Source of the DNA: Verrucomicrobium sp. BvORR106
Lineage (GTDB): Bacteria; Verrucomicrobiota; Verrucomicrobiia; Verrucomicrobiales; Verrucomicrobiaceae
NCBI RefSeq assembly: GCF_000739655.1
Contig: NZ_BATR01000052.1
Location: 1 to 61,089 of the forward strand
DNA length: 61,089 nt
Reading direction: 5' to 3'
Below the pieces are notes generated by a model. That model was not told the origin of the DNA and did not search any database. It worked only from the letters and a program-made list of their open reading frames with translations. Each line of letters begins with the position of its first letter. Positions within the stretch are counted from its first letter, which is position 1. A program made the translations under genes and the position numbers. Of the stretch, positions 1 to 61,089 are shown piece by piece.

Positions 1-1
1 G

Positions 2-1042
2 AATTGCTTCACCGCCACCAAGGTGGACGTGCTCGTGAGCCCCCAGCCTCACTCACGCCCCCTGCCTGAGATCGAGCGGGTGGTGCGGGAGAGCACGCTG
101 AGCGACACGGTCAAACAGCAGGCCTTGCAGGTGATCCGCATCATCGCTGCCGAGGAGGCTCGCATTCACGGCATGCCGGTGGAGGAGGTGCATCTGCATG
201 AGGTAAGTGGTGAAGACGCGATCATTGACATCGTGGGCACCATCGCGGGCATCGAACTCCTGGGGATTGATCGCGTGCACTGCAGTCCGCTGCCCTTGGG
301 ACGTGGCTTCATTCAGGGGGCTCATGGATCCATTCCACTGCCCTCACCGGCGACGGTGGGCATCTTGAAAGGCGTGCCCATTGTGGGATCGCCCATTCAA
401 GCAGAACTGGTGACGCCTACGGGAGCGGCTCTGCTGAAACATCTGTCCTCGCGGTTTGGAGAGTTGCCCGCCATGCGTCTGGATGCGGTGGGCTATGGCG
501 CGGGCACATGGGATCTTACCATCCCCAATCTCTGCCGCGTGTTCATCGGCGAAGGCTCCGGTGATTTGAAGTTCGACACGGACACGGTCGCGGTGTTGGA
601 GACCAACATTGATGACCAGACGGCTGAGGAACATGGCCACATCATGGAGCGGCTGCTGGAAGCGGGAGCCCTGGATGTGACCATGACGCCCACGCACATG
701 AAGAAGAACCGCCCGGGCGTGATCTTGAACGTGATCGCGAAGCCGGAGGATCAGCCAGCCATGCGGGATTTGATTCTCACGGAGACGAGCTCGCTGGGCG
801 TACGTGAGCAGAACATGCAGCGCAGTACCCTGCCGCGCGACTGCATCCGGGTGAAGACCCAGTTTGGCGAGGCCATCGTCAAGGTCTCCCACCTGCCGGG
901 CGGAGCGCACAAGTATGCGCCGGAGTTCGAGGAATGTCGCATCCTGGCCCGCAAGGCAGGGGTGCCTCTGCGTGATGTGTATGTCGCGGCTGAGGCTGCG
1001 GCCCGGTCCGTGCATGAAGGAGCACATGGACACAAACACTGA
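2..1042 (+). CDS. larC: LarC-like nickel-pincer cofactor protein, 5' truncated by window edge
   Basis: This is the C-terminal part of a LarC (formerly DUF111) protein. In the known family LarC inserts nickel into the pincer cofactor of lactate racemase and related enzymes. The frame is open to the first base of the window, and the residues read before the first possible start (GTG at 23) continue into KVDVLVSP, so the true start lies upstream. Supporting motifs are HLHEVSGEDAIIDIVGT, the stretch around SPLPLGRGF, and LETNIDDQTAE followed by DVTMTPTHMKKNRPG. The tail is His-rich (EGAHGHKH), plausible for metal binding. It overlaps the next gene by 17 bases. Whether a racemase or LarB/LarE lies upstream cannot be seen. 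Confidence 0.9.
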   Translation, partial: NCFTATKVDVLVSPQPHSRPLPEIERVVRESTLSDTVKQQALQVIRIIAAEEARIHGMPVEEVHLHEVSGEDAIIDIVGTIAGIELLGIDRVHCSPLPLGRGFIQGAHGSIPLPSPATVGILKGVPIVGSPIQAELVTPTGAALLKHLSSRFGELPAMRLDAVGYGAGTWDLTIPNLCRVFIGEGSGDLKFDTDTVAVLETNIDDQTAEEHGHIMERLLEAGALDVTMTPTHMKKNRPGVILNVIAKPEDQPAMRDLILTETSSLGVREQNMQRSTLPRDCIRVKTQFGEAIVKVSHLPGGAHKYAPEFEECRILARKAGVPLRDVYVAAEAAARSVHEGAHGHKH

Positions 1043-2441
1043 CATGGGCACTCCCACTGAGTTGATTCCTGGTTTCGGTGTGCCTCTGGTCTCGGTAGAG
1101 CAGGGGGGCGCCAGCTATGCGGACGGGCCTGAAGTGGTGGCCATGACGCGACGGGCGCTGGAGGCGCTTGATCTGGCTCCGGACTTCATCCGGCCTGGCG
1201 AGAAGGTCGTGCTCAAACCCAACTGGGTGAAGGAGCATGACGAACGTCATCCCGGCCCGGATCAATGGGAGCATGTCGTGACTCATCCTTCGGTGATCGA
1301 AGGGGTCATCCGTTGGGTGGCACCGTTGTTGCGCGAGAGCGGCTCCATCATCATCTGCGATGCCCCTCAGACCGACTCCTCCTTCGCCACGCTGCGCAAA
1401 TACTGCCGCCTGGATGAGATGGTGGCTCGCTGCCAGCAGGATTTCCCGGGGGTAAAGATCGCCCTGCTTGACCTGCGGCCAGAAGAATGGCACGCGGTGG
1501 ACGGCGTGACCGTCAGCAAGACGGAGCTTCCTGGTGATCCTCTGGGCTCCACCCATGTGCGATTGAATGCGGACAGCGAGTTTGTCCGCTTTCACGGGCT
1601 CGGGAAGCTCTACGGAGCCTCCTACAACATGGCAGAGACCAATGAACGCCATCAGGAGGAGACGCACGAGTACATGCTCTGCCGCACGCCGATGGATGCG
1701 GACGTGCTCATCAACATCCCCAAGCTCAAGTGCCACAAGAAGGTGGGGCTCACTTGTGCGCTGAAAAACCTGGTGGGCATCAATGCCAACAAGAACTGGC
1801 TGCCGCACCATACCGAGGGCACGCCCGATCAAGGCGGCGACCAGTTCCCTGCAGCGACGGTGAAGGCGAAGCTGGAGCATTCGCTGATGGGCAAGATCAA
1901 GAAGGTGCTCTTTGGCAAACACCTCCTGAGCAAGCTTTTTGTCCCGTTGAAGAAAGTGGGACGTCTTATTTTCGGTGATACCCAGAAGGTGGTTCGATCC
2001 GGCAACTGGCATGGCAACGACACCTGCTGGCGCATGGTGGTGGACCTGAACAAATGCCTCTTTTATTTCGACGGCTCCGGCGCGCCTCGCACGAGCCCCC
2101 GTCGCTATCTCGCGGTAGTGGACGGCATCGTGGGCGGGGAGGGGAACGGGCCGATGGCTCCTGATCCCAAAGCCTGTGGCGTGATCGTGGCCGGGCAGAA
2201 TCCGCTGGCCGTGGATACCGTGTGCGCCGGGTTGATGGGCTTCGACTGGCAGAAGGTGCGCATGCTGGCCGGAGCGTTTGATGTGAATCGCAAGCCGGTT
2301 TCCGGATTCAAGTTCGATGACATCACCGTGCGGTCCAATGATCCTCGCTGGAGCCGCTCCCTGAACCGGTTCGAGGCGGCGGACACGTATCATTTCAAGC
2401 CGCACTTTGGCTGGGTGAACCATGTGGAGCGCAAGTCGTAG
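1026..2441 (+). CDS. DUF362 domain-containing protein
   Basis: About 471 residues of a DUF362-type protein. The family has no firmly established reaction; members are often found in surface-polysaccharide clusters, as here. Recognisable features are the opening GEKVVLKPNWV, the segment around IICDAPQTDSSF, ADVLINIPKLKCHKKVGLT followed by CALKNLVG, and the C-terminal AVVDGIVGGEGNGPM with NPLAVDTVCAGLMG. I see no ferredoxin-type cysteine cluster. The start is uncertain: ATG 1026 has AAGGAG just upstream (3-base spacing) and overlaps larC by 17 bases, while ATG 1044 sits directly after the larC stop. It is followed after 17 bases by the CapK-like gene, which suggests one transcript. Confidence 0.8.
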   Translation: MDTNTDMGTPTELIPGFGVPLVSVEQGGASYADGPEVVAMTRRALEALDLAPDFIRPGEKVVLKPNWVKEHDERHPGPDQWEHVVTHPSVIEGVIRWVAPLLRESGSIIICDAPQTDSSFATLRKYCRLDEMVARCQQDFPGVKIALLDLRPEEWHAVDGVTVSKTELPGDPLGSTHVRLNADSEFVRFHGLGKLYGASYNMAETNERHQEETHEYMLCRTPMDADVLINIPKLKCHKKVGLTCALKNLVGINANKNWLPHHTEGTPDQGGDQFPAATVKAKLEHSLMGKIKKVLFGKHLLSKLFVPLKKVGRLIFGDTQKVVRSGNWHGNDTCWRMVVDLNKCLFYFDGSGAPRTSPRRYLAVVDGIVGGEGNGPMAPDPKACGVIVAGQNPLAVDTVCAGLMGFDWQKVRMLAGAFDVNRKPVSGFKFDDITVRSNDPRWSRSLNRFEAADTYHFKPHFGWVNHVERKS

Positions 2442-2458
2442 CGTTCCAGATTGATTTC

Positions 2459-3865
2459 ATGTCCCTGGAAGACAAGCTCTATCCACTTCTGCGGGTGTAC
2501 GAGGCGGCCCCCCAACCGGTGAAGTCGCTGGTGGGACGGGCCTACCGGGCCATTCCGGCGCGCCTGCGTCACGGCAAGGAGTATGAGCGCTTCCAGCGCG
2601 AGGCTGCGGCGTCCGAAAGCTGGTCGCCTGAGGAGATCGCGACGTACCAGTTGAAGGAGCTGCGGGAGACGTTGCTCGCGGCTGGTGAGTCGTCCTTCTA
2701 TCGGGAGCGATTCCAGGCAGTTGGCGTGGATCCTCGCGAGCTGGAATCGCTGGAGCAGTTGAAGGACTATCCGCTGCTCACCAAACAGGATTTGATTGCG
2801 AGCCGCGAGGAGATGGCAAACCCACGTTATGGTGCGGCGGACCGCCTCCACATCACTACAGGCGGCAGCAGCGGCGTGCCGGTCGGTTTCTACCTGCAAA
2901 AGGGAGTCAGCCGGCCCAAGGAGCAGGCCTATCTGGAGGCGCAATGGTCACGGCGCGGCTACCGGGTGGGCGACAAGGTGGCAGTGGTGCGGGGGATGGT
3001 GACCTCATCCAAGGCTCGTGGCGGCATCAGCTACTATGACGCCACGCGGAACTGGCTGGTACTTTCATCGTACCATCTTACCCCGGAGCGCATGGATGAG
3101 TATGTGACAGCCCTGAACCGGTTTCAGCCGCGCCATCTTCACATGTATCCTTCGGCCGCGCTGATCCTGGCGAGGTTGCTGGAGCAGAAAGGGCTGCAGC
3201 TTGCATTCAAGCCGGTGTCGCTGCTCTGTGGTTCTGAAAAGCTGACGCTGGAAACGCAGCAGTATCTGGAACGGGTGTTTGGTGCTCCGGTGTTCCATTG
3301 GTATGGGCACAGTGAGCGGGCGGTGCTGGCGGGCCAGGGGCGGCAGTCCAACCTGCTGCATTTCTGGCCGGGCTACGGCTACGTGGAATTCGGAGCGCCC
3401 ACTGAAGAAGGATTTCAGGAGGTCATTGGCACCACGTTCCACAACCACGTGATGCCCTTGGTGCGCTATCGCACCGGTGACTACGTGAAGCTGGCGCCCC
3501 AAGGTGCAGGCGAGTGGCCGTGGCCCGCCGTGGAAGCCGTGGCTGGCCGGGAGTATGAGTTTCTCGTCAGTGCCACGGGCCGACAGATTTCATTGACCGC
3601 CATCAACATGCACGACCGGATCTTCGACGGCCTGTGCGCCGTGCAGTTTTATCAGGCAGAACCCGGGAAGGTGGAGCTACGGTATCAAGCCGGCCCGGGG
3701 TGGGGCGGTGCGACTCAAGGCATCCAGGATGGTCTTTTGCGGAAGTTAGGAGATGATTTTGATCTGGCTCTGCGGGAAGTGAAGGAAGTGGAAAAGACCA
3801 CCGCGGGAAAGCACAAGTGGCTGGTGAAGGGGGAGGGGCTGGGAAAATTAGGAATTAGGAATTAG
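2459..3865 (+). CDS. CapK/PaaK-like AMP-forming adenylate enzyme
   Basis: 468 residues resembling the phenylacetate-CoA ligase/CapK branch of adenylate-forming enzymes, a group common in capsule and exopolysaccharide loci and mostly without a proven substrate. The phosphate-binding loop is visible as LHITTGGSSGVPVGFY (about residues 130-145). The adenine-side motif WYGHSERAVLAGQ and the RYRTGDYVKL motif follow, and the C-terminal region ends near residue 460. No Shine-Dalgarno sequence precedes the ATG. The last codons (GKLGIRN) and the TAG stop are supplied by a tandem AATTAGG repeat, so the tail is not a conserved end. The neighbours suggest that it works on the same polysaccharide or a precursor. 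Confidence 0.8.
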   Translation: MSLEDKLYPLLRVYEAAPQPVKSLVGRAYRAIPARLRHGKEYERFQREAAASESWSPEEIATYQLKELRETLLAAGESSFYRERFQAVGVDPRELESLEQLKDYPLLTKQDLIASREEMANPRYGAADRLHITTGGSSGVPVGFYLQKGVSRPKEQAYLEAQWSRRGYRVGDKVAVVRGMVTSSKARGGISYYDATRNWLVLSSYHLTPERMDEYVTALNRFQPRHLHMYPSAALILARLLEQKGLQLAFKPVSLLCGSEKLTLETQQYLERVFGAPVFHWYGHSERAVLAGQGRQSNLLHFWPGYGYVEFGAPTEEGFQEVIGTTFHNHVMPLVRYRTGDYVKLAPQGAGEWPWPAVEAVAGREYEFLVSATGRQISLTAINMHDRIFDGLCAVQFYQAEPGKVELRYQAGPGWGGATQGIQDGLLRKLGDDFDLALREVKEVEKTTAGKHKWLVKGEGLGKLGIRN

Positions 3866-3944
3866 GAATTAGGAATTAGGAATGCGGGAATGCGGGAATG
3901 CGGGAATGCGGGAATGCGGGAATGCGGGAATGCGGGAATGCGGG
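3846..3944. repeat. Two adjoining tandem arrays, 5 x AATTAGG and 8 x AATGCGGG
   Basis: Five exact 7-base units AATTAGG run from 3846 to 3880, followed without a gap by eight exact 8-base units AATGCGGG from 3881 to 3944. The stop codon of the CapK-like gene is inside the third 7-base unit. Because 7 is not a multiple of 3, every frame through the array meets TAG within a few units, so copy-number change would alter only the last few residues. Confidence 0.97.
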
Positions 3945-3967
3945 AATGTTACGCTGTGTTTTGCCTT

Positions 3968-4383
3968 GAACCCGGAGGGTTCGCCATGAATAGCCATGGG
4001 TCGGCCGAGCATAGCGAGGACTACCCATGGTAGAGGTAGAGCAACTTGAACCGCGGAGCGGTTCGCCCATCGCAGCCAACCACCCCTGATGTCCATCTAC
4101 ACCCAGATCTTGTGCCACGTGGTGTTCCCGACCAAGGACCGGGAACGGGTTCTCGCCAAAACCGTCGGACACGGCGCAGCGGCCTCAGGGATGAAATGGA
4201 ACGGTATCGGTGCATGTTCGTTTGGCCTTGATGCGAAAGTCAATGAAATGAGGACGTCACCCCAGGGGACGGTGTGCGCGATGGGCGAACCGCTCCGCGG
4301 TTCAATGCTCGCTACGCCAACCATAGGTAGTCCTCGTTTCACTCGGCCGACCTATGGCTATTCATGGTGAACCCTCCGGGTTC
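3968..4383. mobile_element. MITE-like REP/RAYT element with 105-base inverted arms
   Basis: Left arm 3968-4073 and right arm 4279-4383 are inverted copies of about 105 bases with scattered mismatches. Each arm carries two short hairpins with a GGA (or TCC) triloop: GAACCC-GGA-GGGTTC at the outer end and GAACCGC-GGA-GCGGTTC at the inner end. Between the arms is the start of an IS200-like/REP-associated tyrosine transposase reading frame, with the rest missing. This is the layout expected of a non-autonomous deletion derivative mobilised in trans. A similar single arm lies at 49983-50088. Confidence 0.8.
4089..4160 (+). pseudogene. N-terminal remnant of a REP-associated tyrosine (Y1) transposase
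   Basis: The frame opens with MSIYTQILCHVVFPTKDRER, which resembles the start of RAYT/IS200-like transposases (typically YTQILYHIVFSTKDR). After about 24 residues the resemblance stops. The HUH motif and catalytic tyrosine are absent, and the frame runs into the right arm of the element, so the product cannot be an active transposase. Confidence 0.72.
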
Positions 4384-4488
4384 GAGTTTCGCGGTGCCAT
4401 ATAGGTTGACGCTAGCCAAATGATTTCTGCCGAGTTGAACTGAGCTGACTTGATATAGTCTCTGTCCCGTCCTCACCCTCTCCGCCCC

Positions 4489-4527
4489 AATCCTGTTAAT
4501 CTTTTAAAATCTTGTTAATCCTGTCTG
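4489..4527. repeat. Short TTAATC/CTTGTTAATC repeat tract
   Basis: Imperfect units of TGTTAATC occur in the AT-richer spacer before the oxidoreductase gene (CCTGTTAATC at 4492, CTTGTTAATCC at 4511). The rest of 4384-4564 holds no gene I can support. Similar TTAATCCTGT strings are, from memory, dispersed in related phyla; this is not verified here. Confidence 0.45.
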
Positions 4528-4564
4528 AAATACCGTCCACTACCCCCTCCACTTTCTCCCTACC

Positions 4565-6730
4565 TTGAAACAACTCGCACAATACCAGGACGGTCGGCTT
4601 GAACTGCAAGAGGTGCCGACACCGACTCCACCGCCCGGGGGCATCCTGGTGAGGGTCACGCATTCGGTGATCAGCCCGGGCACGGAAAAGATGAAGGTGG
4701 AGCAGGCGCGCATGTCGCTCCTGCAAAAGGCGAAGGCGCGGCCGGACCAGGTGAAGAAGGTGCTGGACACGGCCCGCACGCTGGGCTGGAAGGCGGCGAT
4801 GGAGAAGGTGAAGAACCGGCTCGAATCGCCTTCACCTCTCGGCTACAGCGCGGCCGGGGAAGTCATTGCGGTGGACGAAGGCAACGCGAGGTTTCGTGTG
4901 GGAGATCGTGTGGCTTGTGGCGGCGCAGAGTGTGCGTTTCACGCCGAACTGGTGGCGGTGCCAGATCTGCTGGCGGCCCCAGTGCCGGATGGCGTTGCGG
5001 GCTGGCAGGCGGCCTACACAACACTGACCTCCATCTCCCTGCAGGCGGTTCGCCAAGCGGACGTGAAATTGGGGGATAGGGTGCTGGTCATGGGGCAGGG
5101 GTTGGTGGGGCAACTGGCCACCTCTCTCCTCGCTGCGAGCGGCGCGCGCGTCATGGGCGTGGACTTTGTGTCGTCACGTCTGGAGGTGGCCCGGCAGATG
5201 GGGGCCGAGCGAGTGGCGCATCCCGGTCAGACGAAGGTCGAAGATGCCGTGCGCGAGTGGACAGAAGGACTGGGTGTGGATGCGGTGCTGCTGTGCGTGG
5301 GGGGCAAGTCTCCGGCTCCGGCAGAGCAGGCTATCACCTGTCTGCGGGATCGTGGTACGATGGTGATCGTCGGCATCTATGACGCCACGCTGGAGTGGAA
5401 GACCGCGTACATGAAGGACATCCAGGTGCGCTACTCCCGCAGCTATGGCCCAGGGCGCTATGATCCCCAGTATGAATGGGGCGGGCGGGACTACCCGGTG
5501 GGTTATGTGCGGTGGACCGAGAACCGCAACTTCGAGGCGGCGCTGCACTTGATGAAGTCCGGCGGATTGAATCTTGCTCCGGTGACGACCCGTCGGGCCG
5601 CCTTTCATGATGCCGTCTCGGTGTACAATGATCTGATGGCTTCAGACAACGCGGACATTGGCGTGGTTCTGGAGTACGCATCATCTTCCTCGGGATCGGG
5701 CGAGATCGTGCCAACGATCAACACCCGCCCGGCACCGGAGGTTCGAGGAGAGAAGAGACTGACGGGGTCCGTGCCCGCGCTTCACGTCATTGGGGCGGGC
5801 AACTTTGCCCGCACCATGCTGCTGCCACATCTGAAAGGGCGGGTGCCCTTCGGAACCATCGTCAATCAGACCAGCCTGAGTGCCCGGCATGTAAAGGAGA
5901 AGTTCGGCTTTGCCGAGGCGGCGACGGATGCCGCATCCGTGCTGGCCGCCTCACCGCAGAACGCGGGGGTTGTCATTGCCACCCGACACCATCTGCACGC
6001 GCCTCTGGTGCTCCAGGCGCTGGCGAAGCAGGCACACGTCTTCGTGGAGAAGCCGTTGTGTCTCACGCGTCAGGAACTCACGGAGATCGATGCGGCCATG
6101 GCCTCTTCCTCCGGCAGTGTGCTGGTGGGTTTTAATCGTCGTTTTGCCCCGGCGACGGCGGAAGTGAAAAAGGCTCTCTCTGGCATTCCTGGACCGAAGA
6201 CGCTGGCCTTTCACGTCTTCGCGGGCAAGCTGGCTCCGGATCATTGGTACGCGAACTTGGATGAAAGCGGCGGGCGGGTGCTGGGGGAGGCGTGCCATTT
6301 CTTTGACTTTGCGTGCCATCTGCTGGGACGTCCCATTCAGGTCTCGGCGCAGACGGTGTGGCCGGTACGAGGAAGTCACAGTTTCCCGGACTCTGTCACA
6401 GCGCAGATCGCCTTCGAGGACGGCTCCTGTGCCCAGATCATCTACACGGCGGAAGGCGACTACGCGTTCCCCAAGGAGACGTTCCGCGTCTTTGCCTCGG
6501 GTCTGGTGGCGGAGTGTGAGAACTTCCAAAAGCTGACGCTGTACAAGGGCCGCAAGGCGGTGACACACAAGTATGGCTCCAAGGGGCACGCTGAAGAGAT
6601 GCAACAGTGGGCGGCCTTCCTGAGCGGCGGCGGACCGCATCCGCTGCCGTATGCGGACGCCCGTCAGAGCATGTTGCTGACCTTTGGCGTGCTGGAGAGC
6701 CTCCAGCAGAATGCTCCGGTCAAGCTGTAG
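4565..6730 (+). CDS. Two-domain oxidoreductase: MDR dehydrogenase fused to Gfo/Idh/MocA
   Basis: 721 residues with two NAD(P)-dependent modules. Residues 1-350 form a medium-chain (zinc-type alcohol) dehydrogenase with GYSAAGEV, the VGDRVACGG loop and the dinucleotide site VLVMGQGLVGQLA. Residues about 390-720 form a Gfo/Idh/MocA oxidoreductase with LHVIGAGNFA, the catalytic-domain hallmark VEKPLCLT and the GEACHFFDFACHLLG segment. This fusion recurs in bacterial polysaccharide clusters, where it probably oxidises or epimerises a sugar nucleotide; the substrate is unknown. The start is TTG at 4565: the residues after it match the usual family N-terminus and no upstream ATG is available. There is no Shine-Dalgarno sequence. 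The next gene starts 15 bases after the stop. Confidence 0.87.
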   Translation: MKQLAQYQDGRLELQEVPTPTPPPGGILVRVTHSVISPGTEKMKVEQARMSLLQKAKARPDQVKKVLDTARTLGWKAAMEKVKNRLESPSPLGYSAAGEVIAVDEGNARFRVGDRVACGGAECAFHAELVAVPDLLAAPVPDGVAGWQAAYTTLTSISLQAVRQADVKLGDRVLVMGQGLVGQLATSLLAASGARVMGVDFVSSRLEVARQMGAERVAHPGQTKVEDAVREWTEGLGVDAVLLCVGGKSPAPAEQAITCLRDRGTMVIVGIYDATLEWKTAYMKDIQVRYSRSYGPGRYDPQYEWGGRDYPVGYVRWTENRNFEAALHLMKSGGLNLAPVTTRRAAFHDAVSVYNDLMASDNADIGVVLEYASSSSGSGEIVPTINTRPAPEVRGEKRLTGSVPALHVIGAGNFARTMLLPHLKGRVPFGTIVNQTSLSARHVKEKFGFAEAATDAASVLAASPQNAGVVIATRHHLHAPLVLQALAKQAHVFVEKPLCLTRQELTEIDAAMASSSGSVLVGFNRRFAPATAEVKKALSGIPGPKTLAFHVFAGKLAPDHWYANLDESGGRVLGEACHFFDFACHLLGRPIQVSAQTVWPVRGSHSFPDSVTAQIAFEDGSCAQIIYTAEGDYAFPKETFRVFASGLVAECENFQKLTLYKGRKAVTHKYGSKGHAEEMQQWAAFLSGGGPHPLPYADARQSMLLTFGVLESLQQNAPVKL

Positions 6731-6745
6731 GTCTGGTTTCAAATC

Positions 6746-8569
6746 ATGTCGATAGGATGGTATCTGCATCGCCTCCGGGCGATGAGCGCCCCGGAGCTTT
6801 GGCACCGAGTGACGGAGCGCTGGAAACACCGGTCGGATGCGGGCTTCGCGGAGCGTGTTCGCCCGGTGAAAACAGGCGCACGCGCGCCGGGTGTTCCTCA
6901 TTTGCCAGAGGCCACCCAGGCTCCGGCATCGCTGAAACAACGGCTTGCTGAAGATGCCGCTGGTCTTCAGGCAGGCCGATGGCATCTCTTTGGCTGGCGG
7001 GAGGTGCAACTGGCCTGTCCGCCTTCATGGCATCGCGATCCCCTGGGCGAACATGTGACGTCCAAGGACAGGCTGGCGCATCGATTGAATCACCGATCGT
7101 TGCCCGCGGGGGTGGATGTGCGCACCCTGTGGGAGATCAGCCGGTGGTCCGAAATGGTGCGTCTGGCCATGCACGGCTGGCTGAACCAAGATGCTGCGGC
7201 CATCTCGACTGCCCGGGATTGGCTGGAGGACTGGGTTCAGGAAAATCCGGCAGGCTATGGCATTCACTGGACGAGCCCGCTTGAGGTGGGGTTACGGCTC
7301 ATCAACTTCACGTGGTTCGATGCTCTGGTTGAGGCCACGGGAGACGCGACCCTCCAGGAGCGGCAATCCCGTCTGACCCAGCTGGTGGTGGTGCCCCACG
7401 CCCTCTGGGTGTGGCGATACTTGTCCTTTGGCTCCTCTGCCAACAATCACCTGCTGGGGGAGCTGGCGGGGCTGTTGCATGCGGTGAAACGCTGGCCGGT
7501 GCTGGAGACGGTGGTCTGCCCGGCCGGACGGTTGTGGTCCGAGGTGGAGCGTTGTGTCCTCGAACAGTTCGCGCCGGACGGGGGCAATCGTGAGCAGGCG
7601 CTGCACTACCACCTCTTTGCCTGGGAGATGGCGTGGCACTGTGCCCGCCTCATGAAAGTGGAGCGTGGTGAGGCCTGGCAGCGTTTGTTGCGGGCGGCGA
7701 CATTCTTTACCCATGCCGTGCAAGCCACCGAGCCCTGGCACTATGGCGACTCCGACGACGCCGAGGTGGTGCCGCTTTGCCTGGACCGACATCTGGCGGA
7801 GGGGGAGTGGCAGGCCTGGCTGATGGGTCGGACGTCTGGGGAATCCCTGCGCTTCTGGTTGGGAACTCCGCCGAAGGCCGCCATGGCGACCTCCGGCTGG
7901 TGGGTGGCACCCGACAGCGGGATGGCGGTCTATGAAAATCACGGGTGGAAGCTCCGGGTGGATGCCTCGCCGCTCGGATACGGGGCCATGGCCGCCCACG
8001 GGCATGGGGACGCGCTGCATCTCTCGGTATGGGATGGTGATCTCGCGTTGCTCATTGATCCGGGGACCGGCGGCTACTACGGGATGAAAGAGCAGCGCAA
8101 TGCCCTGGCCGCCTGGGAGGCTCACAATGGCCCCCAACCAACGGACGGCTTCCAAACCCCGCGTCGCCTTGGCACCTTTCTGCTTCTGGACCATCATGGG
8201 GTGCCCCGGTTGGAGGATGAAGGCGGCAGGTTGACCGCCAGTCTCCAGCACGAGGGCAGGGACTGGAAACGGTCTGTGACCCTGGTCGGGGATGACCAGA
8301 TCACCATTGAAGACACCGTGACGGGAGGGGCCGCCTTTGACCTGCGCACCCGCTGGCACTTTGCTCCTGAGGTGGAGGTGACTCCGGCCGGTCAGGCGGA
8401 GTTCCTGTTGCAACGGAATGGCAGGCGCTGGCGGGTTGTGTTCGAGAATGCCACCTCCTGCGCCTTGATGACCGGACTGGCCTCCCGTCGTTATGGCAGC
8501 TTTGAGGACTGCCCTGTGATTGAGGTGGTCGGAGAATTGAACGTAAAAAGTGTTTGGACGCGGGAGTGA
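6746..8569 (+). CDS. Heparinase II/III family protein (polysaccharide lyase-like)
   Basis: 607 residues. The N-terminal half is an alpha/alpha-toroid of the Hepar_II_III_N type (DVRTLWEISRW, WEMAWHCARLM, SSANNHLLGELAGL). The C-terminal half is the heparinase II/III beta-domain with GYGAMAAHGHGDALHLSVW and LLIDPGTGGYYG. Family members cleave uronic-acid glycosidic bonds by beta-elimination, and homologues inside exopolysaccharide clusters often trim or clear the polymer. I see no signal peptide (MSIGWYLHRLRAMSAPEL), which is usual for cluster-embedded members but leaves the site of action open. The downstream GDP-mannose dehydrogenase-like gene fits a uronate-containing substrate. Confidence 0.83.
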   Translation: MSIGWYLHRLRAMSAPELWHRVTERWKHRSDAGFAERVRPVKTGARAPGVPHLPEATQAPASLKQRLAEDAAGLQAGRWHLFGWREVQLACPPSWHRDPLGEHVTSKDRLAHRLNHRSLPAGVDVRTLWEISRWSEMVRLAMHGWLNQDAAAISTARDWLEDWVQENPAGYGIHWTSPLEVGLRLINFTWFDALVEATGDATLQERQSRLTQLVVVPHALWVWRYLSFGSSANNHLLGELAGLLHAVKRWPVLETVVCPAGRLWSEVERCVLEQFAPDGGNREQALHYHLFAWEMAWHCARLMKVERGEAWQRLLRAATFFTHAVQATEPWHYGDSDDAEVVPLCLDRHLAEGEWQAWLMGRTSGESLRFWLGTPPKAAMATSGWWVAPDSGMAVYENHGWKLRVDASPLGYGAMAAHGHGDALHLSVWDGDLALLIDPGTGGYYGMKEQRNALAAWEAHNGPQPTDGFQTPRRLGTFLLLDHHGVPRLEDEGGRLTASLQHEGRDWKRSVTLVGDDQITIEDTVTGGAAFDLRTRWHFAPEVEVTPAGQAEFLLQRNGRRWRVVFENATSCALMTGLASRRYGSFEDCPVIEVVGELNVKSVWTRE

Positions 8570-8604
8570 TCTCGTGATGGTGGGCGCGAGCACTTCACAG
8601 CACT

Positions 8605-9906
8605 ATGCAGGTTAGCATTTTTGGACTCGGATATGTCGGCGCCGTCACCGCAGCCTGTCTTGCGGACAAAGGTCATGGAGTCATCGGAGCCGATGTGCAG
8701 CAGGCCAAGGTGGACGCCTTCAATGCCGGGGAGTCGCCGATTGTCGAACCCGGTCTGGATGCCCTGATGCAGGCAGCCCGGCAGGCCGGACGCCTGCGGG
8801 CCACCACGGATGTGACGGAGGCCGTCTCGGAGTCGGAGGTTTCGATCGTCTGTGTGGGCACGCCCTCGCTGGAGTCCGGGCGGTTGAATCTGGACTTTGT
8901 GCGGAAGGTCTCCCAGCAACTGGTGGACGCCGTGAAGGAGAAGGACGGGGCGCATACCATCATCTTCCGCAGCACCATGCTGCCCGGGAGCACCCGCTCC
9001 ATGGTGCACGATTTCTTCCAGCCGCTGCTCGATGCCGGGCTGGTGACCATCTACTACTGCCCGGAGTTCCTGCGGGAAGGCACGGCGGTGCGCGATTTCC
9101 GTGAACCCTCGCTCTGTGTGGTGGGCACGCATGATGGCAGTCCTCCCGCCGGCACTGAGCCGCTGGAGCTTCTCGGGGAGAACGCGGAGATCCTTGCCTG
9201 GGAAGGGGCGGAGACCATCAAGTATGCCTGCAACTACTTCCACGCGCTCAAGGTGGGGTTTGCCAACGAGATCGGCCGCGTCAGCAAGCACCTGGGGGTG
9301 GACGGCAGCCGCATCATGGATGTGGTCTGTCGGGATGAGAAGCTGAACATCTCCCGTTATTACATGAAGCCCGGCAACCCCTTTGGCGGCTCCTGCCTGC
9401 CGAAGGATGTCAGCGCCTTGAGCTCCTTCGCCCGCATGGAAGGGGTGAGCCTGCCGGTGCTGGACAGCGTGCTGAGCAGCAACCAGTCTCACCTGGATGC
9501 GCTGCTGAAGCTCATCACCAGCAAAGGTTCCCGGAAAGTGGGCATCCTGGGCCTGGCCTTCAAATCGGACACGGATGACCTCCGAGGCAGCCCCATGGTG
9601 GCGGTGGCGGAGACGCTGCTGGGCCGGGGCTACCAGTTGAGCGTGTATGATCCGCAGCTCAATCTCTCCCGCCTGATGGGGGCGAATGAAGCGGAGATGC
9701 AACGTCGCATGCCTCACCTGGCGCAACTGCTGCGGCCGACGGCGGCCGAGGTGGTGGCGCAGAGCGAGGTGGTGATTGCCGCGCAGAAGTGCGCTCCTCT
9801 GGAGGAGCTGGCCACTGCGGCCACGCCAGACCATTGGGTCATCGACGTCAACGGATGGCGGGACCTCCAATCGCTGTCCTGGAAGTACGAGGGAAGCTGC
9901 TGGTAG
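8605..9906 (+). CDS. algD: Nucleotide-sugar dehydrogenase, AlgD-like (GDP-mannose 6-dehydrogenase)
   Basis: 433 residues of the UDP-glucose/GDP-mannose dehydrogenase family. The NAD site is MQVSIFGLGYVGAV at the N-terminus. The substrate domain contains KYACNYFHALKVGFANEIGR, and the catalytic cysteine is C264 in GGSCLPKD, close to the position in AlgD. The wording around SPIVEPGLDALM and GVDGSRIMDVVC looks more like GDP-mannose dehydrogenases than UDP-glucose dehydrogenases, so GDP-mannuronate is the likelier product. The other glycan genes alongside support this. It would supply the uronic acid for the polymer. The gene symbol is by similarity only. Confidence 0.82.
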   Translation: MQVSIFGLGYVGAVTAACLADKGHGVIGADVQQAKVDAFNAGESPIVEPGLDALMQAARQAGRLRATTDVTEAVSESEVSIVCVGTPSLESGRLNLDFVRKVSQQLVDAVKEKDGAHTIIFRSTMLPGSTRSMVHDFFQPLLDAGLVTIYYCPEFLREGTAVRDFREPSLCVVGTHDGSPPAGTEPLELLGENAEILAWEGAETIKYACNYFHALKVGFANEIGRVSKHLGVDGSRIMDVVCRDEKLNISRYYMKPGNPFGGSCLPKDVSALSSFARMEGVSLPVLDSVLSSNQSHLDALLKLITSKGSRKVGILGLAFKSDTDDLRGSPMVAVAETLLGRGYQLSVYDPQLNLSRLMGANEAEMQRRMPHLAQLLRPTAAEVVAQSEVVIAAQKCAPLEELATAATPDHWVIDVNGWRDLQSLSWKYEGSCW

Positions 9907-9911
9907 AGCCC

Positions 9912-11102
9912 ATGTCGAAGCCCTTGCGCATCCTCATTGTTGTCGAGAACCTGCCGGTGCCTCTGGACCGGCGGGTGTGGCAGGAGGCCTGCGCGCTGCG
10001 GGATGCCGGGCACGATGTCACCGTGATCTGTCCGCAGATGCGGGGCTACACCACGCCGGAGGAGGTGCTGGATGGCATCCAGATCTACCGCCACTGGATC
10101 ACTGAGGAGGCCAAGGGCATCAAGGGGTTCCTGGGCGAGTACGCCAGCGCTCTGTGGGGCGAGTTCTTCTGCGCGATCAAAGCCTGGCGACGCAAGGGGT
10201 TCGATGTGGTGCATCTGTGCAACCCGCCAGATCTGTTGTTTCTCGTGGCGCTGCCCTTCAAGTTGATCGGGGGCGTGAAGGTCATCTTCGATGTGCATGA
10301 CCTTTGGCCGGAGATGTTTGAGGCCAAATTTGGCCGCCGGGGGCTGCTCTACTGGGCGGTCCGGATCGCGGAGCGATGCACCCTGGCCCTGGCCGATGTG
10401 GTGATGGCCACGAACCAGAGCGTGCTGGCGGCAGTGAAGCAGCGTGGCGGGAAACAGGACGATGACGTGTTCGTTGTTCGTACAGCCCCGAACCGCCTCA
10501 ACACTTCCCTGCCTGTGGACGAAGGCCTCAAGAAGGGGCGCAAGCACCTGGTGGGCTACATCGGGGTGATGGGCAATGCCGATGGCGTAAACTACCTGGT
10601 GGATGCCGCCCGCTACATTGTGCGGAACCGCAAGCGGGACGATGTGCAGTTTCTGCTGATGGGCTCAGGCCCTGAGCATGCGGATTTGGTGAAACAACGG
10701 GATGCCCTGGGGCTGCAGGATCATGTGGACATGCCGGGCCGGGTCAGCAACGAGTTCCTGTTCACTGGGCTGAAGACGATGGACCTGGGCGTGGCGTGCG
10801 ATCCCATCAATGACTACAACGACCACTGCACCATGAACAAGACGCTGGAGTACATGGCGTTTGGCAAGGCGCAGGTCATGTTTGGCACGCGGGAGGGACG
10901 CTATTCCGCCGGGGAAGCGGCCCGCTACGTCATGGAGAACTCCGCCGAAAAGCTCGGGGATGCGATCTTGGAAATGCTGGATGATCCCGCTGCCCGGGAA
11001 CAGCTGGGACGCACGGGTTACGAGCGTCTGACCAGGGAGCTGAGCTGGGAAAAGTCCGTCGAGCAGTTGCTGGCGGCTTATGAGCGGGCCGTCCAGCCCT
11101 GA
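9912..11102 (+). CDS. Glycosyltransferase family 4-type protein
   Basis: 396 residues with a GT-B fold pattern. The N-terminal domain begins RILIVVENLPVPLDRRVWQE and includes DVVHLCNPPDLLFL and VIFDVHDLWPEMFE. The C-terminal donor-binding domain includes LVGYIGVMGNADG, FLLMGSGPE and the acceptor/donor motif NKTLEYMAFGKAQVMF. It would transfer a sugar from a nucleotide or lipid-linked donor in the cytoplasm during assembly of the cluster's polysaccharide. The start at 9912 gives the normal family N-terminus and leaves a 5-base gap after the dehydrogenase. Donor and acceptor cannot be read from sequence. Confidence 0.87.
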   Translation: MSKPLRILIVVENLPVPLDRRVWQEACALRDAGHDVTVICPQMRGYTTPEEVLDGIQIYRHWITEEAKGIKGFLGEYASALWGEFFCAIKAWRRKGFDVVHLCNPPDLLFLVALPFKLIGGVKVIFDVHDLWPEMFEAKFGRRGLLYWAVRIAERCTLALADVVMATNQSVLAAVKQRGGKQDDDVFVVRTAPNRLNTSLPVDEGLKKGRKHLVGYIGVMGNADGVNYLVDAARYIVRNRKRDDVQFLLMGSGPEHADLVKQRDALGLQDHVDMPGRVSNEFLFTGLKTMDLGVACDPINDYNDHCTMNKTLEYMAFGKAQVMFGTREGRYSAGEAARYVMENSAEKLGDAILEMLDDPAAREQLGRTGYERLTRELSWEKSVEQLLAAYERAVQP

Positions 11103-11119
11103 GATTCACAAAAGACACG

Positions 11120-13015
11120 ATGGCTGCACGATTCATCACTGCTGTCATAGTAGGGCTCTTCCTTCTGGGCCTGCTGCTGACGGGTGTGTTGGGCACGGAG
11201 ACGCGCCTGCTTTTCTACTGGCCTGCGTGCGTGGCGTTGGGCCTCGCGGCCGTGGGAGCTTCCTTGAGGTGGCGCTGGCGGCTGAAGTTCGCTCCGGCTG
11301 ATCTCTGTCTGGCATCGGTGCTGGTGCTCGGGGCCTATTTGGTCGGGCGGCAGCTGACTTCGCCGGTGGTGGCGCATGCCCGGGAGGATCTTTTCATTCT
11401 GCTGGGCTGTCTGGTGACCTACACGCTCTCGGCCACCGTGCTGAGTCATCCGGGGGCCCGGCTGTGGGTTCTAGGAGTACTGCTCTTCACCACGCTGGGA
11501 AATCTGGTGGTGGGGTTCATCCATTTCTCCGGTCGGTGGTCGTTTCACGTGGTGCCCAGCTACATGCGGGCCTTTGGCGACGAACAACGCATCGGTGGGT
11601 TCTACAACAACCCCAACCACCTCGCGGCTTTCCTGACGATGATGTCCCTGGTGCTGGCCGGTATGGCGCTGTTCGGCCGCGGTGGGGCGGCGCGGAAGCT
11701 CCTGCTTGGGTTTGTGGCGCTGGCCGCGGCGATCGGCGTGGCGCTGACGGTGAGCCGGGGCGCGCTGGTGGGGCTGGCTGCCGGTGGGGTGGTGCTGGCC
11801 GCGCTGAGTCTTTTCATCTTGTGGAAGACCTATCCGCATCTGGTGGGAAAGCTGCTGATCGCGACGGCGGTGGTGCTGACCATGGGGGGCATGGTGCTCT
11901 TTGGTGTGTTTTCGGAGCAGTTGCAGCGCCGCTTCGGCATGTCGGTGTTCTCGGAAGGAGAGCCCCGGATGCAGATCTGGAAGGCAGCGCTGGAGCAGCA
12001 TCAGACGCATCCCCTGATCGGCGCGGGCGCCCGCATGTTCTATGAAGGTTGTGTGACCTACCGCCAGGCCATTGCCCCGCTCTGGCTGCAGGAGGCGGAG
12101 TTTGTGCACAACGAATGGCTCCAGATGCTGGCGGACTACGGCTGGGTGGGGCTGGTGCTGCTGCTCGTGGTTCTAGGCATGCACTTGCGCAATGCGGCCG
12201 GATTTTTCCGGTGGTTTGTCACGGACAAGTTCGATCGCACGGCCACGCTCATGAGCAACGGGCTGGGACTCGCCGTCGGTGCCACGGCCGCCATCGTGGC
12301 CACCATGGCGCATGCGGGGTTCGAGTTTCATTTTCATGTGGCGGCGCCGGCCCTGCTTGCCGCCTACCTGTTGGGAGTGCTGGCCAACCCCGGCTTCTCT
12401 CCGGTGGGGCAGAAGCCGCTGCGGGTGCCTGGATGCCGGCCGTTGCTGAAGTTCGCCCTCCTCGCGGCCGGGGTGGTCATGCTCTTCGGTTCTTGGAAAT
12501 ATGGTCGTGCCGAATTCTACGCGGAAAAGGCCTCGCTGCTTGAGAAGGACAAGAGCCCCGAGGTGACGATGGAGCGGCTCGACTGGCTGACCCGTGCCCT
12601 GGAACTGGATCCCGATAACGGCGACTACTGGTACCAGCGAGGACTGGTGAGGCTCGAGACCGCAGCCGGGCAGCCCGTGACGTTGGCGAAGAGTCTGTTG
12701 AAAAGGGGCGCTGAAGATCTGGAGCGCGCCCACCAGATCAATCCCTACAGCATGTACCCCTCCCTGGCTCTGGCGGATGCGTGTGACGCCCTTGATGAAC
12801 CCGTGCAGGCGCTGCAGGCCATCGATGATGCGCTCCGCGTCGCGCCGTTGTATGAGATGCCCCGGCTGGCCTATGCCCTCCATCTGCACCGTCAGCAGCG
12901 CTGGGCGGAGGCGGAAGAGGCCTACTTCTGGGCAGATCAGGCCGCAGCCGGACGGACCGGGGAGGCGCATCCTTTTTATTTGAGGATGCTCAAGGATGCC
13001 GCCGCGGCCCCGTAG
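11120..13015 (+). CDS. O-antigen ligase/polymerase-like membrane protein with TPR C-terminus
   Basis: 631 residues. Residues 1-450 are rich in hydrophobic helices (about ten), starting FITAVIVGLFLLGLLL. They include the Wzy/WaaL-like signature GGFYNNPNHLAAFLTMM, the conserved basic spot LTVSRGALVGLAAGG and a periplasmic segment with HPLIGAGARMFYEG and VHNEWLQMLADYGWVG. From about residue 480 a soluble TPR-like part follows (ELDPDNGDYWYQRGLVRLE, INPYSMYPSLALADACDALD). Such proteins polymerise or ligate glycan repeat units at the periplasmic side. It closes the polysaccharide cluster and is followed by a clear terminator. Confidence 0.85.
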   Translation: MAARFITAVIVGLFLLGLLLTGVLGTETRLLFYWPACVALGLAAVGASLRWRWRLKFAPADLCLASVLVLGAYLVGRQLTSPVVAHAREDLFILLGCLVTYTLSATVLSHPGARLWVLGVLLFTTLGNLVVGFIHFSGRWSFHVVPSYMRAFGDEQRIGGFYNNPNHLAAFLTMMSLVLAGMALFGRGGAARKLLLGFVALAAAIGVALTVSRGALVGLAAGGVVLAALSLFILWKTYPHLVGKLLIATAVVLTMGGMVLFGVFSEQLQRRFGMSVFSEGEPRMQIWKAALEQHQTHPLIGAGARMFYEGCVTYRQAIAPLWLQEAEFVHNEWLQMLADYGWVGLVLLLVVLGMHLRNAAGFFRWFVTDKFDRTATLMSNGLGLAVGATAAIVATMAHAGFEFHFHVAAPALLAAYLLGVLANPGFSPVGQKPLRVPGCRPLLKFALLAAGVVMLFGSWKYGRAEFYAEKASLLEKDKSPEVTMERLDWLTRALELDPDNGDYWYQRGLVRLETAAGQPVTLAKSLLKRGAEDLERAHQINPYSMYPSLALADACDALDEPVQALQAIDDALRVAPLYEMPRLAYALHLHRQQRWAEAEEAYFWADQAAAGRTGEAHPFYLRMLKDAAAAP

Positions 13016-13047
13016 CGAACGATTCAAGGTTCAAGATCACGCCCAAG

Positions 13048-13073
13048 GGGCCGGGACTCTCCCGGTCCTTTTT
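13048..13073 (+). terminator. Rho-independent terminator after polysaccharide cluster
   Basis: A stem of about 9 base pairs (core CCGGGA / TCCCGG at 13051-13056 and 13060-13065, loop CTC) is followed directly by TTTTTCGTTT. It sits between the O-antigen ligase-like gene and prs. Confidence 0.85.
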
Positions 13074-13131
13074 CGTTTCCCTGCATCGTCGGGTTGATTT
13101 GTCAGGGATTCTTTGTTCACTGCGCCCTTTC

Positions 13132-14070
13132 ATGAACAGCAAGCTCAGAATCCTCAGCGGTACCGCCCATCCTGCCTTGTCCCAAGCCATCGCGGACAAC
13201 TTGGGGGTGCCCCTGGGTTCGGCAGTGGTCGAGACTTTCCCAGACGGTGAGACCTTCGTGCAGATCAACGAGAACATTCGTGGTCGTGATGTCTTCATCG
13301 TCCAGCCGACCTGCCCGCCGGCCAACCAGAACCTGATGGAGCTGCTGATCATGGTGGATGCCGTGCGGCGCGCCAGTGCCCACCGGATCACGGCTGTGCT
13401 GCCGTTCTTCGGCTACGCCCGTCAGGATCGCAAGGACCGTCCCCGCGTGCCCATCACCGCCAAGCTGGTGGCCAACCTCCTGGTCGCTGCCGGGGTGAAC
13501 CGCGTGCTCACCATGGACCTGCACGCTGGGCAGATTCAGGGCTTCTTCGACATCCCGGTCGATCATCTCTACGCTTCTCCCGTGCTTATCAAAGCCATCC
13601 GCGAGCGGGGTCTGGAAGACATTGTGGTGGTCTCCCCGGACGTGGGCGGCCTGAAGATGTCCCACGCCTATGCGAAGGCCTTGGGGGCTCCGTTTGCCAT
13701 CGTCGCCAAGAATCGTATCAGCGCCGAGGAAGTCGAGGCCCTGAGCGTGATCGGTGATGTGAAGGATCGCAACGTCCTTCTGGTGGATGACCTCACGGAA
13801 TCCGCCGGCACGCTGACCGCCGCCGCCCGCTTGCTGGCGGAGAAGGGGGCCAAGAACATCTACGCCGGCGTTTCCCACGGCGTCCTGAGTGAAAAAGGGC
13901 ATGAGCGCCTGAAAAATTCACCGATTATTGAGCTCTTCTCCACGGACTCCGTTCCGCAGGCGCATGGCAATAAAGTCACCGTATTGAGCGTGGCACCCCT
14001 GCTGGGAGAGGCGATCAAGCGCATCCATTCGGACGAGTCGGTGACGTCACTCTTTGACATCAGGGGTTGA
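13132..14070 (+). CDS. prs: Ribose-phosphate pyrophosphokinase (PRPP synthetase)
   Basis: 312 residues. The enzyme makes PRPP from ribose 5-phosphate and ATP for nucleotide, His and Trp synthesis. Visible motifs are FPDGETFVQINENIRGRDVF, the flexible-loop region GYARQDRKDRPRVPIT, the metal-binding histidine in DLHAGQIQGFFDIPVDHLYA, VVSPDVGG, and the PRPP-binding loop LLVDDLTESAGTL. The last is a variant of the usual DDMIDTAGT. Start 13132 is chosen because MNSKLRILSGTAHP is the normal family N-terminus; an upstream in-frame start would add 11 unrelated residues. It precedes rplY by 69 bases. Confidence 0.95.
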   Translation: MNSKLRILSGTAHPALSQAIADNLGVPLGSAVVETFPDGETFVQINENIRGRDVFIVQPTCPPANQNLMELLIMVDAVRRASAHRITAVLPFFGYARQDRKDRPRVPITAKLVANLLVAAGVNRVLTMDLHAGQIQGFFDIPVDHLYASPVLIKAIRERGLEDIVVVSPDVGGLKMSHAYAKALGAPFAIVAKNRISAEEVEALSVIGDVKDRNVLLVDDLTESAGTLTAAARLLAEKGAKNIYAGVSHGVLSEKGHERLKNSPIIELFSTDSVPQAHGNKVTVLSVAPLLGEAIKRIHSDESVTSLFDIRG

Positions 14071-14125
14071 CAGTTTTCGGAAAGCGGGTAGCTTCCCCGC
14101 CCTTTTCCCAAAACCGATATACCTC

Positions 14126-14130
14126 AGGAG
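14126..14130 (+). promoter_or_regulatory. Shine-Dalgarno AGGAG for rplY
   Basis: AGGAG lies 9 bases before the ATG at 14140. It is noteworthy because most other starts in this window have no such motif. Confidence 0.8.
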
Positions 14131-14139
14131 ACCTCGATC

Positions 14140-14814
14140 ATGGCCAAAATTCTCGATTTGCAAGCCAAGGTGCGCACCGCCGAAGGCACCAGTGCCGTTA
14201 AGCGCCTGCGTAAGGCCGGCAGCATCCCTGCCGTCATCTACGGCAAGAAGCACTCGAACGCCAAGGTCGAAGTGAACAGCAAGACGTTCACCTCCATCAT
14301 CGAGCACAGCGCCTCCGACAACATCCTCGTCAACCTGAAGATTGACGGTGAAGCCAGCGACTCCCTTGCCTTGGTGCAGGAAGTGCAGCATGACTACCTT
14401 CGCGGTGGCATCCTTCACGTTGACTTCCACGCTGTGAATGCTGACGAAGATATTCACGCCTCCGTTCCTGTGGTTCTCAGTGGTGTTGAAGCTGCCGAGA
14501 AAAAAGGCGGCAAGCTCGAGTTCGTGCTTCACAGCCTGGAAGTGCATTGCCTTCCCAAGGACCTTCCTGAGTCGATCGCCCTTGACGTGGCTTACCTGAA
14601 CGTCGGCGAAGCCACTCACGTGCGTGAACTCACCCTTCCTGAAGGCGTCTCCACCAAGCTGGAAGGCGACGTTGTTGTGGCCATCTTGAAAGAGCCTCTC
14701 GTGGCTGAAGAGACTGCCGCCCCGGCCGCTGACGCCAAGGCTCCAGCCAAGGGCAAAGCTGCTCCGGCTGCCAAGGCCGCCGCTCCGGCTGCCAAGCCTG
14801 CCGCCAAGAAGTAA
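14140..14814 (+). CDS. rplY: 50S ribosomal protein L25/general stress protein Ctc
   Basis: 224 residues, the long (CTC/TL5) form of L25, which binds 5S rRNA. The N-terminal L25 domain shows AKVRTAEGTSAVKRLRKAG followed by SIPAVIYGKK and VQEVQHDYLRGGILHVDF. The second beta domain includes PVVLSGVEAAEKKGGKLE and the HSLEVHCLPKDLPE segment. The end is an Ala/Lys/Pro-rich, disordered tail of about 45 residues, a common extension in this form. The next gene is pth, a widespread arrangement (ctc-pth). Confidence 0.95.
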   Translation: MAKILDLQAKVRTAEGTSAVKRLRKAGSIPAVIYGKKHSNAKVEVNSKTFTSIIEHSASDNILVNLKIDGEASDSLALVQEVQHDYLRGGILHVDFHAVNADEDIHASVPVVLSGVEAAEKKGGKLEFVLHSLEVHCLPKDLPESIALDVAYLNVGEATHVRELTLPEGVSTKLEGDVVVAILKEPLVAEETAAPAADAKAPAKGKAAPAAKAAAPAAKPAAKK

Positions 14815-14834
14815 TCAACTTCTTCTGACTGGAT

Positions 14835-15464
14835 GTGTCCGGGGGTGGTCAAAAATTGCTGATTCGGCCAAGGCTGATTGTCGGCTTAGGCAACCCCGGA
14901 CGCGAGTACGCCGAGACGCGCCACAACATTGGATTCATGGTCGTGGACGCGCTCGCCGGTCAATTCTCCGCCCCTTGGGGGCACGAGAAGCGCTGGGATT
15001 GCGCTCTCGCCAAGTTTTCGGGTGGATGGCTCCTCAAGCCATTCACCTATATGAATGCCAGCGGCGAGGCGGTGTCTTCCGTCTGCCGCTTCTACAAGAT
15101 TCAGCCGGAGGAGGTGCTCGCCGTCTATGACGACGTGGATCTGTCCCTCGGCTCGATGCGTTTCCGGATGAACGGCCGACCAGCTGGTCACAATGGCGTC
15201 AGATCTCTGATTTCCCACCTTGGCACGGAGGAGTTCCCCCGTCTGAAAGTGGGCATTGCCGGGGAACAGGGCCGTCCTGCGGGTGACCGCATGGTGGGCC
15301 ATGTGCTCGGCCGCTTCAGCGAGGCTGAGCAGCCCCAGGTGCAGACTGCCGTGAGCCGGGCCGTGGAGGCCGTGCGCTCCGCACTCAACACCGGCCTGGA
15401 AAACGCGATGAATCTCTACAACCGCAAAGAATCAACCACGAACCAAACTACGCCAAAACCATGA
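14835..15464 (+). CDS. pth: Peptidyl-tRNA hydrolase
   Basis: About 209 residues. The enzyme releases tRNA from prematurely dropped peptidyl-tRNA. The sequence LIVGLGNPGREYAETRHNIG contains the catalytic histidine, and the substrate-channel motifs FTYMNASGEAV, VYDDVDLSLG and GRPAGHNGVRSLI follow. The start is unsettled: GTG at 14835 gives seven extra residues (SGGGQKL), while TTG at 14856 starts right before LIRPRLIVGLG and has a GGGGGTGG stretch upstream. The stop overlaps the rpsF start as ATGA, implying translational coupling. The tail after residue 190 (KESTTNQTTPKP) is not conserved. Confidence 0.93.
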   Translation: MSGGGQKLLIRPRLIVGLGNPGREYAETRHNIGFMVVDALAGQFSAPWGHEKRWDCALAKFSGGWLLKPFTYMNASGEAVSSVCRFYKIQPEEVLAVYDDVDLSLGSMRFRMNGRPAGHNGVRSLISHLGTEEFPRLKVGIAGEQGRPAGDRMVGHVLGRFSEAEQPQVQTAVSRAVEAVRSALNTGLENAMNLYNRKESTTNQTTPKP

Positions 15465-15745
15465 GCCGCAAATACGAAGCGATGATTGTCCTCGACATGA
15501 AGGGCAAAGAGGAAAACGTCGAGACCCTGGTCAGCCAGCTGGGCCGCGAGTTCGAACAGAACGGTGCCAAGCTCGAGCAGGTGGACAACCTCGGGAAGAA
15601 AAAGTTCCCCTACGCTCCCCGCCACGTGGAGTCCGGCTACTACATCAATTTCCAGTTTGAAGCTGCTCCTGAGGCCATCATCGGTCTTCAGACGAAGCTC
15701 AAGCTCAACGAGAACATCTATCAGCAGTACTTCCAGCGCCGCTAA
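15461..15745 (+). CDS. rpsF: 30S ribosomal protein S6
   Basis: 94 residues, normal length for S6. It begins MSRKYEAMIVLDMKGKEE and has the typical central segment VDNLGKKKFPYAPRHVESGY and the helix QTKLKLNENIYQQYF. S6 sits on the 30S platform beside S18. Its ATG overlaps the pth stop by four bases. In many bacteria rpsF is followed by ssb, rpsR and rplI; here ssb follows after 235 bases and then a terminator, so rpsR and rplI are not in this unit. Confidence 0.96.
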   Translation: MSRKYEAMIVLDMKGKEENVETLVSQLGREFEQNGAKLEQVDNLGKKKFPYAPRHVESGYYINFQFEAAPEAIIGLQTKLKLNENIYQQYFQRR

Positions 15746-15980
15746 TTGCGGTGATCTGGGCTGCGGCTCCTCCGCCTTTGGATCTTCCGGATCCCGGGCA
15801 AGGAAGTGAGGTGCCCGCTGCTGTCTGTTTTGCAGTTCCTCCAGCGGGCGGATTGATGATCCGCCCCGCCCTCCAGCCAGCATTCTGCTGCGCCCGGGCG
15901 GGTCGTGTCTAGGAGACACGGGTCGCAAAGTCCAAAAACCTGTCGCCAAACTGGGCGGCGCCCGCTAACTTCACCGCGCT
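15746..15980 (+). promoter_or_regulatory. Structured rpsF-ssb spacer with two hairpins
   Basis: This 235-base spacer has no convincing gene. It holds a hairpin at 15846-15866 (GGGCGGAT / ATCCGCCC, loop TGATG) and a second at 15904-15920 (CGTGTCT / AGACACG, loop AGG). Neither has a T tract, so they are not simple terminators. They could shape an ssb leader or an S6-responsive site; that is speculation. Confidence 0.4.
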
Positions 15981-16589
15981 ATGGCTTCGTACAACAAAGT
16001 GATGCTCATGGGGAATCTCACGCGAGATCCCGAAGTCCGGTACACCCCCAAAGGCAGCGCTGTGGCTGATTTGGCGATCGCGGTGAACCGTGTGTACACG
16101 GCCGAGAATGGCGAGAAGCGCGAGGAAGTGACCTACGTGGACGTGGTGTTGTGGGCTCGTTTGGCTGAGTTGGCCGGTCAGTACCTGCACAAGGGGCGTC
16201 CGGTCTTCATTGAAGGTCGTCTGCAGATGGACCAGTGGGAAGACAAGCAGACCGGCCAGAAGCGCAGCCGACTGCGTGTGGTGGGCGAGGTCATGCAATT
16301 CCTCGACAGCAAGCGTGAAGGCGGCATGGACGATGGCGGCCAGGGCGGTGGCGCAAGCAGCAGTGGTCCCGGCGGCGGCGGTGGTGGTGGCGGTTATCAG
16401 CAGCGTCCTCCGCAGCAAGCGCGTGGCGGCGGCGGTGGTGGTGGTTATGGAGGCGGCGGCGGTGGTGGCGGCAGCGGTTACAGTTCCCGTCCGCCCCAAG
16501 GTGGCAATCGCCCTGCTCCCGCAAACAGCGACGACTTCGGCGACGGTCCCATTACGGACGGCCTGGAAGACGACGATATTCCGTTTTGA
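15981..16589 (+). CDS. ssb: Single-stranded DNA-binding protein
   Basis: 202 residues. The OB-fold domain occupies about residues 1-110: YNKVMLMGNLTRDPEVRYTP, the DVVLWARLAELAGQYLHKG region, and VFIEGRLQMDQWEDKQTGQK. A linker of about 75 residues is extremely Gly-rich with Gln and Arg. The last residues are the conserved acidic tip DDDIPF, which recruits partner proteins. The protein coats single-stranded DNA in replication and repair. It is followed by a strong terminator. Confidence 0.97.
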   Translation: MASYNKVMLMGNLTRDPEVRYTPKGSAVADLAIAVNRVYTAENGEKREEVTYVDVVLWARLAELAGQYLHKGRPVFIEGRLQMDQWEDKQTGQKRSRLRVVGEVMQFLDSKREGGMDDGGQGGGASSSGPGGGGGGGGYQQRPPQQARGGGGGGGYGGGGGGGGSGYSSRPPQGGNRPAPANSDDFGDGPITDGLEDDDIPF

Positions 16590-16627
16590 TCGGCGGAAGC
16601 GCGATTCGCGATCTTGATTTCAGATAG

Positions 16628-16657
16628 AAAAGGACCGGCTCAGGCTGGTCCTTTTTT
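16628..16657 (+). terminator. Rho-independent terminator after ssb
   Basis: AAAAGGACC pairs with GGTCCTTTT around a smaller inner pairing (GGC/GCT), followed by a T6 run and GTTT. It ends the prs/rplY/pth/rpsF/ssb block. Confidence 0.9.
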
Positions 16658-16777
16658 GTTTGGGGTGCGGGCGTGTGGCGAAGGCGAATGGGGATGGCGA
16701 GACGTTGGCTGGTAGGGTGGTCATGGTGGTCAGGGTCTGGGTTGGCAGGAGGTTGTTTCATCCCTTCGGCGCCTGAG

Positions 16778-16842
16778 CCGATGGGGACCATCGGACTACT
16801 CCTGTGGCGTCGCTGAAGGTGTAGTCCGGACGTGCCGTCCGG
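16778..16842. repeat. 65-base REP-like element, copy 1 (double hairpin)
   Basis: Two 7-bp hairpins (CCGATGG-GGA-CCATCGG and CCGGACG-TGC-CGTCCGG) flank a middle segment with GACTAC pairing to GTAGTC. An element of the same 65-base length with compensating base changes lies at 52462-52526, in roughly the opposite orientation. The remainder of 16590-16946 shows no gene I can support. Confidence 0.75.
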
Positions 16843-16946
16843 CTGTGGGAGCGTGAGAGGGAAGGCTTTCGTTGGTCGAGGGCGCGTGAGCTTGTGCCCG
16901 CATCCTACTTCAGGGAAGAATCTCGACTGGTTCCGTCTGCCGTTCC

Positions 16947-17858
16947 CTACCGATCCGACTTCGGCCTCGAACCCGGCTCGGCCCGGTCCCAGATCTCCAC
17001 TTCCTCTTTCTTCAGCACCATGATGACCTCGTGGCCGTTGCGCAGCAGGCCTTCAAACTCCCAGGGAAATCCGAAGTCTGCCTTCAGCCTCATGAACATT
17101 TCCAGCATGTCGAACTGGGTCCAGACGTGGAAGTGGATGTCCAGGTGGGGTAGGGCGTGAACTTCCTCTTTGGTGAGGAGTTCCTTGGTCATGGTATTCG
17201 AGCCGATCCCTTTGATGGCGTTGTGGCGGTGCACGTCCAGATAGTGGTCGTACAAGCTTTGGGCCGGGCCTTCCTGGTGATCTTTTACCAGGTGTTCGTA
17301 GGGGGTGATGGGCCGGTTGAAGTCGAAGCTGTAGCGCTTGTCTGGGAGGGTGATGAAGAGGTGGCCTCCCCACTTCAGCTTGCTCATGAAGACCTTCAGC
17401 GTGCTGATCACATCCTGGCAATGCTCCAGCATGTGGTTCGCAATGAGGTGGTCCAGGCTGTCGTTGGGGATGAGCTCCAGCTTTTCGCCGTCGCCCACAT
17501 AATCCACATGAACGAGTTCGTTGCCCTCAGCCACCAGTTCAGGGCAGCGGGCCTTGTTGTCCTCGGCGCTCAAGTAGTCGTAGTACTTCGTCACCACGCC
17601 ATCGGCGGTGGGGGTGGGGCGATGCAGGGCACCGATCTCCAATCCTTTTCCCCGCAGGAAACGGATGCTCATGAAGGCGCGACCCTCGTCGATCATGGGG
17701 CCGACCCCCTTGTTCCTGCCCAGGCGTTTCCTCGCCGCGTTCAGCTCCTTTTTCAGGGTCCCCAGTTCCTTTCGGGCGGCATCGAGTTTCTGCCGCGTGT
17801 CGTCGAGTTTCTGCTGCAACGAGCTGGCAGTCTTGGCTTTAACGAACGGAAATTTCAT
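16947..17858 (-). CDS. SAM-dependent methyltransferase-like protein with N-terminal coiled coil
   Basis: 303 residues from the chosen ATG at 17858. Residues about 8-50 form a charged heptad-like coiled coil (LQQKLDDTRQKLDAARKELG). A class I methyltransferase-like domain follows, with GLEIGALHRPTPT as the glycine loop, VHVDYVGD and the acidic/His motif LDHLIANHMLEHCQD. GGHLFITLPDKRYSFD then resembles the post-motif region. Such domains occur with polysaccharide glycosyltransferases, methylating sugars or lipid-linked glycans; the substrate here is unknown. Longer in-frame starts up to 17990 add low-complexity residues and are less likely. The gene stands alone. Confidence 0.68.
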   Translation of the reverse strand: MKFPFVKAKTASSLQQKLDDTRQKLDAARKELGTLKKELNAARKRLGRNKGVGPMIDEGRAFMSIRFLRGKGLEIGALHRPTPTADGVVTKYYDYLSAEDNKARCPELVAEGNELVHVDYVGDGEKLELIPNDSLDHLIANHMLEHCQDVISTLKVFMSKLKWGGHLFITLPDKRYSFDFNRPITPYEHLVKDHQEGPAQSLYDHYLDVHRHNAIKGIGSNTMTKELLTKEEVHALPHLDIHFHVWTQFDMLEMFMRLKADFGFPWEFEGLLRNGHEVIMVLKKEEVEIWDRAEPGSRPKSDR

Positions 17859-18073
17859 GGAACAGCAAGGGCGACTGCCGTGCTGAGCGGGGCGTCTGTG
17901 GGGCACCTGTAGCAGGGGCCATGACCGGGCACTGGGAGCACTGGAGTCCTCCCTCCAGAAAGCATTTTGCATGCATTTTGACAAGTGCATTCGCCACGGT
18001 TGTGACTGTTGCCATCAGACATGATTCGGCGCGGTCAATCATGCCGCTCCAACGGGTTCGGCGGTCCGTCGCA

Positions 18074-18105
18074 AACAAAAGGCCGCAGTCCGAAGACTGC
18101 GGCCT
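18074..18105 (-). terminator. Rho-independent terminator of zwf-opcA
   Basis: Read on the minus strand, AGGCCGCAGTC, a TTCG tetraloop, GACTGCGGCCT and then TTTGTTTG: an 11-bp perfect stem 39 bases past the opcA stop. Confidence 0.93.
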
Positions 18106-18143
18106 AAGCGGGGAAATTAAAGGGAGCAGAGGGGAGACCGAAC

Positions 18144-19199
18144 CTAGCCCAGCATCTGACGGAGCACGGGCACCATCTGCACGTACAAACTCTGGCCACC
18201 CAGGCGGCTGAGCTGATCCGTGATGAGGGCGGGATCGTCTGGAAGGTCGGCCGGCAGGCTTTCTTCGTTAACGTGCTCACCCAATTGTACGCGGGTGCAG
18301 ATGCGGTTGCCGCCGCAGGCGCGGTTCACGGTGAACTTGCCGCCCGCGGTGACCAGCGTCATTTCCTGAAGCGGTTCGCTGCCGGTGCCTTCATGCACAT
18401 TGACCGTGACGATCTGTCCGTCCTGAAGCACGAGAGCGAAGCGATCGCTTTCGCGTTTCAACTCACACTTCATGCGGACGGCCATCCAGGCGACTAGCAG
18501 CAGGCCCGCGATGCGCTGGCCGGGGGCGTGTACCACCTCGATGCTCTGGAGTTGCTGAAGTTCGGCGATCGCGGCGGCGGACTGGAAACAGGATGCCAGC
18601 GCGGTGCGGAAGAGGTGGGAGCGCAGCCAGCTCAAATCATAGCTGCGGAACCGGGCGGTCTTCTGGCTCTGGGCTTCTTCCAGGGTGGAGAAGGCCTTCG
18701 CCGGGTCGGTCCAGGTGGAGCTGTCCACAAAGAGCAGGTCGAACACACTGTAGAGGCGTTCGCTGAAGCTCTGGGTCAGGTCCCCCTGCCACCAGCAAAC
18801 CAGCGGAAGGTCGGAGTCCAGGTGGGCAAAGACGATGTTCCGGACCTCGTCCAGATTGCCGCCCTGCAGCAGGAAGGAAATCTGCTCACTGCAGACGGAC
18901 TTGTGGCCCTCATGCAGCTGGCAGTGGGCGGTGATCCAGGCGCGGGGCTTGGCGGCGGTCTCACCCGGCTGGGCCAGGATCAGCAGGCCACGACAGGCGT
19001 GCTCCTGGGTGATCTCAGCCAGAAGGGCGGTGTTCTTCTCCAGGGAGGATGACTCCTCGCTGTAGATGGCAAAGTTCATCAGGGAGGCCTTGGTGCGCGC
19101 GTTGTCCGCGCCCCAAAGTTCCTTCAGCGCCTTGTCCACCCGGCCCAGGGGGACTTCCTGGCCCAGGATGGCTAGCGAATCTTCCGTAAGGGTGCTCAT
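18144..19199 (-). CDS. opcA: OpcA-like glucose-6-phosphate dehydrogenase assembly protein
   Basis: 351 residues resembling OpcA, which in cyanobacteria and actinobacteria is needed for assembly and redox control of glucose-6-phosphate dehydrogenase. Family-like stretches are EQISFLLQGGNLDEVRNIVF, DSDLPLVCWWQGDL, LYSVFDLLFVDSSTW and the C-terminal NRACGGNRICTRVQLGEHVN. Several cysteines are present (for example in the CGGNRIC pair), consistent with, but not proving, a redox role. It follows zwf by 52 bases on the same strand and ends at a strong terminator, so the two very likely form one operon. Confidence 0.85.
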   Translation of the reverse strand: MSTLTEDSLAILGQEVPLGRVDKALKELWGADNARTKASLMNFAIYSEESSSLEKNTALLAEITQEHACRGLLILAQPGETAAKPRAWITAHCQLHEGHKSVCSEQISFLLQGGNLDEVRNIVFAHLDSDLPLVCWWQGDLTQSFSERLYSVFDLLFVDSSTWTDPAKAFSTLEEAQSQKTARFRSYDLSWLRSHLFRTALASCFQSAAAIAELQQLQSIEVVHAPGQRIAGLLLVAWMAVRMKCELKRESDRFALVLQDGQIVTVNVHEGTGSEPLQEMTLVTAGGKFTVNRACGGNRICTRVQLGEHVNEESLPADLPDDPALITDQLSRLGGQSLYVQMVPVLRQMLG

Positions 19200-19251
19200 G
19201 TGCTCAGTCAGTCAGGCAGCAGGGTAGCTTAGCAGACAGGGGAAGAGACGA

Positions 19252-20793
19252 CTAGAGGCGACGCCAGACGCGGCCATCGCTCTGGAGGAGCTCGTCCGCT
19301 TCTTTCGGGCCCCAGGATCCGGCAGGGTACTCGCACATGGGCGGCTGCGCGCCGTCATTGTGCCAGGCGTGCTCGATCTCGTCGATGAAGGCCCATGCGT
19401 TCTCCACTTCGTCACGACGGGCGAAGAGGGTGGCATCACCGGCCATGGCGTCCAGGAGAAGGCGCTCGTAGGCTTCCGGGCTGGCCTTGCCGAAGCTGGT
19501 GCTGTAGCGGAAGTCCATCTTCACCGGCTGCATGAGGAGCTGCACGCCGGGGAGCTTCGACATCATGCGCAGGGAGATGCCCTCATCCGGCTGGATGCGG
19601 AACACCAGCACGTTGCGGGTGCCGCCCTGTCCCTTCGTGGCGAAGGGAACTTGCGGCGGGTGGTTGAAGTGCACGGAGATTTCGGTCGCCTTCTTCGGAA
19701 GCTGCTTGCCCACGCGCATGTAGAAGGGCACGCCCTGCCAGCGCCAAGTGTCGATGAAGAGGCGCAGAGCCACGTAGGTCTCCGTATTGGACTGCGGATT
19801 CACGCGGTCTTCCTGGCGGTAGCCGACTCGTTCCACACCGTCCACGCTGCCTTTGGTGTACTGGGCGCGGATCACGTTTTTGGCGATCTCGTCCGTGCCA
19901 CGCCAGCGGCGCAGGGAGCGGATGACCTTTACCTTCTCATCGCGCACGGCGTCGGCGCTCAGGCCAGTCGGAGGCTCCATGGCCACCAGGCTCAGGAGCT
20001 GGAAGAGGTGGTTCTGCACCATGTCACGCAGGGCGCCGGCGGTATCGTAGTAGCCACCGCGGCCGCCTTCCATGCCGAGGTTCTCGGCACAGGTGATCTC
20101 CACGTGATCAATGAAACGGCTGTTCCAGAGCGGCTCAAAGATGTGGTTGGCAAAGCGCATCACCATGATGTTCTGGGCGGTTTCCTTGCCCAGGTAGTGG
20201 TCGATGCGGTAGGTGTCGCTCTCGTGGAAGGTGGCGTTCACCACTTCGTTGAGGTGGCGGGCGGTCTTGAGATCCTTGCCGAATGGCTTTTCGCAGACCA
20301 CACGGGCCCACTTGCCACCCGCGCCTTCGTTCAGGCCGCTTTCGCGGAGCATGAGCATGATCTGGTCAAAAAACTCAGGGGCCGAGGCGAGGTAGAACAG
20401 GCGGTTGGCGGGAGCACCACGCTCGGCATCGAACTTTTCCAGCAGGACCTTGAGGGCCTTGTAGCCTTCCAGGTCCTGGAACTCGCTCTTGTGGTAATGG
20501 ATGCTGCTGCCGAAGTTGGCCCAGACCGTCTCGTCGTGGCCCTGGCGGGAATGCTTCTTGTTGGCCGCTTCCAGCTCGGTGCGGAATTCTTCGTCGCTCT
20601 TGTCGCGGCGGGCAAAGCCCACCACCTTGAACTGCGGGGGCAGGTCGCCACCCACGGCCAGATTGTAGAGGGCGGGAATCAGCTTGCGGTGGGTCAGGTC
20701 CCCGGTGGCACCAAAGATCACCACGGTGCAGGGCTCGGCGCTGTGGCGTTGAATGAGCGTTTCCTGGAAGGGATTCTCGAAGTCTTCGGACAT
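19252..20793 (-). CDS. zwf: Glucose-6-phosphate 1-dehydrogenase
   Basis: 513 residues from the chosen ATG (MSEDFENPFQ). It oxidises glucose 6-phosphate to 6-phosphogluconolactone, the first step of the oxidative pentose phosphate pathway. The NADP site is VVIFGATGDLTHRKLIPALY, the coenzyme/substrate lysine motif is VCEKPFGKDL, and the active-site peptide YRIDHYLGKETAQN is intact. ITCAENLGMEGGRGGYYD and MRVGKQLPKKATEI are further landmarks. An upstream in-frame ATG at 20847 would add 18 residues without family resemblance. It is co-directional with opcA. Confidence 0.97.
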   Translation of the reverse strand: MSEDFENPFQETLIQRHSAEPCTVVIFGATGDLTHRKLIPALYNLAVGGDLPPQFKVVGFARRDKSDEEFRTELEAANKKHSRQGHDETVWANFGSSIHYHKSEFQDLEGYKALKVLLEKFDAERGAPANRLFYLASAPEFFDQIMLMLRESGLNEGAGGKWARVVCEKPFGKDLKTARHLNEVVNATFHESDTYRIDHYLGKETAQNIMVMRFANHIFEPLWNSRFIDHVEITCAENLGMEGGRGGYYDTAGALRDMVQNHLFQLLSLVAMEPPTGLSADAVRDEKVKVIRSLRRWRGTDEIAKNVIRAQYTKGSVDGVERVGYRQEDRVNPQSNTETYVALRLFIDTWRWQGVPFYMRVGKQLPKKATEISVHFNHPPQVPFATKGQGGTRNVLVFRIQPDEGISLRMMSKLPGVQLLMQPVKMDFRYSTSFGKASPEAYERLLLDAMAGDATLFARRDEVENAWAFIDEIEHAWHNDGAQPPMCEYPAGSWGPKEADELLQSDGRVWRRL

Positions 20794-21077
20794 GTGCTGT
20801 GGCAGAGGGGAGAGGGAGATTGGAAGCACCTGAAGCCCGGAGGCCATCAGGGGTGGGCAGACTACGCCGCGAAAAACCGCCGTGCAACCACGGAGCGAGC
20901 CCCCCGCAAGTCAGGGCAATGAAAGGTTTTCATGCGGGTGATGAGCGGGAACTGGCGGATCATGAACGGGTAACGACTGGGAGGGGGATGGGGGATGCAG
21001 GGCGAAAGTGTCGGAAAAGCTCCACTGGCACCCTGCTTGCAGATTCATCGGGGGTGGTGCAGGTATCGGGCCACGCC

Positions 21078-22169
21078 ATGACGCCCGCTGAAGCTGCCCG
21101 CATTCGATCCGGTTCCCAAGGTCTGGCCCCCGGAGGTCCGACCTTCCCATCCGCCGGGGCGGTGGTGGAGCATCTGGGCGGGATGCAGGCGCAGGATTTC
21201 CTCCAGGCCCTATGGGCGCTGGGCTCGCGGTTGCCGGAGGGTGCCACGGAAACCCAGGTGGAGGAGGCCATCGCCCGTCGGGAACTCGTCCGCACCTGGC
21301 CCATGCGGGGCACGCTGCACTTCGTCCCCACGGCGGATGTGCACTGGATGCTGGAGCTGCTTACTCCGCGGGTCATCGCGGGCACCGGCACCCGGCAGAA
21401 ACAACTCGAGCTGGATGCCTCCGTCTTTGCCAAAGCAGAGAAGGTGCTTCTCAAAGCCCTGCGCGGTGGCGGCATGCTGAGCCGGGAGGACATGCAGGCG
21501 ACGCTGGACAAGGCGGGCATCTCCACGGCGGGACAGCGGGGCTACCACATCCTCTGGCGCCTGAGCTCCGAGCGCCTCCTCTGCGTCGGCCCGCGCACCG
21601 GTAAATCGCAGACCTTTGTGCTGCTGGATGAATGGGTGACGGCACCCCGCAAGCTGGACCGGGCGGCCTCGATCGCCCTGCTGGCGGAACGTTATTTCCT
21701 GAGTCGAGGTCCGGCGTCCCTGGCCGACTTCGCCGCCTGGTCGGGGCTGACCATGCCGGACGCCCGCGCCGGGCTGGAGGCCGTGAAGCCGAAGCTGGCG
21801 AAGGACACGCTGGAGGGCACGGAGATCTGGTACTCACCGGATGTCGCCCCGCCTGCCGCGAAGAAGCCGCAGGTGCGGCTGGTGGCCGGGTTTGATGAAA
21901 TGATCCTCGGCTACAAGGACCGCAGCCCCTCCATCACCGATCCAGCCCATGCCGCGAAGATCGTCCCTGGTGGCAATGGCATCTTCAATCCCGTGATGCT
22001 GGTGGACGGGCGCGTCATCGGCATCTGGAAGCGGACGATCAAGAAGAAGTCGGTGGAGGTGCAGTTGCAGCCCTTCAGCCCGCTGAGCCAGACGCAGCGC
22101 AAGGCCTTTGCGAAAGAAGCGGACCGCTACGGTGCTTTCTTGGGTCTGGCGGCGAGTATCGCGGAGTGA
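21078..22169 (+). CDS. Winged-helix (HTH_42/AlkZ-like) DNA glycosylase candidate
   Basis: 363 residues of the HTH_42 superfamily, whose characterised members (AlkZ, YcaQ) are DNA glycosylases that remove alkylated bases or open interstrand crosslinks. The start of the fold shows VVEHLGGMQAQDFLQALWAL, where Q37-A-Q39 fits the Q-x-Q motif of AlkZ-like enzymes rather than the Q-x-D of YcaQ. The hallmark RTWPMRGTLHFV and the late beta motif VRLVAGFDEMILGY are also present. Start 21078 is chosen because it places the motif at the usual distance; the frame stays open upstream. It is divergent from zwf with a 284-base gap. The lesion specificity cannot be read. Confidence 0.77.
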   Translation: MTPAEAARIRSGSQGLAPGGPTFPSAGAVVEHLGGMQAQDFLQALWALGSRLPEGATETQVEEAIARRELVRTWPMRGTLHFVPTADVHWMLELLTPRVIAGTGTRQKQLELDASVFAKAEKVLLKALRGGGMLSREDMQATLDKAGISTAGQRGYHILWRLSSERLLCVGPRTGKSQTFVLLDEWVTAPRKLDRAASIALLAERYFLSRGPASLADFAAWSGLTMPDARAGLEAVKPKLAKDTLEGTEIWYSPDVAPPAAKKPQVRLVAGFDEMILGYKDRSPSITDPAHAAKIVPGGNGIFNPVMLVDGRVIGIWKRTIKKKSVEVQLQPFSPLSQTQRKAFAKEADRYGAFLGLAASIAE

Positions 22170-22248
22170 GTTTTTTCCATTTCGTGGCGACCAGGGCCTG
22201 GATCGACTGCGTTTTCCTACTGCGGCGTCCCGGCACGCTGAAGAAGAA

Positions 22249-22256
22249 GAGGAGGT
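22249..22256 (+). promoter_or_regulatory. Strong Shine-Dalgarno GAGGAGGT
   Basis: GAGGAGGT lies 9 bases before ATG 22266. It is the strongest ribosome-binding site seen in the window and marks the first gene of the 18-kb locus. Confidence 0.8.
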
Positions 22257-22265
22257 GTTGTTGCC

Positions 22266-24767
22266 ATGGCTCTGCTCCCTTTGAACTGGAAAGAAGGTGA
22301 AGGCTACGACATCCACGTGCTGCGGGGTGGTCCGCCGTCACGCTCGCTCATGGATGCGATCGAGGTCCCGGCAGATGTGCCCAACACCACGGCCTCGCTC
22401 ACGTTTACCCCTTTGTTCGCCGGACCTCCGGGTGCCCAATCCATCGCGGTGGATCTGTTCACCGGCAGCGTGACGGCCACGGTGCCCGCCGATCCCACGC
22501 GCCCCAAGCTGAACAACTTTCTCGTGAACGTTCAGTTCCGGGACACGCTCGATCCCCAGGCGCGGGACTTTCGCGCGGAGTACCGCGTGCATGTGCATGA
22601 TGGCATTGAAAAGCTGTGGCTGACGCCTTCCGTGCTCACGGCCCACCTGGGTGCTGATGAAATCCGATACACGGTGTTGGCGCTGTTTACCGATGGCGTG
22701 GTGGGGGACATCACGGACTGGGAATCGTTGCAGTACATCAGCGACACGCCGTCCGTGATAGGTTTCAGCTCTCAGGGGGTGCTCAGTGCCAAGGCTGCCA
22801 GTGGATCCGCGAACATCACGGCCCGCCTGCAGTTGAGCTCGCCCTCGGTGAACCTCACCTCGCCCCCCGCCCGGGCGCTGGCGGCACCTTCGTGGGTGGA
22901 TGTGGCGGGGAGTGCGCGCTTTCACTTCATCGCCGGCCCCTGTGCTCCCAATGCGGCGGATCCCAGCAGCGCCGCGCGGGACAGCGTGCAGACGGTGGTG
23001 GACAGCGCGACGAACATCCTGTTTGTCGCGGAAGGTTTCAGCGGTCCATTGCGGGGTGACTTCAACAATCTGGTGGCCACGATGGTGGAGGATTTGAGGT
23101 CCAAGTCACACCTCGAACCCTATCCCCTGCTCAAGGGGGCGATCAACTACTGGTCCGTCTATCTGCCATCGGAGGAGAATGGGATCACCGCGCTGGGTGA
23201 TCATGTCTATGAAGGGGCGTCGTTCACCGCATCGCTGGTGCCGCACATCGCCTTTGGTCCCACCACCGCGACATCATGGAGCCTTTCCCAGATGCTGCGG
23301 GAAGTGGGCTTTCCCACTCTGCCGGAGGTGGACACCCCGTTTCTACCGTCTCACGTGAACCGCTGGCAGAGGTTCTATGGCCCTCACGTGACACAGGACA
23401 AAACGCGGGCGGCTTATCCCGCGTGGACCAATCTGGCCTTGAGGACGCTCATCAACGAACGCTCCACAGCGTTTGGTCTCGCAGTCTCGGACCGGCCCCG
23501 GGCCCATCCCGCCACGCGGCTGGAGAACTCGCTGCGGTATGACTTTCGGCGGACCAGTGAAGTGAGCCTGCGGACTTTTGTGGAGGCGTTAAAATACGGA
23601 GGCTATCCTGTGGGGCAGACGTGGCAGAGTGGGGCGGGGGATGACGGACTGGTTTGCTTTGTCTGTCTCTCAGACCGGATCGGTGCCCAGGCCCGGTATG
23701 GCAACGGCTACATCACCGCAAGCACGGGGAGGAGGCGATTCGACAAGTTGGAGAAGGTGACTTCAGGAGGCTGGCAGGCGCAGGTCTCGCCGCCCATCAC
23801 ACACTCTCGCACTTTGCTGGCCTCCGTGATTTCCCATGAGCTCTCGCATGCACTGGGTCTGTGGGATGAGTACGGCGATGGTCGGGGGACCCGGCTGCTG
23901 GTGAAGCCCGCCGATCTGGATGATTTTCCCAATGCGGAGGCCGGCAATGACATCACGACCCTGGCCTCCACCGGAGTGGTGCAGTTCGACAAGTTGCAGC
24001 GGCTGAAGTGGAACTGGCCGCGACTCACCAAGGCGGGGGTGCTGACGGATCTGCCGCGCCGGTCGCTCAACGGCTATCACCTTGCGGTCGTTGGCGGACA
24101 TGGCACCCAGTTCGCCTTGGGAGATGTGGTGCGCTTCCGGGAGTGGCCGGTGGCGAAGCGTCCAGCCGATGATCCCTTCACCGCCTTTCACCGCACCTCG
24201 GGCCTTCAGTTTCAGGTGGTGGCGCACGATGCTGATTCTGTCTCGGTGGTACCGCTGAACTCCGGGGGCCAGCCGGTGGATGTGGACAGTCCCCGGCCGG
24301 GGCAGATGGATCCGCGAAGCTGGACGGAGATTCTGCACGCGACGTTCGTCCCTGATGTCGGCCATGCGGTCGTGGTGCCATTGCAAGCCAGCGGTGCCGA
24401 TGTCGGGCTGGTGGCCCCGGTGATCCTGCAACACATCGTGTCCAGCAACGGGCCGCTCAATGCGCCGGAGCTGCAGCCTGCGGCGGTCTGCGTGGCAGCG
24501 CGGAGTTCCAACTCGGTCATGACGCCCACCAATCTGCCTCGCCTGACCCGCAGCCCGAGAACGAGAGCGGACATTCTGGGCGTGTATGAAGGAGGAAGTT
24601 ATAACGACTGCGGCGTCTACCGGCCCGCAGGCAGGTGCAAGATGCGCAACACGGACACGACCATCCCGTTCTGTCATGTGTGTCGGTATGCCTTGGTGGA
24701 TCGGGTGTCGCCACCGCATCATCCTGTGTTGGATGCGGGTTATGAGCGCGTGTATCCGCAGGGGTAA
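22266..24767 (+). CDS. M64-like metallopeptidase, HExxH intact (paralog A)
   Basis: 833 residues. The middle and C-terminal parts resemble M64 (IgA-peptidase-like) zinc peptidases: NILFVAEGFSGPLRGDFNNL with INYWSVYLPSEENGI (about 255-305), the zinc motif H524-E-L-S-H528 in SHELSHALGLWDEYGDG, and a C-terminal cysteine cluster CGVYRPAGRCKMR...FCHVCRY. The N-terminal 220 residues look like two beta-sandwich, Ig-like segments (VHVHDGIEKLWLTPSVL; DEIRYTVLALFTDG). No signal peptide is visible (MALLPLNWKEGEGYDIHVLRG), unusual for a family that is often secreted. It heads the locus behind a strong ribosome-binding site. Its substrate is unknown. Confidence 0.72.
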   Translation: MALLPLNWKEGEGYDIHVLRGGPPSRSLMDAIEVPADVPNTTASLTFTPLFAGPPGAQSIAVDLFTGSVTATVPADPTRPKLNNFLVNVQFRDTLDPQARDFRAEYRVHVHDGIEKLWLTPSVLTAHLGADEIRYTVLALFTDGVVGDITDWESLQYISDTPSVIGFSSQGVLSAKAASGSANITARLQLSSPSVNLTSPPARALAAPSWVDVAGSARFHFIAGPCAPNAADPSSAARDSVQTVVDSATNILFVAEGFSGPLRGDFNNLVATMVEDLRSKSHLEPYPLLKGAINYWSVYLPSEENGITALGDHVYEGASFTASLVPHIAFGPTTATSWSLSQMLREVGFPTLPEVDTPFLPSHVNRWQRFYGPHVTQDKTRAAYPAWTNLALRTLINERSTAFGLAVSDRPRAHPATRLENSLRYDFRRTSEVSLRTFVEALKYGGYPVGQTWQSGAGDDGLVCFVCLSDRIGAQARYGNGYITASTGRRRFDKLEKVTSGGWQAQVSPPITHSRTLLASVISHELSHALGLWDEYGDGRGTRLLVKPADLDDFPNAEAGNDITTLASTGVVQFDKLQRLKWNWPRLTKAGVLTDLPRRSLNGYHLAVVGGHGTQFALGDVVRFREWPVAKRPADDPFTAFHRTSGLQFQVVAHDADSVSVVPLNSGGQPVDVDSPRPGQMDPRSWTEILHATFVPDVGHAVVVPLQASGADVGLVAPVILQHIVSSNGPLNAPELQPAAVCVAARSSNSVMTPTNLPRLTRSPRTRADILGVYEGGSYNDCGVYRPAGRCKMRNTDTTIPFCHVCRYALVDRVSPPHHPVLDAGYERVYPQG

Positions 24768-24840
24768 GTTTTCGCGATGCATTCCCGCTGGCAGAGGCAT
24801 GTGAGGGGTGTATCTTGGGGCAACCACCCCGAAGCGACTT

Positions 24841-25311
24841 ATGCTGACCTGCCTGCCCAAGTCCTTGTGCTCACGTGACTTCCGCATCCTTGGTACCTCC
24901 GATGCCGCGGCGGTGAACTTCAACCCCTTCACGGAGCAGGGCAGCATATCGTTGGGAGACTCCGAGTTCGCGATCCGCAAGCATGGACCGATGAGCGGGC
25001 ACTGGACGCTGGAATGCAACGGGCAGGCGGTGGCCGATGCCCGGAAGCCCCGCGCGATGTATCGTTCCTTTGACGTGAAGGTCGCAGGGAATCAATTCAC
25101 CTTGAAGGCGCATTCGTCGTTCAACCGCGCCTTTGACATCCTGGTGGGGAATCAGCCGGTGGGGGTGATCCGGCCTGCTCACGCCTTCACCAGAAGGGCT
25201 TTTGTGGAGTGCACTTCACCCATCCCGGAACATGCGCAGCTGTTCCTCTTTTGGCTGGTGGCGCTGCTCTGGCGCAGGGATGAGGATACGGTGTATGTCG
25301 CGGGGACGTGA
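24841..25311 (+). CDS. Unrecognised 156-aa protein between the two M64-like paralogs
   Basis: I do not recognise this protein. From ATG 24841 it reads MLTCLPKSLCSRDFRILGTS, then alternating short beta-type stretches (SISLGDSEFAIRKHGPMSGH; YRSFDVKVAGNQFTLKAHSS) and ends with one hydrophobic segment, HAQLFLFWLVALLWRRDED, which may be a membrane helix or a buried helix. The pattern of repeated short strands is loosely like tubby/LURP-one-type barrels, but this is only an impression. It lies 73 bases after paralog A and 239 bases before paralog B on the same strand, so it may be part of the same locus or an insertion into it. Confidence 0.55.
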   Translation: MLTCLPKSLCSRDFRILGTSDAAAVNFNPFTEQGSISLGDSEFAIRKHGPMSGHWTLECNGQAVADARKPRAMYRSFDVKVAGNQFTLKAHSSFNRAFDILVGNQPVGVIRPAHAFTRRAFVECTSPIPEHAQLFLFWLVALLWRRDEDTVYVAGT

Positions 25312-25442
25312 GTCCCATGAAGGCTGTGTTTCCCTGTCGTGAAAATTTGCACCGGGGAATTATGAAACAACTTGCTTAGGGTGAGTCTGTTTCAACGTGC
25401 AGCCGGATGCATTCGCATAAACTGCTCTTTGCGCCATCCAAT

Positions 25443-25460
25443 AGTTTGCGTTCACAAACT
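25443..25460. promoter_or_regulatory. Perfect inverted repeat upstream of paralog B
   Basis: AGTTTG-CGTTCA-CAAACT, with further TTTGCG strings nearby (25462-25467 and 25485-25490), lies 33 bases before the predicted -35 box. It may be an operator for the downstream unit. Confidence 0.45.
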
Positions 25461-25492
25461 GTTTGCGCCGGGGTTCCTCCGTGCGTTTGCGA

Positions 25493-25523
25493 TTGACGCC
25501 GGGGTGCGGGATGCGTCTAATAT
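25493..25523 (+). promoter_or_regulatory. Predicted sigma70-type promoter
   Basis: TTGACG (25493-25498), 19-base spacer, TAATAT (25518-25523), 27 bases before ATG 25551. It would give a very short leader. The spacer is longer than the optimum of 17. Confidence 0.5.
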
Positions 25524-25550
25524 GAAGTTCTGCATCCTTGAGCTTTGCTT

Positions 25551-28151
25551 ATGGCCGATCCGCTCCCATGGAAGGAAGGAGGAGGGTACGATGTTCACGT
25601 CCTGAGGGGCGGACCGGCATCTGAACCGCTGGATGCGCAGCTGGAGCTCAGCCAGGATCCGAATGCGATGGCACCGGTGTTCCTGCCGCATTTTCAGCAG
25701 ACTGCGGCGAATCACGGGGTGAATGTGGACCCCGGCAACGGGCAGGTTACCGCCATCACGGGGGCGGCGGCTCCGTTTCAGAACTTCAACTTCATCATGA
25801 CCGCCCGCCAGGTCATCGGCGGCGTGGGCACTCTGGAGACCCAGATCCGCGTGCATGTGCACAGAGGGGTGACGAAGATCTGGTTGACTCCTGATACTTT
25901 GAGCCCGCGGGTGGGCTCGGACGAAATGAGCTTCACCGTGCTGGCGCAGTTTGATGATGGCACGGTAGGCGACATCACGGACTGGCCCCAGTTGACTTAC
26001 ACCAGCGCGGCTCCCACCAAGGTGAAGGTCCTGCCGGCGAGTGCGACCGTCAGAAAGGGCACCCTCTCTGCGGTGGCGGCAGGCATGGATGCAGACATCA
26101 CCGTGAAACTGGTATTGAGCGCGCTGTCCATCAACCTGCAGGCGACGGGCAAGGCCTTCGCCCTGCCTTCGTGGGCGGATGCGGGCAAGGCGGCGAAGGT
26201 GGCGTTCGTGGACGGGGGCTCGGGGACGAGGCCCGATGAAACGGACCCCGATGGCAGCAATCCCACCAGCGTCCGCATTGTGGTGGAGAAGCGGACGAAT
26301 GTGCTGTTCATCTCTGACGGGTTTACCGACGCTCAGGAGAGCGACTTCCGGCAGAAAGTCGTGGATGTGATCGTGAACAATGAGCTGCGATCCAGCGAGA
26401 TCCTGCAACCTTTCAAACTCCTGGAGGGCGTGATCAACTACTGGTCCGTCTTCCTGCCCTCACGGGAAGAGGGAGTCGGCGTGTTGGGGGATCAAGTGGT
26501 GCCAGGTGCGGTGCCCTCGTTGATTGCCGAGGATGTGCCTTTGCCACGCCCACCTCCTGCTCTGGTGTCTCAGCCCTTGACGCTGGTGGAGATGATTCAT
26601 GCAGGGGGACTGCCGGTGCCGGCCCAGCCTCAATTGACCAGTCCCAACGCGTGGTTTGCTGATCGCAATGCCATCTACGATCTACAGTTCGCACCATCGG
26701 AGGTGGACCAGGTCGCGCTGGACAGTTGGAATCTGCTCCAGCCGCGTACGCTGCTCAATGAGCGCAACACGGCATTTGGCGTGGCTCATCAGGAGCGCAC
26801 CCGTATCTCTTCGGCACGGGAGCCTTCAGGGCGGCTGGTGATGGACGCGAGGCGCACTACTGACGCCAGTCTGGAGACGTTCTTGAAGAACCTGAAATTC
26901 GGTCTGAACGCCACCACGAACGTGCGAGCTGCCATTGGCGAGACCTGGGCGGATTTCAATACCAGCATCACACCTGCGGAGGGCAGGGATTTTGGCCTGG
27001 TCTGTTTCATCTGCCGCTCAGGTCGCCGCGGTGGCAGTTGGAAGTCGCTTTTTCAAATGCAGGGCACCACCCGCATGGCCTATTTTTCCGCCAGCACGGG
27101 AGGTGCTGAGAAATCGGAGGTCAGTGTCGCCACCAACGGGCATGCGATCACGCCACCCACGGTGCCCTTGTTCTCCTCGCCCATGGTAGCGTCGGTGGTC
27201 GCCTATGGTTGTGCGAGGGCGCTGGGGCTGAATGATGAGGCGGGGGACGGCCATGGGGCGGCACCTGCGCCCACGAGCCTGTCGCCCTTCGGGGAGAATC
27301 TGCAGCCCGAGAGCGTGATCAGCAATGTGATGGGCGGGGTTCGCACCATCAACGCACCGCGGATTGACTGGCTGTGGCCACGAGTCACCAAAGGCGTGCG
27401 GGTGAAGGTGGATATCAATTTTGCCGGCACCGTCGTCTCACCGCAGCTGTGTGACACGAACGGCAACCCGAACCCCGCCGGTACCTTCCTGCTCTTTGAG
27501 TATCTGGACAGTGCGCCCGATCCGTTTCCCCTGGGAGTTGAGGTGCGGTTTCGCACCAGTGTGGAGAAGCTTGGTTCGTCCTTCCACTGGACCTCACCCA
27601 AGCATGACTTGCGGTTGCTCATTCCGTTGAGGGTGCACAAGCTGCTGCAAGACAAGGTGGTGCTCTCAGATCCGAATCCTGCGGGCCTGCAGATCAATCC
27701 CACGATGCTGGTGAATGCCGGGGTGGGGGCGCTCTTCACCCTGAGCACGACGGCGGCGGGTGCCACGAATGCGCTGATTGCCCCCGCCATCCTGACTCAT
27801 ATCGATACCAGTGATGGCCCGCTCAACGCCCCGCCGGGTCCGGTCCCGCCTCCCAACGCCCATGTCTGCATGGCGAGCAACAATCCGCAGAAGACCATGT
27901 CGCCGACCAATCTGCCACCCGGCTTCAAGAAGCCCAAGAAGCTGCCTTCTCGTGCCGACCTCATCGGCATCTATGACGGCGGAGGGCATGTGGACTGCGG
28001 CGTTTACCGGCCCGCCGGACGCTGTCGCATGCGTCACCGGATCAATGCGACCCTGCCCTTCTGCCAGGTCTGCCGGTATGTGATCGTGGACAAGGTGGAC
28101 CCGGCGTTTCAGGGCGCGCTCGATCTCCTCTACGCTCCACAGTATCCCTAG
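25551..28151 (+). CDS. M64-like protein with degenerate zinc motif (paralog B)
   Basis: 866 residues, paralogous to the gene at 22266 along its length. Both begin with LPxxWKEGxGYDxHVLRGGP, both carry the INYWSVxLPS segment, the phrase LxxPRTLLNERNTAFGxA or its like, and the C-terminal cluster CGVYRPAGRCRMR...FCQVCRY. The zinc motif is lost: where A has HELSHALGLWDEY, B has YGCARALGLNDEA (residues 552-564), so both histidines and the glutamate are replaced. B should therefore be catalytically inactive as a zinc peptidase, though the fold-defining residues persist. ATG 25551 is preferred over TTG 25545. It has its own likely promoter and is followed 21 bases later by the DUF6603-like gene. Confidence 0.75.
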   Translation: MADPLPWKEGGGYDVHVLRGGPASEPLDAQLELSQDPNAMAPVFLPHFQQTAANHGVNVDPGNGQVTAITGAAAPFQNFNFIMTARQVIGGVGTLETQIRVHVHRGVTKIWLTPDTLSPRVGSDEMSFTVLAQFDDGTVGDITDWPQLTYTSAAPTKVKVLPASATVRKGTLSAVAAGMDADITVKLVLSALSINLQATGKAFALPSWADAGKAAKVAFVDGGSGTRPDETDPDGSNPTSVRIVVEKRTNVLFISDGFTDAQESDFRQKVVDVIVNNELRSSEILQPFKLLEGVINYWSVFLPSREEGVGVLGDQVVPGAVPSLIAEDVPLPRPPPALVSQPLTLVEMIHAGGLPVPAQPQLTSPNAWFADRNAIYDLQFAPSEVDQVALDSWNLLQPRTLLNERNTAFGVAHQERTRISSAREPSGRLVMDARRTTDASLETFLKNLKFGLNATTNVRAAIGETWADFNTSITPAEGRDFGLVCFICRSGRRGGSWKSLFQMQGTTRMAYFSASTGGAEKSEVSVATNGHAITPPTVPLFSSPMVASVVAYGCARALGLNDEAGDGHGAAPAPTSLSPFGENLQPESVISNVMGGVRTINAPRIDWLWPRVTKGVRVKVDINFAGTVVSPQLCDTNGNPNPAGTFLLFEYLDSAPDPFPLGVEVRFRTSVEKLGSSFHWTSPKHDLRLLIPLRVHKLLQDKVVLSDPNPAGLQINPTMLVNAGVGALFTLSTTAAGATNALIAPAILTHIDTSDGPLNAPPGPVPPPNAHVCMASNNPQKTMSPTNLPPGFKKPKKLPSRADLIGIYDGGGHVDCGVYRPAGRCRMRHRINATLPFCQVCRYVIVDKVDPAFQGALDLLYAPQYP

Positions 28152-28172
28152 AAAAGTTGTTGCATCAAACCC

Positions 28173-31100
28173 ATGGACCCTCCTTCCAGCACCCTGCACA
28201 CCCTGGCCCGCCATCTGGTGCTGGCCTTGCGGCCGCTGAAGGCGGGCGTGGCGGATCTTCCTGCCTTCCGCACGCTCTTGTACCGCCTCGCGTGGAACGT
28301 GAATTCGCTGCCGCCGGCATACACGGCACTGGCCGCGAGAGTGGATGCGGCGGTGACTTCATTGGAGGCCCTGGGGGACGGTCCTTCGCCCGAGGAAGTC
28401 TTCGCCTTGCTGGACCAGGTGAAGGCGCTCTATGATGCCATCGGCGCTTTGCAGACCGCGCCGGGTGGCGTGCCAGCGGCGGAGTTTTTGCAGGAGTTTG
28501 GGCGCAGTCTTTTTGAGCTGTTGCTGGCGGACTATCTCAACGAAGCATTTCCAGAAGTTCACGGTGCCTTACAGGCGTTGGACATTCTCCGGCAGGAGTA
28601 TCAGGAGGAGACTCCCACCCGGCCCGGCGTGCTGGTCACCCGGTTCGCGTGGGAAGAGATTCCCAGAGTCCTGGCGGACCCGACGCTGGTGGCGGAGCGG
28701 GTGTACGGCTGGGGAACGAATGATGTGGACTTCCACCGGCTCGCCGGGCACCTGCTGGAGGTCTTTGTTTCGCTTGGCTGGCCGGTTTATCTGGGGCGGT
28801 TGGAGCCGGAACTCGGCCGGGGATTCAAGGAAACTCCTGGCAACCCGGCGGTCGCCATCGACTGGGCGCTCAAGCTGCCCGTGCTGCTGGACAACATTGG
28901 TGGTGAGGAGGTGGAGGTGGGGCTCGCGCTGGTGGAACTGCCCGCCCAGGAGGGCAAGCCGGCGGGGTTGATCCTGCAACCTCTGGTGCCTCCGCAGGTG
29001 GGGAATGCCTTCCAGCTTGCCGATGACCTGAGGCTGGAGCTGCGCGCGGGTAGCGATGTGGCCAACACCTTTGGCGTGCTGCTGCGCCCCGGGGATATCT
29101 CGGTTAAGTTCCCGCTGCAATCAGGGGCTGCGCTGCCGACAGCAGGCTTCGGGGTGACCTTCAAGTATGCCCCGCAGACAGCGGCGTTGCTGCTGGGCAC
29201 TCCAGGTAAGACACGTCTCGAGCTCAAAGGGGCCAGCAGCACCTTCGCTTTGGATTTCAGGAACGGACAACTGGAGCTGCAACTCTCCGCGGCGCCACAG
29301 GGCTTGCGGATGGTGCTGAATGCCTCAGATCTGGACGGCTTTCTGGGGAGTCTGCTGGGGGGAGGAGAGAAGGTCCTGCCCATCGTGCTCTCGCTTGCCT
29401 GGTCCAACCGGACGGGGTTCAACTTCACGGGCGGAGCCGGGTTCGAGGTTTCCACCCACCCGCATCTCAACGCCGGGCCGTTCCGCGTGGATCGTCTGGA
29501 TCTGGCGCTCAAGTCCACCTTCAGCACGGCGCAGGCTCCGGACCTGAAGGCGGAGGCGGGCACGGTGCTCTCGGGCAAACTCGGCCCGGTCTCCTTCGTG
29601 GTGGAAGGGTTGGGGGTGTCGGTGACCGTGGCGTTTGAAGACGGCAATGCCGGTCCCTTTGACATCGATGCGGGCTTCAAGCCGCCGACGGGGCTTGGCA
29701 TCCTGGTGGATGCCGGGCCCATCTCCGGGGGAGGCTTCCTGTCTTTTGACAGGGACCGGGGCCGGTACTCCGGCGCGCTGGAACTGGAAGTCTTCGGCAC
29801 AACGCTCAAGGCGGTTGGGTTTGTGGAAACAAGGCTGCCCGGCGGCGCCTCGGGGTTCTCGTTCGTCATCCTCATCTCCACGCAGTTCGCACCCATCCAG
29901 CTCGGGCTGGGGTTCACTTTGAACGGGGTGGGTGGTCTGGCGGCGCTGCATCGCGGGCTGGCCACGGAGGCGCTGCAATCGGGTCTGCGCAATGGCAGTC
30001 TCGGCTCGTTGTTGTTTCCTGCAGACGCGATTGCCGAAGCACCCCGCATCGTGAATGACCTGAGCGTCATCTTCCCGGCGGCGCGGAACCGCCATGTCTT
30101 TGGCCCCATGGCGCTGATCGGCTGGGGCACCCCCACTCTCGTGCGCGCAGAGCTGGGCATCGTGCTGGAGCTGCCCTCGCCAGTGCGCCTGACCTTGCTG
30201 GGACTCATCACCACCAAACTGCCCACGGAGGATGCGGCCATCGTGGAGCTTAATGTCGCTGTCTTGGGTCGGGTCGATTTTGCCCGGAAGTTCCTGGCGA
30301 TCGATGCCTCCCTCTTTGACTCAAATGTCGCAGGCTTCCCGGTCAGCGGGGATATGGCGGTGCGTTTGGCCTGGGGGGAGAATCCAAGCTTTATCATCTC
30401 CCTGGGTGGCGTGAATCCGCACTTCCAGCCGCCACCGGATTTTCCATCGCTGCAGCGGCTGACCATCGTGCTGGCTGACGGGGACAATCCGCGGCTCACC
30501 TGTCAGGCTTATCTGACTGTGACCTCCAACACGTTGCAGTTTGGGGTGAATGCCGAGCTGTATGCCGCCGCGTTCGGTTTCAATGTTCGCGGGCAGGTCA
30601 GCTTCGACTGCCTCATCCAGCTCTCGCCCTTTTCCCTGCTCGCAGAGCTGTCGGCGGAGGTGGCGTTCCGCCGGGGATCCAGCGTGCTGGCCAGTGTGCA
30701 CCTGGAGGCTTCGGTGTCCGGTCCTGCTCCGTGGCATGTCTGGGGAGAGGCTTCGCTCTCGCTCTGGCTGTTCGACGTGAGCGTGAGCTTCGACGTGACC
30801 TTTGGTCGCGACAAGCCCCAGGAGCTGCCTCCTGTCGATCCGTGGCCGCTGTTGCAGGCCGCCCTGCAGGATCCGCGGAACTGGGCGGCGCAGCTTCCGG
30901 TGGGGGCGTTTCAGACCGTGTCGCTGAACATGGCGTCCAGCCCGGGCTCACCGGTGCTGGTGTATCCCGGTGGCGCGGCGACGGTGCGGCAGGCGGTAGT
31001 TCCCTTAAACCGGACGATCACGCGCTTCGGTCCGGTGCGCCCCTCCGGGCCGGATCACTACACGGTGCAGACGGTGACGTTGAACAACAACCCGGCCCCC

Positions 31101-31619
31101 GGTCTGGTGCCAGTGACTGATTTCTTCGCTGCAGCCCAGTTCGAGGAGCTGACGGAAACCGACCGGCTCTCCCGGGCCTCCTTCGAGCGCATGGATGCGG
31201 GGCTGAGTGTGGCCGCGGACGCGGTGACCCAGGGCGGCGCGGTGGGGGCAGGGCTGGAGTATGAGACCATCATCCTGGATGTGCCGTGGGAGCCGCGCCG
31301 GGTGCAGCGGTATGAGCTGATCCTCACGCATCAGCTCGCGTTCCTGGAGCTGGGCGCTTCATCGCTGGGATTGTTCCAGAGCACGGGGCTGGTGAAGTTT
31401 ATGCCGGGAGGTGCCGCCGCCGCGCCTCTGGTGGTGCTGGAGGAGGATCTCTTTGTGGTCAGCAGCACGGAGGATGGCGCGATGTTGGCCGGCATCACGG
31501 GGCCGGTGGGGCGGGGCGTGGCCCAGGCCGCGCTGGCACGGCATCTCAAGGCCCATCCTCAAGACCGAGGACGCGTGCAGGTGGTCCCGCAGTTTGAAAC
31601 CGAATCTCTTCCGTCATGA
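28173..31619 (+). CDS. Large DUF6603-like protein
   Basis: 1148 residues. An alpha-helical N-terminal part (1-150) is followed by a very long beta-rich, glycine-punctuated region. The segment PPTGLGILVDAGPISGGGFL and GRYSGALELEVFGTTLKAVG (about 500-550) resembles the DUF6603 domain as I remember it; no function is established. Repeated amphipathic strands (SVSFDVTFG, LTLLGLITTKLP, NTLQFGVNAELYAAAFGFNV) give it the look of an extended beta structure. No signal peptide or membrane helices are apparent. It overlaps the next gene as ATGA, implying coupled translation. A structural or scaffold role is conceivable, but nothing in the sequence proves it. Confidence 0.62.
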   Translation: MDPPSSTLHTLARHLVLALRPLKAGVADLPAFRTLLYRLAWNVNSLPPAYTALAARVDAAVTSLEALGDGPSPEEVFALLDQVKALYDAIGALQTAPGGVPAAEFLQEFGRSLFELLLADYLNEAFPEVHGALQALDILRQEYQEETPTRPGVLVTRFAWEEIPRVLADPTLVAERVYGWGTNDVDFHRLAGHLLEVFVSLGWPVYLGRLEPELGRGFKETPGNPAVAIDWALKLPVLLDNIGGEEVEVGLALVELPAQEGKPAGLILQPLVPPQVGNAFQLADDLRLELRAGSDVANTFGVLLRPGDISVKFPLQSGAALPTAGFGVTFKYAPQTAALLLGTPGKTRLELKGASSTFALDFRNGQLELQLSAAPQGLRMVLNASDLDGFLGSLLGGGEKVLPIVLSLAWSNRTGFNFTGGAGFEVSTHPHLNAGPFRVDRLDLALKSTFSTAQAPDLKAEAGTVLSGKLGPVSFVVEGLGVSVTVAFEDGNAGPFDIDAGFKPPTGLGILVDAGPISGGGFLSFDRDRGRYSGALELEVFGTTLKAVGFVETRLPGGASGFSFVILISTQFAPIQLGLGFTLNGVGGLAALHRGLATEALQSGLRNGSLGSLLFPADAIAEAPRIVNDLSVIFPAARNRHVFGPMALIGWGTPTLVRAELGIVLELPSPVRLTLLGLITTKLPTEDAAIVELNVAVLGRVDFARKFLAIDASLFDSNVAGFPVSGDMAVRLAWGENPSFIISLGGVNPHFQPPPDFPSLQRLTIVLADGDNPRLTCQAYLTVTSNTLQFGVNAELYAAAFGFNVRGQVSFDCLIQLSPFSLLAELSAEVAFRRGSSVLASVHLEASVSGPAPWHVWGEASLSLWLFDVSVSFDVTFGRDKPQELPPVDPWPLLQAALQDPRNWAAQLPVGAFQTVSLNMASSPGSPVLVYPGGAATVRQAVVPLNRTITRFGPVRPSGPDHYTVQTVTLNNNPAPGLVPVTDFFAAAQFEELTETDRLSRASFERMDAGLSVAADAVTQGGAVGAGLEYETIILDVPWEPRRVQRYELILTHQLAFLELGASSLGLFQSTGLVKFMPGGAAAAPLVVLEEDLFVVSSTEDGAMLAGITGPVGRGVAQAALARHLKAHPQDRGRVQVVPQFETESLPS

Positions 31620-34411
31620 GCAGCCCGCCCGCCGCCTTCGCCTTTCTGCCGTGGCTCCGCCGCGGCATGGCCACCAGCATTGACCGCGTGGATGGCACCG
31701 GACCTGCCGCCGGTTGGGCCACATCCCGCGTGGTGGTCAACCTCAACAACCAGAGCCTGAGTGCCACGGTGCCCCTGCAACTGGCAGGCCCGGGTGAGGT
31801 GACAGGGTTGGATCCACGCGCGGTGATCCGGGTGTGGCCGCGTTCCGGGGTGCAGGATGCGGAGCCGAACTACTTCCCCCTGGTTGAGTTTGACCAGCCC
31901 GACCTGCCCTGGCGCTACAGTCCCGCCAAGGCGACGGTGGGTGACCGCCTGCGGCCCTGGATCAGCCTCATTGTGCTGCGGAATGATGAGATCGACTCCC
32001 TCACGCCTGCCTCCGCCGAGGGGCACCTGCCGGTGGTGACGGTAAAGAGTGCCGCCTCCCTGCCGCTGCTGGAGCAGTCCTGGGCCTGGGCGCACACGCA
32101 GGTGAGCGGGGCGAAGACGGTCACGGCGAATGAACTGGGGGACCTGCTCAGATCCGCCCCACGGAGAGTTATTTCACGGATCCTGGTGCCCCGGCGGCTG
32201 GATCCGCGGGTCGCGTACACAGCGTTTCTGGTGCCGTCGTTTGAGCGTGGACGACTGGCGGGCGTGCGGGAAAGGGTGCCGGACACACTGGATGGCACCG
32301 CTCCTGCGTGGACAGAGGGGCAGACCGGGGTGCGTCTCCCGGTCTACTACCAGTGGCGTTTTCAAACCGGCGTCAGCGGGGATTTTGAATCGCTGGTCCG
32401 GCAGTTGCAGGCCCGGGTGCTGCCTCCCACGGTGGGGATCCGGCCGATGGATGTGAGTGCTCCTGGCCAGGGGCTGCCTGCGGCACACAGCGGGTCTTTG
32501 GGCTTGGAGGGCGCGCTGCGGGCCCCGAGTGTGGTGCGGACGGTGTGGACGGGCTCGAACCGCGAGGTGTTTCAAACCTCGCTCACGCGCCTGCTGAACC
32601 GGCCGGAGGAGCTGCTGGCCACGCAAGGCGGCAGCCGGGCGATAGCGCCACCGCTCTACGGTCGCTGGCACGCGGCCATGCCGACGCTCGTTCCGGTGAC
32701 GCCACCCGCTCCCGTACCGTGGTTTCAGGAGCTAAACCTCGATCCCCGCCATCGAGTGGCGGCGGGTCTGGGGACGCTGACGGTTCAGGACCAGCAGCAG
32801 CAGCTCATGGCCTCCGCCTGGCAGCAGCTCGACAAGATCCGCGCTATCAACGACCAGCTCCGCTACGCACAGTTGGCTCGGGAGACGGCGGTACGCATTC
32901 ACGCCCGGCATGTGGCCAGCGCTGGCAATGATGCGTTGATGCAACTGACGGCCCCGGTGCATGGGCGTGTGCTTCAGGGGGAGGGGACCGTGCACAAGGC
33001 AGTGGCCGCCAGCGCGGTAGGCGCGGGCGTGTTGCAGGGGCAGTTCCGCCGGGTCTCGCGTCCCTTTGGACCGGTTTCAAGAAAGGTTTCACGCACGCCC
33101 CGACGCGGTGCCGGAGAGGTGCTGGTGCGGATGAACGTGGGCAAGCTCTCTGCTGCATCGCCGCCGCCCCTGCCCGCCTCCATGGCCACGCCGGGGCGGA
33201 TTGGCGACAACCTGCCGGACTGGGGCAGCGCGGAGTGGAGCCGGCGCCTGGCGAGGGGGCGCCCCCTGCCGCAGCAGAACGCCTTCCGCACCGCGGCGAT
33301 GGAGTTGTTCGGCGAGCTTGCCGCCCGTCCTGGAGATGCGCCGGAGGTTCGTGCCGTCAACATCAACCAGACCCGCAGTGTCCTCATCCAGCAGCTCGAT
33401 CCCAAGGTCACGGTGGTGGAGGGCGTGCGGAAGCGGCTCAAGCTGCAGCCCGGTCTGAAATGGCAGCCCAAGGATCCGCTGGAGCCCATCATGGCTGCGC
33501 CGGAGTTTCCTCAGCCCATGTCCCAGCCGCTGGCGGCCCTCTCGCAGGACTGGCTGCTGCCGGGGCTCGATCAGGTGCTGCCCAACACCGTCTCCCTGCT
33601 GGAGACAAACCAGGCTTTCATTGAAGCCTACATGGTGGGGCTGAACCACGAGTTCTCCCGGGAGTTGCTCTGGAATGAATATCCCACCGACCAGCGGGGC
33701 TCTTACTTCCGGCAGTTCTGGAATGTCGCGGGCAGGATTGAGCCGGGCGGAGCCACGCCGGACCCGGACACGCTGAAGGACATTCATCCGATCCACGGCT
33801 GGCCCAAACAAGGACCGCTGGGGGGCAACAGTCCGCGTCCACCGCGGGCGGCCTCACCTCTGGTGTTGCTGGTGCGGGGAGATCTACTGCGCCGCTACCC
33901 CAATGCGGTGGTCTATGCCGTGAAGGCCCAGTCTGGCACCGATGGCCGTCGCAATCTGGGGACGGAGGAGCGGCATCCCATCTTCACCGGCCGGCTGGAT
34001 CCGGATGTGACGTTCTTCGGGTTCGAGTTGAAACTCGAGGAAGCACGCGGCGATGATGGCGACCAGGGTTGGTTCTTCGTGTTGCAGGAGCAGCCCTCTG
34101 AGCCCCGCTTTGGCATGGATGTGGCGGGGAGCACTTTTGGCGGGGCGGTGGGAGCCTGGCGGGATCTGAGCTGGAGCCATCTGGCCACCGATGAGGCAGC
34201 GCTCTCTGGCATCACCCACATCAACCTCGATGCCCAGCTTCCTGATACCCGGTCGGTGGTGCCGGTGTCCGGTGATCCGGCGGTGGTCTGGCATGGCAAC
34301 CGCGGTCTGGGCGCGGCCGGGACCAAGGCGTCAGACCTGGCTTTCATCACATTGCAACGTCCCGTCCGGGTGGCCATTCACGGCTCCCAGATGCTTCCGC
34401 CTGAGCCATGA
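31616..34411 (+). CDS. Large protein of unknown function (931 aa)
   Basis: I cannot assign a function. The protein starts MSSPPAAFAFLPWLRRGMAT and reads as a soluble alpha/beta protein. Notable stretches are YFPLVEFDQPDLPWRYSPAK near the N-terminus, WQQLDKIRAINDQLRYAQLA (a helix near 400), and the motif LETNQAFIEAYMVGLNHEFS with RELLWNEYPTDQRGSYFRQF (about 660-700). That last motif looks like a conserved core. The end contains HPIFTGRLDPDVTFFGFEL and WFFVLQEQPSEPRFG. No signal peptide, membrane helix or catalytic motif is evident. The start overlaps the DUF6603-like stop by four bases, and the next gene begins 31 bases after its end. Confidence 0.62.
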   Translation: MSSPPAAFAFLPWLRRGMATSIDRVDGTGPAAGWATSRVVVNLNNQSLSATVPLQLAGPGEVTGLDPRAVIRVWPRSGVQDAEPNYFPLVEFDQPDLPWRYSPAKATVGDRLRPWISLIVLRNDEIDSLTPASAEGHLPVVTVKSAASLPLLEQSWAWAHTQVSGAKTVTANELGDLLRSAPRRVISRILVPRRLDPRVAYTAFLVPSFERGRLAGVRERVPDTLDGTAPAWTEGQTGVRLPVYYQWRFQTGVSGDFESLVRQLQARVLPPTVGIRPMDVSAPGQGLPAAHSGSLGLEGALRAPSVVRTVWTGSNREVFQTSLTRLLNRPEELLATQGGSRAIAPPLYGRWHAAMPTLVPVTPPAPVPWFQELNLDPRHRVAAGLGTLTVQDQQQQLMASAWQQLDKIRAINDQLRYAQLARETAVRIHARHVASAGNDALMQLTAPVHGRVLQGEGTVHKAVAASAVGAGVLQGQFRRVSRPFGPVSRKVSRTPRRGAGEVLVRMNVGKLSAASPPPLPASMATPGRIGDNLPDWGSAEWSRRLARGRPLPQQNAFRTAAMELFGELAARPGDAPEVRAVNINQTRSVLIQQLDPKVTVVEGVRKRLKLQPGLKWQPKDPLEPIMAAPEFPQPMSQPLAALSQDWLLPGLDQVLPNTVSLLETNQAFIEAYMVGLNHEFSRELLWNEYPTDQRGSYFRQFWNVAGRIEPGGATPDPDTLKDIHPIHGWPKQGPLGGNSPRPPRAASPLVLLVRGDLLRRYPNAVVYAVKAQSGTDGRRNLGTEERHPIFTGRLDPDVTFFGFELKLEEARGDDGDQGWFFVLQEQPSEPRFGMDVAGSTFGGAVGAWRDLSWSHLATDEAALSGITHINLDAQLPDTRSVVPVSGDPAVVWHGNRGLGAAGTKASDLAFITLQRPVRVAIHGSQMLPPEP

Positions 34412-34442
34412 CCTTGTTTCCTAATCCTTCCTTCCTCGTTGC

Positions 34443-37400
34443 ATGAGCGGCTCTTCATCAGCTTCCTACTCCCTGGCACAAGCCCGCCTGGCCCTTGCTG
34501 AGGCCCGTCGCAACACTGCTCGATTGCGGAGTGAGATTGCGGCGGCGGGGACGCAGTTGAAGGAGCTGGAACGTGGCCTGCCAGCACAGGATCCGCAGGT
34601 GATCGCGGCACGGCGCGCCCAAAAGGAGCGGCTGGAACGGCTGCGGGAGGCCAGGGAAAAGGAACGCGCGGCGCAGGCGGCGACGGATCGCGGACTGGCG
34701 GAGGTGTTGCGAGACAGCGTGGCCAATGATGTGGCGCAGCTCTCCGCGGAGTATCCCGTGGTGCTGCTACCCGTCCGGCTGGAGACACGCTTTGGATTCG
34801 ATGTGGCTGGCGCTCCCGTGTTGAGGGTGCGCATTTTTCCCGATGAACTGATGGCGGACACGCATGAGCCGCCCCTCACGCCGAAGGAGCGGGAGGCGGG
34901 CATCGCCTACTGGCGGGCGGGCTGGGAGGCGGCCGGGGAACGGGAAGCCTGGCGGCTGCTGGTGGCGCAGTTTCCTGCAACCCGCGCGGCGTGGATCGCA
35001 AGGGTCCTGACCCCGTCGAACGTGGCCTCACGACCCGCAGGGGATCCCGTGTTTCCTCAAACTGAGGAACGGCCCCAGAGCTGGACCCGGCCTGCGGAGG
35101 CGCGGGTGCTGCCGGACCGCTGGCTGGTCACCATCTTCCGCAGTCGAAGGGCGATTCATCGGGCGACTACCCTGCCGGTGAAGGAACCGCTGGCCCTCAC
35201 CCTCAGCCCTGTGGTGGAGGAGGGGGACGCCAGCATGGCCACGCTGCCGGATGGCTTGCAGATCGATGACGACATTGCCTGGACGGTGAACTATGACCGT
35301 GCGGTGGAGGCGGGCATGGCCGTCACCCTGCCGCTGTCTGCCCAGGATCTGACGCGGGGCATTGAGCGGCTCATGGTGGTGGGGGTGAAGTCGTCCCTTT
35401 CTCCAGAGGAGGCGGGGAAGCGTCTGGAAGAGCTGCTGGAGAATCATCACTACGGTCGCGGACTGGCCTTTGTGCCGCAGGGCACTCCCACCAACAACGC
35501 CAGCGAGGTTCCCTCTGGGTTCCCCGTGGTGGATCCCGATGGCGCGTTGAGTTTCGAGACGGAGCGCGGCGCTCCCCTGAGTGGACCGGAGAGCAACGGT
35601 ACGCTTTTTGCCCGAGCGCTGGGCGTGCAGGAGGAAACGGCGGCCCATCTGGCCGGGGCGGGCGATGCGGAGCAGCCGCGGGCACGGGCGATGAACGAGG
35701 CGCTCTGGCCGGCCACGTGGAATTATTTCCTGGACCAGCTCATGGACCCCGTGATCACGGACGCAGGGGTGCAGCAGGCGCGGCGTCACTTTGCCTCGCA
35801 TGTGCGGGGACGGGGACCGCTCCCGGCCTTCCGCACGGGGGCCACGCCGTATGGGCTGCTGCCGGTGAGCTCCTTGAACCGATGGGTGCCCGGTCAGTCG
35901 GACCCGGTGGCGGAGACGCATCTGGTTCCGCTGCTCCGCACGCTGCGGGGCATCTGGCAGGAGCAGGTGCCGCGCGTGCCGCGGGTGGGGGGCACGGGAG
36001 ATCCGGATGAGGACCTGCTGGCGGTGCTGGGCATGGACGCGAGCACGCGGGAGGCGCGGCTGAGACGTGTGCTGGGCCCGCAGTTTCAGACGCAGCTCTT
36101 TGCCTCTCTGAACATCAATGCAGGCAACTGGCAGACGCGTCTGGCCTCGCTGGCGCAGAGTGTGATGAGCCGGATCGGGCATCCGGAGTGGAGCCCGCGA
36201 CTGGCAAGGATGAGCTTCTCCGACAGCGCGCATCTGGTGGGCAGTCACTTCGTGGCTCCGGCACCGTTGTCTGAGACGGAGGGGTTGCCGGGGTTCAACT
36301 ACATTCAGTGGATCCGCACCGCCTCGCTGACGGAGCTCCGGCAGGAGCAGTTTCCACGAGGAGTGAGCCGGCCGCCAGCACTGCTTTATCATCTGCTGCG
36401 GCACGCGGCGCTCAGCCTGTATGCGGATGCGGGCACGAAGCTGGCGATCAGACACAACCTGGCCACACGCGAGGATCTGAGGGAGGCGGAGCTACTCAAT
36501 CTTGGCGGCGGCAACACTACAACGCGGAGAACGGTGTGGCAGCGGCTCGACCTGAGAATCCCGAATGTCACGGGGGACCGCACGCTGGGGGACTTCCTGC
36601 TGAAGGACCGCCAGGTGGAGGACACCAAGGCCATCCGGGCCTACCATGCGGTGCTGGAGGGTCTGGAGACGCTGCCCACCGCAGAGCTGGACCGGCTTTT
36701 CACGGAGACGCTCGACACCTGCTCCCACCGGCTGGATGCGTGGATCACCTCCCTGGCCTCCAAGCGGCTCGAGGAAATACGCGGACGGCAGCGGCATGGC
36801 AGCCATCTGGCCGCCTTCGGCTGGGTGGAAGACTTGAGACCGGACGCGGCCCGGCCCGGCGTGGAGCCGGTGGACCTGGGCGGCTTCATTCACGCGCCTT
36901 CTTCAGCGCATGCCGCCACGGCGGCGATCTTGCGCAGCGCGCATCTCACCCGCTCCGGGGAGGATCCTGCACGGTATGCCGTGGACCTTTCGTCAACGCG
37001 CGTCCGTGAGGCCTCGACGCTGCTGGAGGCGGTGAGACAGGGGCAGCCGCTCGGCGCGGTGCTGGGCTATCGATTCGAACGTGGGCTGCACGAGGGGCAT
37101 CGTCCCCTGCGGCTCGACAAGTACATCGATCCCTTCCGTCGGATCTATCCCTTGGTGGCGGACAAGGGCGAGGAATCCGGTGAGGCGGCGGAGGCGATTG
37201 CCGCACGCAACGTGGTGGACGGCCTCCTGCTGCGAACCGCGTGGCAGGAGGGGACAATCCCCTGGGGGCAGCGTGGGCTTCCCGGCGGCGGAAATGACCG
37301 GACGGCGATCGAGGCGGAACTGCGCCGGCTGGACGGCGCGGTGGATGGGGTGGCAGACCTGCTCACGGCGGAGTCGGTGTTTCAAATCGTTCGAGGAAAC

Positions 37401-38891
37401 AGCGGCCGTGCTGCCGGGGTGCTGGACAGCCTGGCCCAGGGGGCGCGGCCTCCGGAGCCGGAGGTGGCGGTGCAGCCGCGCACGGGCACCACGCTGACCC
37501 ATCGAGTGGCGCTGGTGCTGGGTGGGGAGCCGGTCGCGACTGCGGATTGGGCGGGTGTGCCGCTGACGCCGCGCGCGCAGGTGGAGCCTTATCTGGACGC
37601 CTGGGCGGGGACGCTGCTGGGGCATCCGGCGAATGTGCGATGCCGGGTGGGATTCGTTGATGCATCGAACCAGGCGGTGGAGCGGGAGGTGACACTGGCG
37701 GAGCTGGGGCTGCGCCCACTGGACGTGCTGGCGCGGGCCGGAGCTTCTGTGTCGGTGCTGGACCGGCAGGTGACGGCGCTGCTTCCTGCTGATGCCACCG
37801 GAGTGGAGATCCGCTATGCCGCCGCGCCAGACTGGGATCGGGCTGTGGTGCGGACCTTTCCTGATCTGCTGGAGGTGGCGCGGGCCTTGAACGCACTGCT
37901 CACGCAAGGCCGTCCGCTGGAGCCCAAGGATCTGGTCTCCCCAGAGAATGCGCAGGCGGCAGATGCTGCGGACCGGCTGGAGGCGGAGGCCACGCAGCGG
38001 GCTGGTGACGCGACGAGCGCACTGGACGGGGCGATTGCGCAGTTGCAGGCAGGCCCGGTTTCCGACACGGTCGCGGCTCGTACGGGCATCCTGTTTGGGG
38101 TGCCGGAGACTGCTGCGACGGGCGGGGTCGAGGCCCTGCTGGCCGAGCTGTTGCGGCGCAAGGAGGCTGCGGACACGGCTACGAGGGCGAGGGACAAGGT
38201 GCGGGCAGTCTTTGGGCGTGATTTCCTCTTCCTGCCGCGTTTCAAGGGCGTGAATGCCGCCGAGCTGGGTCTGGCGCTGGCCCATGGCCCTGCGCTGGTG
38301 GGGCGGCCGCAGGTGGTGAGCCGCTGGGTGCAGCAGGTGTCTCGCGTGCGGAACCCTCTGGCCGCCTGGCGGCAGCTTTCTCTTCTGACCACCGCGCTGG
38401 GACGTCCGGCGGGTTCGTGGAATGTGGCCCAGCTTCCTCATGCGCCTACCGGGAAGTGGGTGGGGCTGCCGTTTGCCAGTGAAGAAGAGCGGCCGGAGTC
38501 GGGGCGTCTCTCCCTGGTGCTGAACCGCGCCAGCGCGCCCGCGGCGACGGATGCCTGGGTGGGGCTGATGCTGGATGAGTGGAGTGAGATTATCCCTGCC
38601 CGCCGCGAGGATACCTCGATCGCCTTCCACTACGATGACCCGGGCGCGGAAGCCCCACAGGTGGTGCTTATCGCCGTGCCGCCGGTGGAGACGCCGCAGT
38701 GGGATCTGGACACTCTGCATGACATCCTGCACGACACCCTGGATCTGGCGAAGCTCCGCGCGGTGGACGGCGATCTGCTGCCGCTGGGCCAGCTCCTGCC
38801 CGCCATCTACATGACCGCGAACACGCGCCGGGAGGCGGTGACCGCAGACCTCGGCGCGATCCTCCAGCGCGCGCCGGAGGCCACCCTTTAA
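34443..38891 (+). CDS. Giant protein of unknown function (1482 aa) with N-terminal coiled coil
   Basis: I cannot assign a function. Residues about 8-90 are a long charged coiled coil (RRNTARLRSEIAAAGTQLKE; RLERLREAREKERAAQAATD). The conserved-looking core then begins: YPVVLLPVRLETRFGFDVAG, RVRIFPDELMADTHEPPLTP, and ARAMNEALWPATWNYFLDQL at about 420. The C-terminus has WVGLMLDEWSEIIPARREDT, FHYDDPGAEAPQVVLIAVPP and LDTLHDILHDTLDLAKLRAV. The codon pattern is uniform and rich in GCG/CTG. No export signal or membrane segment is visible. Long antisense frames over this gene are by-products of high GC. The next gene follows 18 bases later. Confidence 0.62.
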   Translation: MSGSSSASYSLAQARLALAEARRNTARLRSEIAAAGTQLKELERGLPAQDPQVIAARRAQKERLERLREAREKERAAQAATDRGLAEVLRDSVANDVAQLSAEYPVVLLPVRLETRFGFDVAGAPVLRVRIFPDELMADTHEPPLTPKEREAGIAYWRAGWEAAGEREAWRLLVAQFPATRAAWIARVLTPSNVASRPAGDPVFPQTEERPQSWTRPAEARVLPDRWLVTIFRSRRAIHRATTLPVKEPLALTLSPVVEEGDASMATLPDGLQIDDDIAWTVNYDRAVEAGMAVTLPLSAQDLTRGIERLMVVGVKSSLSPEEAGKRLEELLENHHYGRGLAFVPQGTPTNNASEVPSGFPVVDPDGALSFETERGAPLSGPESNGTLFARALGVQEETAAHLAGAGDAEQPRARAMNEALWPATWNYFLDQLMDPVITDAGVQQARRHFASHVRGRGPLPAFRTGATPYGLLPVSSLNRWVPGQSDPVAETHLVPLLRTLRGIWQEQVPRVPRVGGTGDPDEDLLAVLGMDASTREARLRRVLGPQFQTQLFASLNINAGNWQTRLASLAQSVMSRIGHPEWSPRLARMSFSDSAHLVGSHFVAPAPLSETEGLPGFNYIQWIRTASLTELRQEQFPRGVSRPPALLYHLLRHAALSLYADAGTKLAIRHNLATREDLREAELLNLGGGNTTTRRTVWQRLDLRIPNVTGDRTLGDFLLKDRQVEDTKAIRAYHAVLEGLETLPTAELDRLFTETLDTCSHRLDAWITSLASKRLEEIRGRQRHGSHLAAFGWVEDLRPDAARPGVEPVDLGGFIHAPSSAHAATAAILRSAHLTRSGEDPARYAVDLSSTRVREASTLLEAVRQGQPLGAVLGYRFERGLHEGHRPLRLDKYIDPFRRIYPLVADKGEESGEAAEAIAARNVVDGLLLRTAWQEGTIPWGQRGLPGGGNDRTAIEAELRRLDGAVDGVADLLTAESVFQIVRGNSGRAAGVLDSLAQGARPPEPEVAVQPRTGTTLTHRVALVLGGEPVATADWAGVPLTPRAQVEPYLDAWAGTLLGHPANVRCRVGFVDASNQAVEREVTLAELGLRPLDVLARAGASVSVLDRQVTALLPADATGVEIRYAAAPDWDRAVVRTFPDLLEVARALNALLTQGRPLEPKDLVSPENAQAADAADRLEAEATQRAGDATSALDGAIAQLQAGPVSDTVAARTGILFGVPETAATGGVEALLAELLRRKEAADTATRARDKVRAVFGRDFLFLPRFKGVNAAELGLALAHGPALVGRPQVVSRWVQQVSRVRNPLAAWRQLSLLTTALGRPAGSWNVAQLPHAPTGKWVGLPFASEEERPESGRLSLVLNRASAPAATDAWVGLMLDEWSEIIPARREDTSIAFHYDDPGAEAPQVVLIAVPPVETPQWDLDTLHDILHDTLDLAKLRAVDGDLLPLGQLLPAIYMTANTRREAVTADLGAILQRAPEATL

Positions 38892-38909
38892 GCCCTAGTT
38901 TGTTTCCTC

Positions 38910-40622
38910 ATGCCATCCATCACCTACTGGAACCGCCTCGAAGTGAGGCCGCGCTCGGCCAACTTCGCCTCTGCGCTCTCCGCCCGCATCCGTGATCCGC
39001 TGTGGATGCTGACGCGGCAGTGGCAGTTTGGCGAGTTCAAGGGGGAGGATGCGGCGGCCCCGGCGTATGTGCAGGTGGCCACCACGCAGAGTCAACTGAC
39101 GGGCTGGGTGCAGGGGGACGGCTCGGTGGCTCCGATCCAGAATGGCGACCTCATGGAGCCGATGGTGCAGGCAGAGGCGCTGACGCCGGACTACGCCTCC
39201 CGGGTGGAGGTTGGCCAGCTCTTTGAGCAACTCCTCACGGAGGCCGGAGTGCCGGAGCTGGTGCCTGACTTTCGCCGTGCCTATCCGCTGCTGGCACTGC
39301 AACCGGAGGAGATCGCTGGAGACCCGGATCATGATACGCTGAGGTTCCGGCAGGTCATGACGGGTCGGGCGCTGGATGGCATTTCCTTGAACCGGGCGGC
39401 AACCGTGGCCTTTCCCGGACTGCCCCCGGAGCCGGTGGTGGATCCGACTCAGCAGGGGCCCGTGAGGGACGCGCTGGACCGGCTGGCGGAGTGGGTGCGG
39501 GAGGTCTGGGGGGTGTTTGACACCACGGACCCCGGCATCTGGGATCCCGCGCGGTTGGAGTACAGGGTGACCCTAGTGGCCGGTGCGCCCTCGGGTGAGA
39601 GCATCGCCTTGAAAGCCCGGCCGGGCAGCAATGCGGACTTTGGCTGGCAGTCGCTGGAGGTGGCTGGGGAGAGTCCGCCCCCCTCCGCTCCGGCACCGCC
39701 GCCGGTGGAGGCGAAGAGCCTCACCGTCATCCCGGGGCGCGTTCAGTTTCGCGGCATGCCTAATCATCGCTGGTGGGATTTCGAAAACGGTCAGGTGGAC
39801 TTTGGCGGCATCACGCCAGACAAGCGGGACCTCGCCCGGCTCGTGGTGATGGACTTCATGCTCGTTCAAGGAAACGACTGGTTCCTGGTCCCGGTTGAGC
39901 AGGAGACGGGCACTCTCACCCGGGTGGACTCGCTGGTGGTGCATGACGTTTTCGGCGGCACCACGAGGATCGAGCGCGCGGATGCATCACCCGGACCGGC
40001 GGGGCAGCGATGGACGCTCTACTCCACCACGGTGGAGGCGGCACCCACAGGGCTGGCTGGGTTCTTCACCCTGAGCCCCAATGTGGGGCCAGCCGTTCAA
40101 CAAGGGTTAGTGCTGGAGGAGGTGAGATTTCTGCGGGATGAGATGGCGAACATGGCGTGGGCGGTGGAACATACGGCGGAAAATGGCCTGGGCCGTGCGT
40201 GGCCGGGGCATGAGAGGGATCTGGCCCTGCCCCCTCCGCTGACGAGCGGACCGGTCGATACGCCGTTGCGATATCAACTGCAAACCCGGGTGCCGCAGAA
40301 CTGGCTGCCGCTCATTCCGGTGGCGATCGATCCGCAGGAAGGCGACATTGCCCTCGAGCTCGGGGCCCTGCTCACGCAGGGCGAAAATCCGCAGCCCATC
40401 CGTCCGACGGGGCGCATTCTGCAACCCTCCGCCATCGGCAGTGTGGCCTACCGCATTCGAGAAGAAGAAGTGCCCCGCGAGGGATTGCAGGTCTCTCGTG
40501 TGATGTGCCGCTGCCGGGGCAGCGATGGCTCCACGCATCTCTGGGTGGCCCGTCGCAAGCAGATCGGCCGGGGTGAAGGCTCCAGCGGCCTGCGGTTTGA
40601 CCTGGCGGTGGAGGCAGAGTGA
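38910..40622 (+). CDS. Unknown protein (570 aa), last gene of the 18-kb locus
   Basis: No function recognised. The N-terminus is distinctive: ITYWNRLEVRPRSANFASAL, then IRDPLWMLTRQWQFGEFKGE, which looks like a strongly conserved family signature. The middle contains MPNHRWWDFENGQVDFGGIT and the LARLVVMDFMLVQGNDWFLV stretch (about 285-330). The end reads LRYQLQTRVPQNWLPLIPVA and IGSVAYRIREEEVPREG. It is soluble, without a signal peptide. A reducing 'FKGEDAAAPAYVQVAT' beta-region follows the signature. A DeoR regulator on the opposite strand ends 36 bases downstream, which closes the locus. Confidence 0.62.
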   Translation: MPSITYWNRLEVRPRSANFASALSARIRDPLWMLTRQWQFGEFKGEDAAAPAYVQVATTQSQLTGWVQGDGSVAPIQNGDLMEPMVQAEALTPDYASRVEVGQLFEQLLTEAGVPELVPDFRRAYPLLALQPEEIAGDPDHDTLRFRQVMTGRALDGISLNRAATVAFPGLPPEPVVDPTQQGPVRDALDRLAEWVREVWGVFDTTDPGIWDPARLEYRVTLVAGAPSGESIALKARPGSNADFGWQSLEVAGESPPPSAPAPPPVEAKSLTVIPGRVQFRGMPNHRWWDFENGQVDFGGITPDKRDLARLVVMDFMLVQGNDWFLVPVEQETGTLTRVDSLVVHDVFGGTTRIERADASPGPAGQRWTLYSTTVEAAPTGLAGFFTLSPNVGPAVQQGLVLEEVRFLRDEMANMAWAVEHTAENGLGRAWPGHERDLALPPPLTSGPVDTPLRYQLQTRVPQNWLPLIPVAIDPQEGDIALELGALLTQGENPQPIRPTGRILQPSAIGSVAYRIREEEVPREGLQVSRVMCRCRGSDGSTHLWVARRKQIGRGEGSSGLRFDLAVEAE

Positions 40623-40658
40623 GGTTTCGGGAGCTTCAGGAGATAACGCAAAGGTGCC

Positions 40659-41486
40659 TTACACCACCTCGACCTCCATCCCGAGGCTCTCGATCTCCCG
40701 CCGTGCCGTGGTGGGCAGGCCGTGGTCGGTGATCAGGAGTTGCGCGGAATTAAGCGGGGCCACCCGCACCATGCCGGAGGTGGACCACTTGCTGGAGTCT
40801 CCCAGCAGGGTGACGCGCCGGGCGGAGCGGATCATCGCGCGCTTGATCTGGGCGATGTCCAGATTCGTGTCCGTCACGCCGTGATGCAGGTCCATCGCCT
40901 GCACCCCCAGAAAGAGGTGATCAACCAGCAGCTCCTTGAGCATCTCTTCTGTCCTCGAACCCAGCGTGCTTCCTGAATCCCTGCCCACCGTGCCTCCCAG
41001 CAGGATGACATTGGCGGCGGTGTGAGCGGTGGCGGCCAGGGCGACGTTCAACGCATTGGTGACGATGGTGAGCCCCTCCAACTGCGCCAGATGGGGGATC
41101 ATCTCGATGGCGGTCGTGCCAGCGTCCAAGATCAGGGACTGCCCGGCGTGAATCCGCTTTGCTGCGGCAGCGGCAATGCGGCGCTTCACCTCAATGTGCA
41201 GGCTCATGCGGTGATCCAAATCTGGCAGGGAGGTGACGGTACGAGTCATCACCACGGGGAGCGCACCCCCGCGATCCCGCACCAGTTTGCCTTCGCGCTC
41301 CAGGTGATCGAGGTCCGTCCGGATGGTGACCTCGGAGACGCCAAAGCGCTTGGCTAGTTCCGTGACGCGTACCGCGCCTTCCTCGCGCACTAGCGCTGTG
41401 ATCTGGCCGCGGCGCTGGGCGGTCATCAGCGTGGTGTCCGCCGCGGGGGTGGAGGCTTTCGCGGTATTTTTGGAAGGGGTTCCCAT
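40659..41486 (-). CDS. DeoR-family transcriptional regulator of the fructose operon
   Basis: 275 residues from ATG 41486. The N-terminal winged helix reads ITALVREEGAVRVTELAKRF, then GVSEVTIRTDLDHLEREG and LVRDRGGA, the DeoR hallmark. The C-terminal sugar-phosphate sensor domain has RIHAGQSLILDAGTTAIEMI, NALNVALAATAH, VILLGGTVGRDSGSTLGS, and DHLFLGVQAMDLHHGVTDTN. By position it should repress fruA and downstream genes and be released by a phosphorylated intermediate such as fructose 1-phosphate; that is inference. MTAQRRG at 41426 is another possible start. It is divergent from fruA, and the repeats at 41545-41610 are the likely binding site. Confidence 0.88.
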   Translation of the reverse strand: MGTPSKNTAKASTPAADTTLMTAQRRGQITALVREEGAVRVTELAKRFGVSEVTIRTDLDHLEREGKLVRDRGGALPVVMTRTVTSLPDLDHRMSLHIEVKRRIAAAAAKRIHAGQSLILDAGTTAIEMIPHLAQLEGLTIVTNALNVALAATAHTAANVILLGGTVGRDSGSTLGSRTEEMLKELLVDHLFLGVQAMDLHHGVTDTNLDIAQIKRAMIRSARRVTLLGDSSKWSTSGMVRVAPLNSAQLLITDHGLPTTARREIESLGMEVEVV

Positions 41487-41544
41487 CACAAGTATTCGAA
41501 GGCGTTTACAAGAAATCGCAAGAAAAATCCCCCGTGAGCTGCCG

Positions 41545-41610
41545 ACTTTCGCAAATTTAGGCTCGACATTTTTCGAAAACTTTCGCAAACTTTCGTTAAT
41601 TCACGAAAAT
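41545..41610. promoter_or_regulatory. Candidate DeoR operator array before fruA
   Basis: TTTCG occurs at 41547, 41571, 41581 and 41591, with CGAAA in the opposite sense at 41604. Three of them are spaced exactly 10 bases apart, so they face the same side of the helix. ACTTTCGCAAA is repeated (41545 and 41579), and TTTTTCGAAAA is a near palindrome at 41569. The tract ends 5 bases before the fruA ATG. Confidence 0.6.
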
Positions 41611-41615
41611 AGCCG

Positions 41616-43367
41616 ATGAAAATTGCCGCACTCACATCCTGTCCCACTGGCGTCGCCCATACCTTCATGGCGGCGGAGGCGTTGAAAAAGGCAGCTGCCA
41701 TCCTCGGGCACTCCATCCGGGTGGAGACCCAAGGAGCGCAAGGCACGCGAGACGCCCTCACGGAAGCGGAGATTGCGGAGGCCGACGTGGTGATCCTGGC
41801 GACGGACGTGCGGGCCGATGTGGGTCGTTTCGCTGGCAAGCCCACGCTGGAGACTTCCACAAGCGAGGCCATCCGTCATACTCGCGAGGTGATCGAGCGA
41901 AGTATGGCCATTGTGCCTGCTCGCTTGGAAAGCGCTCCGTCCGTTGAAGCCGCTGCCCCGGCTGTCGCGGCCCCGGCGGTGACGGGCGGGAAGAAGCTCG
42001 TCGGCATCACCTCCTGCCCGACGGGGATCGCCCACACCTTCATGGCGGCCGAGGCGCTGCAAAAGGCGGCCAAGGCCCTGGGACATGAGATCAAGGTGGA
42101 GACACAGGGCTCCGTGGGGGCGAAGAATCAATTGACGCCCGAAGACATCGCCGCCGCGGATGCGGTCGTTATTGCCGCCGATGCCAAGGTGGACACCTCC
42201 CGCTTCGCCGGGAAACCGCTCTACATGACGGGCACCAAGCATGCGATGCACAAGGGCAAGGAGGTCATCGAGACGGCGCTGAAACAACCCGCCAGCACCG
42301 GAGGCGATCTGGTGAGTGCGATGGAGCAGGCGAAGGCGGAGCGCTCCAAGTCCCGCACCGGCCCCTACAAGCACTTGATGACGGGAGTTTCCTATATGCT
42401 ACCCATCGTGATTGCGGGAGGTCTCGCCATCGCGCTTGCGTTTGCTTTCGGAGGCATTTACGCGGGCGATCAAAAAGGCACGCTGGCGGCGGCATTGAGC
42501 CAGATCGGCGGGGGTGCGGCCTTCAGTCTCTTTGTCGCGGTGCTCTCGGGCTTCATCGCGTACTCCATCGCCGACCGGCCTGGCATTGCCCCCGGCATGG
42601 TGGGCGGACTGCTGGCGCAGAATCTGGGCGCGGGTTTCCTGGGTGGTATCGTCTCCGGTTTCCTGGCCGGTTATCTCACGCGCTTCCTGGCGGAGAAGAT
42701 CAAGCTGCCCAACACGCTGGAGGGCCTGAAGCCCGTGCTGATTCTCCCCTTCCTCTCGACCATCATCGTGGGTCTGCTCATGATCTTTGTGATCGCTCCG
42801 CCGGTTCAGGGGGCGCTCAACGCGATGACGGAGTGGCTCAACAGCATGCGCGGGACGAATGCGGCGCTGCTGGGCATCATCCTCGGTGCGATGATGGCCT
42901 TCGACATGGGCGGCCCCATCAACAAGGCGGCCTACACGTTCTCTGTGGGGCTGCTGGCGAGCAAGGTGTACACGCCCATGGCGGCGACGATGGCCGCGGG
43001 CATGACACCGCCGCTGGGTCTGGCGCTGGCGTGTTTTCTCTTCAAGAACCGGTTTGATGCCGAGGAACGCACGGCGGGCACACCGGCCCTGGTGCTGGGC
43101 TTTTCCTTCATCACGGAGGGGGCCATCCCCTTCGCGGCCAAGGATCCCCTTCGCGTCATCCCGGCCCTGGTGCTGGGATCTGCGGTGGCGGGGGCCATCT
43201 CCATGGCCAGCAATGTGCAGCTCCTGGTGCCGCACGGCGGGATCTTCGCCGCGATGATCCCGGGGGCAGTGACCAATCTCGTGCCCTACCTCATCGCCAT
43301 CGTGGCCGGCACCGCCGTCACCACCACCGCCCTGTTCTTCCTCAAACGTCCTGTTGTGTCTGCATGA
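41616..43367 (+). CDS. fruA: Fructose PTS transporter EIIBC (IIB'-IIB-IIC)
   Basis: 583 residues. Two IIB domains carry the phosphorylated cysteines C9 ([17 protein letters not shown]) and C134 ([17 protein letters not shown]), joined by an Ala/Pro linker. The IIC membrane channel begins near residue 245 ([20 protein letters not shown]) and includes [16 protein letters not shown] and the [16 protein letters not shown] motif. It imports fructose as fructose 1-phosphate. The double IIB layout matches enterobacterial FruA. There is no ribosome-binding sequence. It overlaps the next gene as ATGA. Confidence 0.95.
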
Positions 43368-45895
43368 GCTCCCGTTCTTTCCCGAAACCACCGGCCGGAA
43401 CCACCGTCCTCACCGAACCTACGCACGCCATGATCACCCTCGCGCCGCAAAACATCCGCCTGCAGGCCAGTGCCCGAACCAAAGAGGAGGCCATCCGGGC
43501 CGCCGGTCAGGTGCTGGTGGACTGCGGGGCCATCGCCCCGGGCTATGTGGACAGCATGATGGGCCGCGAGCGCCAGGCGAACACCTACCTGAGCCACGGC
43601 ATCGCCATTCCGCACGGCATGCCGCAGGACCGGGAGCTGATCCATCGCACCGCCATCTCTGTGGTACAGGTGCCGGACGGCGTGACCTGGAGCGACGGGC
43701 AGACGGTGCGGCTGATCGTGGGCATCGCGGCGAAGTCCGACGAGCACTTGGGCATCCTGGCGGCGCTGACGGATGTGCTGGATGATGCCGGGGCGGCGAA
43801 CCGCCTCGCGCATACCTCGAACCCGCAGGACATCATCGCCGCGCTGTCCCGCCGGCAGGAGGGAGGCGGGAGTGCGACGGATCTCGCGGGGGCGCAGGAG
43901 GTGGAGGTCATCATGGCCTGCAGTGCGGGCCTGCATGCCCGGCCCGCCACGTTCTTCGTCGAGGTGGCTTCCCGGTTTGCCTCGGACATCGCGGTGAAGT
44001 TCGGGGAAAAAACCGCCAACGGCAAGGCCATGGCGTCGCTGCTGAAGCTGGGCGTGCCCGGAGGTGCCAGCGTGCGCATCCAGGCTGCAGGGGCGGATGC
44101 TACTGCCGCGCTCAAGGCGCTGGCGGAAGCGGTGGCCGCAGGCCTGGGTGACGAGGAAGAGGCCGAGTTGGTCCCTGCGGCTGGGGCGATGGAGGCCTGG
44201 ACGGCGCATTCCTACGGACGGGCCATCACCGGAGTCTCGGCTTCGCCGGGCCTGGCGATCGGGCGTTTGCACATCTTCCAGCCGACCCGGTTGTTCTTCA
44301 GCGACTCGGCGCAGAATCTGGAGACGGAAAAGCGCTCACTGTGCGGTGCGCTGGATGCAGCCCGCCTCCAGCTCGACGAGATCCACGACGCCGTGATGGC
44401 GCGCTGTGGCAAGTCCAAGGCGGCCATCTTCAAGGCGCATCAAGCGCTGCTGGATGATGAGGACCTCCTTCACGAGGTGCAGGTGCGCATCGACTCCGGC
44501 CGCAGTGCGGCGTGGTCCTGGCAGCACAGTATTGAGAACCGCGTGGCAGAGATGCGCCAGATCGCGGACGAGCGCATCGCGGCCCGCTCGGTGGATCTGC
44601 ATGATGTGGGGCAGCGCGTGTTGCGCCTGCTTGCCGGGGCGGATCACGAGACCTCTCTGCCGGAAGGAGAGCCGGTGATCCTGGTGGCGGATGATCTTAC
44701 ACCTTCCGATACGGCCAAGCTGGACCCCAGCAGAGTGCTGGGCCTGTGTACTGCCTCCGGTGGGCCGACTTCGCACACGGCCATCATCGCCCGCTCGCTG
44801 GACATCCCGGCGGTGGTCGGCGCAGGACAGGCCGTGCTGGAGCAGACCAACGGCATCCTCTGTATCCTGGACGGGGCGACGGGGCAGTTGTACATCGAAC
44901 CCAGTGCGCAGGACATCGAGTCCGCCCGCCAGTACCAGCAGGATCTGCACTCTCGCCGTGAAGACGAGGCGGCGGCCCGTTATCAACCCGCGATACTGAC
45001 GGACGGGCATCGCGTGGAGGTGGTGGCCAACATTGGCAAGGTGCCTGAAGCGGCGGCGGCGGTGGAAGCCGGGGCGGAGGGCGTGGGCCTGCTGCGCACG
45101 GAGTTCTTCTTCCTGGACCGTGAGGCTCCGCCTTCTGAAGAGGAGCAGTATGAGGCGTATCGGACGATGATCGAGGCACTCAACGGACTGCCGCTCATCA
45201 TTCGCACGCTGGACATTGGTGGTGACAAAGTGTTGCCCTACCTGCCACTGCCGGAGGAGGAAAACCCCTTCCTGGGCGTGCGGGGCATCCGGCTCTGTCT
45301 GCGCAAGCCGGAGCTCTTCATCCCGCAACTGCGCGCCATCTACCGGGCCTCGGTGCATGGGCCGGTGAAGATCATGTTCCCCATGATCGCCACGCTGGAG
45401 GATCTGCGTGCGGCGCGGGAGATGGCCGAACAGGTGCGCCAGGAGCTGGGCGTCGCGCCGGTGGAGATCGGCATCATGATCGAGGTGCCCTCGGCCGTGA
45501 TGATGGCGCATGAACTGGCGCGGGAGACGGACTTCTTCTCCCTCGGCACCAACGACCTCACCCAGTATGTCCTGGCCATGGACCGCATGCACCCTGCACT
45601 GGCGAAGCAGGTGGACGGCCTGCACCCGGCCGTGCTGCGCATGGTGGACCTCACCGTAAAAGCCGCGCAGAAGTGTGGCAAGTGGGTGGGCGTGTGTGGT
45701 GGGGTGGCCGGTGATCCTCTGGGGGCGGCCATCCTCACGGGGCTGGGCGTGACCGAGCTGAGCATGTCCGTGCCCAGCGTGGCGGCGGTGAAGGCGCGTC
45801 TGCGGGAGCTCTCCCTGCCAGCGGCGCAGAAATTGGCCCGGCGCGCCCTGGCCTGTGCCAGCGCCACGGAGGTGCGGGCCCTCGTCGCAGGCTGA
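43364..45895 (+). CDS. fruB: Fructose PTS multiphosphoryl transfer protein EIIA-HPr-EI
   Basis: 843 residues joining all soluble PTS parts. EIIA(Fru) carries the phosphohistidine H84 (SHGIAIPHG). HPr carries H191 (AGLHARPAT). Enzyme I has the swivel histidine H471 ([20 protein letters not shown]) and a PEP-binding barrel with [44 protein letters not shown] and the catalytic cysteine in [10 protein letters not shown]. The protein would pass phosphate from PEP to FruA without separate ptsI/ptsH products. The same order is known from pseudomonad FruB. The start overlaps the fruA stop by four bases; MITLAPQ at 43430 is an alternative nearer the EIIA domain. Confidence 0.95.
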
Positions 45896-45928
45896 GTGCA
45901 ATCCACGGGAGCAACCCTACATTATTTC

Positions 45929-46858
45929 ATGAATCCAGCGGACATCATCACCGTCACCCTGAACCCGGCGATCGACCGGACCATCACCATCCCGCAGTTC
46001 ACCGCGGGGGAGGTGAACCGGGTGGAGCATGTGCGAGACAATCCCGGGGGTAAAGGAGTCAACGTCGCCTCCTCCCTGGCGGACCTGGGCCACCGCGTGG
46101 TGGCCACGGGCTTGCTCGGCCGGGAAAACAGCGGCCCTTTCGAGGACCTCTTTGCGCAGAAGAGCATCGAGGACGCCTTTGTCCGGCTGCCGGGTTCCAC
46201 GCGGGTGGGAATCAAGATCCTGGACCCCGTGAAACGCCAGACCACGGACATCAACTTCCCCGGTCTGGCTCCTTCGCGTGACGACGTCGCGGCCTTGCGC
46301 GAACGCATCGAGACGCTGGCGGCCCCTTGGTACGTGCTGGCGGGGAGCCTGCCTGCGGGGCTCGATTCCAAGGAGTACTTCCGGCTGGTGCAGACCATTC
46401 ACGGGCGGGGCGGTCGTATCATGCTGGACACGAGCGGCGCTCCTTTGCAAGAAGCCCTGGCCGCGTGTCCAGATGCCATCAAGCCCAATGCGGACGAACT
46501 GGGCGCCATGCTGGGCCGTTCTCTAGACTCGCATGACGAGGTGGTGGCTGCGGCCCGGGAGCTGGTGCAGGTGGGCGTGAGCCTGGTGGTCGTGTCCATG
46601 GGCGCGAAGGGCGCGGTGTTTGTCACGGCTGACGCTGTCGTCACCGCCTGTCCGCCGCACATGGAGGTGCGCAGCACGGTGGGAGCGGGGGATGCGATGG
46701 TGGCGGGCACGGTCTCCGGTCTGCTGCTCGGCTTGCCGCTGCCAGAGGTGGCCCGCCTTGCCACCGCGTGCTCCATGGATGTGCTTTCCCGCCCTGAACC
46801 GGGCCTTCCCTCTGAAGTGAATTTCGATGCGCTGCTCGCCAGCGTGACCATCACCTAA
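45929..46858 (+). CDS. fruK: 1-Phosphofructokinase
   Basis: 309 residues of the PfkB/ribokinase family. It phosphorylates fructose 1-phosphate to fructose 1,6-bisphosphate. Landmarks are ITVTLNPAIDRTITIP, the substrate motif DNPGGKGVNVASSLADLG, KPNADELGAMLGR, VVVSMGAKGAVFV and the anion-hole/catalytic signature VRSTVGAGDAMVAGTVSG. ATG 45929 is chosen over an earlier in-frame GTG/ATG at 45896 because MNPADIITVTLNPA gives the family start. It lies 33 bases after the PTS fusion gene. Confidence 0.95.
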   Translation: MNPADIITVTLNPAIDRTITIPQFTAGEVNRVEHVRDNPGGKGVNVASSLADLGHRVVATGLLGRENSGPFEDLFAQKSIEDAFVRLPGSTRVGIKILDPVKRQTTDINFPGLAPSRDDVAALRERIETLAAPWYVLAGSLPAGLDSKEYFRLVQTIHGRGGRIMLDTSGAPLQEALAACPDAIKPNADELGAMLGRSLDSHDEVVAAARELVQVGVSLVVVSMGAKGAVFVTADAVVTACPPHMEVRSTVGAGDAMVAGTVSGLLLGLPLPEVARLATACSMDVLSRPEPGLPSEVNFDALLASVTIT

Positions 46859-46933
46859 GTCAATCCACGTCCTCCGCATCCTCAAGACGGAGGCACATCC
46901 CACCCAACCCCACATCGCTCCAAGCAAAGCAAA

Positions 46934-46950
46934 CACGGCGGTCTGCCGTG
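46934..46950 (+). other. Small hairpin between fruK and oprB
   Basis: CACGGC and GCCGTG form a 6-bp stem with loop GGTCT in the 185-base spacer. There is no T run. It could lower readthrough or protect an mRNA end, but the evidence is thin. Confidence 0.3.
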
Positions 46951-47043
46951 GCGGGAGATTTCGCGCCTGAATCCTGCCCCAACCGGTTTTCCCCAACTCA
47001 GACCAAAGACATCCACACACATCCACAACTGCCTCTACTGAAT

Positions 47044-48342
47044 ATGAAACCCACGTCTCTCTCACTCCTGGTCGCAGCCATCGCTGCCCTGCCTGCATCG
47101 GCGCTCCTGGCGGGAGCTCCGGCCGCTGCCGTCTCTCCCACCGAGCCCTCGTCCACCCGCTGGGTGGATGGCGATTACTTCACCGGTGACTGGGGCGGTC
47201 TGCGTACTGACCTCGCTGCCTGGGGCCTCACGGTGGACGCGTATTACGTGAACAACTTCGCGGGCAATGTCTCGGGAGGTTTTGACCAAGGGTCTGAGTA
47301 TGCGGACAACGCGTATCTGGGGCTTCTTTTTGACCTGGAAAAGATCTGGGGTTGGGACGGGGCCAGCTTTCTCGTGAGCGGCATCAACCGCTCGGGCGAC
47401 AGCATCACGGCCAACTACGTGGGCAGCCAGTACGACTCCATGCAGGTGGTGGGAGGGCAGACGATCTTCCTCTACCAGGTGCTCTTTGAGCAGAAGTGGG
47501 CGGATGACCGCGCTTCGCTGAAGATCGGCCGCTTCAGCGCCTCGGACGATTTCAACACGTCCTCACTCTACGGGTACTACATGAGCAATGCGTTCGATGG
47601 GAACCTGCGCGCAGTGTTGTTCAACACGCAGTTCTCCGCCTATCCCTTCGCCACCTGGGGCGCGCGCGTGCGGTTCGACCCCACGCCGGAATCGAACCTC
47701 CAGTTCGGTATTTTCCAGGCGCAGGACGATGTGTTTGACCGCGACCTGCATGGCCTGGACTTCGGCGTAGAATCTGGCGACGGCGTGTGGATGATCACGC
47801 AGCTCGGGTGGACGCCCACCTTCGGCGGCGACAAGGAGACAGGGCTGCCCGGGCACTACTGGTTCGGCGCGTACTACTCGCCTTGGGAAGGGTACACCCA
47901 GTTCCGCACCGGGGAAAAGGTGGGGGACTCGTACGGTTTCTACATCCACGGGGACCAGATGGTGTATCGCGAAGCGGCGGGCAGTGATCAGGGACTGGTG
48001 CTCTGGAGCGCGGTGACGCATGACCCGAATGAGGACATCGCCATTGTGCCGTTCCAGGTGAATGTGGGCGCGGTGTATCGCGGGCTCATCCCCGGGCGCG
48101 ACCGGGACGCGACGATCCTGGGCTTTGCCTACGGCAAGTTCAGCGATGACTACGCGGATGTGGTGGAGGCCCGCGGCGACGGCCGGCCCAAGCATGAGAT
48201 CGTGCTGGAAGCGGCGTACCGGTATGAACTCACCAAGTTCGCTTATGTACAGTCGGGAGTGCAGTACATCGTCCGACCTGGCGGAACCGGACAAATCGGT
48301 GATGCTTTCGTACTGGGCCTGCAAATGGGCATTAAATTTTAA
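47044..48342 (+). CDS. Carbohydrate-selective porin, OprB family
   Basis: 432 residues. A signal peptide is clear (MKPTSLSLLVAAIAALPASA, cleaved near LLAGAPAAA). The mature part starts DYFTGDWGGLRTDLAAWGLT, the usual OprB opening, and continues with alternating amphipathic strands (LGLLFDLEKIWGWDGASFLV; GVWMITQLGWTPTFGG) and a terminal strand VLGLQMGIKF ending in phenylalanine, as in outer-membrane barrels. It should let fructose or related sugars through the outer membrane and so feed FruA. The start 47044 is set by the signal peptide; upstream in-frame codons lack one. It overlaps glpX by one base (TAATG). Confidence 0.9.
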   Translation: MKPTSLSLLVAAIAALPASALLAGAPAAAVSPTEPSSTRWVDGDYFTGDWGGLRTDLAAWGLTVDAYYVNNFAGNVSGGFDQGSEYADNAYLGLLFDLEKIWGWDGASFLVSGINRSGDSITANYVGSQYDSMQVVGGQTIFLYQVLFEQKWADDRASLKIGRFSASDDFNTSSLYGYYMSNAFDGNLRAVLFNTQFSAYPFATWGARVRFDPTPESNLQFGIFQAQDDVFDRDLHGLDFGVESGDGVWMITQLGWTPTFGGDKETGLPGHYWFGAYYSPWEGYTQFRTGEKVGDSYGFYIHGDQMVYREAAGSDQGLVLWSAVTHDPNEDIAIVPFQVNVGAVYRGLIPGRDRDATILGFAYGKFSDDYADVVEARGDGRPKHEIVLEAAYRYELTKFAYVQSGVQYIVRPGGTGQIGDAFVLGLQMGIKF

Positions 48343-49454
48343 TGCACAAAGGTCGCATGGCGATACAACTAGGCAAAATGATGACTGAACTGACGTCCAA
48401 CCGCGATATCGAGCGCCTGATCCAGCTAGACTTCCTCCGCGCCACGGAAGTGGCCTCCCTCAACGTGATGAAATGGGTGGGGAAGGGGAACAAGGAAGCT
48501 GCAGATGAAGCCGCGTGCGACGCCATTCGCGGGATGTTCGACCTCATGAACATCCGCGGCGAGGTGGTGATCGGTGAGGGCATCAAGGACGAGGCTCCCG
48601 GCATCTTCAAAGGCGAAAAGGTCGGCACCTGGCTGGCGGGCACGCCCAAGTTCCACGTGGCACTGGACCCCGTGGACGGCACCACCAACTGCAGCAAGGG
48701 CATGCCCAACTCCATCTCCTGCATCGCGGCGGTGAAGGTGGACGACGGCGAAGAAGCGCACCTGCTGGATATCCCGGCGTTTTACATGCGGAAGCTGGCC
48801 TATCCCCAGGTGGTGCGCCGTGCGTGGATGGCAGATCCTTCTCTGCCCATCAGCGTGGATGCGCCGATCAAGGAGGTCATTCCCGTGGTGGCAAAGCTGC
48901 TCGGCAAATCCGTGCGCGACGTGACGGTGATGGTGCTGGACCGGCCGAGGAACCACGATCTGGTGGAAGATATCCGGAGCATGGGCGCCTCTCTGCGCAT
49001 GATCGCAGATGGCGACATTACGGCCTGCTTGGCCCCAGCGCTGCCGGGTTCCGGCATTGACCTGTACTGCGGCATCGGTGGCGCTCCGGAAGGCGTGCTC
49101 GCGGCCGCGGCGCTGCGCTGCCTGGGCGGCGGCATGCAGGGCAAGATCTGGCCTGCCAATGACCGGGAGAAACAGTCTCTCATCGACGCAGGCTGGGGCC
49201 ATCGGTTGGACGAGGTCTTCCGCTCTCGTGATCTGGCCTTTGCCGATGAGATCATCTTCTGCGCCACCGGCATCAGCGACAGCCCGCTGCTCCGCGGCGT
49301 ACGCGTGCAGGGCCACACGGCCACCACGCACAGCGTGCTCATGCGGGCGAAGAACCACACCGTGCGGTTCATTGAGACCCACCACGACCTGGAGGCGAAG
49401 ACCATCCACCTGCGCTCCTCGAAGCAGGAGGTGTTCCTCAACCAGCCGGGTTGA
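48342..49454 (+). CDS. glpX: Class II fructose-1,6-bisphosphatase (GlpX-like)
   Basis: 370 residues. The family converts fructose 1,6-bisphosphate to fructose 6-phosphate and in some organisms also acts on sedoheptulose bisphosphate. Motifs are WVGKGNKEAADEAACDAIRG, GEVVIGEGIKDEAP, the metal site ALDPVDGTTNCSKGMPNSIS (family usually DPLEGT), RMIADGDITACLAP and GIGGAPEGVLAAAALRCLGG. The ATG overlaps the porin stop. Its place at the end of the fructose operon suggests that part of the FruK product is returned to fructose 6-phosphate for anabolic use, for example nucleotide sugars or the pentose pathway. Confidence 0.92.
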   Translation: MHKGRMAIQLGKMMTELTSNRDIERLIQLDFLRATEVASLNVMKWVGKGNKEAADEAACDAIRGMFDLMNIRGEVVIGEGIKDEAPGIFKGEKVGTWLAGTPKFHVALDPVDGTTNCSKGMPNSISCIAAVKVDDGEEAHLLDIPAFYMRKLAYPQVVRRAWMADPSLPISVDAPIKEVIPVVAKLLGKSVRDVTVMVLDRPRNHDLVEDIRSMGASLRMIADGDITACLAPALPGSGIDLYCGIGGAPEGVLAAAALRCLGGGMQGKIWPANDREKQSLIDAGWGHRLDEVFRSRDLAFADEIIFCATGISDSPLLRGVRVQGHTATTHSVLMRAKNHTVRFIETHHDLEAKTIHLRSSKQEVFLNQPG

Positions 49455-49521
49455 CGGGCTGGGGGCTGAGAGGAGGCGGGTGTGTTTCCTGAACCCGGAG
49501 GGTGGGGCTTTGCGTCCCCTC

Positions 49522-49683
49522 AAGGAGCGGCGGTTTGCGCTTGCGCAACCGCCGAGGGTGAGCGGAGTGGTTGACCGCCGAATGCCCACCGCTTGATGTG
49601 TTTTTGCCCGCTATCTACTTGCTTGGAAGCTCTTCTCCTCCGGCAACCACCGGCGGTTGTGCAAGCACAAACCGCCGCTCCTT
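49522..49683. repeat. Inverted pair of 33-base palindromic REP-like hairpins
   Basis: Arms 49522-49554 and 49651-49683 are inverted copies differing at two sites. Each arm is itself a hairpin (CGGCGGTT / AACCGCCG with an inner GCGC/GCGC in one arm and GTGC/GCAC in the other). The two differences are paired to each other in the stem, so pairing is kept. Confidence 0.85.
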
Positions 49684-49766
49684 GGGTCTGGTGGCGTCAT
49701 GGTGTTGAACCGGCGGATGGTCACGGTTTGTAGAACTCACTTCGGAGTTCCGGTCTCATGCCCGCG

Positions 49767-49831
49767 TACCCAGGGTGGCGGCTCGTGCCTCGCCTGACCC
49801 TGGGCTACTTTGTATGACGCCTTTGGCGTCA
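49767..49831. repeat. Adjacent palindromes ACCCAGGGT...ACCCTGGG and TGACGCC-TTT-GGCGTCA
   Basis: TACCCAGGGT (49767-49776) pairs with ACCCTGGGCTA (49797-49807). A perfect 7-bp hairpin with loop TTT follows at 49815-49831. They sit in the gene-free stretch 49455-50169, which contains only repeats. Confidence 0.75.
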
Positions 49832-49982
49832 GGGTGCTCGTATGGGCGGTGGTCAGACACTTGTAGTCGCCGATGCGGTACGTTTAGAACACGGGCTGAT
49901 GCTCTCCTAAACGCTCTAGTTTCCTGGAATCGTAGTCTGAGGCCGGATGATGGCGATGTGATGCAAGGCCACCTGCTTCTTT

Positions 49983-50088
49983 GAACCCGGAGGGTTCGCC
50001 ATGCGTAGCCATGGGTGAAGCGAGCGGAGCGAGTGCAACCCATGGAAAACGGCCAACCGCCTGCTACCGCGGAGCGGTAGGCCATCCG
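49983..50088. repeat. Solo arm of the REP/RAYT element
   Basis: It starts GAACCC-GGA-GGGTTC, continues CGCCATG...TAGCCATGGGT, and ends with CTACCGC-GGA-GCGGTAG at 50064-50080. It is clearly related to the arms at 3968-4073 and 4279-4383, with the inner hairpin changed on both sides so that pairing is kept. No transposase remnant is beside it. Confidence 0.78.
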
Positions 50089-50169
50089 CTACGGTGAAAG
50101 GCGAAGTGTGACGCCTGATGACCGCCGAAGCGGTAGGTGGTCGCATCGCATCGGATCACCTAGCGCACC

Positions 50170-51333
50170 TCACTTCAGCGCCCGGTGTACGTGCTCCAGG
50201 GCCAGGACGGTGTAGGCGGTCACCAGCACGGGATCGCCCTCCATCCAGCGGCTGGAGGCGGTGTTTTTCCATGAACCGTTGGCATCCTGCAGCTTGATTA
50301 GATGGCTGGCCAGGCCGGTGCGCCAGTCCACGTTGCCGGACTTGGTCTTGATTTGGTCCAGCCCCGCCGTGGCCAGGGCCTTGGCCATGGTGTGGTAGTA
50401 GTAGAACAACCCTTCTGAGCCCATGCCGGGGTTCTCCTCCACGGAATAGTTTTCCCCCAGCCACTGGAGCGCCCCTTGCACGCGTGGGTCCTCTGGCGTG
50501 AGGCCGGCGTAGATGAAGCTGAGCATGCCCGCGTAGCTGATGCTGCCGTAGTAGCGCATGGCCACGGGTCCGCCTTTGCCGTCTTTGGCTCCACGAGGTT
50601 CGCCGGGTTCGTAGGTGAAGGCACCGAGGTTCTTCTTGTCTTCTCCCGCCCATTTCTGGTCGTTGGATTCCGGGCGGTTCTGGCAGCGCTCGATGAACTT
50701 CACCGCTGCGCCCCAGTTCAGGTCATCCTGCTTGTCCACGGGTTTGCCGGTGTCCTCCAGGAGCTTCTTGGAGAGGTAGAGCGATTCCAGGGCGAACTGG
50801 GTGTTGGAAAGGTCCGCGTGGGCCGGAGAGCCGGGCTTGGAGGGGCCGTAGCCAAACCCGCCGTCGAACGTGTTGTCCGCACTGCCCTTGGCATCGTAGT
50901 CGTTCTGCTGCCCGGCCACGAACTTGCGGGCCTTGCGGATGGTTTCCTCGTCCTCAGGACGGTTGCGCAGGACCAGCGCCATCAGGGAGATGGAGGTGTT
51001 GTAGTTGGCGCGGCCCTTCGCGTAGATGCCGCCGTCGGGCTGTACGTTCTTGAGCAGGAAGGCGTAGCCTTTGTCGACCTCAGGGCCTGCGGAGGGCTTC
51101 CCGGCCACGGCGGGATCTTGCACGATCCCCGCCAGCACCAGCGCGCTCAAGGCGGGCTCCTGCGGCGTGGTCCAGTAGCCGCCCTCAGTGTTCTGTTGGG
51201 ACTTGAGGAAAGCTACCCCGCGGGCGATGGAGGCTTGCACCTCATCGCGCAGCTTCTGGGGGTTCTGGGCCTGGATGGAGGATGCGGCGGCACACAGGGT
51301 GAGAAGGAGGATGGCGCGGCGTGAGGTCTTCAT
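50170..51333 (-). CDS. Secreted prenyltransferase/squalene-oxidase repeat protein
   Basis: 387 residues with a signal peptide (MKTSRRAILLLTLCAAASSI, cleavage likely after IQA). The mature protein is an alpha/alpha-toroid with several repeats in the squalene-cyclase/prenyltransferase style: QNTEGGYWTTPQEPALSALV, VQPDGGIYAKGRANYNTSIS, FDGGFGYGPSKPGSPAHADL and DANGSWKNTASSRWMEGDPV. The catalytic DxDD motif of real squalene cyclases is not seen, so it is likely a periplasmic or surface protein of unknown role, as is common for such homologues in this phylum. The start is fixed by the signal peptide. It has no obvious operon partner. Confidence 0.82.
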   Translation of the reverse strand: MKTSRRAILLLTLCAAASSIQAQNPQKLRDEVQASIARGVAFLKSQQNTEGGYWTTPQEPALSALVLAGIVQDPAVAGKPSAGPEVDKGYAFLLKNVQPDGGIYAKGRANYNTSISLMALVLRNRPEDEETIRKARKFVAGQQNDYDAKGSADNTFDGGFGYGPSKPGSPAHADLSNTQFALESLYLSKKLLEDTGKPVDKQDDLNWGAAVKFIERCQNRPESNDQKWAGEDKKNLGAFTYEPGEPRGAKDGKGGPVAMRYYGSISYAGMLSFIYAGLTPEDPRVQGALQWLGENYSVEENPGMGSEGLFYYYHTMAKALATAGLDQIKTKSGNVDWRTGLASHLIKLQDANGSWKNTASSRWMEGDPVLVTAYTVLALEHVHRALK

Positions 51334-51468
51334 GGCGGGTGAAAAGACGCGGGATACTGAGAGCGGCACCCTGGCGAGATGTTGCCAGGGCGAGGAACGG
51401 GTAGCGTAACACGGAAGCGTGTGAGCTGGGAAGAGGCTGTTTTGGGTGGGGCAACGTGGGGGCAATGC

Positions 51469-51562
51469 GTCGATTTCGTGCAATTCGTTCTTTTCGTACT
51501 TCGTTCGGAGAAATTCAGCGCGTGGGATGGCCTGTCGATTTCGTGCATTTCGTACTGCGTTC
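51469..51562 (-). repeat. ACGAAA-type short tandem repeat, two minus-strand copies
   Basis: Copies at 51469-51512 and 51535-51562, read on the minus strand, follow the pattern GAACGnAGTACGAAA with further ACGAAA units and an ATCGAC end. Related plus-strand copies are at 52338-52392 and 53136-53186. The number of about 10-base inner units varies between copies. Confidence 0.8.
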
Positions 51563-51747
51563 AATGATTGGCGGAGGCGGCGGGGCGACCAACTCGCCCC
51601 GGCCTGAGCAAGCTCTGCAGGCTGGCCAGTGAAGAGGTTTGAAATGTTGCATTGTGATGTGCTATGGAGAAAAAAACCATAGGGGAAAAACGCACGCGTT
51701 CCCCCTGACTCTCTCTTCTCTCTCTCTCTTAGAGAGACGAATTGGAG

Positions 51748-51787
51748 AGAAGCTGTCCAGTTGAGTTGCTTCAACTGGACAGCTTCT
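51748..51787. repeat. Perfect 17-bp hairpin
   Basis: AGAAGCTGTCCAGTTGA at 51748-51764 pairs perfectly with 51771-51787 across the loop GTTGCT. A second short palindrome (TCTCTCT/AGAGAGA) lies just upstream at 51724-51738. There is no T tract on either side, and no gene is adjacent; the nearest start is at 51333 on the minus strand. Confidence 0.9.
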
Positions 51788-51921
51788 GGTGGAGGCCAGT
51801 GTGAGTCCAGCCCCGTCACGGTGGGAACGGGGGGCGGTCTTGGGGAGCGCTCGCATCCTTGCGTGCTGTTCGCGGTATCTTGCCGCGAACGTCAGTCAGC
51901 GTATGACATCGCAGCCGTCTG

Positions 51922-52125
51922 TCACGGAGGTGTTGATGGCGATGGGGAGGAAGCGGATGCAGGCGGCCTTCCCACCTGATCCTCCTCTGCGGCGTTACCC
52001 AAGGTTGACTCGCCTAAGGCTCGTTCAACCATTGGGCTGTGGTAGAGATCCCCGCTGGGGATCAGCTTCGGACTGAGGTGGGCACTTCCAGGTGGTTCCT
52101 TGGCGGTTACCCAACCGCGCGCGTT
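51922..52125 (+). repeat. About 200-base repeat, left copy of an inverted pair
   Basis: It is similar over its length to the reverse complement of 52812-53021. It contains GGAGGTGTTGA, GGCCTTCCCACCTGATC, AACCATTGGGCTGTG and a hairpin GATCCCC/GGGGATC at 52048-52064. Both copies can be read as VLxxxGRKxxxxAFPPDxPLR, so a coding origin is possible. Confidence 0.82.
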
Positions 52126-52337
52126 TTGGGGTGGCCGCCATGGAACTGACGCCTTCCACGCGCTCCGTCGAAGTTCTTCCTCGAAGAGGATCGGGCTACA
52201 AGCCCAACGTTGACGAGCTTCCAGCGAGTCTACGTTGGGTATGGGTGTTGGAGGTTTCTACTCCGGAGGAGTTGTGGCGGTCTGAGCCTTTCGCGCCCAG
52301 TGTGCTCCAACGCCGTGAGGCGAGGCGGCAGCGGATA

Positions 52338-52392
52338 TTCCCCGAACGGAGTACGAAATGCACGAAATGCACGAAATCGACGAAGCGGCGCG
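52338..52392 (+). repeat. ACGAAA-type short tandem repeat, copy 3
   Basis: CCGAACGGAGTACGAAATGC, then two more ACGAAA units and ATCGACG. The preceding bases GTGCTCCAACGCCGTGAGGC are also similar to those before the copy at 53136, so the repeated unit is longer than the ACGAAA tract alone. Confidence 0.8.
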
Positions 52393-52461
52393 ACACGAGC
52401 CCCGAGGCATCCGCGGCGAAGGAGATTGGTGATTTGGACGTGCGCCTCTGCGGCGACTGAG

Positions 52462-52526
52462 CCGGTTGGGACAACCGGACTACGCCTGAAGCGACGCCGC
52501 GGGAGTAGTCCGACGGTCCCCGTCGG
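52462..52526. repeat. 65-base REP-like element, copy 2
   Basis: Hairpins CCGGTTG-GGA-CAACCGG and CCGACGG-TCC-CCGTCGG flank GACTAC...GTAGTC. It has the same length and layout as the element at 16778-16842, with both stems changed but still perfectly paired. Confidence 0.75.
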
Positions 52527-52641
52527 GTTGGGAGCGGAGGGGACGGTGTGGGACGGCCTGTCACACGGAGGAGCAGGGGAGTTATCGCATTTTGTCGCCG
52601 AGAAAGCACGGAGGACCTTGCAGACGCTTCGGCTAGTGCCT

Positions 52642-52730
52642 CCTTACGTCGACAACTACAGGGGCGCTGGATGGCAGGTGATCAATCACCAGTGGGTGAG
52701 ACTGGGGGCGTGCGCCGTCAGGGTGTGTGC
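52642..52730 (-). repeat. GTAGTTGTCGACG repeat family copy with GGTGATCAATCACC palindrome
   Basis: ACGTCGACAACTACAGGGGC and the palindrome GGTGATCAATCACC match, in the opposite orientation, 60808-60875 (GTGATCAATGACCAGGGGGT read on the minus strand). A short copy of GTAGTTGTCGACGTGAGGAG is also at 52786-52805. Confidence 0.7.
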
Positions 52731-52811
52731 GGATCCAGAAGGTCTTTGAAGAAGCCCTCTGACATTTGGCTGTCGATGCCGGTCGTAGTTGTCGACGTGA
52801 GGAGAACGGAC

Positions 52812-53021
52812 CAATCGCGCGCGTTTTGGGGGGCCGCCAAGGAACCACCTCGAGATGCCCGACTCAGACCGAAGTTGATCCCAGTATGGGATCTGTAACA
52901 CAGCCCAATGGTTGGACGAGCCTTAAGCGAGTCAACCTTGGGTAGCATCCGCAGAGGATGATCAGGTGGGAAGGCCGACAGCGTCTGCTTCCTACCCACC
53001 ACCTTCAACACCTCCACGTCA
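52812..53021 (-). repeat. About 200-base repeat, right copy of an inverted pair
   Basis: This is the reverse-complement partner of 51922-52125. Its hairpin is GATCCCA/TGGGATC (52877-52893), a changed but still paired version of the one in the left copy. With the other repeats it explains most of the gene-free stretch 51334-53642; I see no supportable gene there. Confidence 0.82.
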
Positions 53022-53135
53022 GCTCCTCAGGTTCCTTGGCAGGCACTAGCTTCCCGGTATGCGATGGGTGCCCGCGGAGTGTGAGCAAGTGCCCAAGGGG
53101 CGCTCCAACACCGCGAGGCGCAGGGACTGCAGCAG

Positions 53136-53186
53136 AACTTCTCCGAACGAAGTACGAAATGCACGAAAAGAACGAAATCGACCCAC
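53136..53186 (+). repeat. ACGAAA-type short tandem repeat, copy 4
   Basis: TCTCCGAACGAAGTACGAAA, then ACGAAAAGAACGAAATCGAC. The preceding segment GCGCTCCAACACCGCGAGGC matches that before the copy at 52338. Confidence 0.8.
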
Positions 53187-53642
53187 AACGAACGGGACGA
53201 ATTACGCGTTCGCGTCAATTTAACCCCCCGTCGACAAACCCCCTCCCGAAAAATTTCCATTGGACAAATTCCCCTCCATGGTTACTTTCAATCCACACTA
53301 AACCAGTGTGAATGCATCCGGCCTCGGAGCATTTGGCCGATCCGCACGAAGGAAGGTTCACGTTTTAAACTTTCCTGCCCGATCCCACCTGGGAAGCCTG
53401 TCAGGTCTCCACCGTCTCGTGACGGCCCCGTTCCCATGTCCGTGCTCTTGATTGACTCCAACAGACCCCGCCACATCCGACCACCGGTACCGCGGGGCAG
53501 AGACTGCTGCTGACGGTCTGCGCCAAACCACCGTCCCCACTCATCTCATCAACCACCTGTGAACGCCTGCCCCACTGAGGGGCGGTGCGGATGAGCCTGC
53601 ATGCCTCTGTGCCAGGACCAACCTGCCTCTGCGAGTAAATCA

Positions 53643-56600
53643 ATGTTCTTTCCTATATCCCCTGTCTTTCCGTCACGACGCTCACCTGCCGGTGCCGGAG
53701 CTCCCATCATCATCTCCCTGCTGCTGGCGCTGTTGCTGGCAGGGACGTCCCGTTCCTTCGCGGCCCCCTTGTATTGGGATCTCAACGGCGATGTCGCAGG
53801 CAGCGGCTCCGCGACGCCCACTGGCGTGTGGGACCTGACCACGCAGAACTGGAATGCCACTGCCACAGGCGATCTCACGTTGCCCGGCGTGTGGGCCAAC
53901 ACCGGCACCGACACCGCCGTCTTTGCCGCAGGCTCAGATGCGACCGGCAGCTACACGGTGACGGTCAACGGAGCGCTGCTCCTCTCTGGCATCACCCTCG
54001 AGGAAGGCGGCACGCTCACGCTGGCGCAGGGCACGGATGGAGCCTTGGGCTTTGGCGCAGTGCAGGCGCAGATCAATGTCGCGACGGGGGCCACGCTGAT
54101 CTCCAACGTTGCCCTCTCTGGCACGGCCGGACTCGCCAAGACTGGCGCAGGCACGCTGTATCTGAACAACGCCTCTGCTCCCTCCGGCCCGTATCTGGTC
54201 AGCTCTGGCACCCTGGTGATCGGCGACGGTCTGTCCATCAGCGGGACGACGCTGAATCTGGGCGGTGTGGCAGGGCTCTCCTCCACCGTGGCCCTGGGCA
54301 CGGGCGCCGTTTACAATCTGGCGGGCGCGATCAACTTCCTCAATGCCAACACGCCCCTCGCGGCGCTCATCCAGGGCGGGACCATCACGCTCAATGGCAC
54401 GCGCAACCTCTCCGCGCAGAACATCGCCGCGCTGATCGATCTGGAGATTCGCTCGGTCATCGCAGACGGCACGGCTTCCTCCGGGATTAACAAGACTTCT
54501 GCAGGGACGATCCTCCTCTCTGGCAGCAACACCTACACCGGGGTCACCAACGTGACGGCCGGGACGCTGCAGATTTCAGGCGGCGGTTCCATCGCGTCCA
54601 GCTCCGCCGTGACGGTGGCGGCTGGCACCACGCTCACCTTTGGGTCCAATACCGACACGGTGGCGGTGAACCGCGTGGGAGATGCGGCCATCATCACCCT
54701 CACGGCCGGAGGCAACAACGATGTGGCCAATCTCAACTTCAACGGCTCCGACTTCGCCACGCAGACGGTGCAAGGGGAGACCGTCGGGGGATTGGTGATG
54801 GCAGGGCAGGCTCGTTCCTTTGTCTCTCTCAAAGCAGGTGCTGGGGATGAGTACGAGCTGAGACTCGGCTCGCTCACCCGGAGCGGGAGCGCGCTGGGAC
54901 TGATCCGCGCAGACGGCCTGGGCCAGAGTGCGGGAACGGCGGGTGCCGTGAGAGTTTATGTCAGCGAACCGCTCGCCCTTTTTGGCACTGCGGGCGCTAT
55001 TCTGCCCTGGCTGGTGGGGGATGTCTCCACCACGGGCACGGGCACCGGATTCCTCACCTATGACTCCACGAACGGCCTGCGTCTGCTGAACTCCAGCGAG
55101 TACACGGTGGTCGCTGCCAACTCCCTGACAGCCGGGGTCAATGCCGTGAAATCCGGCGGTGCCGTGACCCTCTCCAGCTCGGTGCGCGTGAACTCATGGA
55201 CGAACAGTAACACGGGAGCGGTCACTCTGGGCGCGGCAGTGACCCTGGGCATTGACAGCGGCGGGCTGCTCTTCACGGCCAACGGAACCTTCACTGCGGG
55301 TGTGGTGGATCTGGCATCCTACACGCAGGGCATCGTCCATGTGGCGAGTGACAGCAACATCACCGCCACCATCAACAGCGTGCTGGCCGGAGATTCCGGT
55401 GTGCTCTACAACGGCACCGGCAGCGGCACCAAGATCCTCGCGCTGGGAGGAAACAACACTTTCACCGGCGGATTGACAGTGATGAACGGCACCGTGGAAT
55501 TGAGGAGCAACGAGGCGCTGAACAAGTCAGGAGTCAACTCGCTCAACATGCTGGGCGGCACGCTGCGACTGAATGGCTTTAATGCGACCGTGGCGTCGTT
55601 GGATGGAGGCGGAACGGTCAACAACAACGCCACCACTGCCAGCACACTCACCATCAATGGCGGAGGCACTTTCACCGGCAACCTCAACAACGGATCGACC
55701 GGCGCGCTTGCGTTGACCAAAAAGGGCAGCGGGACCCTGATCCTGGGAGGGGCCAACGCCTACACGGGAGCGACCATCGTGGAGGAAGGCATCCTCTATG
55801 TGAACCAGACCGGAAATTCGAGCACTGGGGGCACTCTCAGCGGCACCACCGCCATCACGGTGAAGCAGGGCGGCACCTTCCGCATCAACAACGGCAATGC
55901 CAGCAACAACAGCGGCAACCGTGTCAATGATGCCGCGGTGATCACCCTGGCTGGCGGTACCTTTACCTATGCTTCCAACAACACGGCGGGAGTGAACTAC
56001 AGTGAATCCCTGGGTACTCTGAATCTCACCGCAGGAGCAAGTGTGCTCACCACGCAGCCTGCGGATGCGGCCAATACCTCCACGGTCACCTTTGCCAGCT
56101 TCGGTACCCGCGCTGCTGGCGCCACCTTGAACTTCACCGGTGGCAGCCTGGGCACCGCGCTCAACAAAGTGGTCTTCACCAGCGGGCTCGCCGACGGCTT
56201 CCTGGGGGGCTGGGCCACGAGCGGGAACGAGTTCGTAAAGTACGTCACCGTCACCGGCATCATCGCCATGAGCGGCACAGACTATCTTGCCACCGCCGCC
56301 ACGGGCTGGACCTCCGCCGTCCACGCCAAGCCCTCGGCCGATCAGACGCTCAGCACCTCCTATGACGTTGCCTCATTGAACCTTGCCGCAGGCATTGATG
56401 TGAACCTGGGGACCAATACCCTGGCCACAGTCAGCGGCGGCTTGATCAAGTCCGGCGGCACGGTGGATGGCACCGGTACCAGCGTCAGCAACATCACGGG
56501 CACGGGCAAATTGACCGCAGGAAATACAACGGCGGCGGCCGAACTGTTCGTCCGGGTCACCGGGGCCAACCTCATTGTGAGCGCGGTGGTGGGCGACAAT

Positions 56601-58499
56601 GCAGCAGGCGGTGCTGTCTCGTTGGTGAAGGCCGGAGCGGGAACGATCGACCTGAAATCAGCCAATTCCTACACAGGCAGCACCTACTTCAATGAAGGCA
56701 CGATCCTGATCAGCCATGCGGATGCCTTGGGAGTTGGCGGCTCGCTGGTCTTCAACGGCGGCAAACTCAAGTATGCGGATGCGGCGAAGACGCTCGATGC
56801 CTCAACAAGAAGCACCTTGTTCCTGGGCGATGCGATCTTCGATACGCAGACATTCACAGTCACTTTTGCCAATGCGATCGGGGGAGGCGGGAGCGGTCGC
56901 TTTATCAAGACAGGCTCGGGAGTTCTGAACTTGTCCTCCACCACCAACGCCCTGAACTACGGGGGCACCACACGTGTCACTGAAGGCACGCTGCGCTTCA
57001 CCGGCATGGGGGCGGTGCATGGAATGAATGGATTGATCCTTGGGGGGACGACGGTGAAGGCGGTGCTGGATGTGGGGGCGGGTAATCTCCTGAATCTGAA
57101 TGGCAACATCGCCGCATTCGCCGATGGAAAAGATACCGCGGCTCTGATTCAAAACGGAACCATGGCCCTTAACGGCAGCCGGACCGTGGACGTGGCCCTC
57201 AGCGCCGCGACGGAGGCTGCCAGCATCCTGGAAGTAACTTCCACCATCACCGATGGCACTGTAAGCGGCTCCCGCGTGACCAAGACAGGCGCTGGCACCT
57301 TGAAGCTCCTGTCTGACAACGGCTACACGGGCCGCACCGAGATCTGGGACGGCAAGCTGGTGGTGACCGACCTCGAAGCCCTGGGCATCACCTCCGGTGA
57401 CGAGAATGCCCTCGTGCTGGGGAACGCCGCCACGACCGGCACCTTCAGCTATGAGGGGACGGAGGATGTGTCCTCGAACCGCAGCCTGCTGCTGAACGGT
57501 GAAACCGGCGGCGGGGTGTTGCAGTCTGACAAGACAGGCGCGCTGGACTGGTCGGGGGCCGTGACCATCTCCCAGACGGGCACCAAGACGCTGACCCTGG
57601 GCGGCGCTGCGGCTGCCTCCGTGCAGAATCAGGTCAGTGGAGTAATTTCCGACAACCTCGCCGTGCAGGCCACCGTGAACGTGGTGAAGACCGGCACGGC
57701 CACCTGGAGGCTCACCGGGCAGAACACCTACCTCGGCACCACCACCGTGCAGCAGGGCGTGCTCCAGGTCGGTTCCGGGGGCTCTGGCAGCAGCCTGAGC
57801 CAGGCGCTCACCGCGGGCACCACCGGCACAGGGCGCACCACCGTCACGACCGGGGGCGTGATCAGCGGCACCGGGGTCATCAAGACGGGGCTTACCCTGC
57901 AGGGTGGGGAAGTGCGGCCGGGAGACTCCGTGCTCGCCGGAGCAGAGACCTCCTTCGACGCCGGGGGCAAGCTGGGCACGCTCTGGGTGAATGGCGATGT
58001 GTTCTTTGAGAGCGGCACGCTCACCTTCCAGGTGCAGGCCGCCACCGTGCATGTAGCGGCTCTGGCAGATTCCACATCAGTTGGCTATGCCACAGCCTTG
58101 TCAGGACTGGCCACCGACCACGCGGCTGAGCTGTCAGCCCCGGTCAATCAGTCCGGCTTCCAGCATGATCACTTGGAAATAACCGGCACCTACGCCGCCA
58201 CCACCAGCGGGACCAAGTCCATCGTCATCACGCTCGTGGACGGGGCCACCTTTGCCGCGGGGGATGTGTTTAACCTCGTGGACTGGAACGGGCTCGCCGC
58301 GTTTTCCTCGGCCACACCCACCTTTGTGCTGCCGCAGCTCTCCGACAGCTCCTTGGCGTGGGACACCAGCCTGTTCTCCAGCCAGGGCATCGTGTTCGTC
58401 ACGCTCGCCCCTGAGCCCTCGCGCGGGGTGCTGCTGGTTGCCGCCTTGTCCATGCTGGCGCTGCGCCGCCGTCGTGCCCGGGAGGCTCACTCTGTGTGA
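53643..58499 (+). CDS. Giant autotransporter-strand-repeat protein with PEP-CTERM-like tail
   Basis: 1618 residues. The signal peptide is residues 1-40 (hydrophobic core IIISLLLALLLAG, cleavage near SRSFA). The body is a long beta-helix with at least eight autotransporter-associated strand repeats of the form GxGTLxLxGxNxYTGxTxVxxGTLxV. Examples are TILLSGSNTYTGVTNVTAGT, TLILGGANAYTGATIVEEGI and TWRLTGQNTYLGTTTVQQGV. It does not end in a beta-barrel. It ends in PEPSRGVLLVAALSMLALRR followed by more Arg, a PEP-CTERM-like sorting signal, so the protein is probably anchored or released at the surface by an exosortase-type route. ATG 53643 is preferred over 53601 because it gives a tidier signal peptide. 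The sulfatase follows. Confidence 0.87.
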   Translation: MFFPISPVFPSRRSPAGAGAPIIISLLLALLLAGTSRSFAAPLYWDLNGDVAGSGSATPTGVWDLTTQNWNATATGDLTLPGVWANTGTDTAVFAAGSDATGSYTVTVNGALLLSGITLEEGGTLTLAQGTDGALGFGAVQAQINVATGATLISNVALSGTAGLAKTGAGTLYLNNASAPSGPYLVSSGTLVIGDGLSISGTTLNLGGVAGLSSTVALGTGAVYNLAGAINFLNANTPLAALIQGGTITLNGTRNLSAQNIAALIDLEIRSVIADGTASSGINKTSAGTILLSGSNTYTGVTNVTAGTLQISGGGSIASSSAVTVAAGTTLTFGSNTDTVAVNRVGDAAIITLTAGGNNDVANLNFNGSDFATQTVQGETVGGLVMAGQARSFVSLKAGAGDEYELRLGSLTRSGSALGLIRADGLGQSAGTAGAVRVYVSEPLALFGTAGAILPWLVGDVSTTGTGTGFLTYDSTNGLRLLNSSEYTVVAANSLTAGVNAVKSGGAVTLSSSVRVNSWTNSNTGAVTLGAAVTLGIDSGGLLFTANGTFTAGVVDLASYTQGIVHVASDSNITATINSVLAGDSGVLYNGTGSGTKILALGGNNTFTGGLTVMNGTVELRSNEALNKSGVNSLNMLGGTLRLNGFNATVASLDGGGTVNNNATTASTLTINGGGTFTGNLNNGSTGALALTKKGSGTLILGGANAYTGATIVEEGILYVNQTGNSSTGGTLSGTTAITVKQGGTFRINNGNASNNSGNRVNDAAVITLAGGTFTYASNNTAGVNYSESLGTLNLTAGASVLTTQPADAANTSTVTFASFGTRAAGATLNFTGGSLGTALNKVVFTSGLADGFLGGWATSGNEFVKYVTVTGIIAMSGTDYLATAATGWTSAVHAKPSADQTLSTSYDVASLNLAAGIDVNLGTNTLATVSGGLIKSGGTVDGTGTSVSNITGTGKLTAGNTTAAAELFVRVTGANLIVSAVVGDNAAGGAVSLVKAGAGTIDLKSANSYTGSTYFNEGTILISHADALGVGGSLVFNGGKLKYADAAKTLDASTRSTLFLGDAIFDTQTFTVTFANAIGGGGSGRFIKTGSGVLNLSSTTNALNYGGTTRVTEGTLRFTGMGAVHGMNGLILGGTTVKAVLDVGAGNLLNLNGNIAAFADGKDTAALIQNGTMALNGSRTVDVALSAATEAASILEVTSTITDGTVSGSRVTKTGAGTLKLLSDNGYTGRTEIWDGKLVVTDLEALGITSGDENALVLGNAATTGTFSYEGTEDVSSNRSLLLNGETGGGVLQSDKTGALDWSGAVTISQTGTKTLTLGGAAAASVQNQVSGVISDNLAVQATVNVVKTGTATWRLTGQNTYLGTTTVQQGVLQVGSGGSGSSLSQALTAGTTGTGRTTVTTGGVISGTGVIKTGLTLQGGEVRPGDSVLAGAETSFDAGGKLGTLWVNGDVFFESGTLTFQVQAATVHVAALADSTSVGYATALSGLATDHAAELSAPVNQSGFQHDHLEITGTYAATTSGTKSIVITLVDGATFAAGDVFNLVDWNGLAAFSSATPTFVLPQLSDSSLAWDTSLFSSQGIVFVTLAPEPSRGVLLVAALSMLALRRRRAREAHSV

Positions 58500-58564
58500 A
58501 GAAGTCTGCTCCCGCTTCGTTTCCACGCACGCCCTCATCTTCCTCCCACCCCCAGATACGCCAT

Positions 58565-59968
58565 ATGATCCAACGCATCGCTTCCCTGTTGTTGCTGGCC
58601 ATTGCCGCCAGCGAGGTCTCTGCCGCTGAGGCTCCTCGCCCCAATATCGTCTTCATCCTCGCCGATGACCTGGGCTCCCATGATGTGGGCTGGCGCGGCA
58701 GTGAGATCAAGACCCCGCATCTGGATGAGCTGGCCCGCAGCGGAGCCACGCTGGACCAGTTCTACGTTCAGCCCGTGTGCTCTCCCACCCGCGCCGCGTT
58801 GCTGACCGGGCGCTATCCCTTCCGCTACGGCTTCCAGACCGGCGTGGTGCGTCCCTGGGCGGAGTACGGTCTCCCGTTGGAGGAGCGAACCCTGCCGCAG
58901 GCGTTGAAAGAAGTGGGCTATGAAACGGCCATCACCGGGAAATGGCATCTCGGTCATTTCCAGCCCGCCTATCTGCCCACCAAGCGGGGCTTTGATCACC
59001 AGTACGGCCACTACAACGGCGCGCTGGATTACTTCACGCACATCCGGGATGGCGGGTTCGACTGGCATCGCAATGACCAGGAGAATCACGACGAAGGCTA
59101 CTCCACCGAGCTCGTCGGCAAAGAAGCCGCCCGCCGCGTTCGCGAGCGCGACAAGTCCCGTCCGCTCTTCCTCTATGTGCCCTTCAACGGCGTGCACTCC
59201 CCGCACCAGGTGCCGGCCGAGTATGAGGCGCCCTACACGCAGTTCGAGGGCAAACGCAAGACCTATGCCGGCATGATCACCGCGCTGGACACGGCGTTGG
59301 GCAAGATCGTGCAGGCCGTGCGGGATGAGAAGCTCGTGGAAAACACGCTCTTCATCTTCTCCAGCGACAACGGCGGGCCGAATCCGAAGCAGCTCACCAG
59401 CAACGGTCCCCTGCGCGCAGGCAAGGGCACCGTGTATGAGGGCGGCGTGCGCGTCTGCGCCTTCGCCACCTGGCCGGGCAAGATCAAACCCGGCACCTCC
59501 GTGCAGGCCCCCATCCACATCGCCGACTGGTTCCCGACCCTGCTTGGCCTCGCCGGAGCGCCTTTGAAACAACCTCTGCCGCTGGATGGCAAGGATGTCT
59601 GGGCCTCCGTCACGGAAGGGGCGGCGTCACCTCATGACGCCATCCTCATCAACACCACGCCCAACGGCGGCGCCATCCGCTCCGGCGACTGGAAGCTCGT
59701 GGTTGGCGGTGCGAACCGCGATGACGAAGACGGCCCGGGCGACGCCGCCAAGGGCAAGAAGGGGCGCGAACAGCCCGGCAAGGGCGTGGAGCTCTTCAAC
59801 CTGGCCAGCGATGTGAGTGAGAAGAACAACGTCGCCGAGGCCAACCCGGAGAAGGTGCAGGAACTGCGCGCCCGCTATGACAAGCTCGCTGCAGAAGCCG
59901 TCGCACCCAAGAGCGGCCCGGCCCCCAAGGGCTTCAAGAACCCGCGGGTCTGGGGTCAGGCGGACTGA
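58565..59968 (+). CDS. Secreted sulfatase (arylsulfatase family, formylglycine type)
   Basis: 467 residues with a signal peptide (MIQRIASLLLLAIAASEVSA). The metal site opens the mature enzyme: PNIVFILADDLGSHDVGWRG. C72 in VCSPTRAALLTGRYPFR is the residue to be turned into formylglycine. Later active-site motifs are GKWHLGHF, FVPFNGVHSP-like YVPFNGVHSPHQVP, and FSSDNGGPNPKQL. It would hydrolyse sulfate esters of polysaccharides in the periplasm or outside. A GTG at 58496 overlaps the upstream stop, but the signal peptide fixes 58565 as the likelier start. A maturase is not seen in the window. A terminator follows. Confidence 0.93.
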   Translation: MIQRIASLLLLAIAASEVSAAEAPRPNIVFILADDLGSHDVGWRGSEIKTPHLDELARSGATLDQFYVQPVCSPTRAALLTGRYPFRYGFQTGVVRPWAEYGLPLEERTLPQALKEVGYETAITGKWHLGHFQPAYLPTKRGFDHQYGHYNGALDYFTHIRDGGFDWHRNDQENHDEGYSTELVGKEAARRVRERDKSRPLFLYVPFNGVHSPHQVPAEYEAPYTQFEGKRKTYAGMITALDTALGKIVQAVRDEKLVENTLFIFSSDNGGPNPKQLTSNGPLRAGKGTVYEGGVRVCAFATWPGKIKPGTSVQAPIHIADWFPTLLGLAGAPLKQPLPLDGKDVWASVTEGAASPHDAILINTTPNGGAIRSGDWKLVVGGANRDDEDGPGDAAKGKKGREQPGKGVELFNLASDVSEKNNVAEANPEKVQELRARYDKLAAEAVAPKSGPAPKGFKNPRVWGQAD

Positions 59969-60007
59969 TCAGGCATCGCCAAGGACCTCCCCACAGTTTC
60001 AGTTTCG

Positions 60008-60045
60008 GACGCTCCAGGTGGCAACATCTGGAGCGTCTTCGTTTT
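60008..60045 (+). terminator. Rho-independent terminator after sulfatase
   Basis: GACGCTCCAG and CTGGAGCGTC form a perfect 10-bp stem with a 10-base loop, followed by TTCGTTTTT. Confidence 0.93.
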
Positions 60046-60118
60046 TCCGCCACAGGGCAGACAATCTCCTTACAATTTACGGATTCCCGATCTCGGGCGG
60101 GAGGACTAGGATGGCGGC

Positions 60119-60754
60119 ATGAATGGCTTGTTACCGATCTTGCTCTGCCTGTTTGCCATCGCTTTCGCACCGGTTCGGGCACATGCCGAAAGTCCCGCAG
60201 AGAAGATGCTGGATGAGACCACGCAGTTCATCTTCTTCAGTGTGCTGGAAGGCGCCTATGAAACGGGTCTGTCTGGGGAGGATGTGGCCCAGATCTTGAT
60301 GAAGAAGGAAGGGCAGAGCTACTTCCACTTCATCTACGCATGCCCGGTCTGCAATGCCACCATCTGGGCGCTGCAGGCTTATCAGGCACGGCCTGATCGC
60401 TTTTATGGCGTGAAACTGGCGACCTCCACGTTCGGCCGGGGGCTGGACGAGCAGTCAAAGGAGATGCTGCGTGACGAGGACCCGGTGCAACGGCTGCGGG
60501 CCATCAATGAACTTGTGAACGGATGGATGGCGGCACGGATGAAGAAGCTGCGCCTGACGGATGAAGAGCGATCCAGCCTGCTGGTGAAGCTGGAGGAGAA
60601 GCGCAAGGAGGGCATGAAGGCCCTGGAGTCCTTCCAGCGCAAAGAGCACGGTCCGGACTTTGGCGTTGCCGAGGCTGCTCCCGCCTATGTGGGCCTGGAG
60701 GAATGCGCCGTCTGCAACGCCGCCGTGGGGAAGCCGATGAAGCTGCCGAAGTAG
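60119..60754 (+). CDS. Small secreted protein with two CxxC motifs, unknown function
   Basis: 211 residues. A signal peptide is clear (MNGLLPILLCLFAIAFAPVR, cleavage near AHA). The mature part is helical and charged (EEKRKEGMKALESFQRKEHG) and has two CxxC pairs, FIYACPVCNATIWALQAYQA and LEECAVCNAAVGKPMKLPK at the end. Both pairs share the form C-x-V-C-N-A, so they may bind metal or form a disulfide pair together. I do not recognise the family. The gene stands alone, upstream of repeats. Confidence 0.75.
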   Translation: MNGLLPILLCLFAIAFAPVRAHAESPAEKMLDETTQFIFFSVLEGAYETGLSGEDVAQILMKKEGQSYFHFIYACPVCNATIWALQAYQARPDRFYGVKLATSTFGRGLDEQSKEMLRDEDPVQRLRAINELVNGWMAARMKKLRLTDEERSSLLVKLEEKRKEGMKALESFQRKEHGPDFGVAEAAPAYVGLEECAVCNAAVGKPMKLPK

Positions 60755-60760
60755 GGGGGG

Positions 60761-61089
60761 GCGAAGTCGCACCGCGAGATCACGCCGCAGGCAGCCCGAT
60801 GGCTGACGCCTTTACGACCACCCCCTGGTCATTGATCACCACCCTCCCAGCGCCCCTGTAGTTGACGACGTGAGGAGACACAAATTTCCCGGTATATGGT
60901 GATGTGGCTGGGAAGAGGATCAAGGGGCCAAGGTGAGCGCTCGAACGGGCGGGAGCAGGGCGCTGGGTAGGCGGAGTCACACCGCGAGAACCACACCGCA
61001 GGCGCTTCAGCTACGGTCGGTGTTGAGCGCCGATGAGCAGAATGTTCCGTCACCAGGCCAGCGAGGCCGCAGGCAGCCCGATGGCTGAC
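60761..61089. repeat. Repeat cluster at window end
   Basis: An exact 24-base direct repeat (core GCAGGCAGCCCGATGGCTGA) occurs at 60784-60807 and 61066-61089, the last bases of the window. GCGAAGTCGCACCGCGAGA at 60761 is echoed by GCGGAGTCACACCGCGAGAA at 60971. A GTAGTTGACGACG copy (60857-60870) matches the family at 52642. There is no supportable gene in 60755-61089, and the cluster probably continues beyond the window. Confidence 0.82.

What the first reader, a model, noticed from the sequence alone, without database searches (positions are those of the whole stretch)
22266..40622. 18.4-kb single-strand locus of M64-like, DUF6603-like and giant unknown proteins: candidate undescribed system
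Seven genes on one strand with short spacers (73, 239, 21, -4, 31 and 18 bases) encode two M64-like paralogs, a 156-aa unknown, an 1148-aa DUF6603-like protein and three large soluble proteins (931, 1482 and 570 aa). A strong ribosome-binding site heads the locus and a likely promoter precedes the second paralog. None shows an export signal, and no phage structural, secretion or defence marker is present. The three giants carry distinct, conserved-looking signatures: MLTRQWQFGEFKGEDA, YPVVLLPVRLETRF and LLWNEYPTDQRGSYFRQF. Together they look like parts of one large assembly or a processing system with a peptidase. That function is inference.
Basis: partly seen in the sequence, partly recalled or inferred. 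Interest (0 to 1): 0.85.

Follow-up and report, generated by a model that had tools for sequence, protein, structure and literature searches.

The report
Swappable enzyme cargo on conserved scaffold
Four large, almost unstudied proteins form a gene cassette found in many bacterial phyla and in salt-loving archaea; the slot in front of it carries one of several unrelated enzymes, and the front half of the first scaffold protein usually matches the enzyme, which looks like an undescribed modular way of carrying enzymes.

Summary
The seven genes are real and are exactly the block missing from a same-genus genome (window 22155-40651 against about 13 bp). The DUF6603, 931-, 1482- and 570-aa proteins form a core kept in order across many bacterial phyla and haloarchaea: in 38 of 38 genomes checked DUF6603 lies 9-13 kb upstream of the 570-aa gene, same strand. 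The last three match nothing convincing in Pfam, NCBIfam, PHROGs, PADLOC or PDB. The M64 genes are not core: the slot 5' of DUF6603 holds interchangeable genes (M64, trypsin-like, subtilase, phospholipase D, PhoD-like, others). The DUF6603 protein is a mosaic: its N-terminal part (to about residue 480) follows the cargo type, residues 481-900 do not (48 copies; 7 against 22 cargo changes on the two trees). Nitrospira tandem copies are 91-96% identical in the C-terminal part, 19-22% in the N-terminal part. Trypsin-like and subtilase cargos share a C-terminal domain. I read it as cargo, cargo-matched adaptor and common scaffold, without signal peptides. Anatomy is well supported; binding and delivery outside the cell are inference; an intracellular conflict system is the main rival. 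PhoD cargo is an exception to the matching. Contractile injection genes adjoin it only in three Chitinophaga.

The parts
22155..40651 (.). accessory block present in this genome and absent from same-genus genome G003 (about 13 bp there)
   Evidence: L142 1-1681 = window 20474-22154 (90%), L142 1695-5001 = window 40652-43958 (92%)
22266..24767 (+). cargo 1: M64-like metallopeptidase, 833 aa, HELSH..GLWDEY motif intact
   Evidence: (E 3.1e-13)
24841..25311 (+). 156-aa protein of unknown function between the two cargo genes; no relative found in the 80 loci, present in the sister species
25551..28151 (+). cargo 2: M64-like paralog, 866 aa, HExxH lost (probably inactive), next to the adaptor
   Evidence: (E 4.7e-9)
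28173..29462 (+). DUF6603 protein residues 1-430: cargo-matched module (the matching fades out by about residue 480)
29463..31619 (+). DUF6603 protein, conserved domain (Pfam 431-996) and C-terminus; residues 481-900 do not follow cargo
31616..34411 (+). 931-aa core protein, overlaps the DUF6603 stop by 4 bases; predicted beta / helical / beta layout
34443..38891 (+). 1482-aa core protein
38910..40622 (+). 570-aa core protein; used as the marker of the cassette
38994..39053 (+). highly conserved motif of the 570-aa protein (DPLWMLTRQWQFGEFKGEDA), low confidence in the single-chain model; possible contact site (inference)

Best explanation
A mobile, modular enzyme-carrier cassette. Shown: a core of DUF6603, 931-aa, 1482-aa and 570-aa proteins kept in order over very large distances; an exchangeable gene, mostly an enzyme, directly 5' of DUF6603; a DUF6603 protein made of an N-terminal module (about residues 1-480) that follows the cargo type and a C-terminal domain that does not; no signal-peptide-like starts. 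Inferred: the N-terminal module binds the cargo (in trypsin-like and subtilase cargo probably through their shared C-terminal domain), the C-terminal DUF6603 domain docks this pair onto a large soluble assembly of the other three proteins, and that assembly carries the enzyme to its place of action, most likely outside the cell after lysis or another non-classical release. In this window the cargo is an M64 metallopeptidase with a probably inactive paralog next to the adaptor.
For: Core order: P1482 beside P570 in 79 of 80 loci, P931 in 67 of 80, DUF6603 in 43 of 80; in the 13 loci without P931 the P1482 (or, in L060, P570) gene begins within about 0.4 kb of the end of the held sequence. 11 of 13 fetched plasmid loci hold all four in order, some with split genes; L011 has P570 alone and L020 no recognised P570. 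DUF6603 and P570 both in 40 of 40 chosen genomes or records; in 38 of 38 genomes DUF6603 lies 9-13 kb upstream on the same strand. Cargo: 50 of 85 DUF6603 rows have a same-strand neighbour assigned to one of seven families (trypsin/NAL1-like 12, M64 10, PhoD-like 9, PLD 6, S8 6, unknown C6 4, unknown u390 3); 39 of the 50 end at most 40 bases before the DUF6603 profile match. Catalytic motifs kept next to DUF6603: M64 9 of 10, PLD 6 of 6, GDSG in 12 of 12 trypsin-like, serine motif in 6 of 6 S8 (after setting apart cross-matches between these two families). Mosaic adaptor: N-terminal identity 0.334 for same-cargo pairs against 0.207; excess +0.104 after regression on C-terminal identity, permutation p 0.0005, 48 copies; every 60-residue window from 1 to 480 shows an excess (+0.034 in the last), none from 481 to 900. 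Tandem Nitrospira pairs: C-terminal 91-96%, N-terminal 19-22%, step at about 490-510. Fewest cargo changes 7 on the N-terminal tree, 22 on the C-terminal tree, 6 being the least possible. Shared C-terminal domain in 12 of 12 trypsin-like and 5 of 6 S8 cargos and in no other assigned family; their adaptors are the most alike of all cross-family pairs (0.257, others 0.174-0.245; no significance test). Cargo-DUF6603 pairing kept in a rotated gene order in Leptolyngbya (L153). Signal-like starts in 0 of 60 P931, 0 of 69 P1482, 0 of 80 P570 and 3 of 90 cargo-family matches (some ORFs counted in two families).
Against: PhoD-like cargo shows no N-terminal excess (0.192 at under 45% C-terminal identity; different cargo 0.204). 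A small excess also appears at residues 901-960 (+0.022). A recombination break inside the conserved domain could carry cargo and 5' gene part together without any protein contact. 35 of 85 DUF6603 rows have no assigned cargo, partly fragments and divergent loci. Two of the seven families (7 of 50 neighbours) have no recognised domain, and the trypsin/NAL1 label rests on a below-cut-off match (25.3 against 27 bits) in one member plus GDSG. No binding, particle or release has been seen; two-chain models could not be run; DUF6603 and P1482 were not modelled. No immunity gene was looked for systematically. The extracellular step rests on enzyme types and annotated inserted domains only.
Confidence: 0.55

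Rival explanations
1. An intracellular conflict (anti-phage or similar) system: the big proteins sense or hold, and the exchangeable enzyme is the effector that is let loose inside the cell.
For: Patchy and mobile: 570-aa protein in 2 of 288 genomes of the phylum, own genome included, 4 of 39 in and around a Larkinella genome, plasmid records, clean indel in the genus; exchangeable effector next to a fixed core; PADLOC models match slot genes of other loci (subtilase 3.8e-30 and IetS 3.3e-7 for L112, DrmC 2.5e-5 for L137); no export signals.
Against: No PADLOC model matches any of the six window proteins tested; no NTPase, nucleic-acid-binding or cyclase domain recognised in the core; some cargo is of kinds usual outside cells (M64, class-A beta-lactamase fold, peptidoglycan-binding).
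Confidence: 0.2
2. Hitch-hiking only: recombination in the conserved DUF6603 domain swaps the cargo gene and the 5' part of DUF6603 as one piece of DNA, without any protein-level match.
For: The boundary (about residue 490-510) lies just inside the conserved domain; PhoD-like cargo shows no match; cargo and module are neighbours on the DNA.
Against: The match holds between loci whose C-terminal parts are under 45% identical (excess +0.063, p 0.0005, 105 same-cargo of 863 pairs); unrelated enzymes that share a C-terminal domain have the most similar cross-family adaptors; tandem cargo-DUF6603 pairs keep one adaptor per cargo.
Confidence: 0.12
3. A payload of extracellular contractile injection systems (eCIS): the scaffold is loaded into or onto an eCIS particle.
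For: In three Chitinophaga loci the cassette is followed directly by an eCIS operon (Pvc16, sheath, tube, CIS tube, baseplate). Pvc16_N in 24 of 40 genomes with the cassette: Bacteroidota 8 of 11 (5 of 8 without the three Chitinophaga), actinomycetes 4 of 9, other groups 12 of 18.
Against: 0 of 2 genomes of the window's own genus have Pvc16_N. Linkage in 3 of 80 loci, one genus, searched with the Chitinophaga proteins only. Lineage background is high: 8 of 35 Cytophagales-type relatives without P570, 15 of 57 relatives of a Chitinophagaceae genome, 24 of 57 relatives of a Kribbella genome; 89% of Chitinophaga carry eCIS (PMC8213781, passages). Actinomycetes show no excess; Bacteroidota do; the other groups had no control.
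Confidence: 0.1
4. Ordinary degradative enzymes that sit beside a structural operon without working with it.
For: Hydrolases are common in large environmental genomes (general knowledge).
Against: The slot is same-strand and in 39 of 50 cases within 40 bases; module-cargo matching.
Confidence: 0.05

Closest known systems
eCIS / T6SS effector loading (fixed machine, exchangeable effectors)
   Same: Fixed machine with exchangeable enzymatic effectors; eCIS too is environmental, plasmid-borne in part and shared with archaea (PMC8213781, abstract and passages). A Salmonella candidate T6SS effector has a predicted M64 domain (PMC10469887, one passage)
   Different: No tail tube, sheath, baseplate or spike match in the core; eCIS genes adjacent only in three Chitinophaga loci
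Polymorphic toxin systems (Rhs, CDI and the like; recalled)
   Same: Constant carrier with exchangeable catalytic part
   Different: Cargo is a separate gene in front of the carrier, not a C-terminal tip; no immunity gene recognised; no signal peptide
IgA peptidase M64 family (PF09471; ThomasA, PMC12402451, passages)
   Same: First paralog passes the Pfam cut-off and keeps an HExxHxxGLxDE-type motif
   Different: ThomasA has a signal peptide and a sortase-type motif; no signal here, anchor motifs not searched; second paralog degenerate
DUF6603 (PF20248)
   Same: Full-length domain match, E 4.6e-121
   Different: The Pfam domain covers only the constant part; the N-terminal part is variable and follows cargo
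Modular defence systems with variable effectors (Avs, CBASS; recalled)
   Same: Fixed core plus interchangeable effector, patchy and mobile
   Different: No recognisable sensor or nucleotide chemistry; no PADLOC match for the core

Membership tests
DUF6603 (PF20248) | match over the Pfam cut-off | tested here: met
   405 bits against 27
M64 peptidase (PF09471) | match over the Pfam cut-off | tested here: met
   50 and 36.3 bits against 26
M64 peptidase (PF09471) | HExxHxxGxxD-type zinc motif | tested here: inconclusive
   present in paralog 1, absent in paralog 2; present in 9 of 10 slot neighbours in fetched loci, the one without being the sister-species copy of paralog 2
M64 peptidase (PF09471) | secretion signal as in ThomasA | tested here: not met
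   no hydrophobic stretch in the first 50 residues; hydropathy measure, not SignalP
eCIS | sheath, tube, baseplate and Pvc16 genes in the locus | tested here: not met
   no such Pfam match in the 27 window ORFs scanned; Pvc16_N absent from G000 and G001
known anti-phage system | match to PADLOC models | tested here: not met
   no match at E up to 0.1 for the six window proteins tested; library of 2023
phage structural module | match to PHROGs | tested here: not met
   no family at E up to 1 for the four core proteins; 0.21 and 0.61 for the M64 paralogs
any solved fold, 570-aa protein | structural match | tested here: inconclusive
   model pLDDT 83.5, pTM 0.80; Foldseek best E 0.22, VIA best Z 2.9 over 60 residues at 2.4 A
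any solved fold, 931-aa protein | structural match | tested here: inconclusive
   model pLDDT 85.8, pTM 0.75; Foldseek best E 0.15; VIA best Z 5.1 over 81 residues at 3.5 A, Ig-like chains
effector-adaptor delivery system | physical contact of adaptor and cargo, release from the cell | not testable with these tools
   needs the bench

The most novel reading that the evidence does not exclude
A categorically new, cross-domain enzyme-delivery machine, unrelated by sequence to phage tails or any known secretion system: a soluble scaffold of three large proteins (about 3000 residues per set) that accepts interchangeable 'enzyme plus matching DUF6603 adaptor' cartridges, moves by horizontal transfer, and lets signal-less enzymes act outside the producing cell.
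Probability: 0.35. Interest if true: 0.95.

Novelty: categorically new. Interest (0 to 1): 0.83.

Why it matters
Three protein families without any described function or recognised fold relative, spread over bacteria and archaea, are shown to belong to one cassette with a testable logic: which cargo goes with which adaptor module can, outside the PhoD group, be read from sequence. If the pairs bind as predicted, it opens a class of natural enzyme carriers with interchangeable parts, and gives a role to DUF6603 and to several hundred 'hypothetical' large proteins.

Tried and rejected
Rejected: a fixed seven-part system (M64 and the 156-aa family in the held flanks of 0 of 80 loci; other genes in the slot). 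A general eCIS payload is not established (controls; linkage only in Chitinophaga). A phage origin: no PHROGs match for the core; a viral-contig scan with the 1482-aa protein, which finds close relatives only, gave none; one unverified 'Bacteriophage sp.' scaffold from human faeces does hold P931, P1482 and P570. A weak PDB sequence match of the 11-row profile of the 570-aa protein (3kdq, E 7e-4) vanished with the 68-row profile. Structure searches gave no relative; absence is not proof of a new fold.

Led nowhere: paper searches for DUF6603 and PF20248 (0 papers each), for M64 terms and for described systems of this kind; the library holds open-licence PubMed Central papers only. Searches ended in input errors; 40 was replaced by a scan with the 570-aa profile. 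A first pattern for the M64 zinc motif was wrong (0 of 10) and was corrected (9 of 10). In one search the S8 and trypsin-like profiles hit each other's ORFs (motif counts as printed: 7 of 13 and 12 of 17), which led to the shared C-terminal domain.

Rows dropped before counts: L006 (near-duplicate of the window) and L174 (spacing 694 bases) were left out, as were copies without assigned cargo or with under 850 matched residues; 48 remained. The 85 DUF6603 rows are not all independent: some are fragments or the same gene fetched twice (L108/L149, L138/L151, two halves in L020). The 38 genomes were picked from the 80 loci and all hold P570 by choice. Relatives were not screened for the cassette; one of them (G408) turned out to carry it. 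Only 12 of the 15 plasmid records were fetched. An earlier count gave 12 cargo states; the script had 11. Notebook entry calls L178 another phylum; it is a second, diverged cassette of a Nitrospira genome.

Full report
What is there. The seven ORFs, sizes and spacers are as described. Two M64-like proteins and DUF6603 pass Pfam cut-offs; the 931-, 1482- and 570-aa proteins match nothing above cut-off in Pfam or NCBIfam and nothing at E up to 1 in PHROGs, nothing in PADLOC and nothing convincing among PDB sequences. I call them P931, P1482 and P570. Their signature motifs are conserved across distant loci.

The block is one accessory unit. A same-genus genome in one contig (G003) lacks it: its DNA aligns to window 20474-22154 and then to 40652-43958, with about 13 bases between, where the window has 18.5 kb. 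A sister species (G001) has all seven genes at 81-93% identity. P570 was found in 2 of 288 genomes of the phylum (own and G001) and DUF6603 in 3 of 57 relatives, own included.

The core is very widespread. Plasmid records of Streptomyces, Nocardia, Rhizobium, Paraburkholderia, Gemmatirosa and haloarchaea carry P570 (15 records) and P1482 (13 records). In 11 of 13 plasmid loci fetched, DUF6603 - P931 - P1482 - P570 stand in this order, some as split genes; L011 has P570 alone, L020 a split DUF6603 and no recognised P570. One scan of the genome collection (84,980 species) with a single eight-residue pattern gave 525 stretches, of which 484 encode a relative; the best 80 were kept. Among these P1482 is present in 79, P931 in 67 and DUF6603 in 43; the 13 without P931 end at or near P1482 or P570. 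In 38 of 38 genomes searched whole, DUF6603 lies 9-13 kb upstream of P570 on the same strand; 22 of 22 genomes of a second set, 19 new loci and three others, have DUF6603 too. Around the core no other family occurs in more than 7 loci.

The M64 genes are cargo, not core. M64 was seen in 0 of 80 loci within the held flanks, which mostly stop short of the slot. Fetching further upstream showed that the gene directly 5' of DUF6603 varies: M64-like (L105, L111, L122 above cut-off, L125 below), subtilase, phospholipase D, PhoD-like (L010, L121 above, L132 below), and trypsin/NAL1-like (one member 25.3 bits against a cut-off of 27, another without a Pfam match, GDSG motif in the family); in single loci a class-A beta-lactamase-type protein (above cut-off) and below-cut-off matches to metallo-beta-lactamase and matrixin. 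In the full scan 50 of 85 DUF6603 rows have a neighbour assigned to one of seven families, two of which (7 neighbours) have no recognised domain. Catalytic motifs are kept: M64 9 of 10, PLD 6 of 6, trypsin-like GDSG 12 of 12 and S8 6 of 6 once cross-matches between these two families are set apart. Exchange is frequent: on a P570 tree 29 labelled rows with 11 cargo states need at least 18 changes.

The DUF6603 protein is a mosaic that follows the cargo. In a first test (26 loci) the N-terminal 430 residues were more alike between same-cargo loci than P570 identity predicts (p 0.0005), the Pfam domain not clearly so (p 0.053). In 48 copies, with the protein's own C-terminal part as yardstick, the same-cargo excess is +0.104 (p 0.0005; 169 same-cargo of 1128 pairs), and +0.063 when only pairs under 45% C-terminal identity are used (p 0.0005; 105 of 863). 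By family, at under 45%: M64 0.306, trypsin-like 0.281, S8 0.294, PLD 0.319, C6 0.348 (2 pairs), PhoD-like 0.192, different cargo 0.204. Windows of 60 residues show the excess from 1 to 480 (last one +0.034) and nowhere from 481 to 900; there is a small one at 901-960. Fewest cargo changes are 7 on the N-terminal tree (minimum possible 6) and 22 on the C-terminal tree. Three Nitrospira loci carry tandem pairs PLD-DUF6603 and S8-DUF6603: the two copies are 91-96% identical in the C-terminal part and 19-22% in the N-terminal part, while the PLD adaptors' N-terminal part is 27-30% identical to that of a myxococcal PLD adaptor (L137) and 35-36% to that of a diverged cassette in another Nitrospira genome (L178), and the S8 ones 31-32% to a Variovorax S8 adaptor (L112). 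The step from about 20% to over 90% lies at about residue 490-510. PhoD-like adaptors do not follow the rule.

Cargo side of the match. The S8 and trypsin-like cargos, different catalytic folds, share a C-terminal domain of about 90-130 residues (domain E 1.4e-13 to 4.2e-19), present in 12 of 12 trypsin-like and 5 of 6 S8 neighbours and in no other assigned family. Their adaptors are, across families, the most alike (0.257 over 52 pairs; other family pairs 0.174-0.245; not tested for significance). I infer that this domain is what the adaptor module holds. In Leptolyngbya a second cassette has the order P1482 - P570 - PhoD-like - DUF6603, so the cargo-DUF6603 pair stays together when the rest is rearranged.

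Where it works. Signal-like starts were found in 0 of 60 P931, 0 of 69 P1482, 0 of 80 P570 and 3 of 90 cargo-family matches, while three control proteins of the window were flagged. Haloarchaeal and Streptomyces versions carry domains annotated as surface, lamin-tail or repeat domains. Enzyme types and these inserts point outside the cell, which would need release without Sec or Tat; this is inference. eCIS genes lie next to the cassette in three Chitinophaga. Genome-level co-occurrence with the eCIS marker is 24 of 40: no excess over relatives in actinomycetes (4 of 9 against 24 of 57), an excess in Bacteroidota (8 of 11, or 5 of 8 without Chitinophaga, against 8 of 35 and 15 of 57), no control for the rest (12 of 18), and 0 of 2 in the window's genus. 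The groups were assigned by me from record titles.

Structures. P570 (68 rows) and P931 (49 rows) gave good models without a known relative. A highly conserved stretch of P570, within residues 23-48, is among the least confident of the single-chain model, which I read as a possible contact site. DUF6603 and P1482 were not modelled.

Other DUF6603 loci. Some genomes have extra DUF6603 genes with a short, distant P931-like protein and other large partners but no recognisable P1482 or P570 (L150, L151), or with no recognised partner (L152, L154). DUF6603 is thus wider than this cassette.

Verdict. The searches made found no description of the cassette or its modular logic. The anatomy is well supported; binding, assembly and delivery are to be tested.

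Noticed in passing
L106 3334-5445, L129 3527-7527, L140 4506-6056: Five genes of different kind upstream of DUF6603 in Chitinophagaceae begin with MCK[ST] or MCRK, a possible shared N-terminal tag.
   Followed up: no
L021 (MT835531) 30100-39078: An unverified 'Bacteriophage sp.' scaffold from human faeces carries P931, P1482 and P570; phage label doubtful.
   Followed up: partly
L150, L151, L152, L154: A second, divergent kind of DUF6603 locus with other large partners, also in a relative of the same order (G055).
   Followed up: partly
L030 against L029 and L031: A 'Patescibacteria' MAG holds a P570 almost identical to one from a Myxococcales MAG; probably a misbinned contig (tree).
   Followed up: no
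L046, L050, L052, 12-21 kb: eCIS operon directly downstream of the cassette in three Chitinophaga species.
   Followed up: yes
window 53601-58499: 1632-aa protein with eight autotransporter-type PATR repeats beside a sulfatase gene.
   Followed up: no
window 20799-22169: AlkZ-like ORF: the listed GTG start is probably too far upstream, since the matching stretches in G001 and G003 hold stops.
   Followed up: no
window 25551-28151: The degenerate M64 copy is the one next to the adaptor; in the other lineages the adjacent copy keeps its zinc motif.
   Followed up: partly
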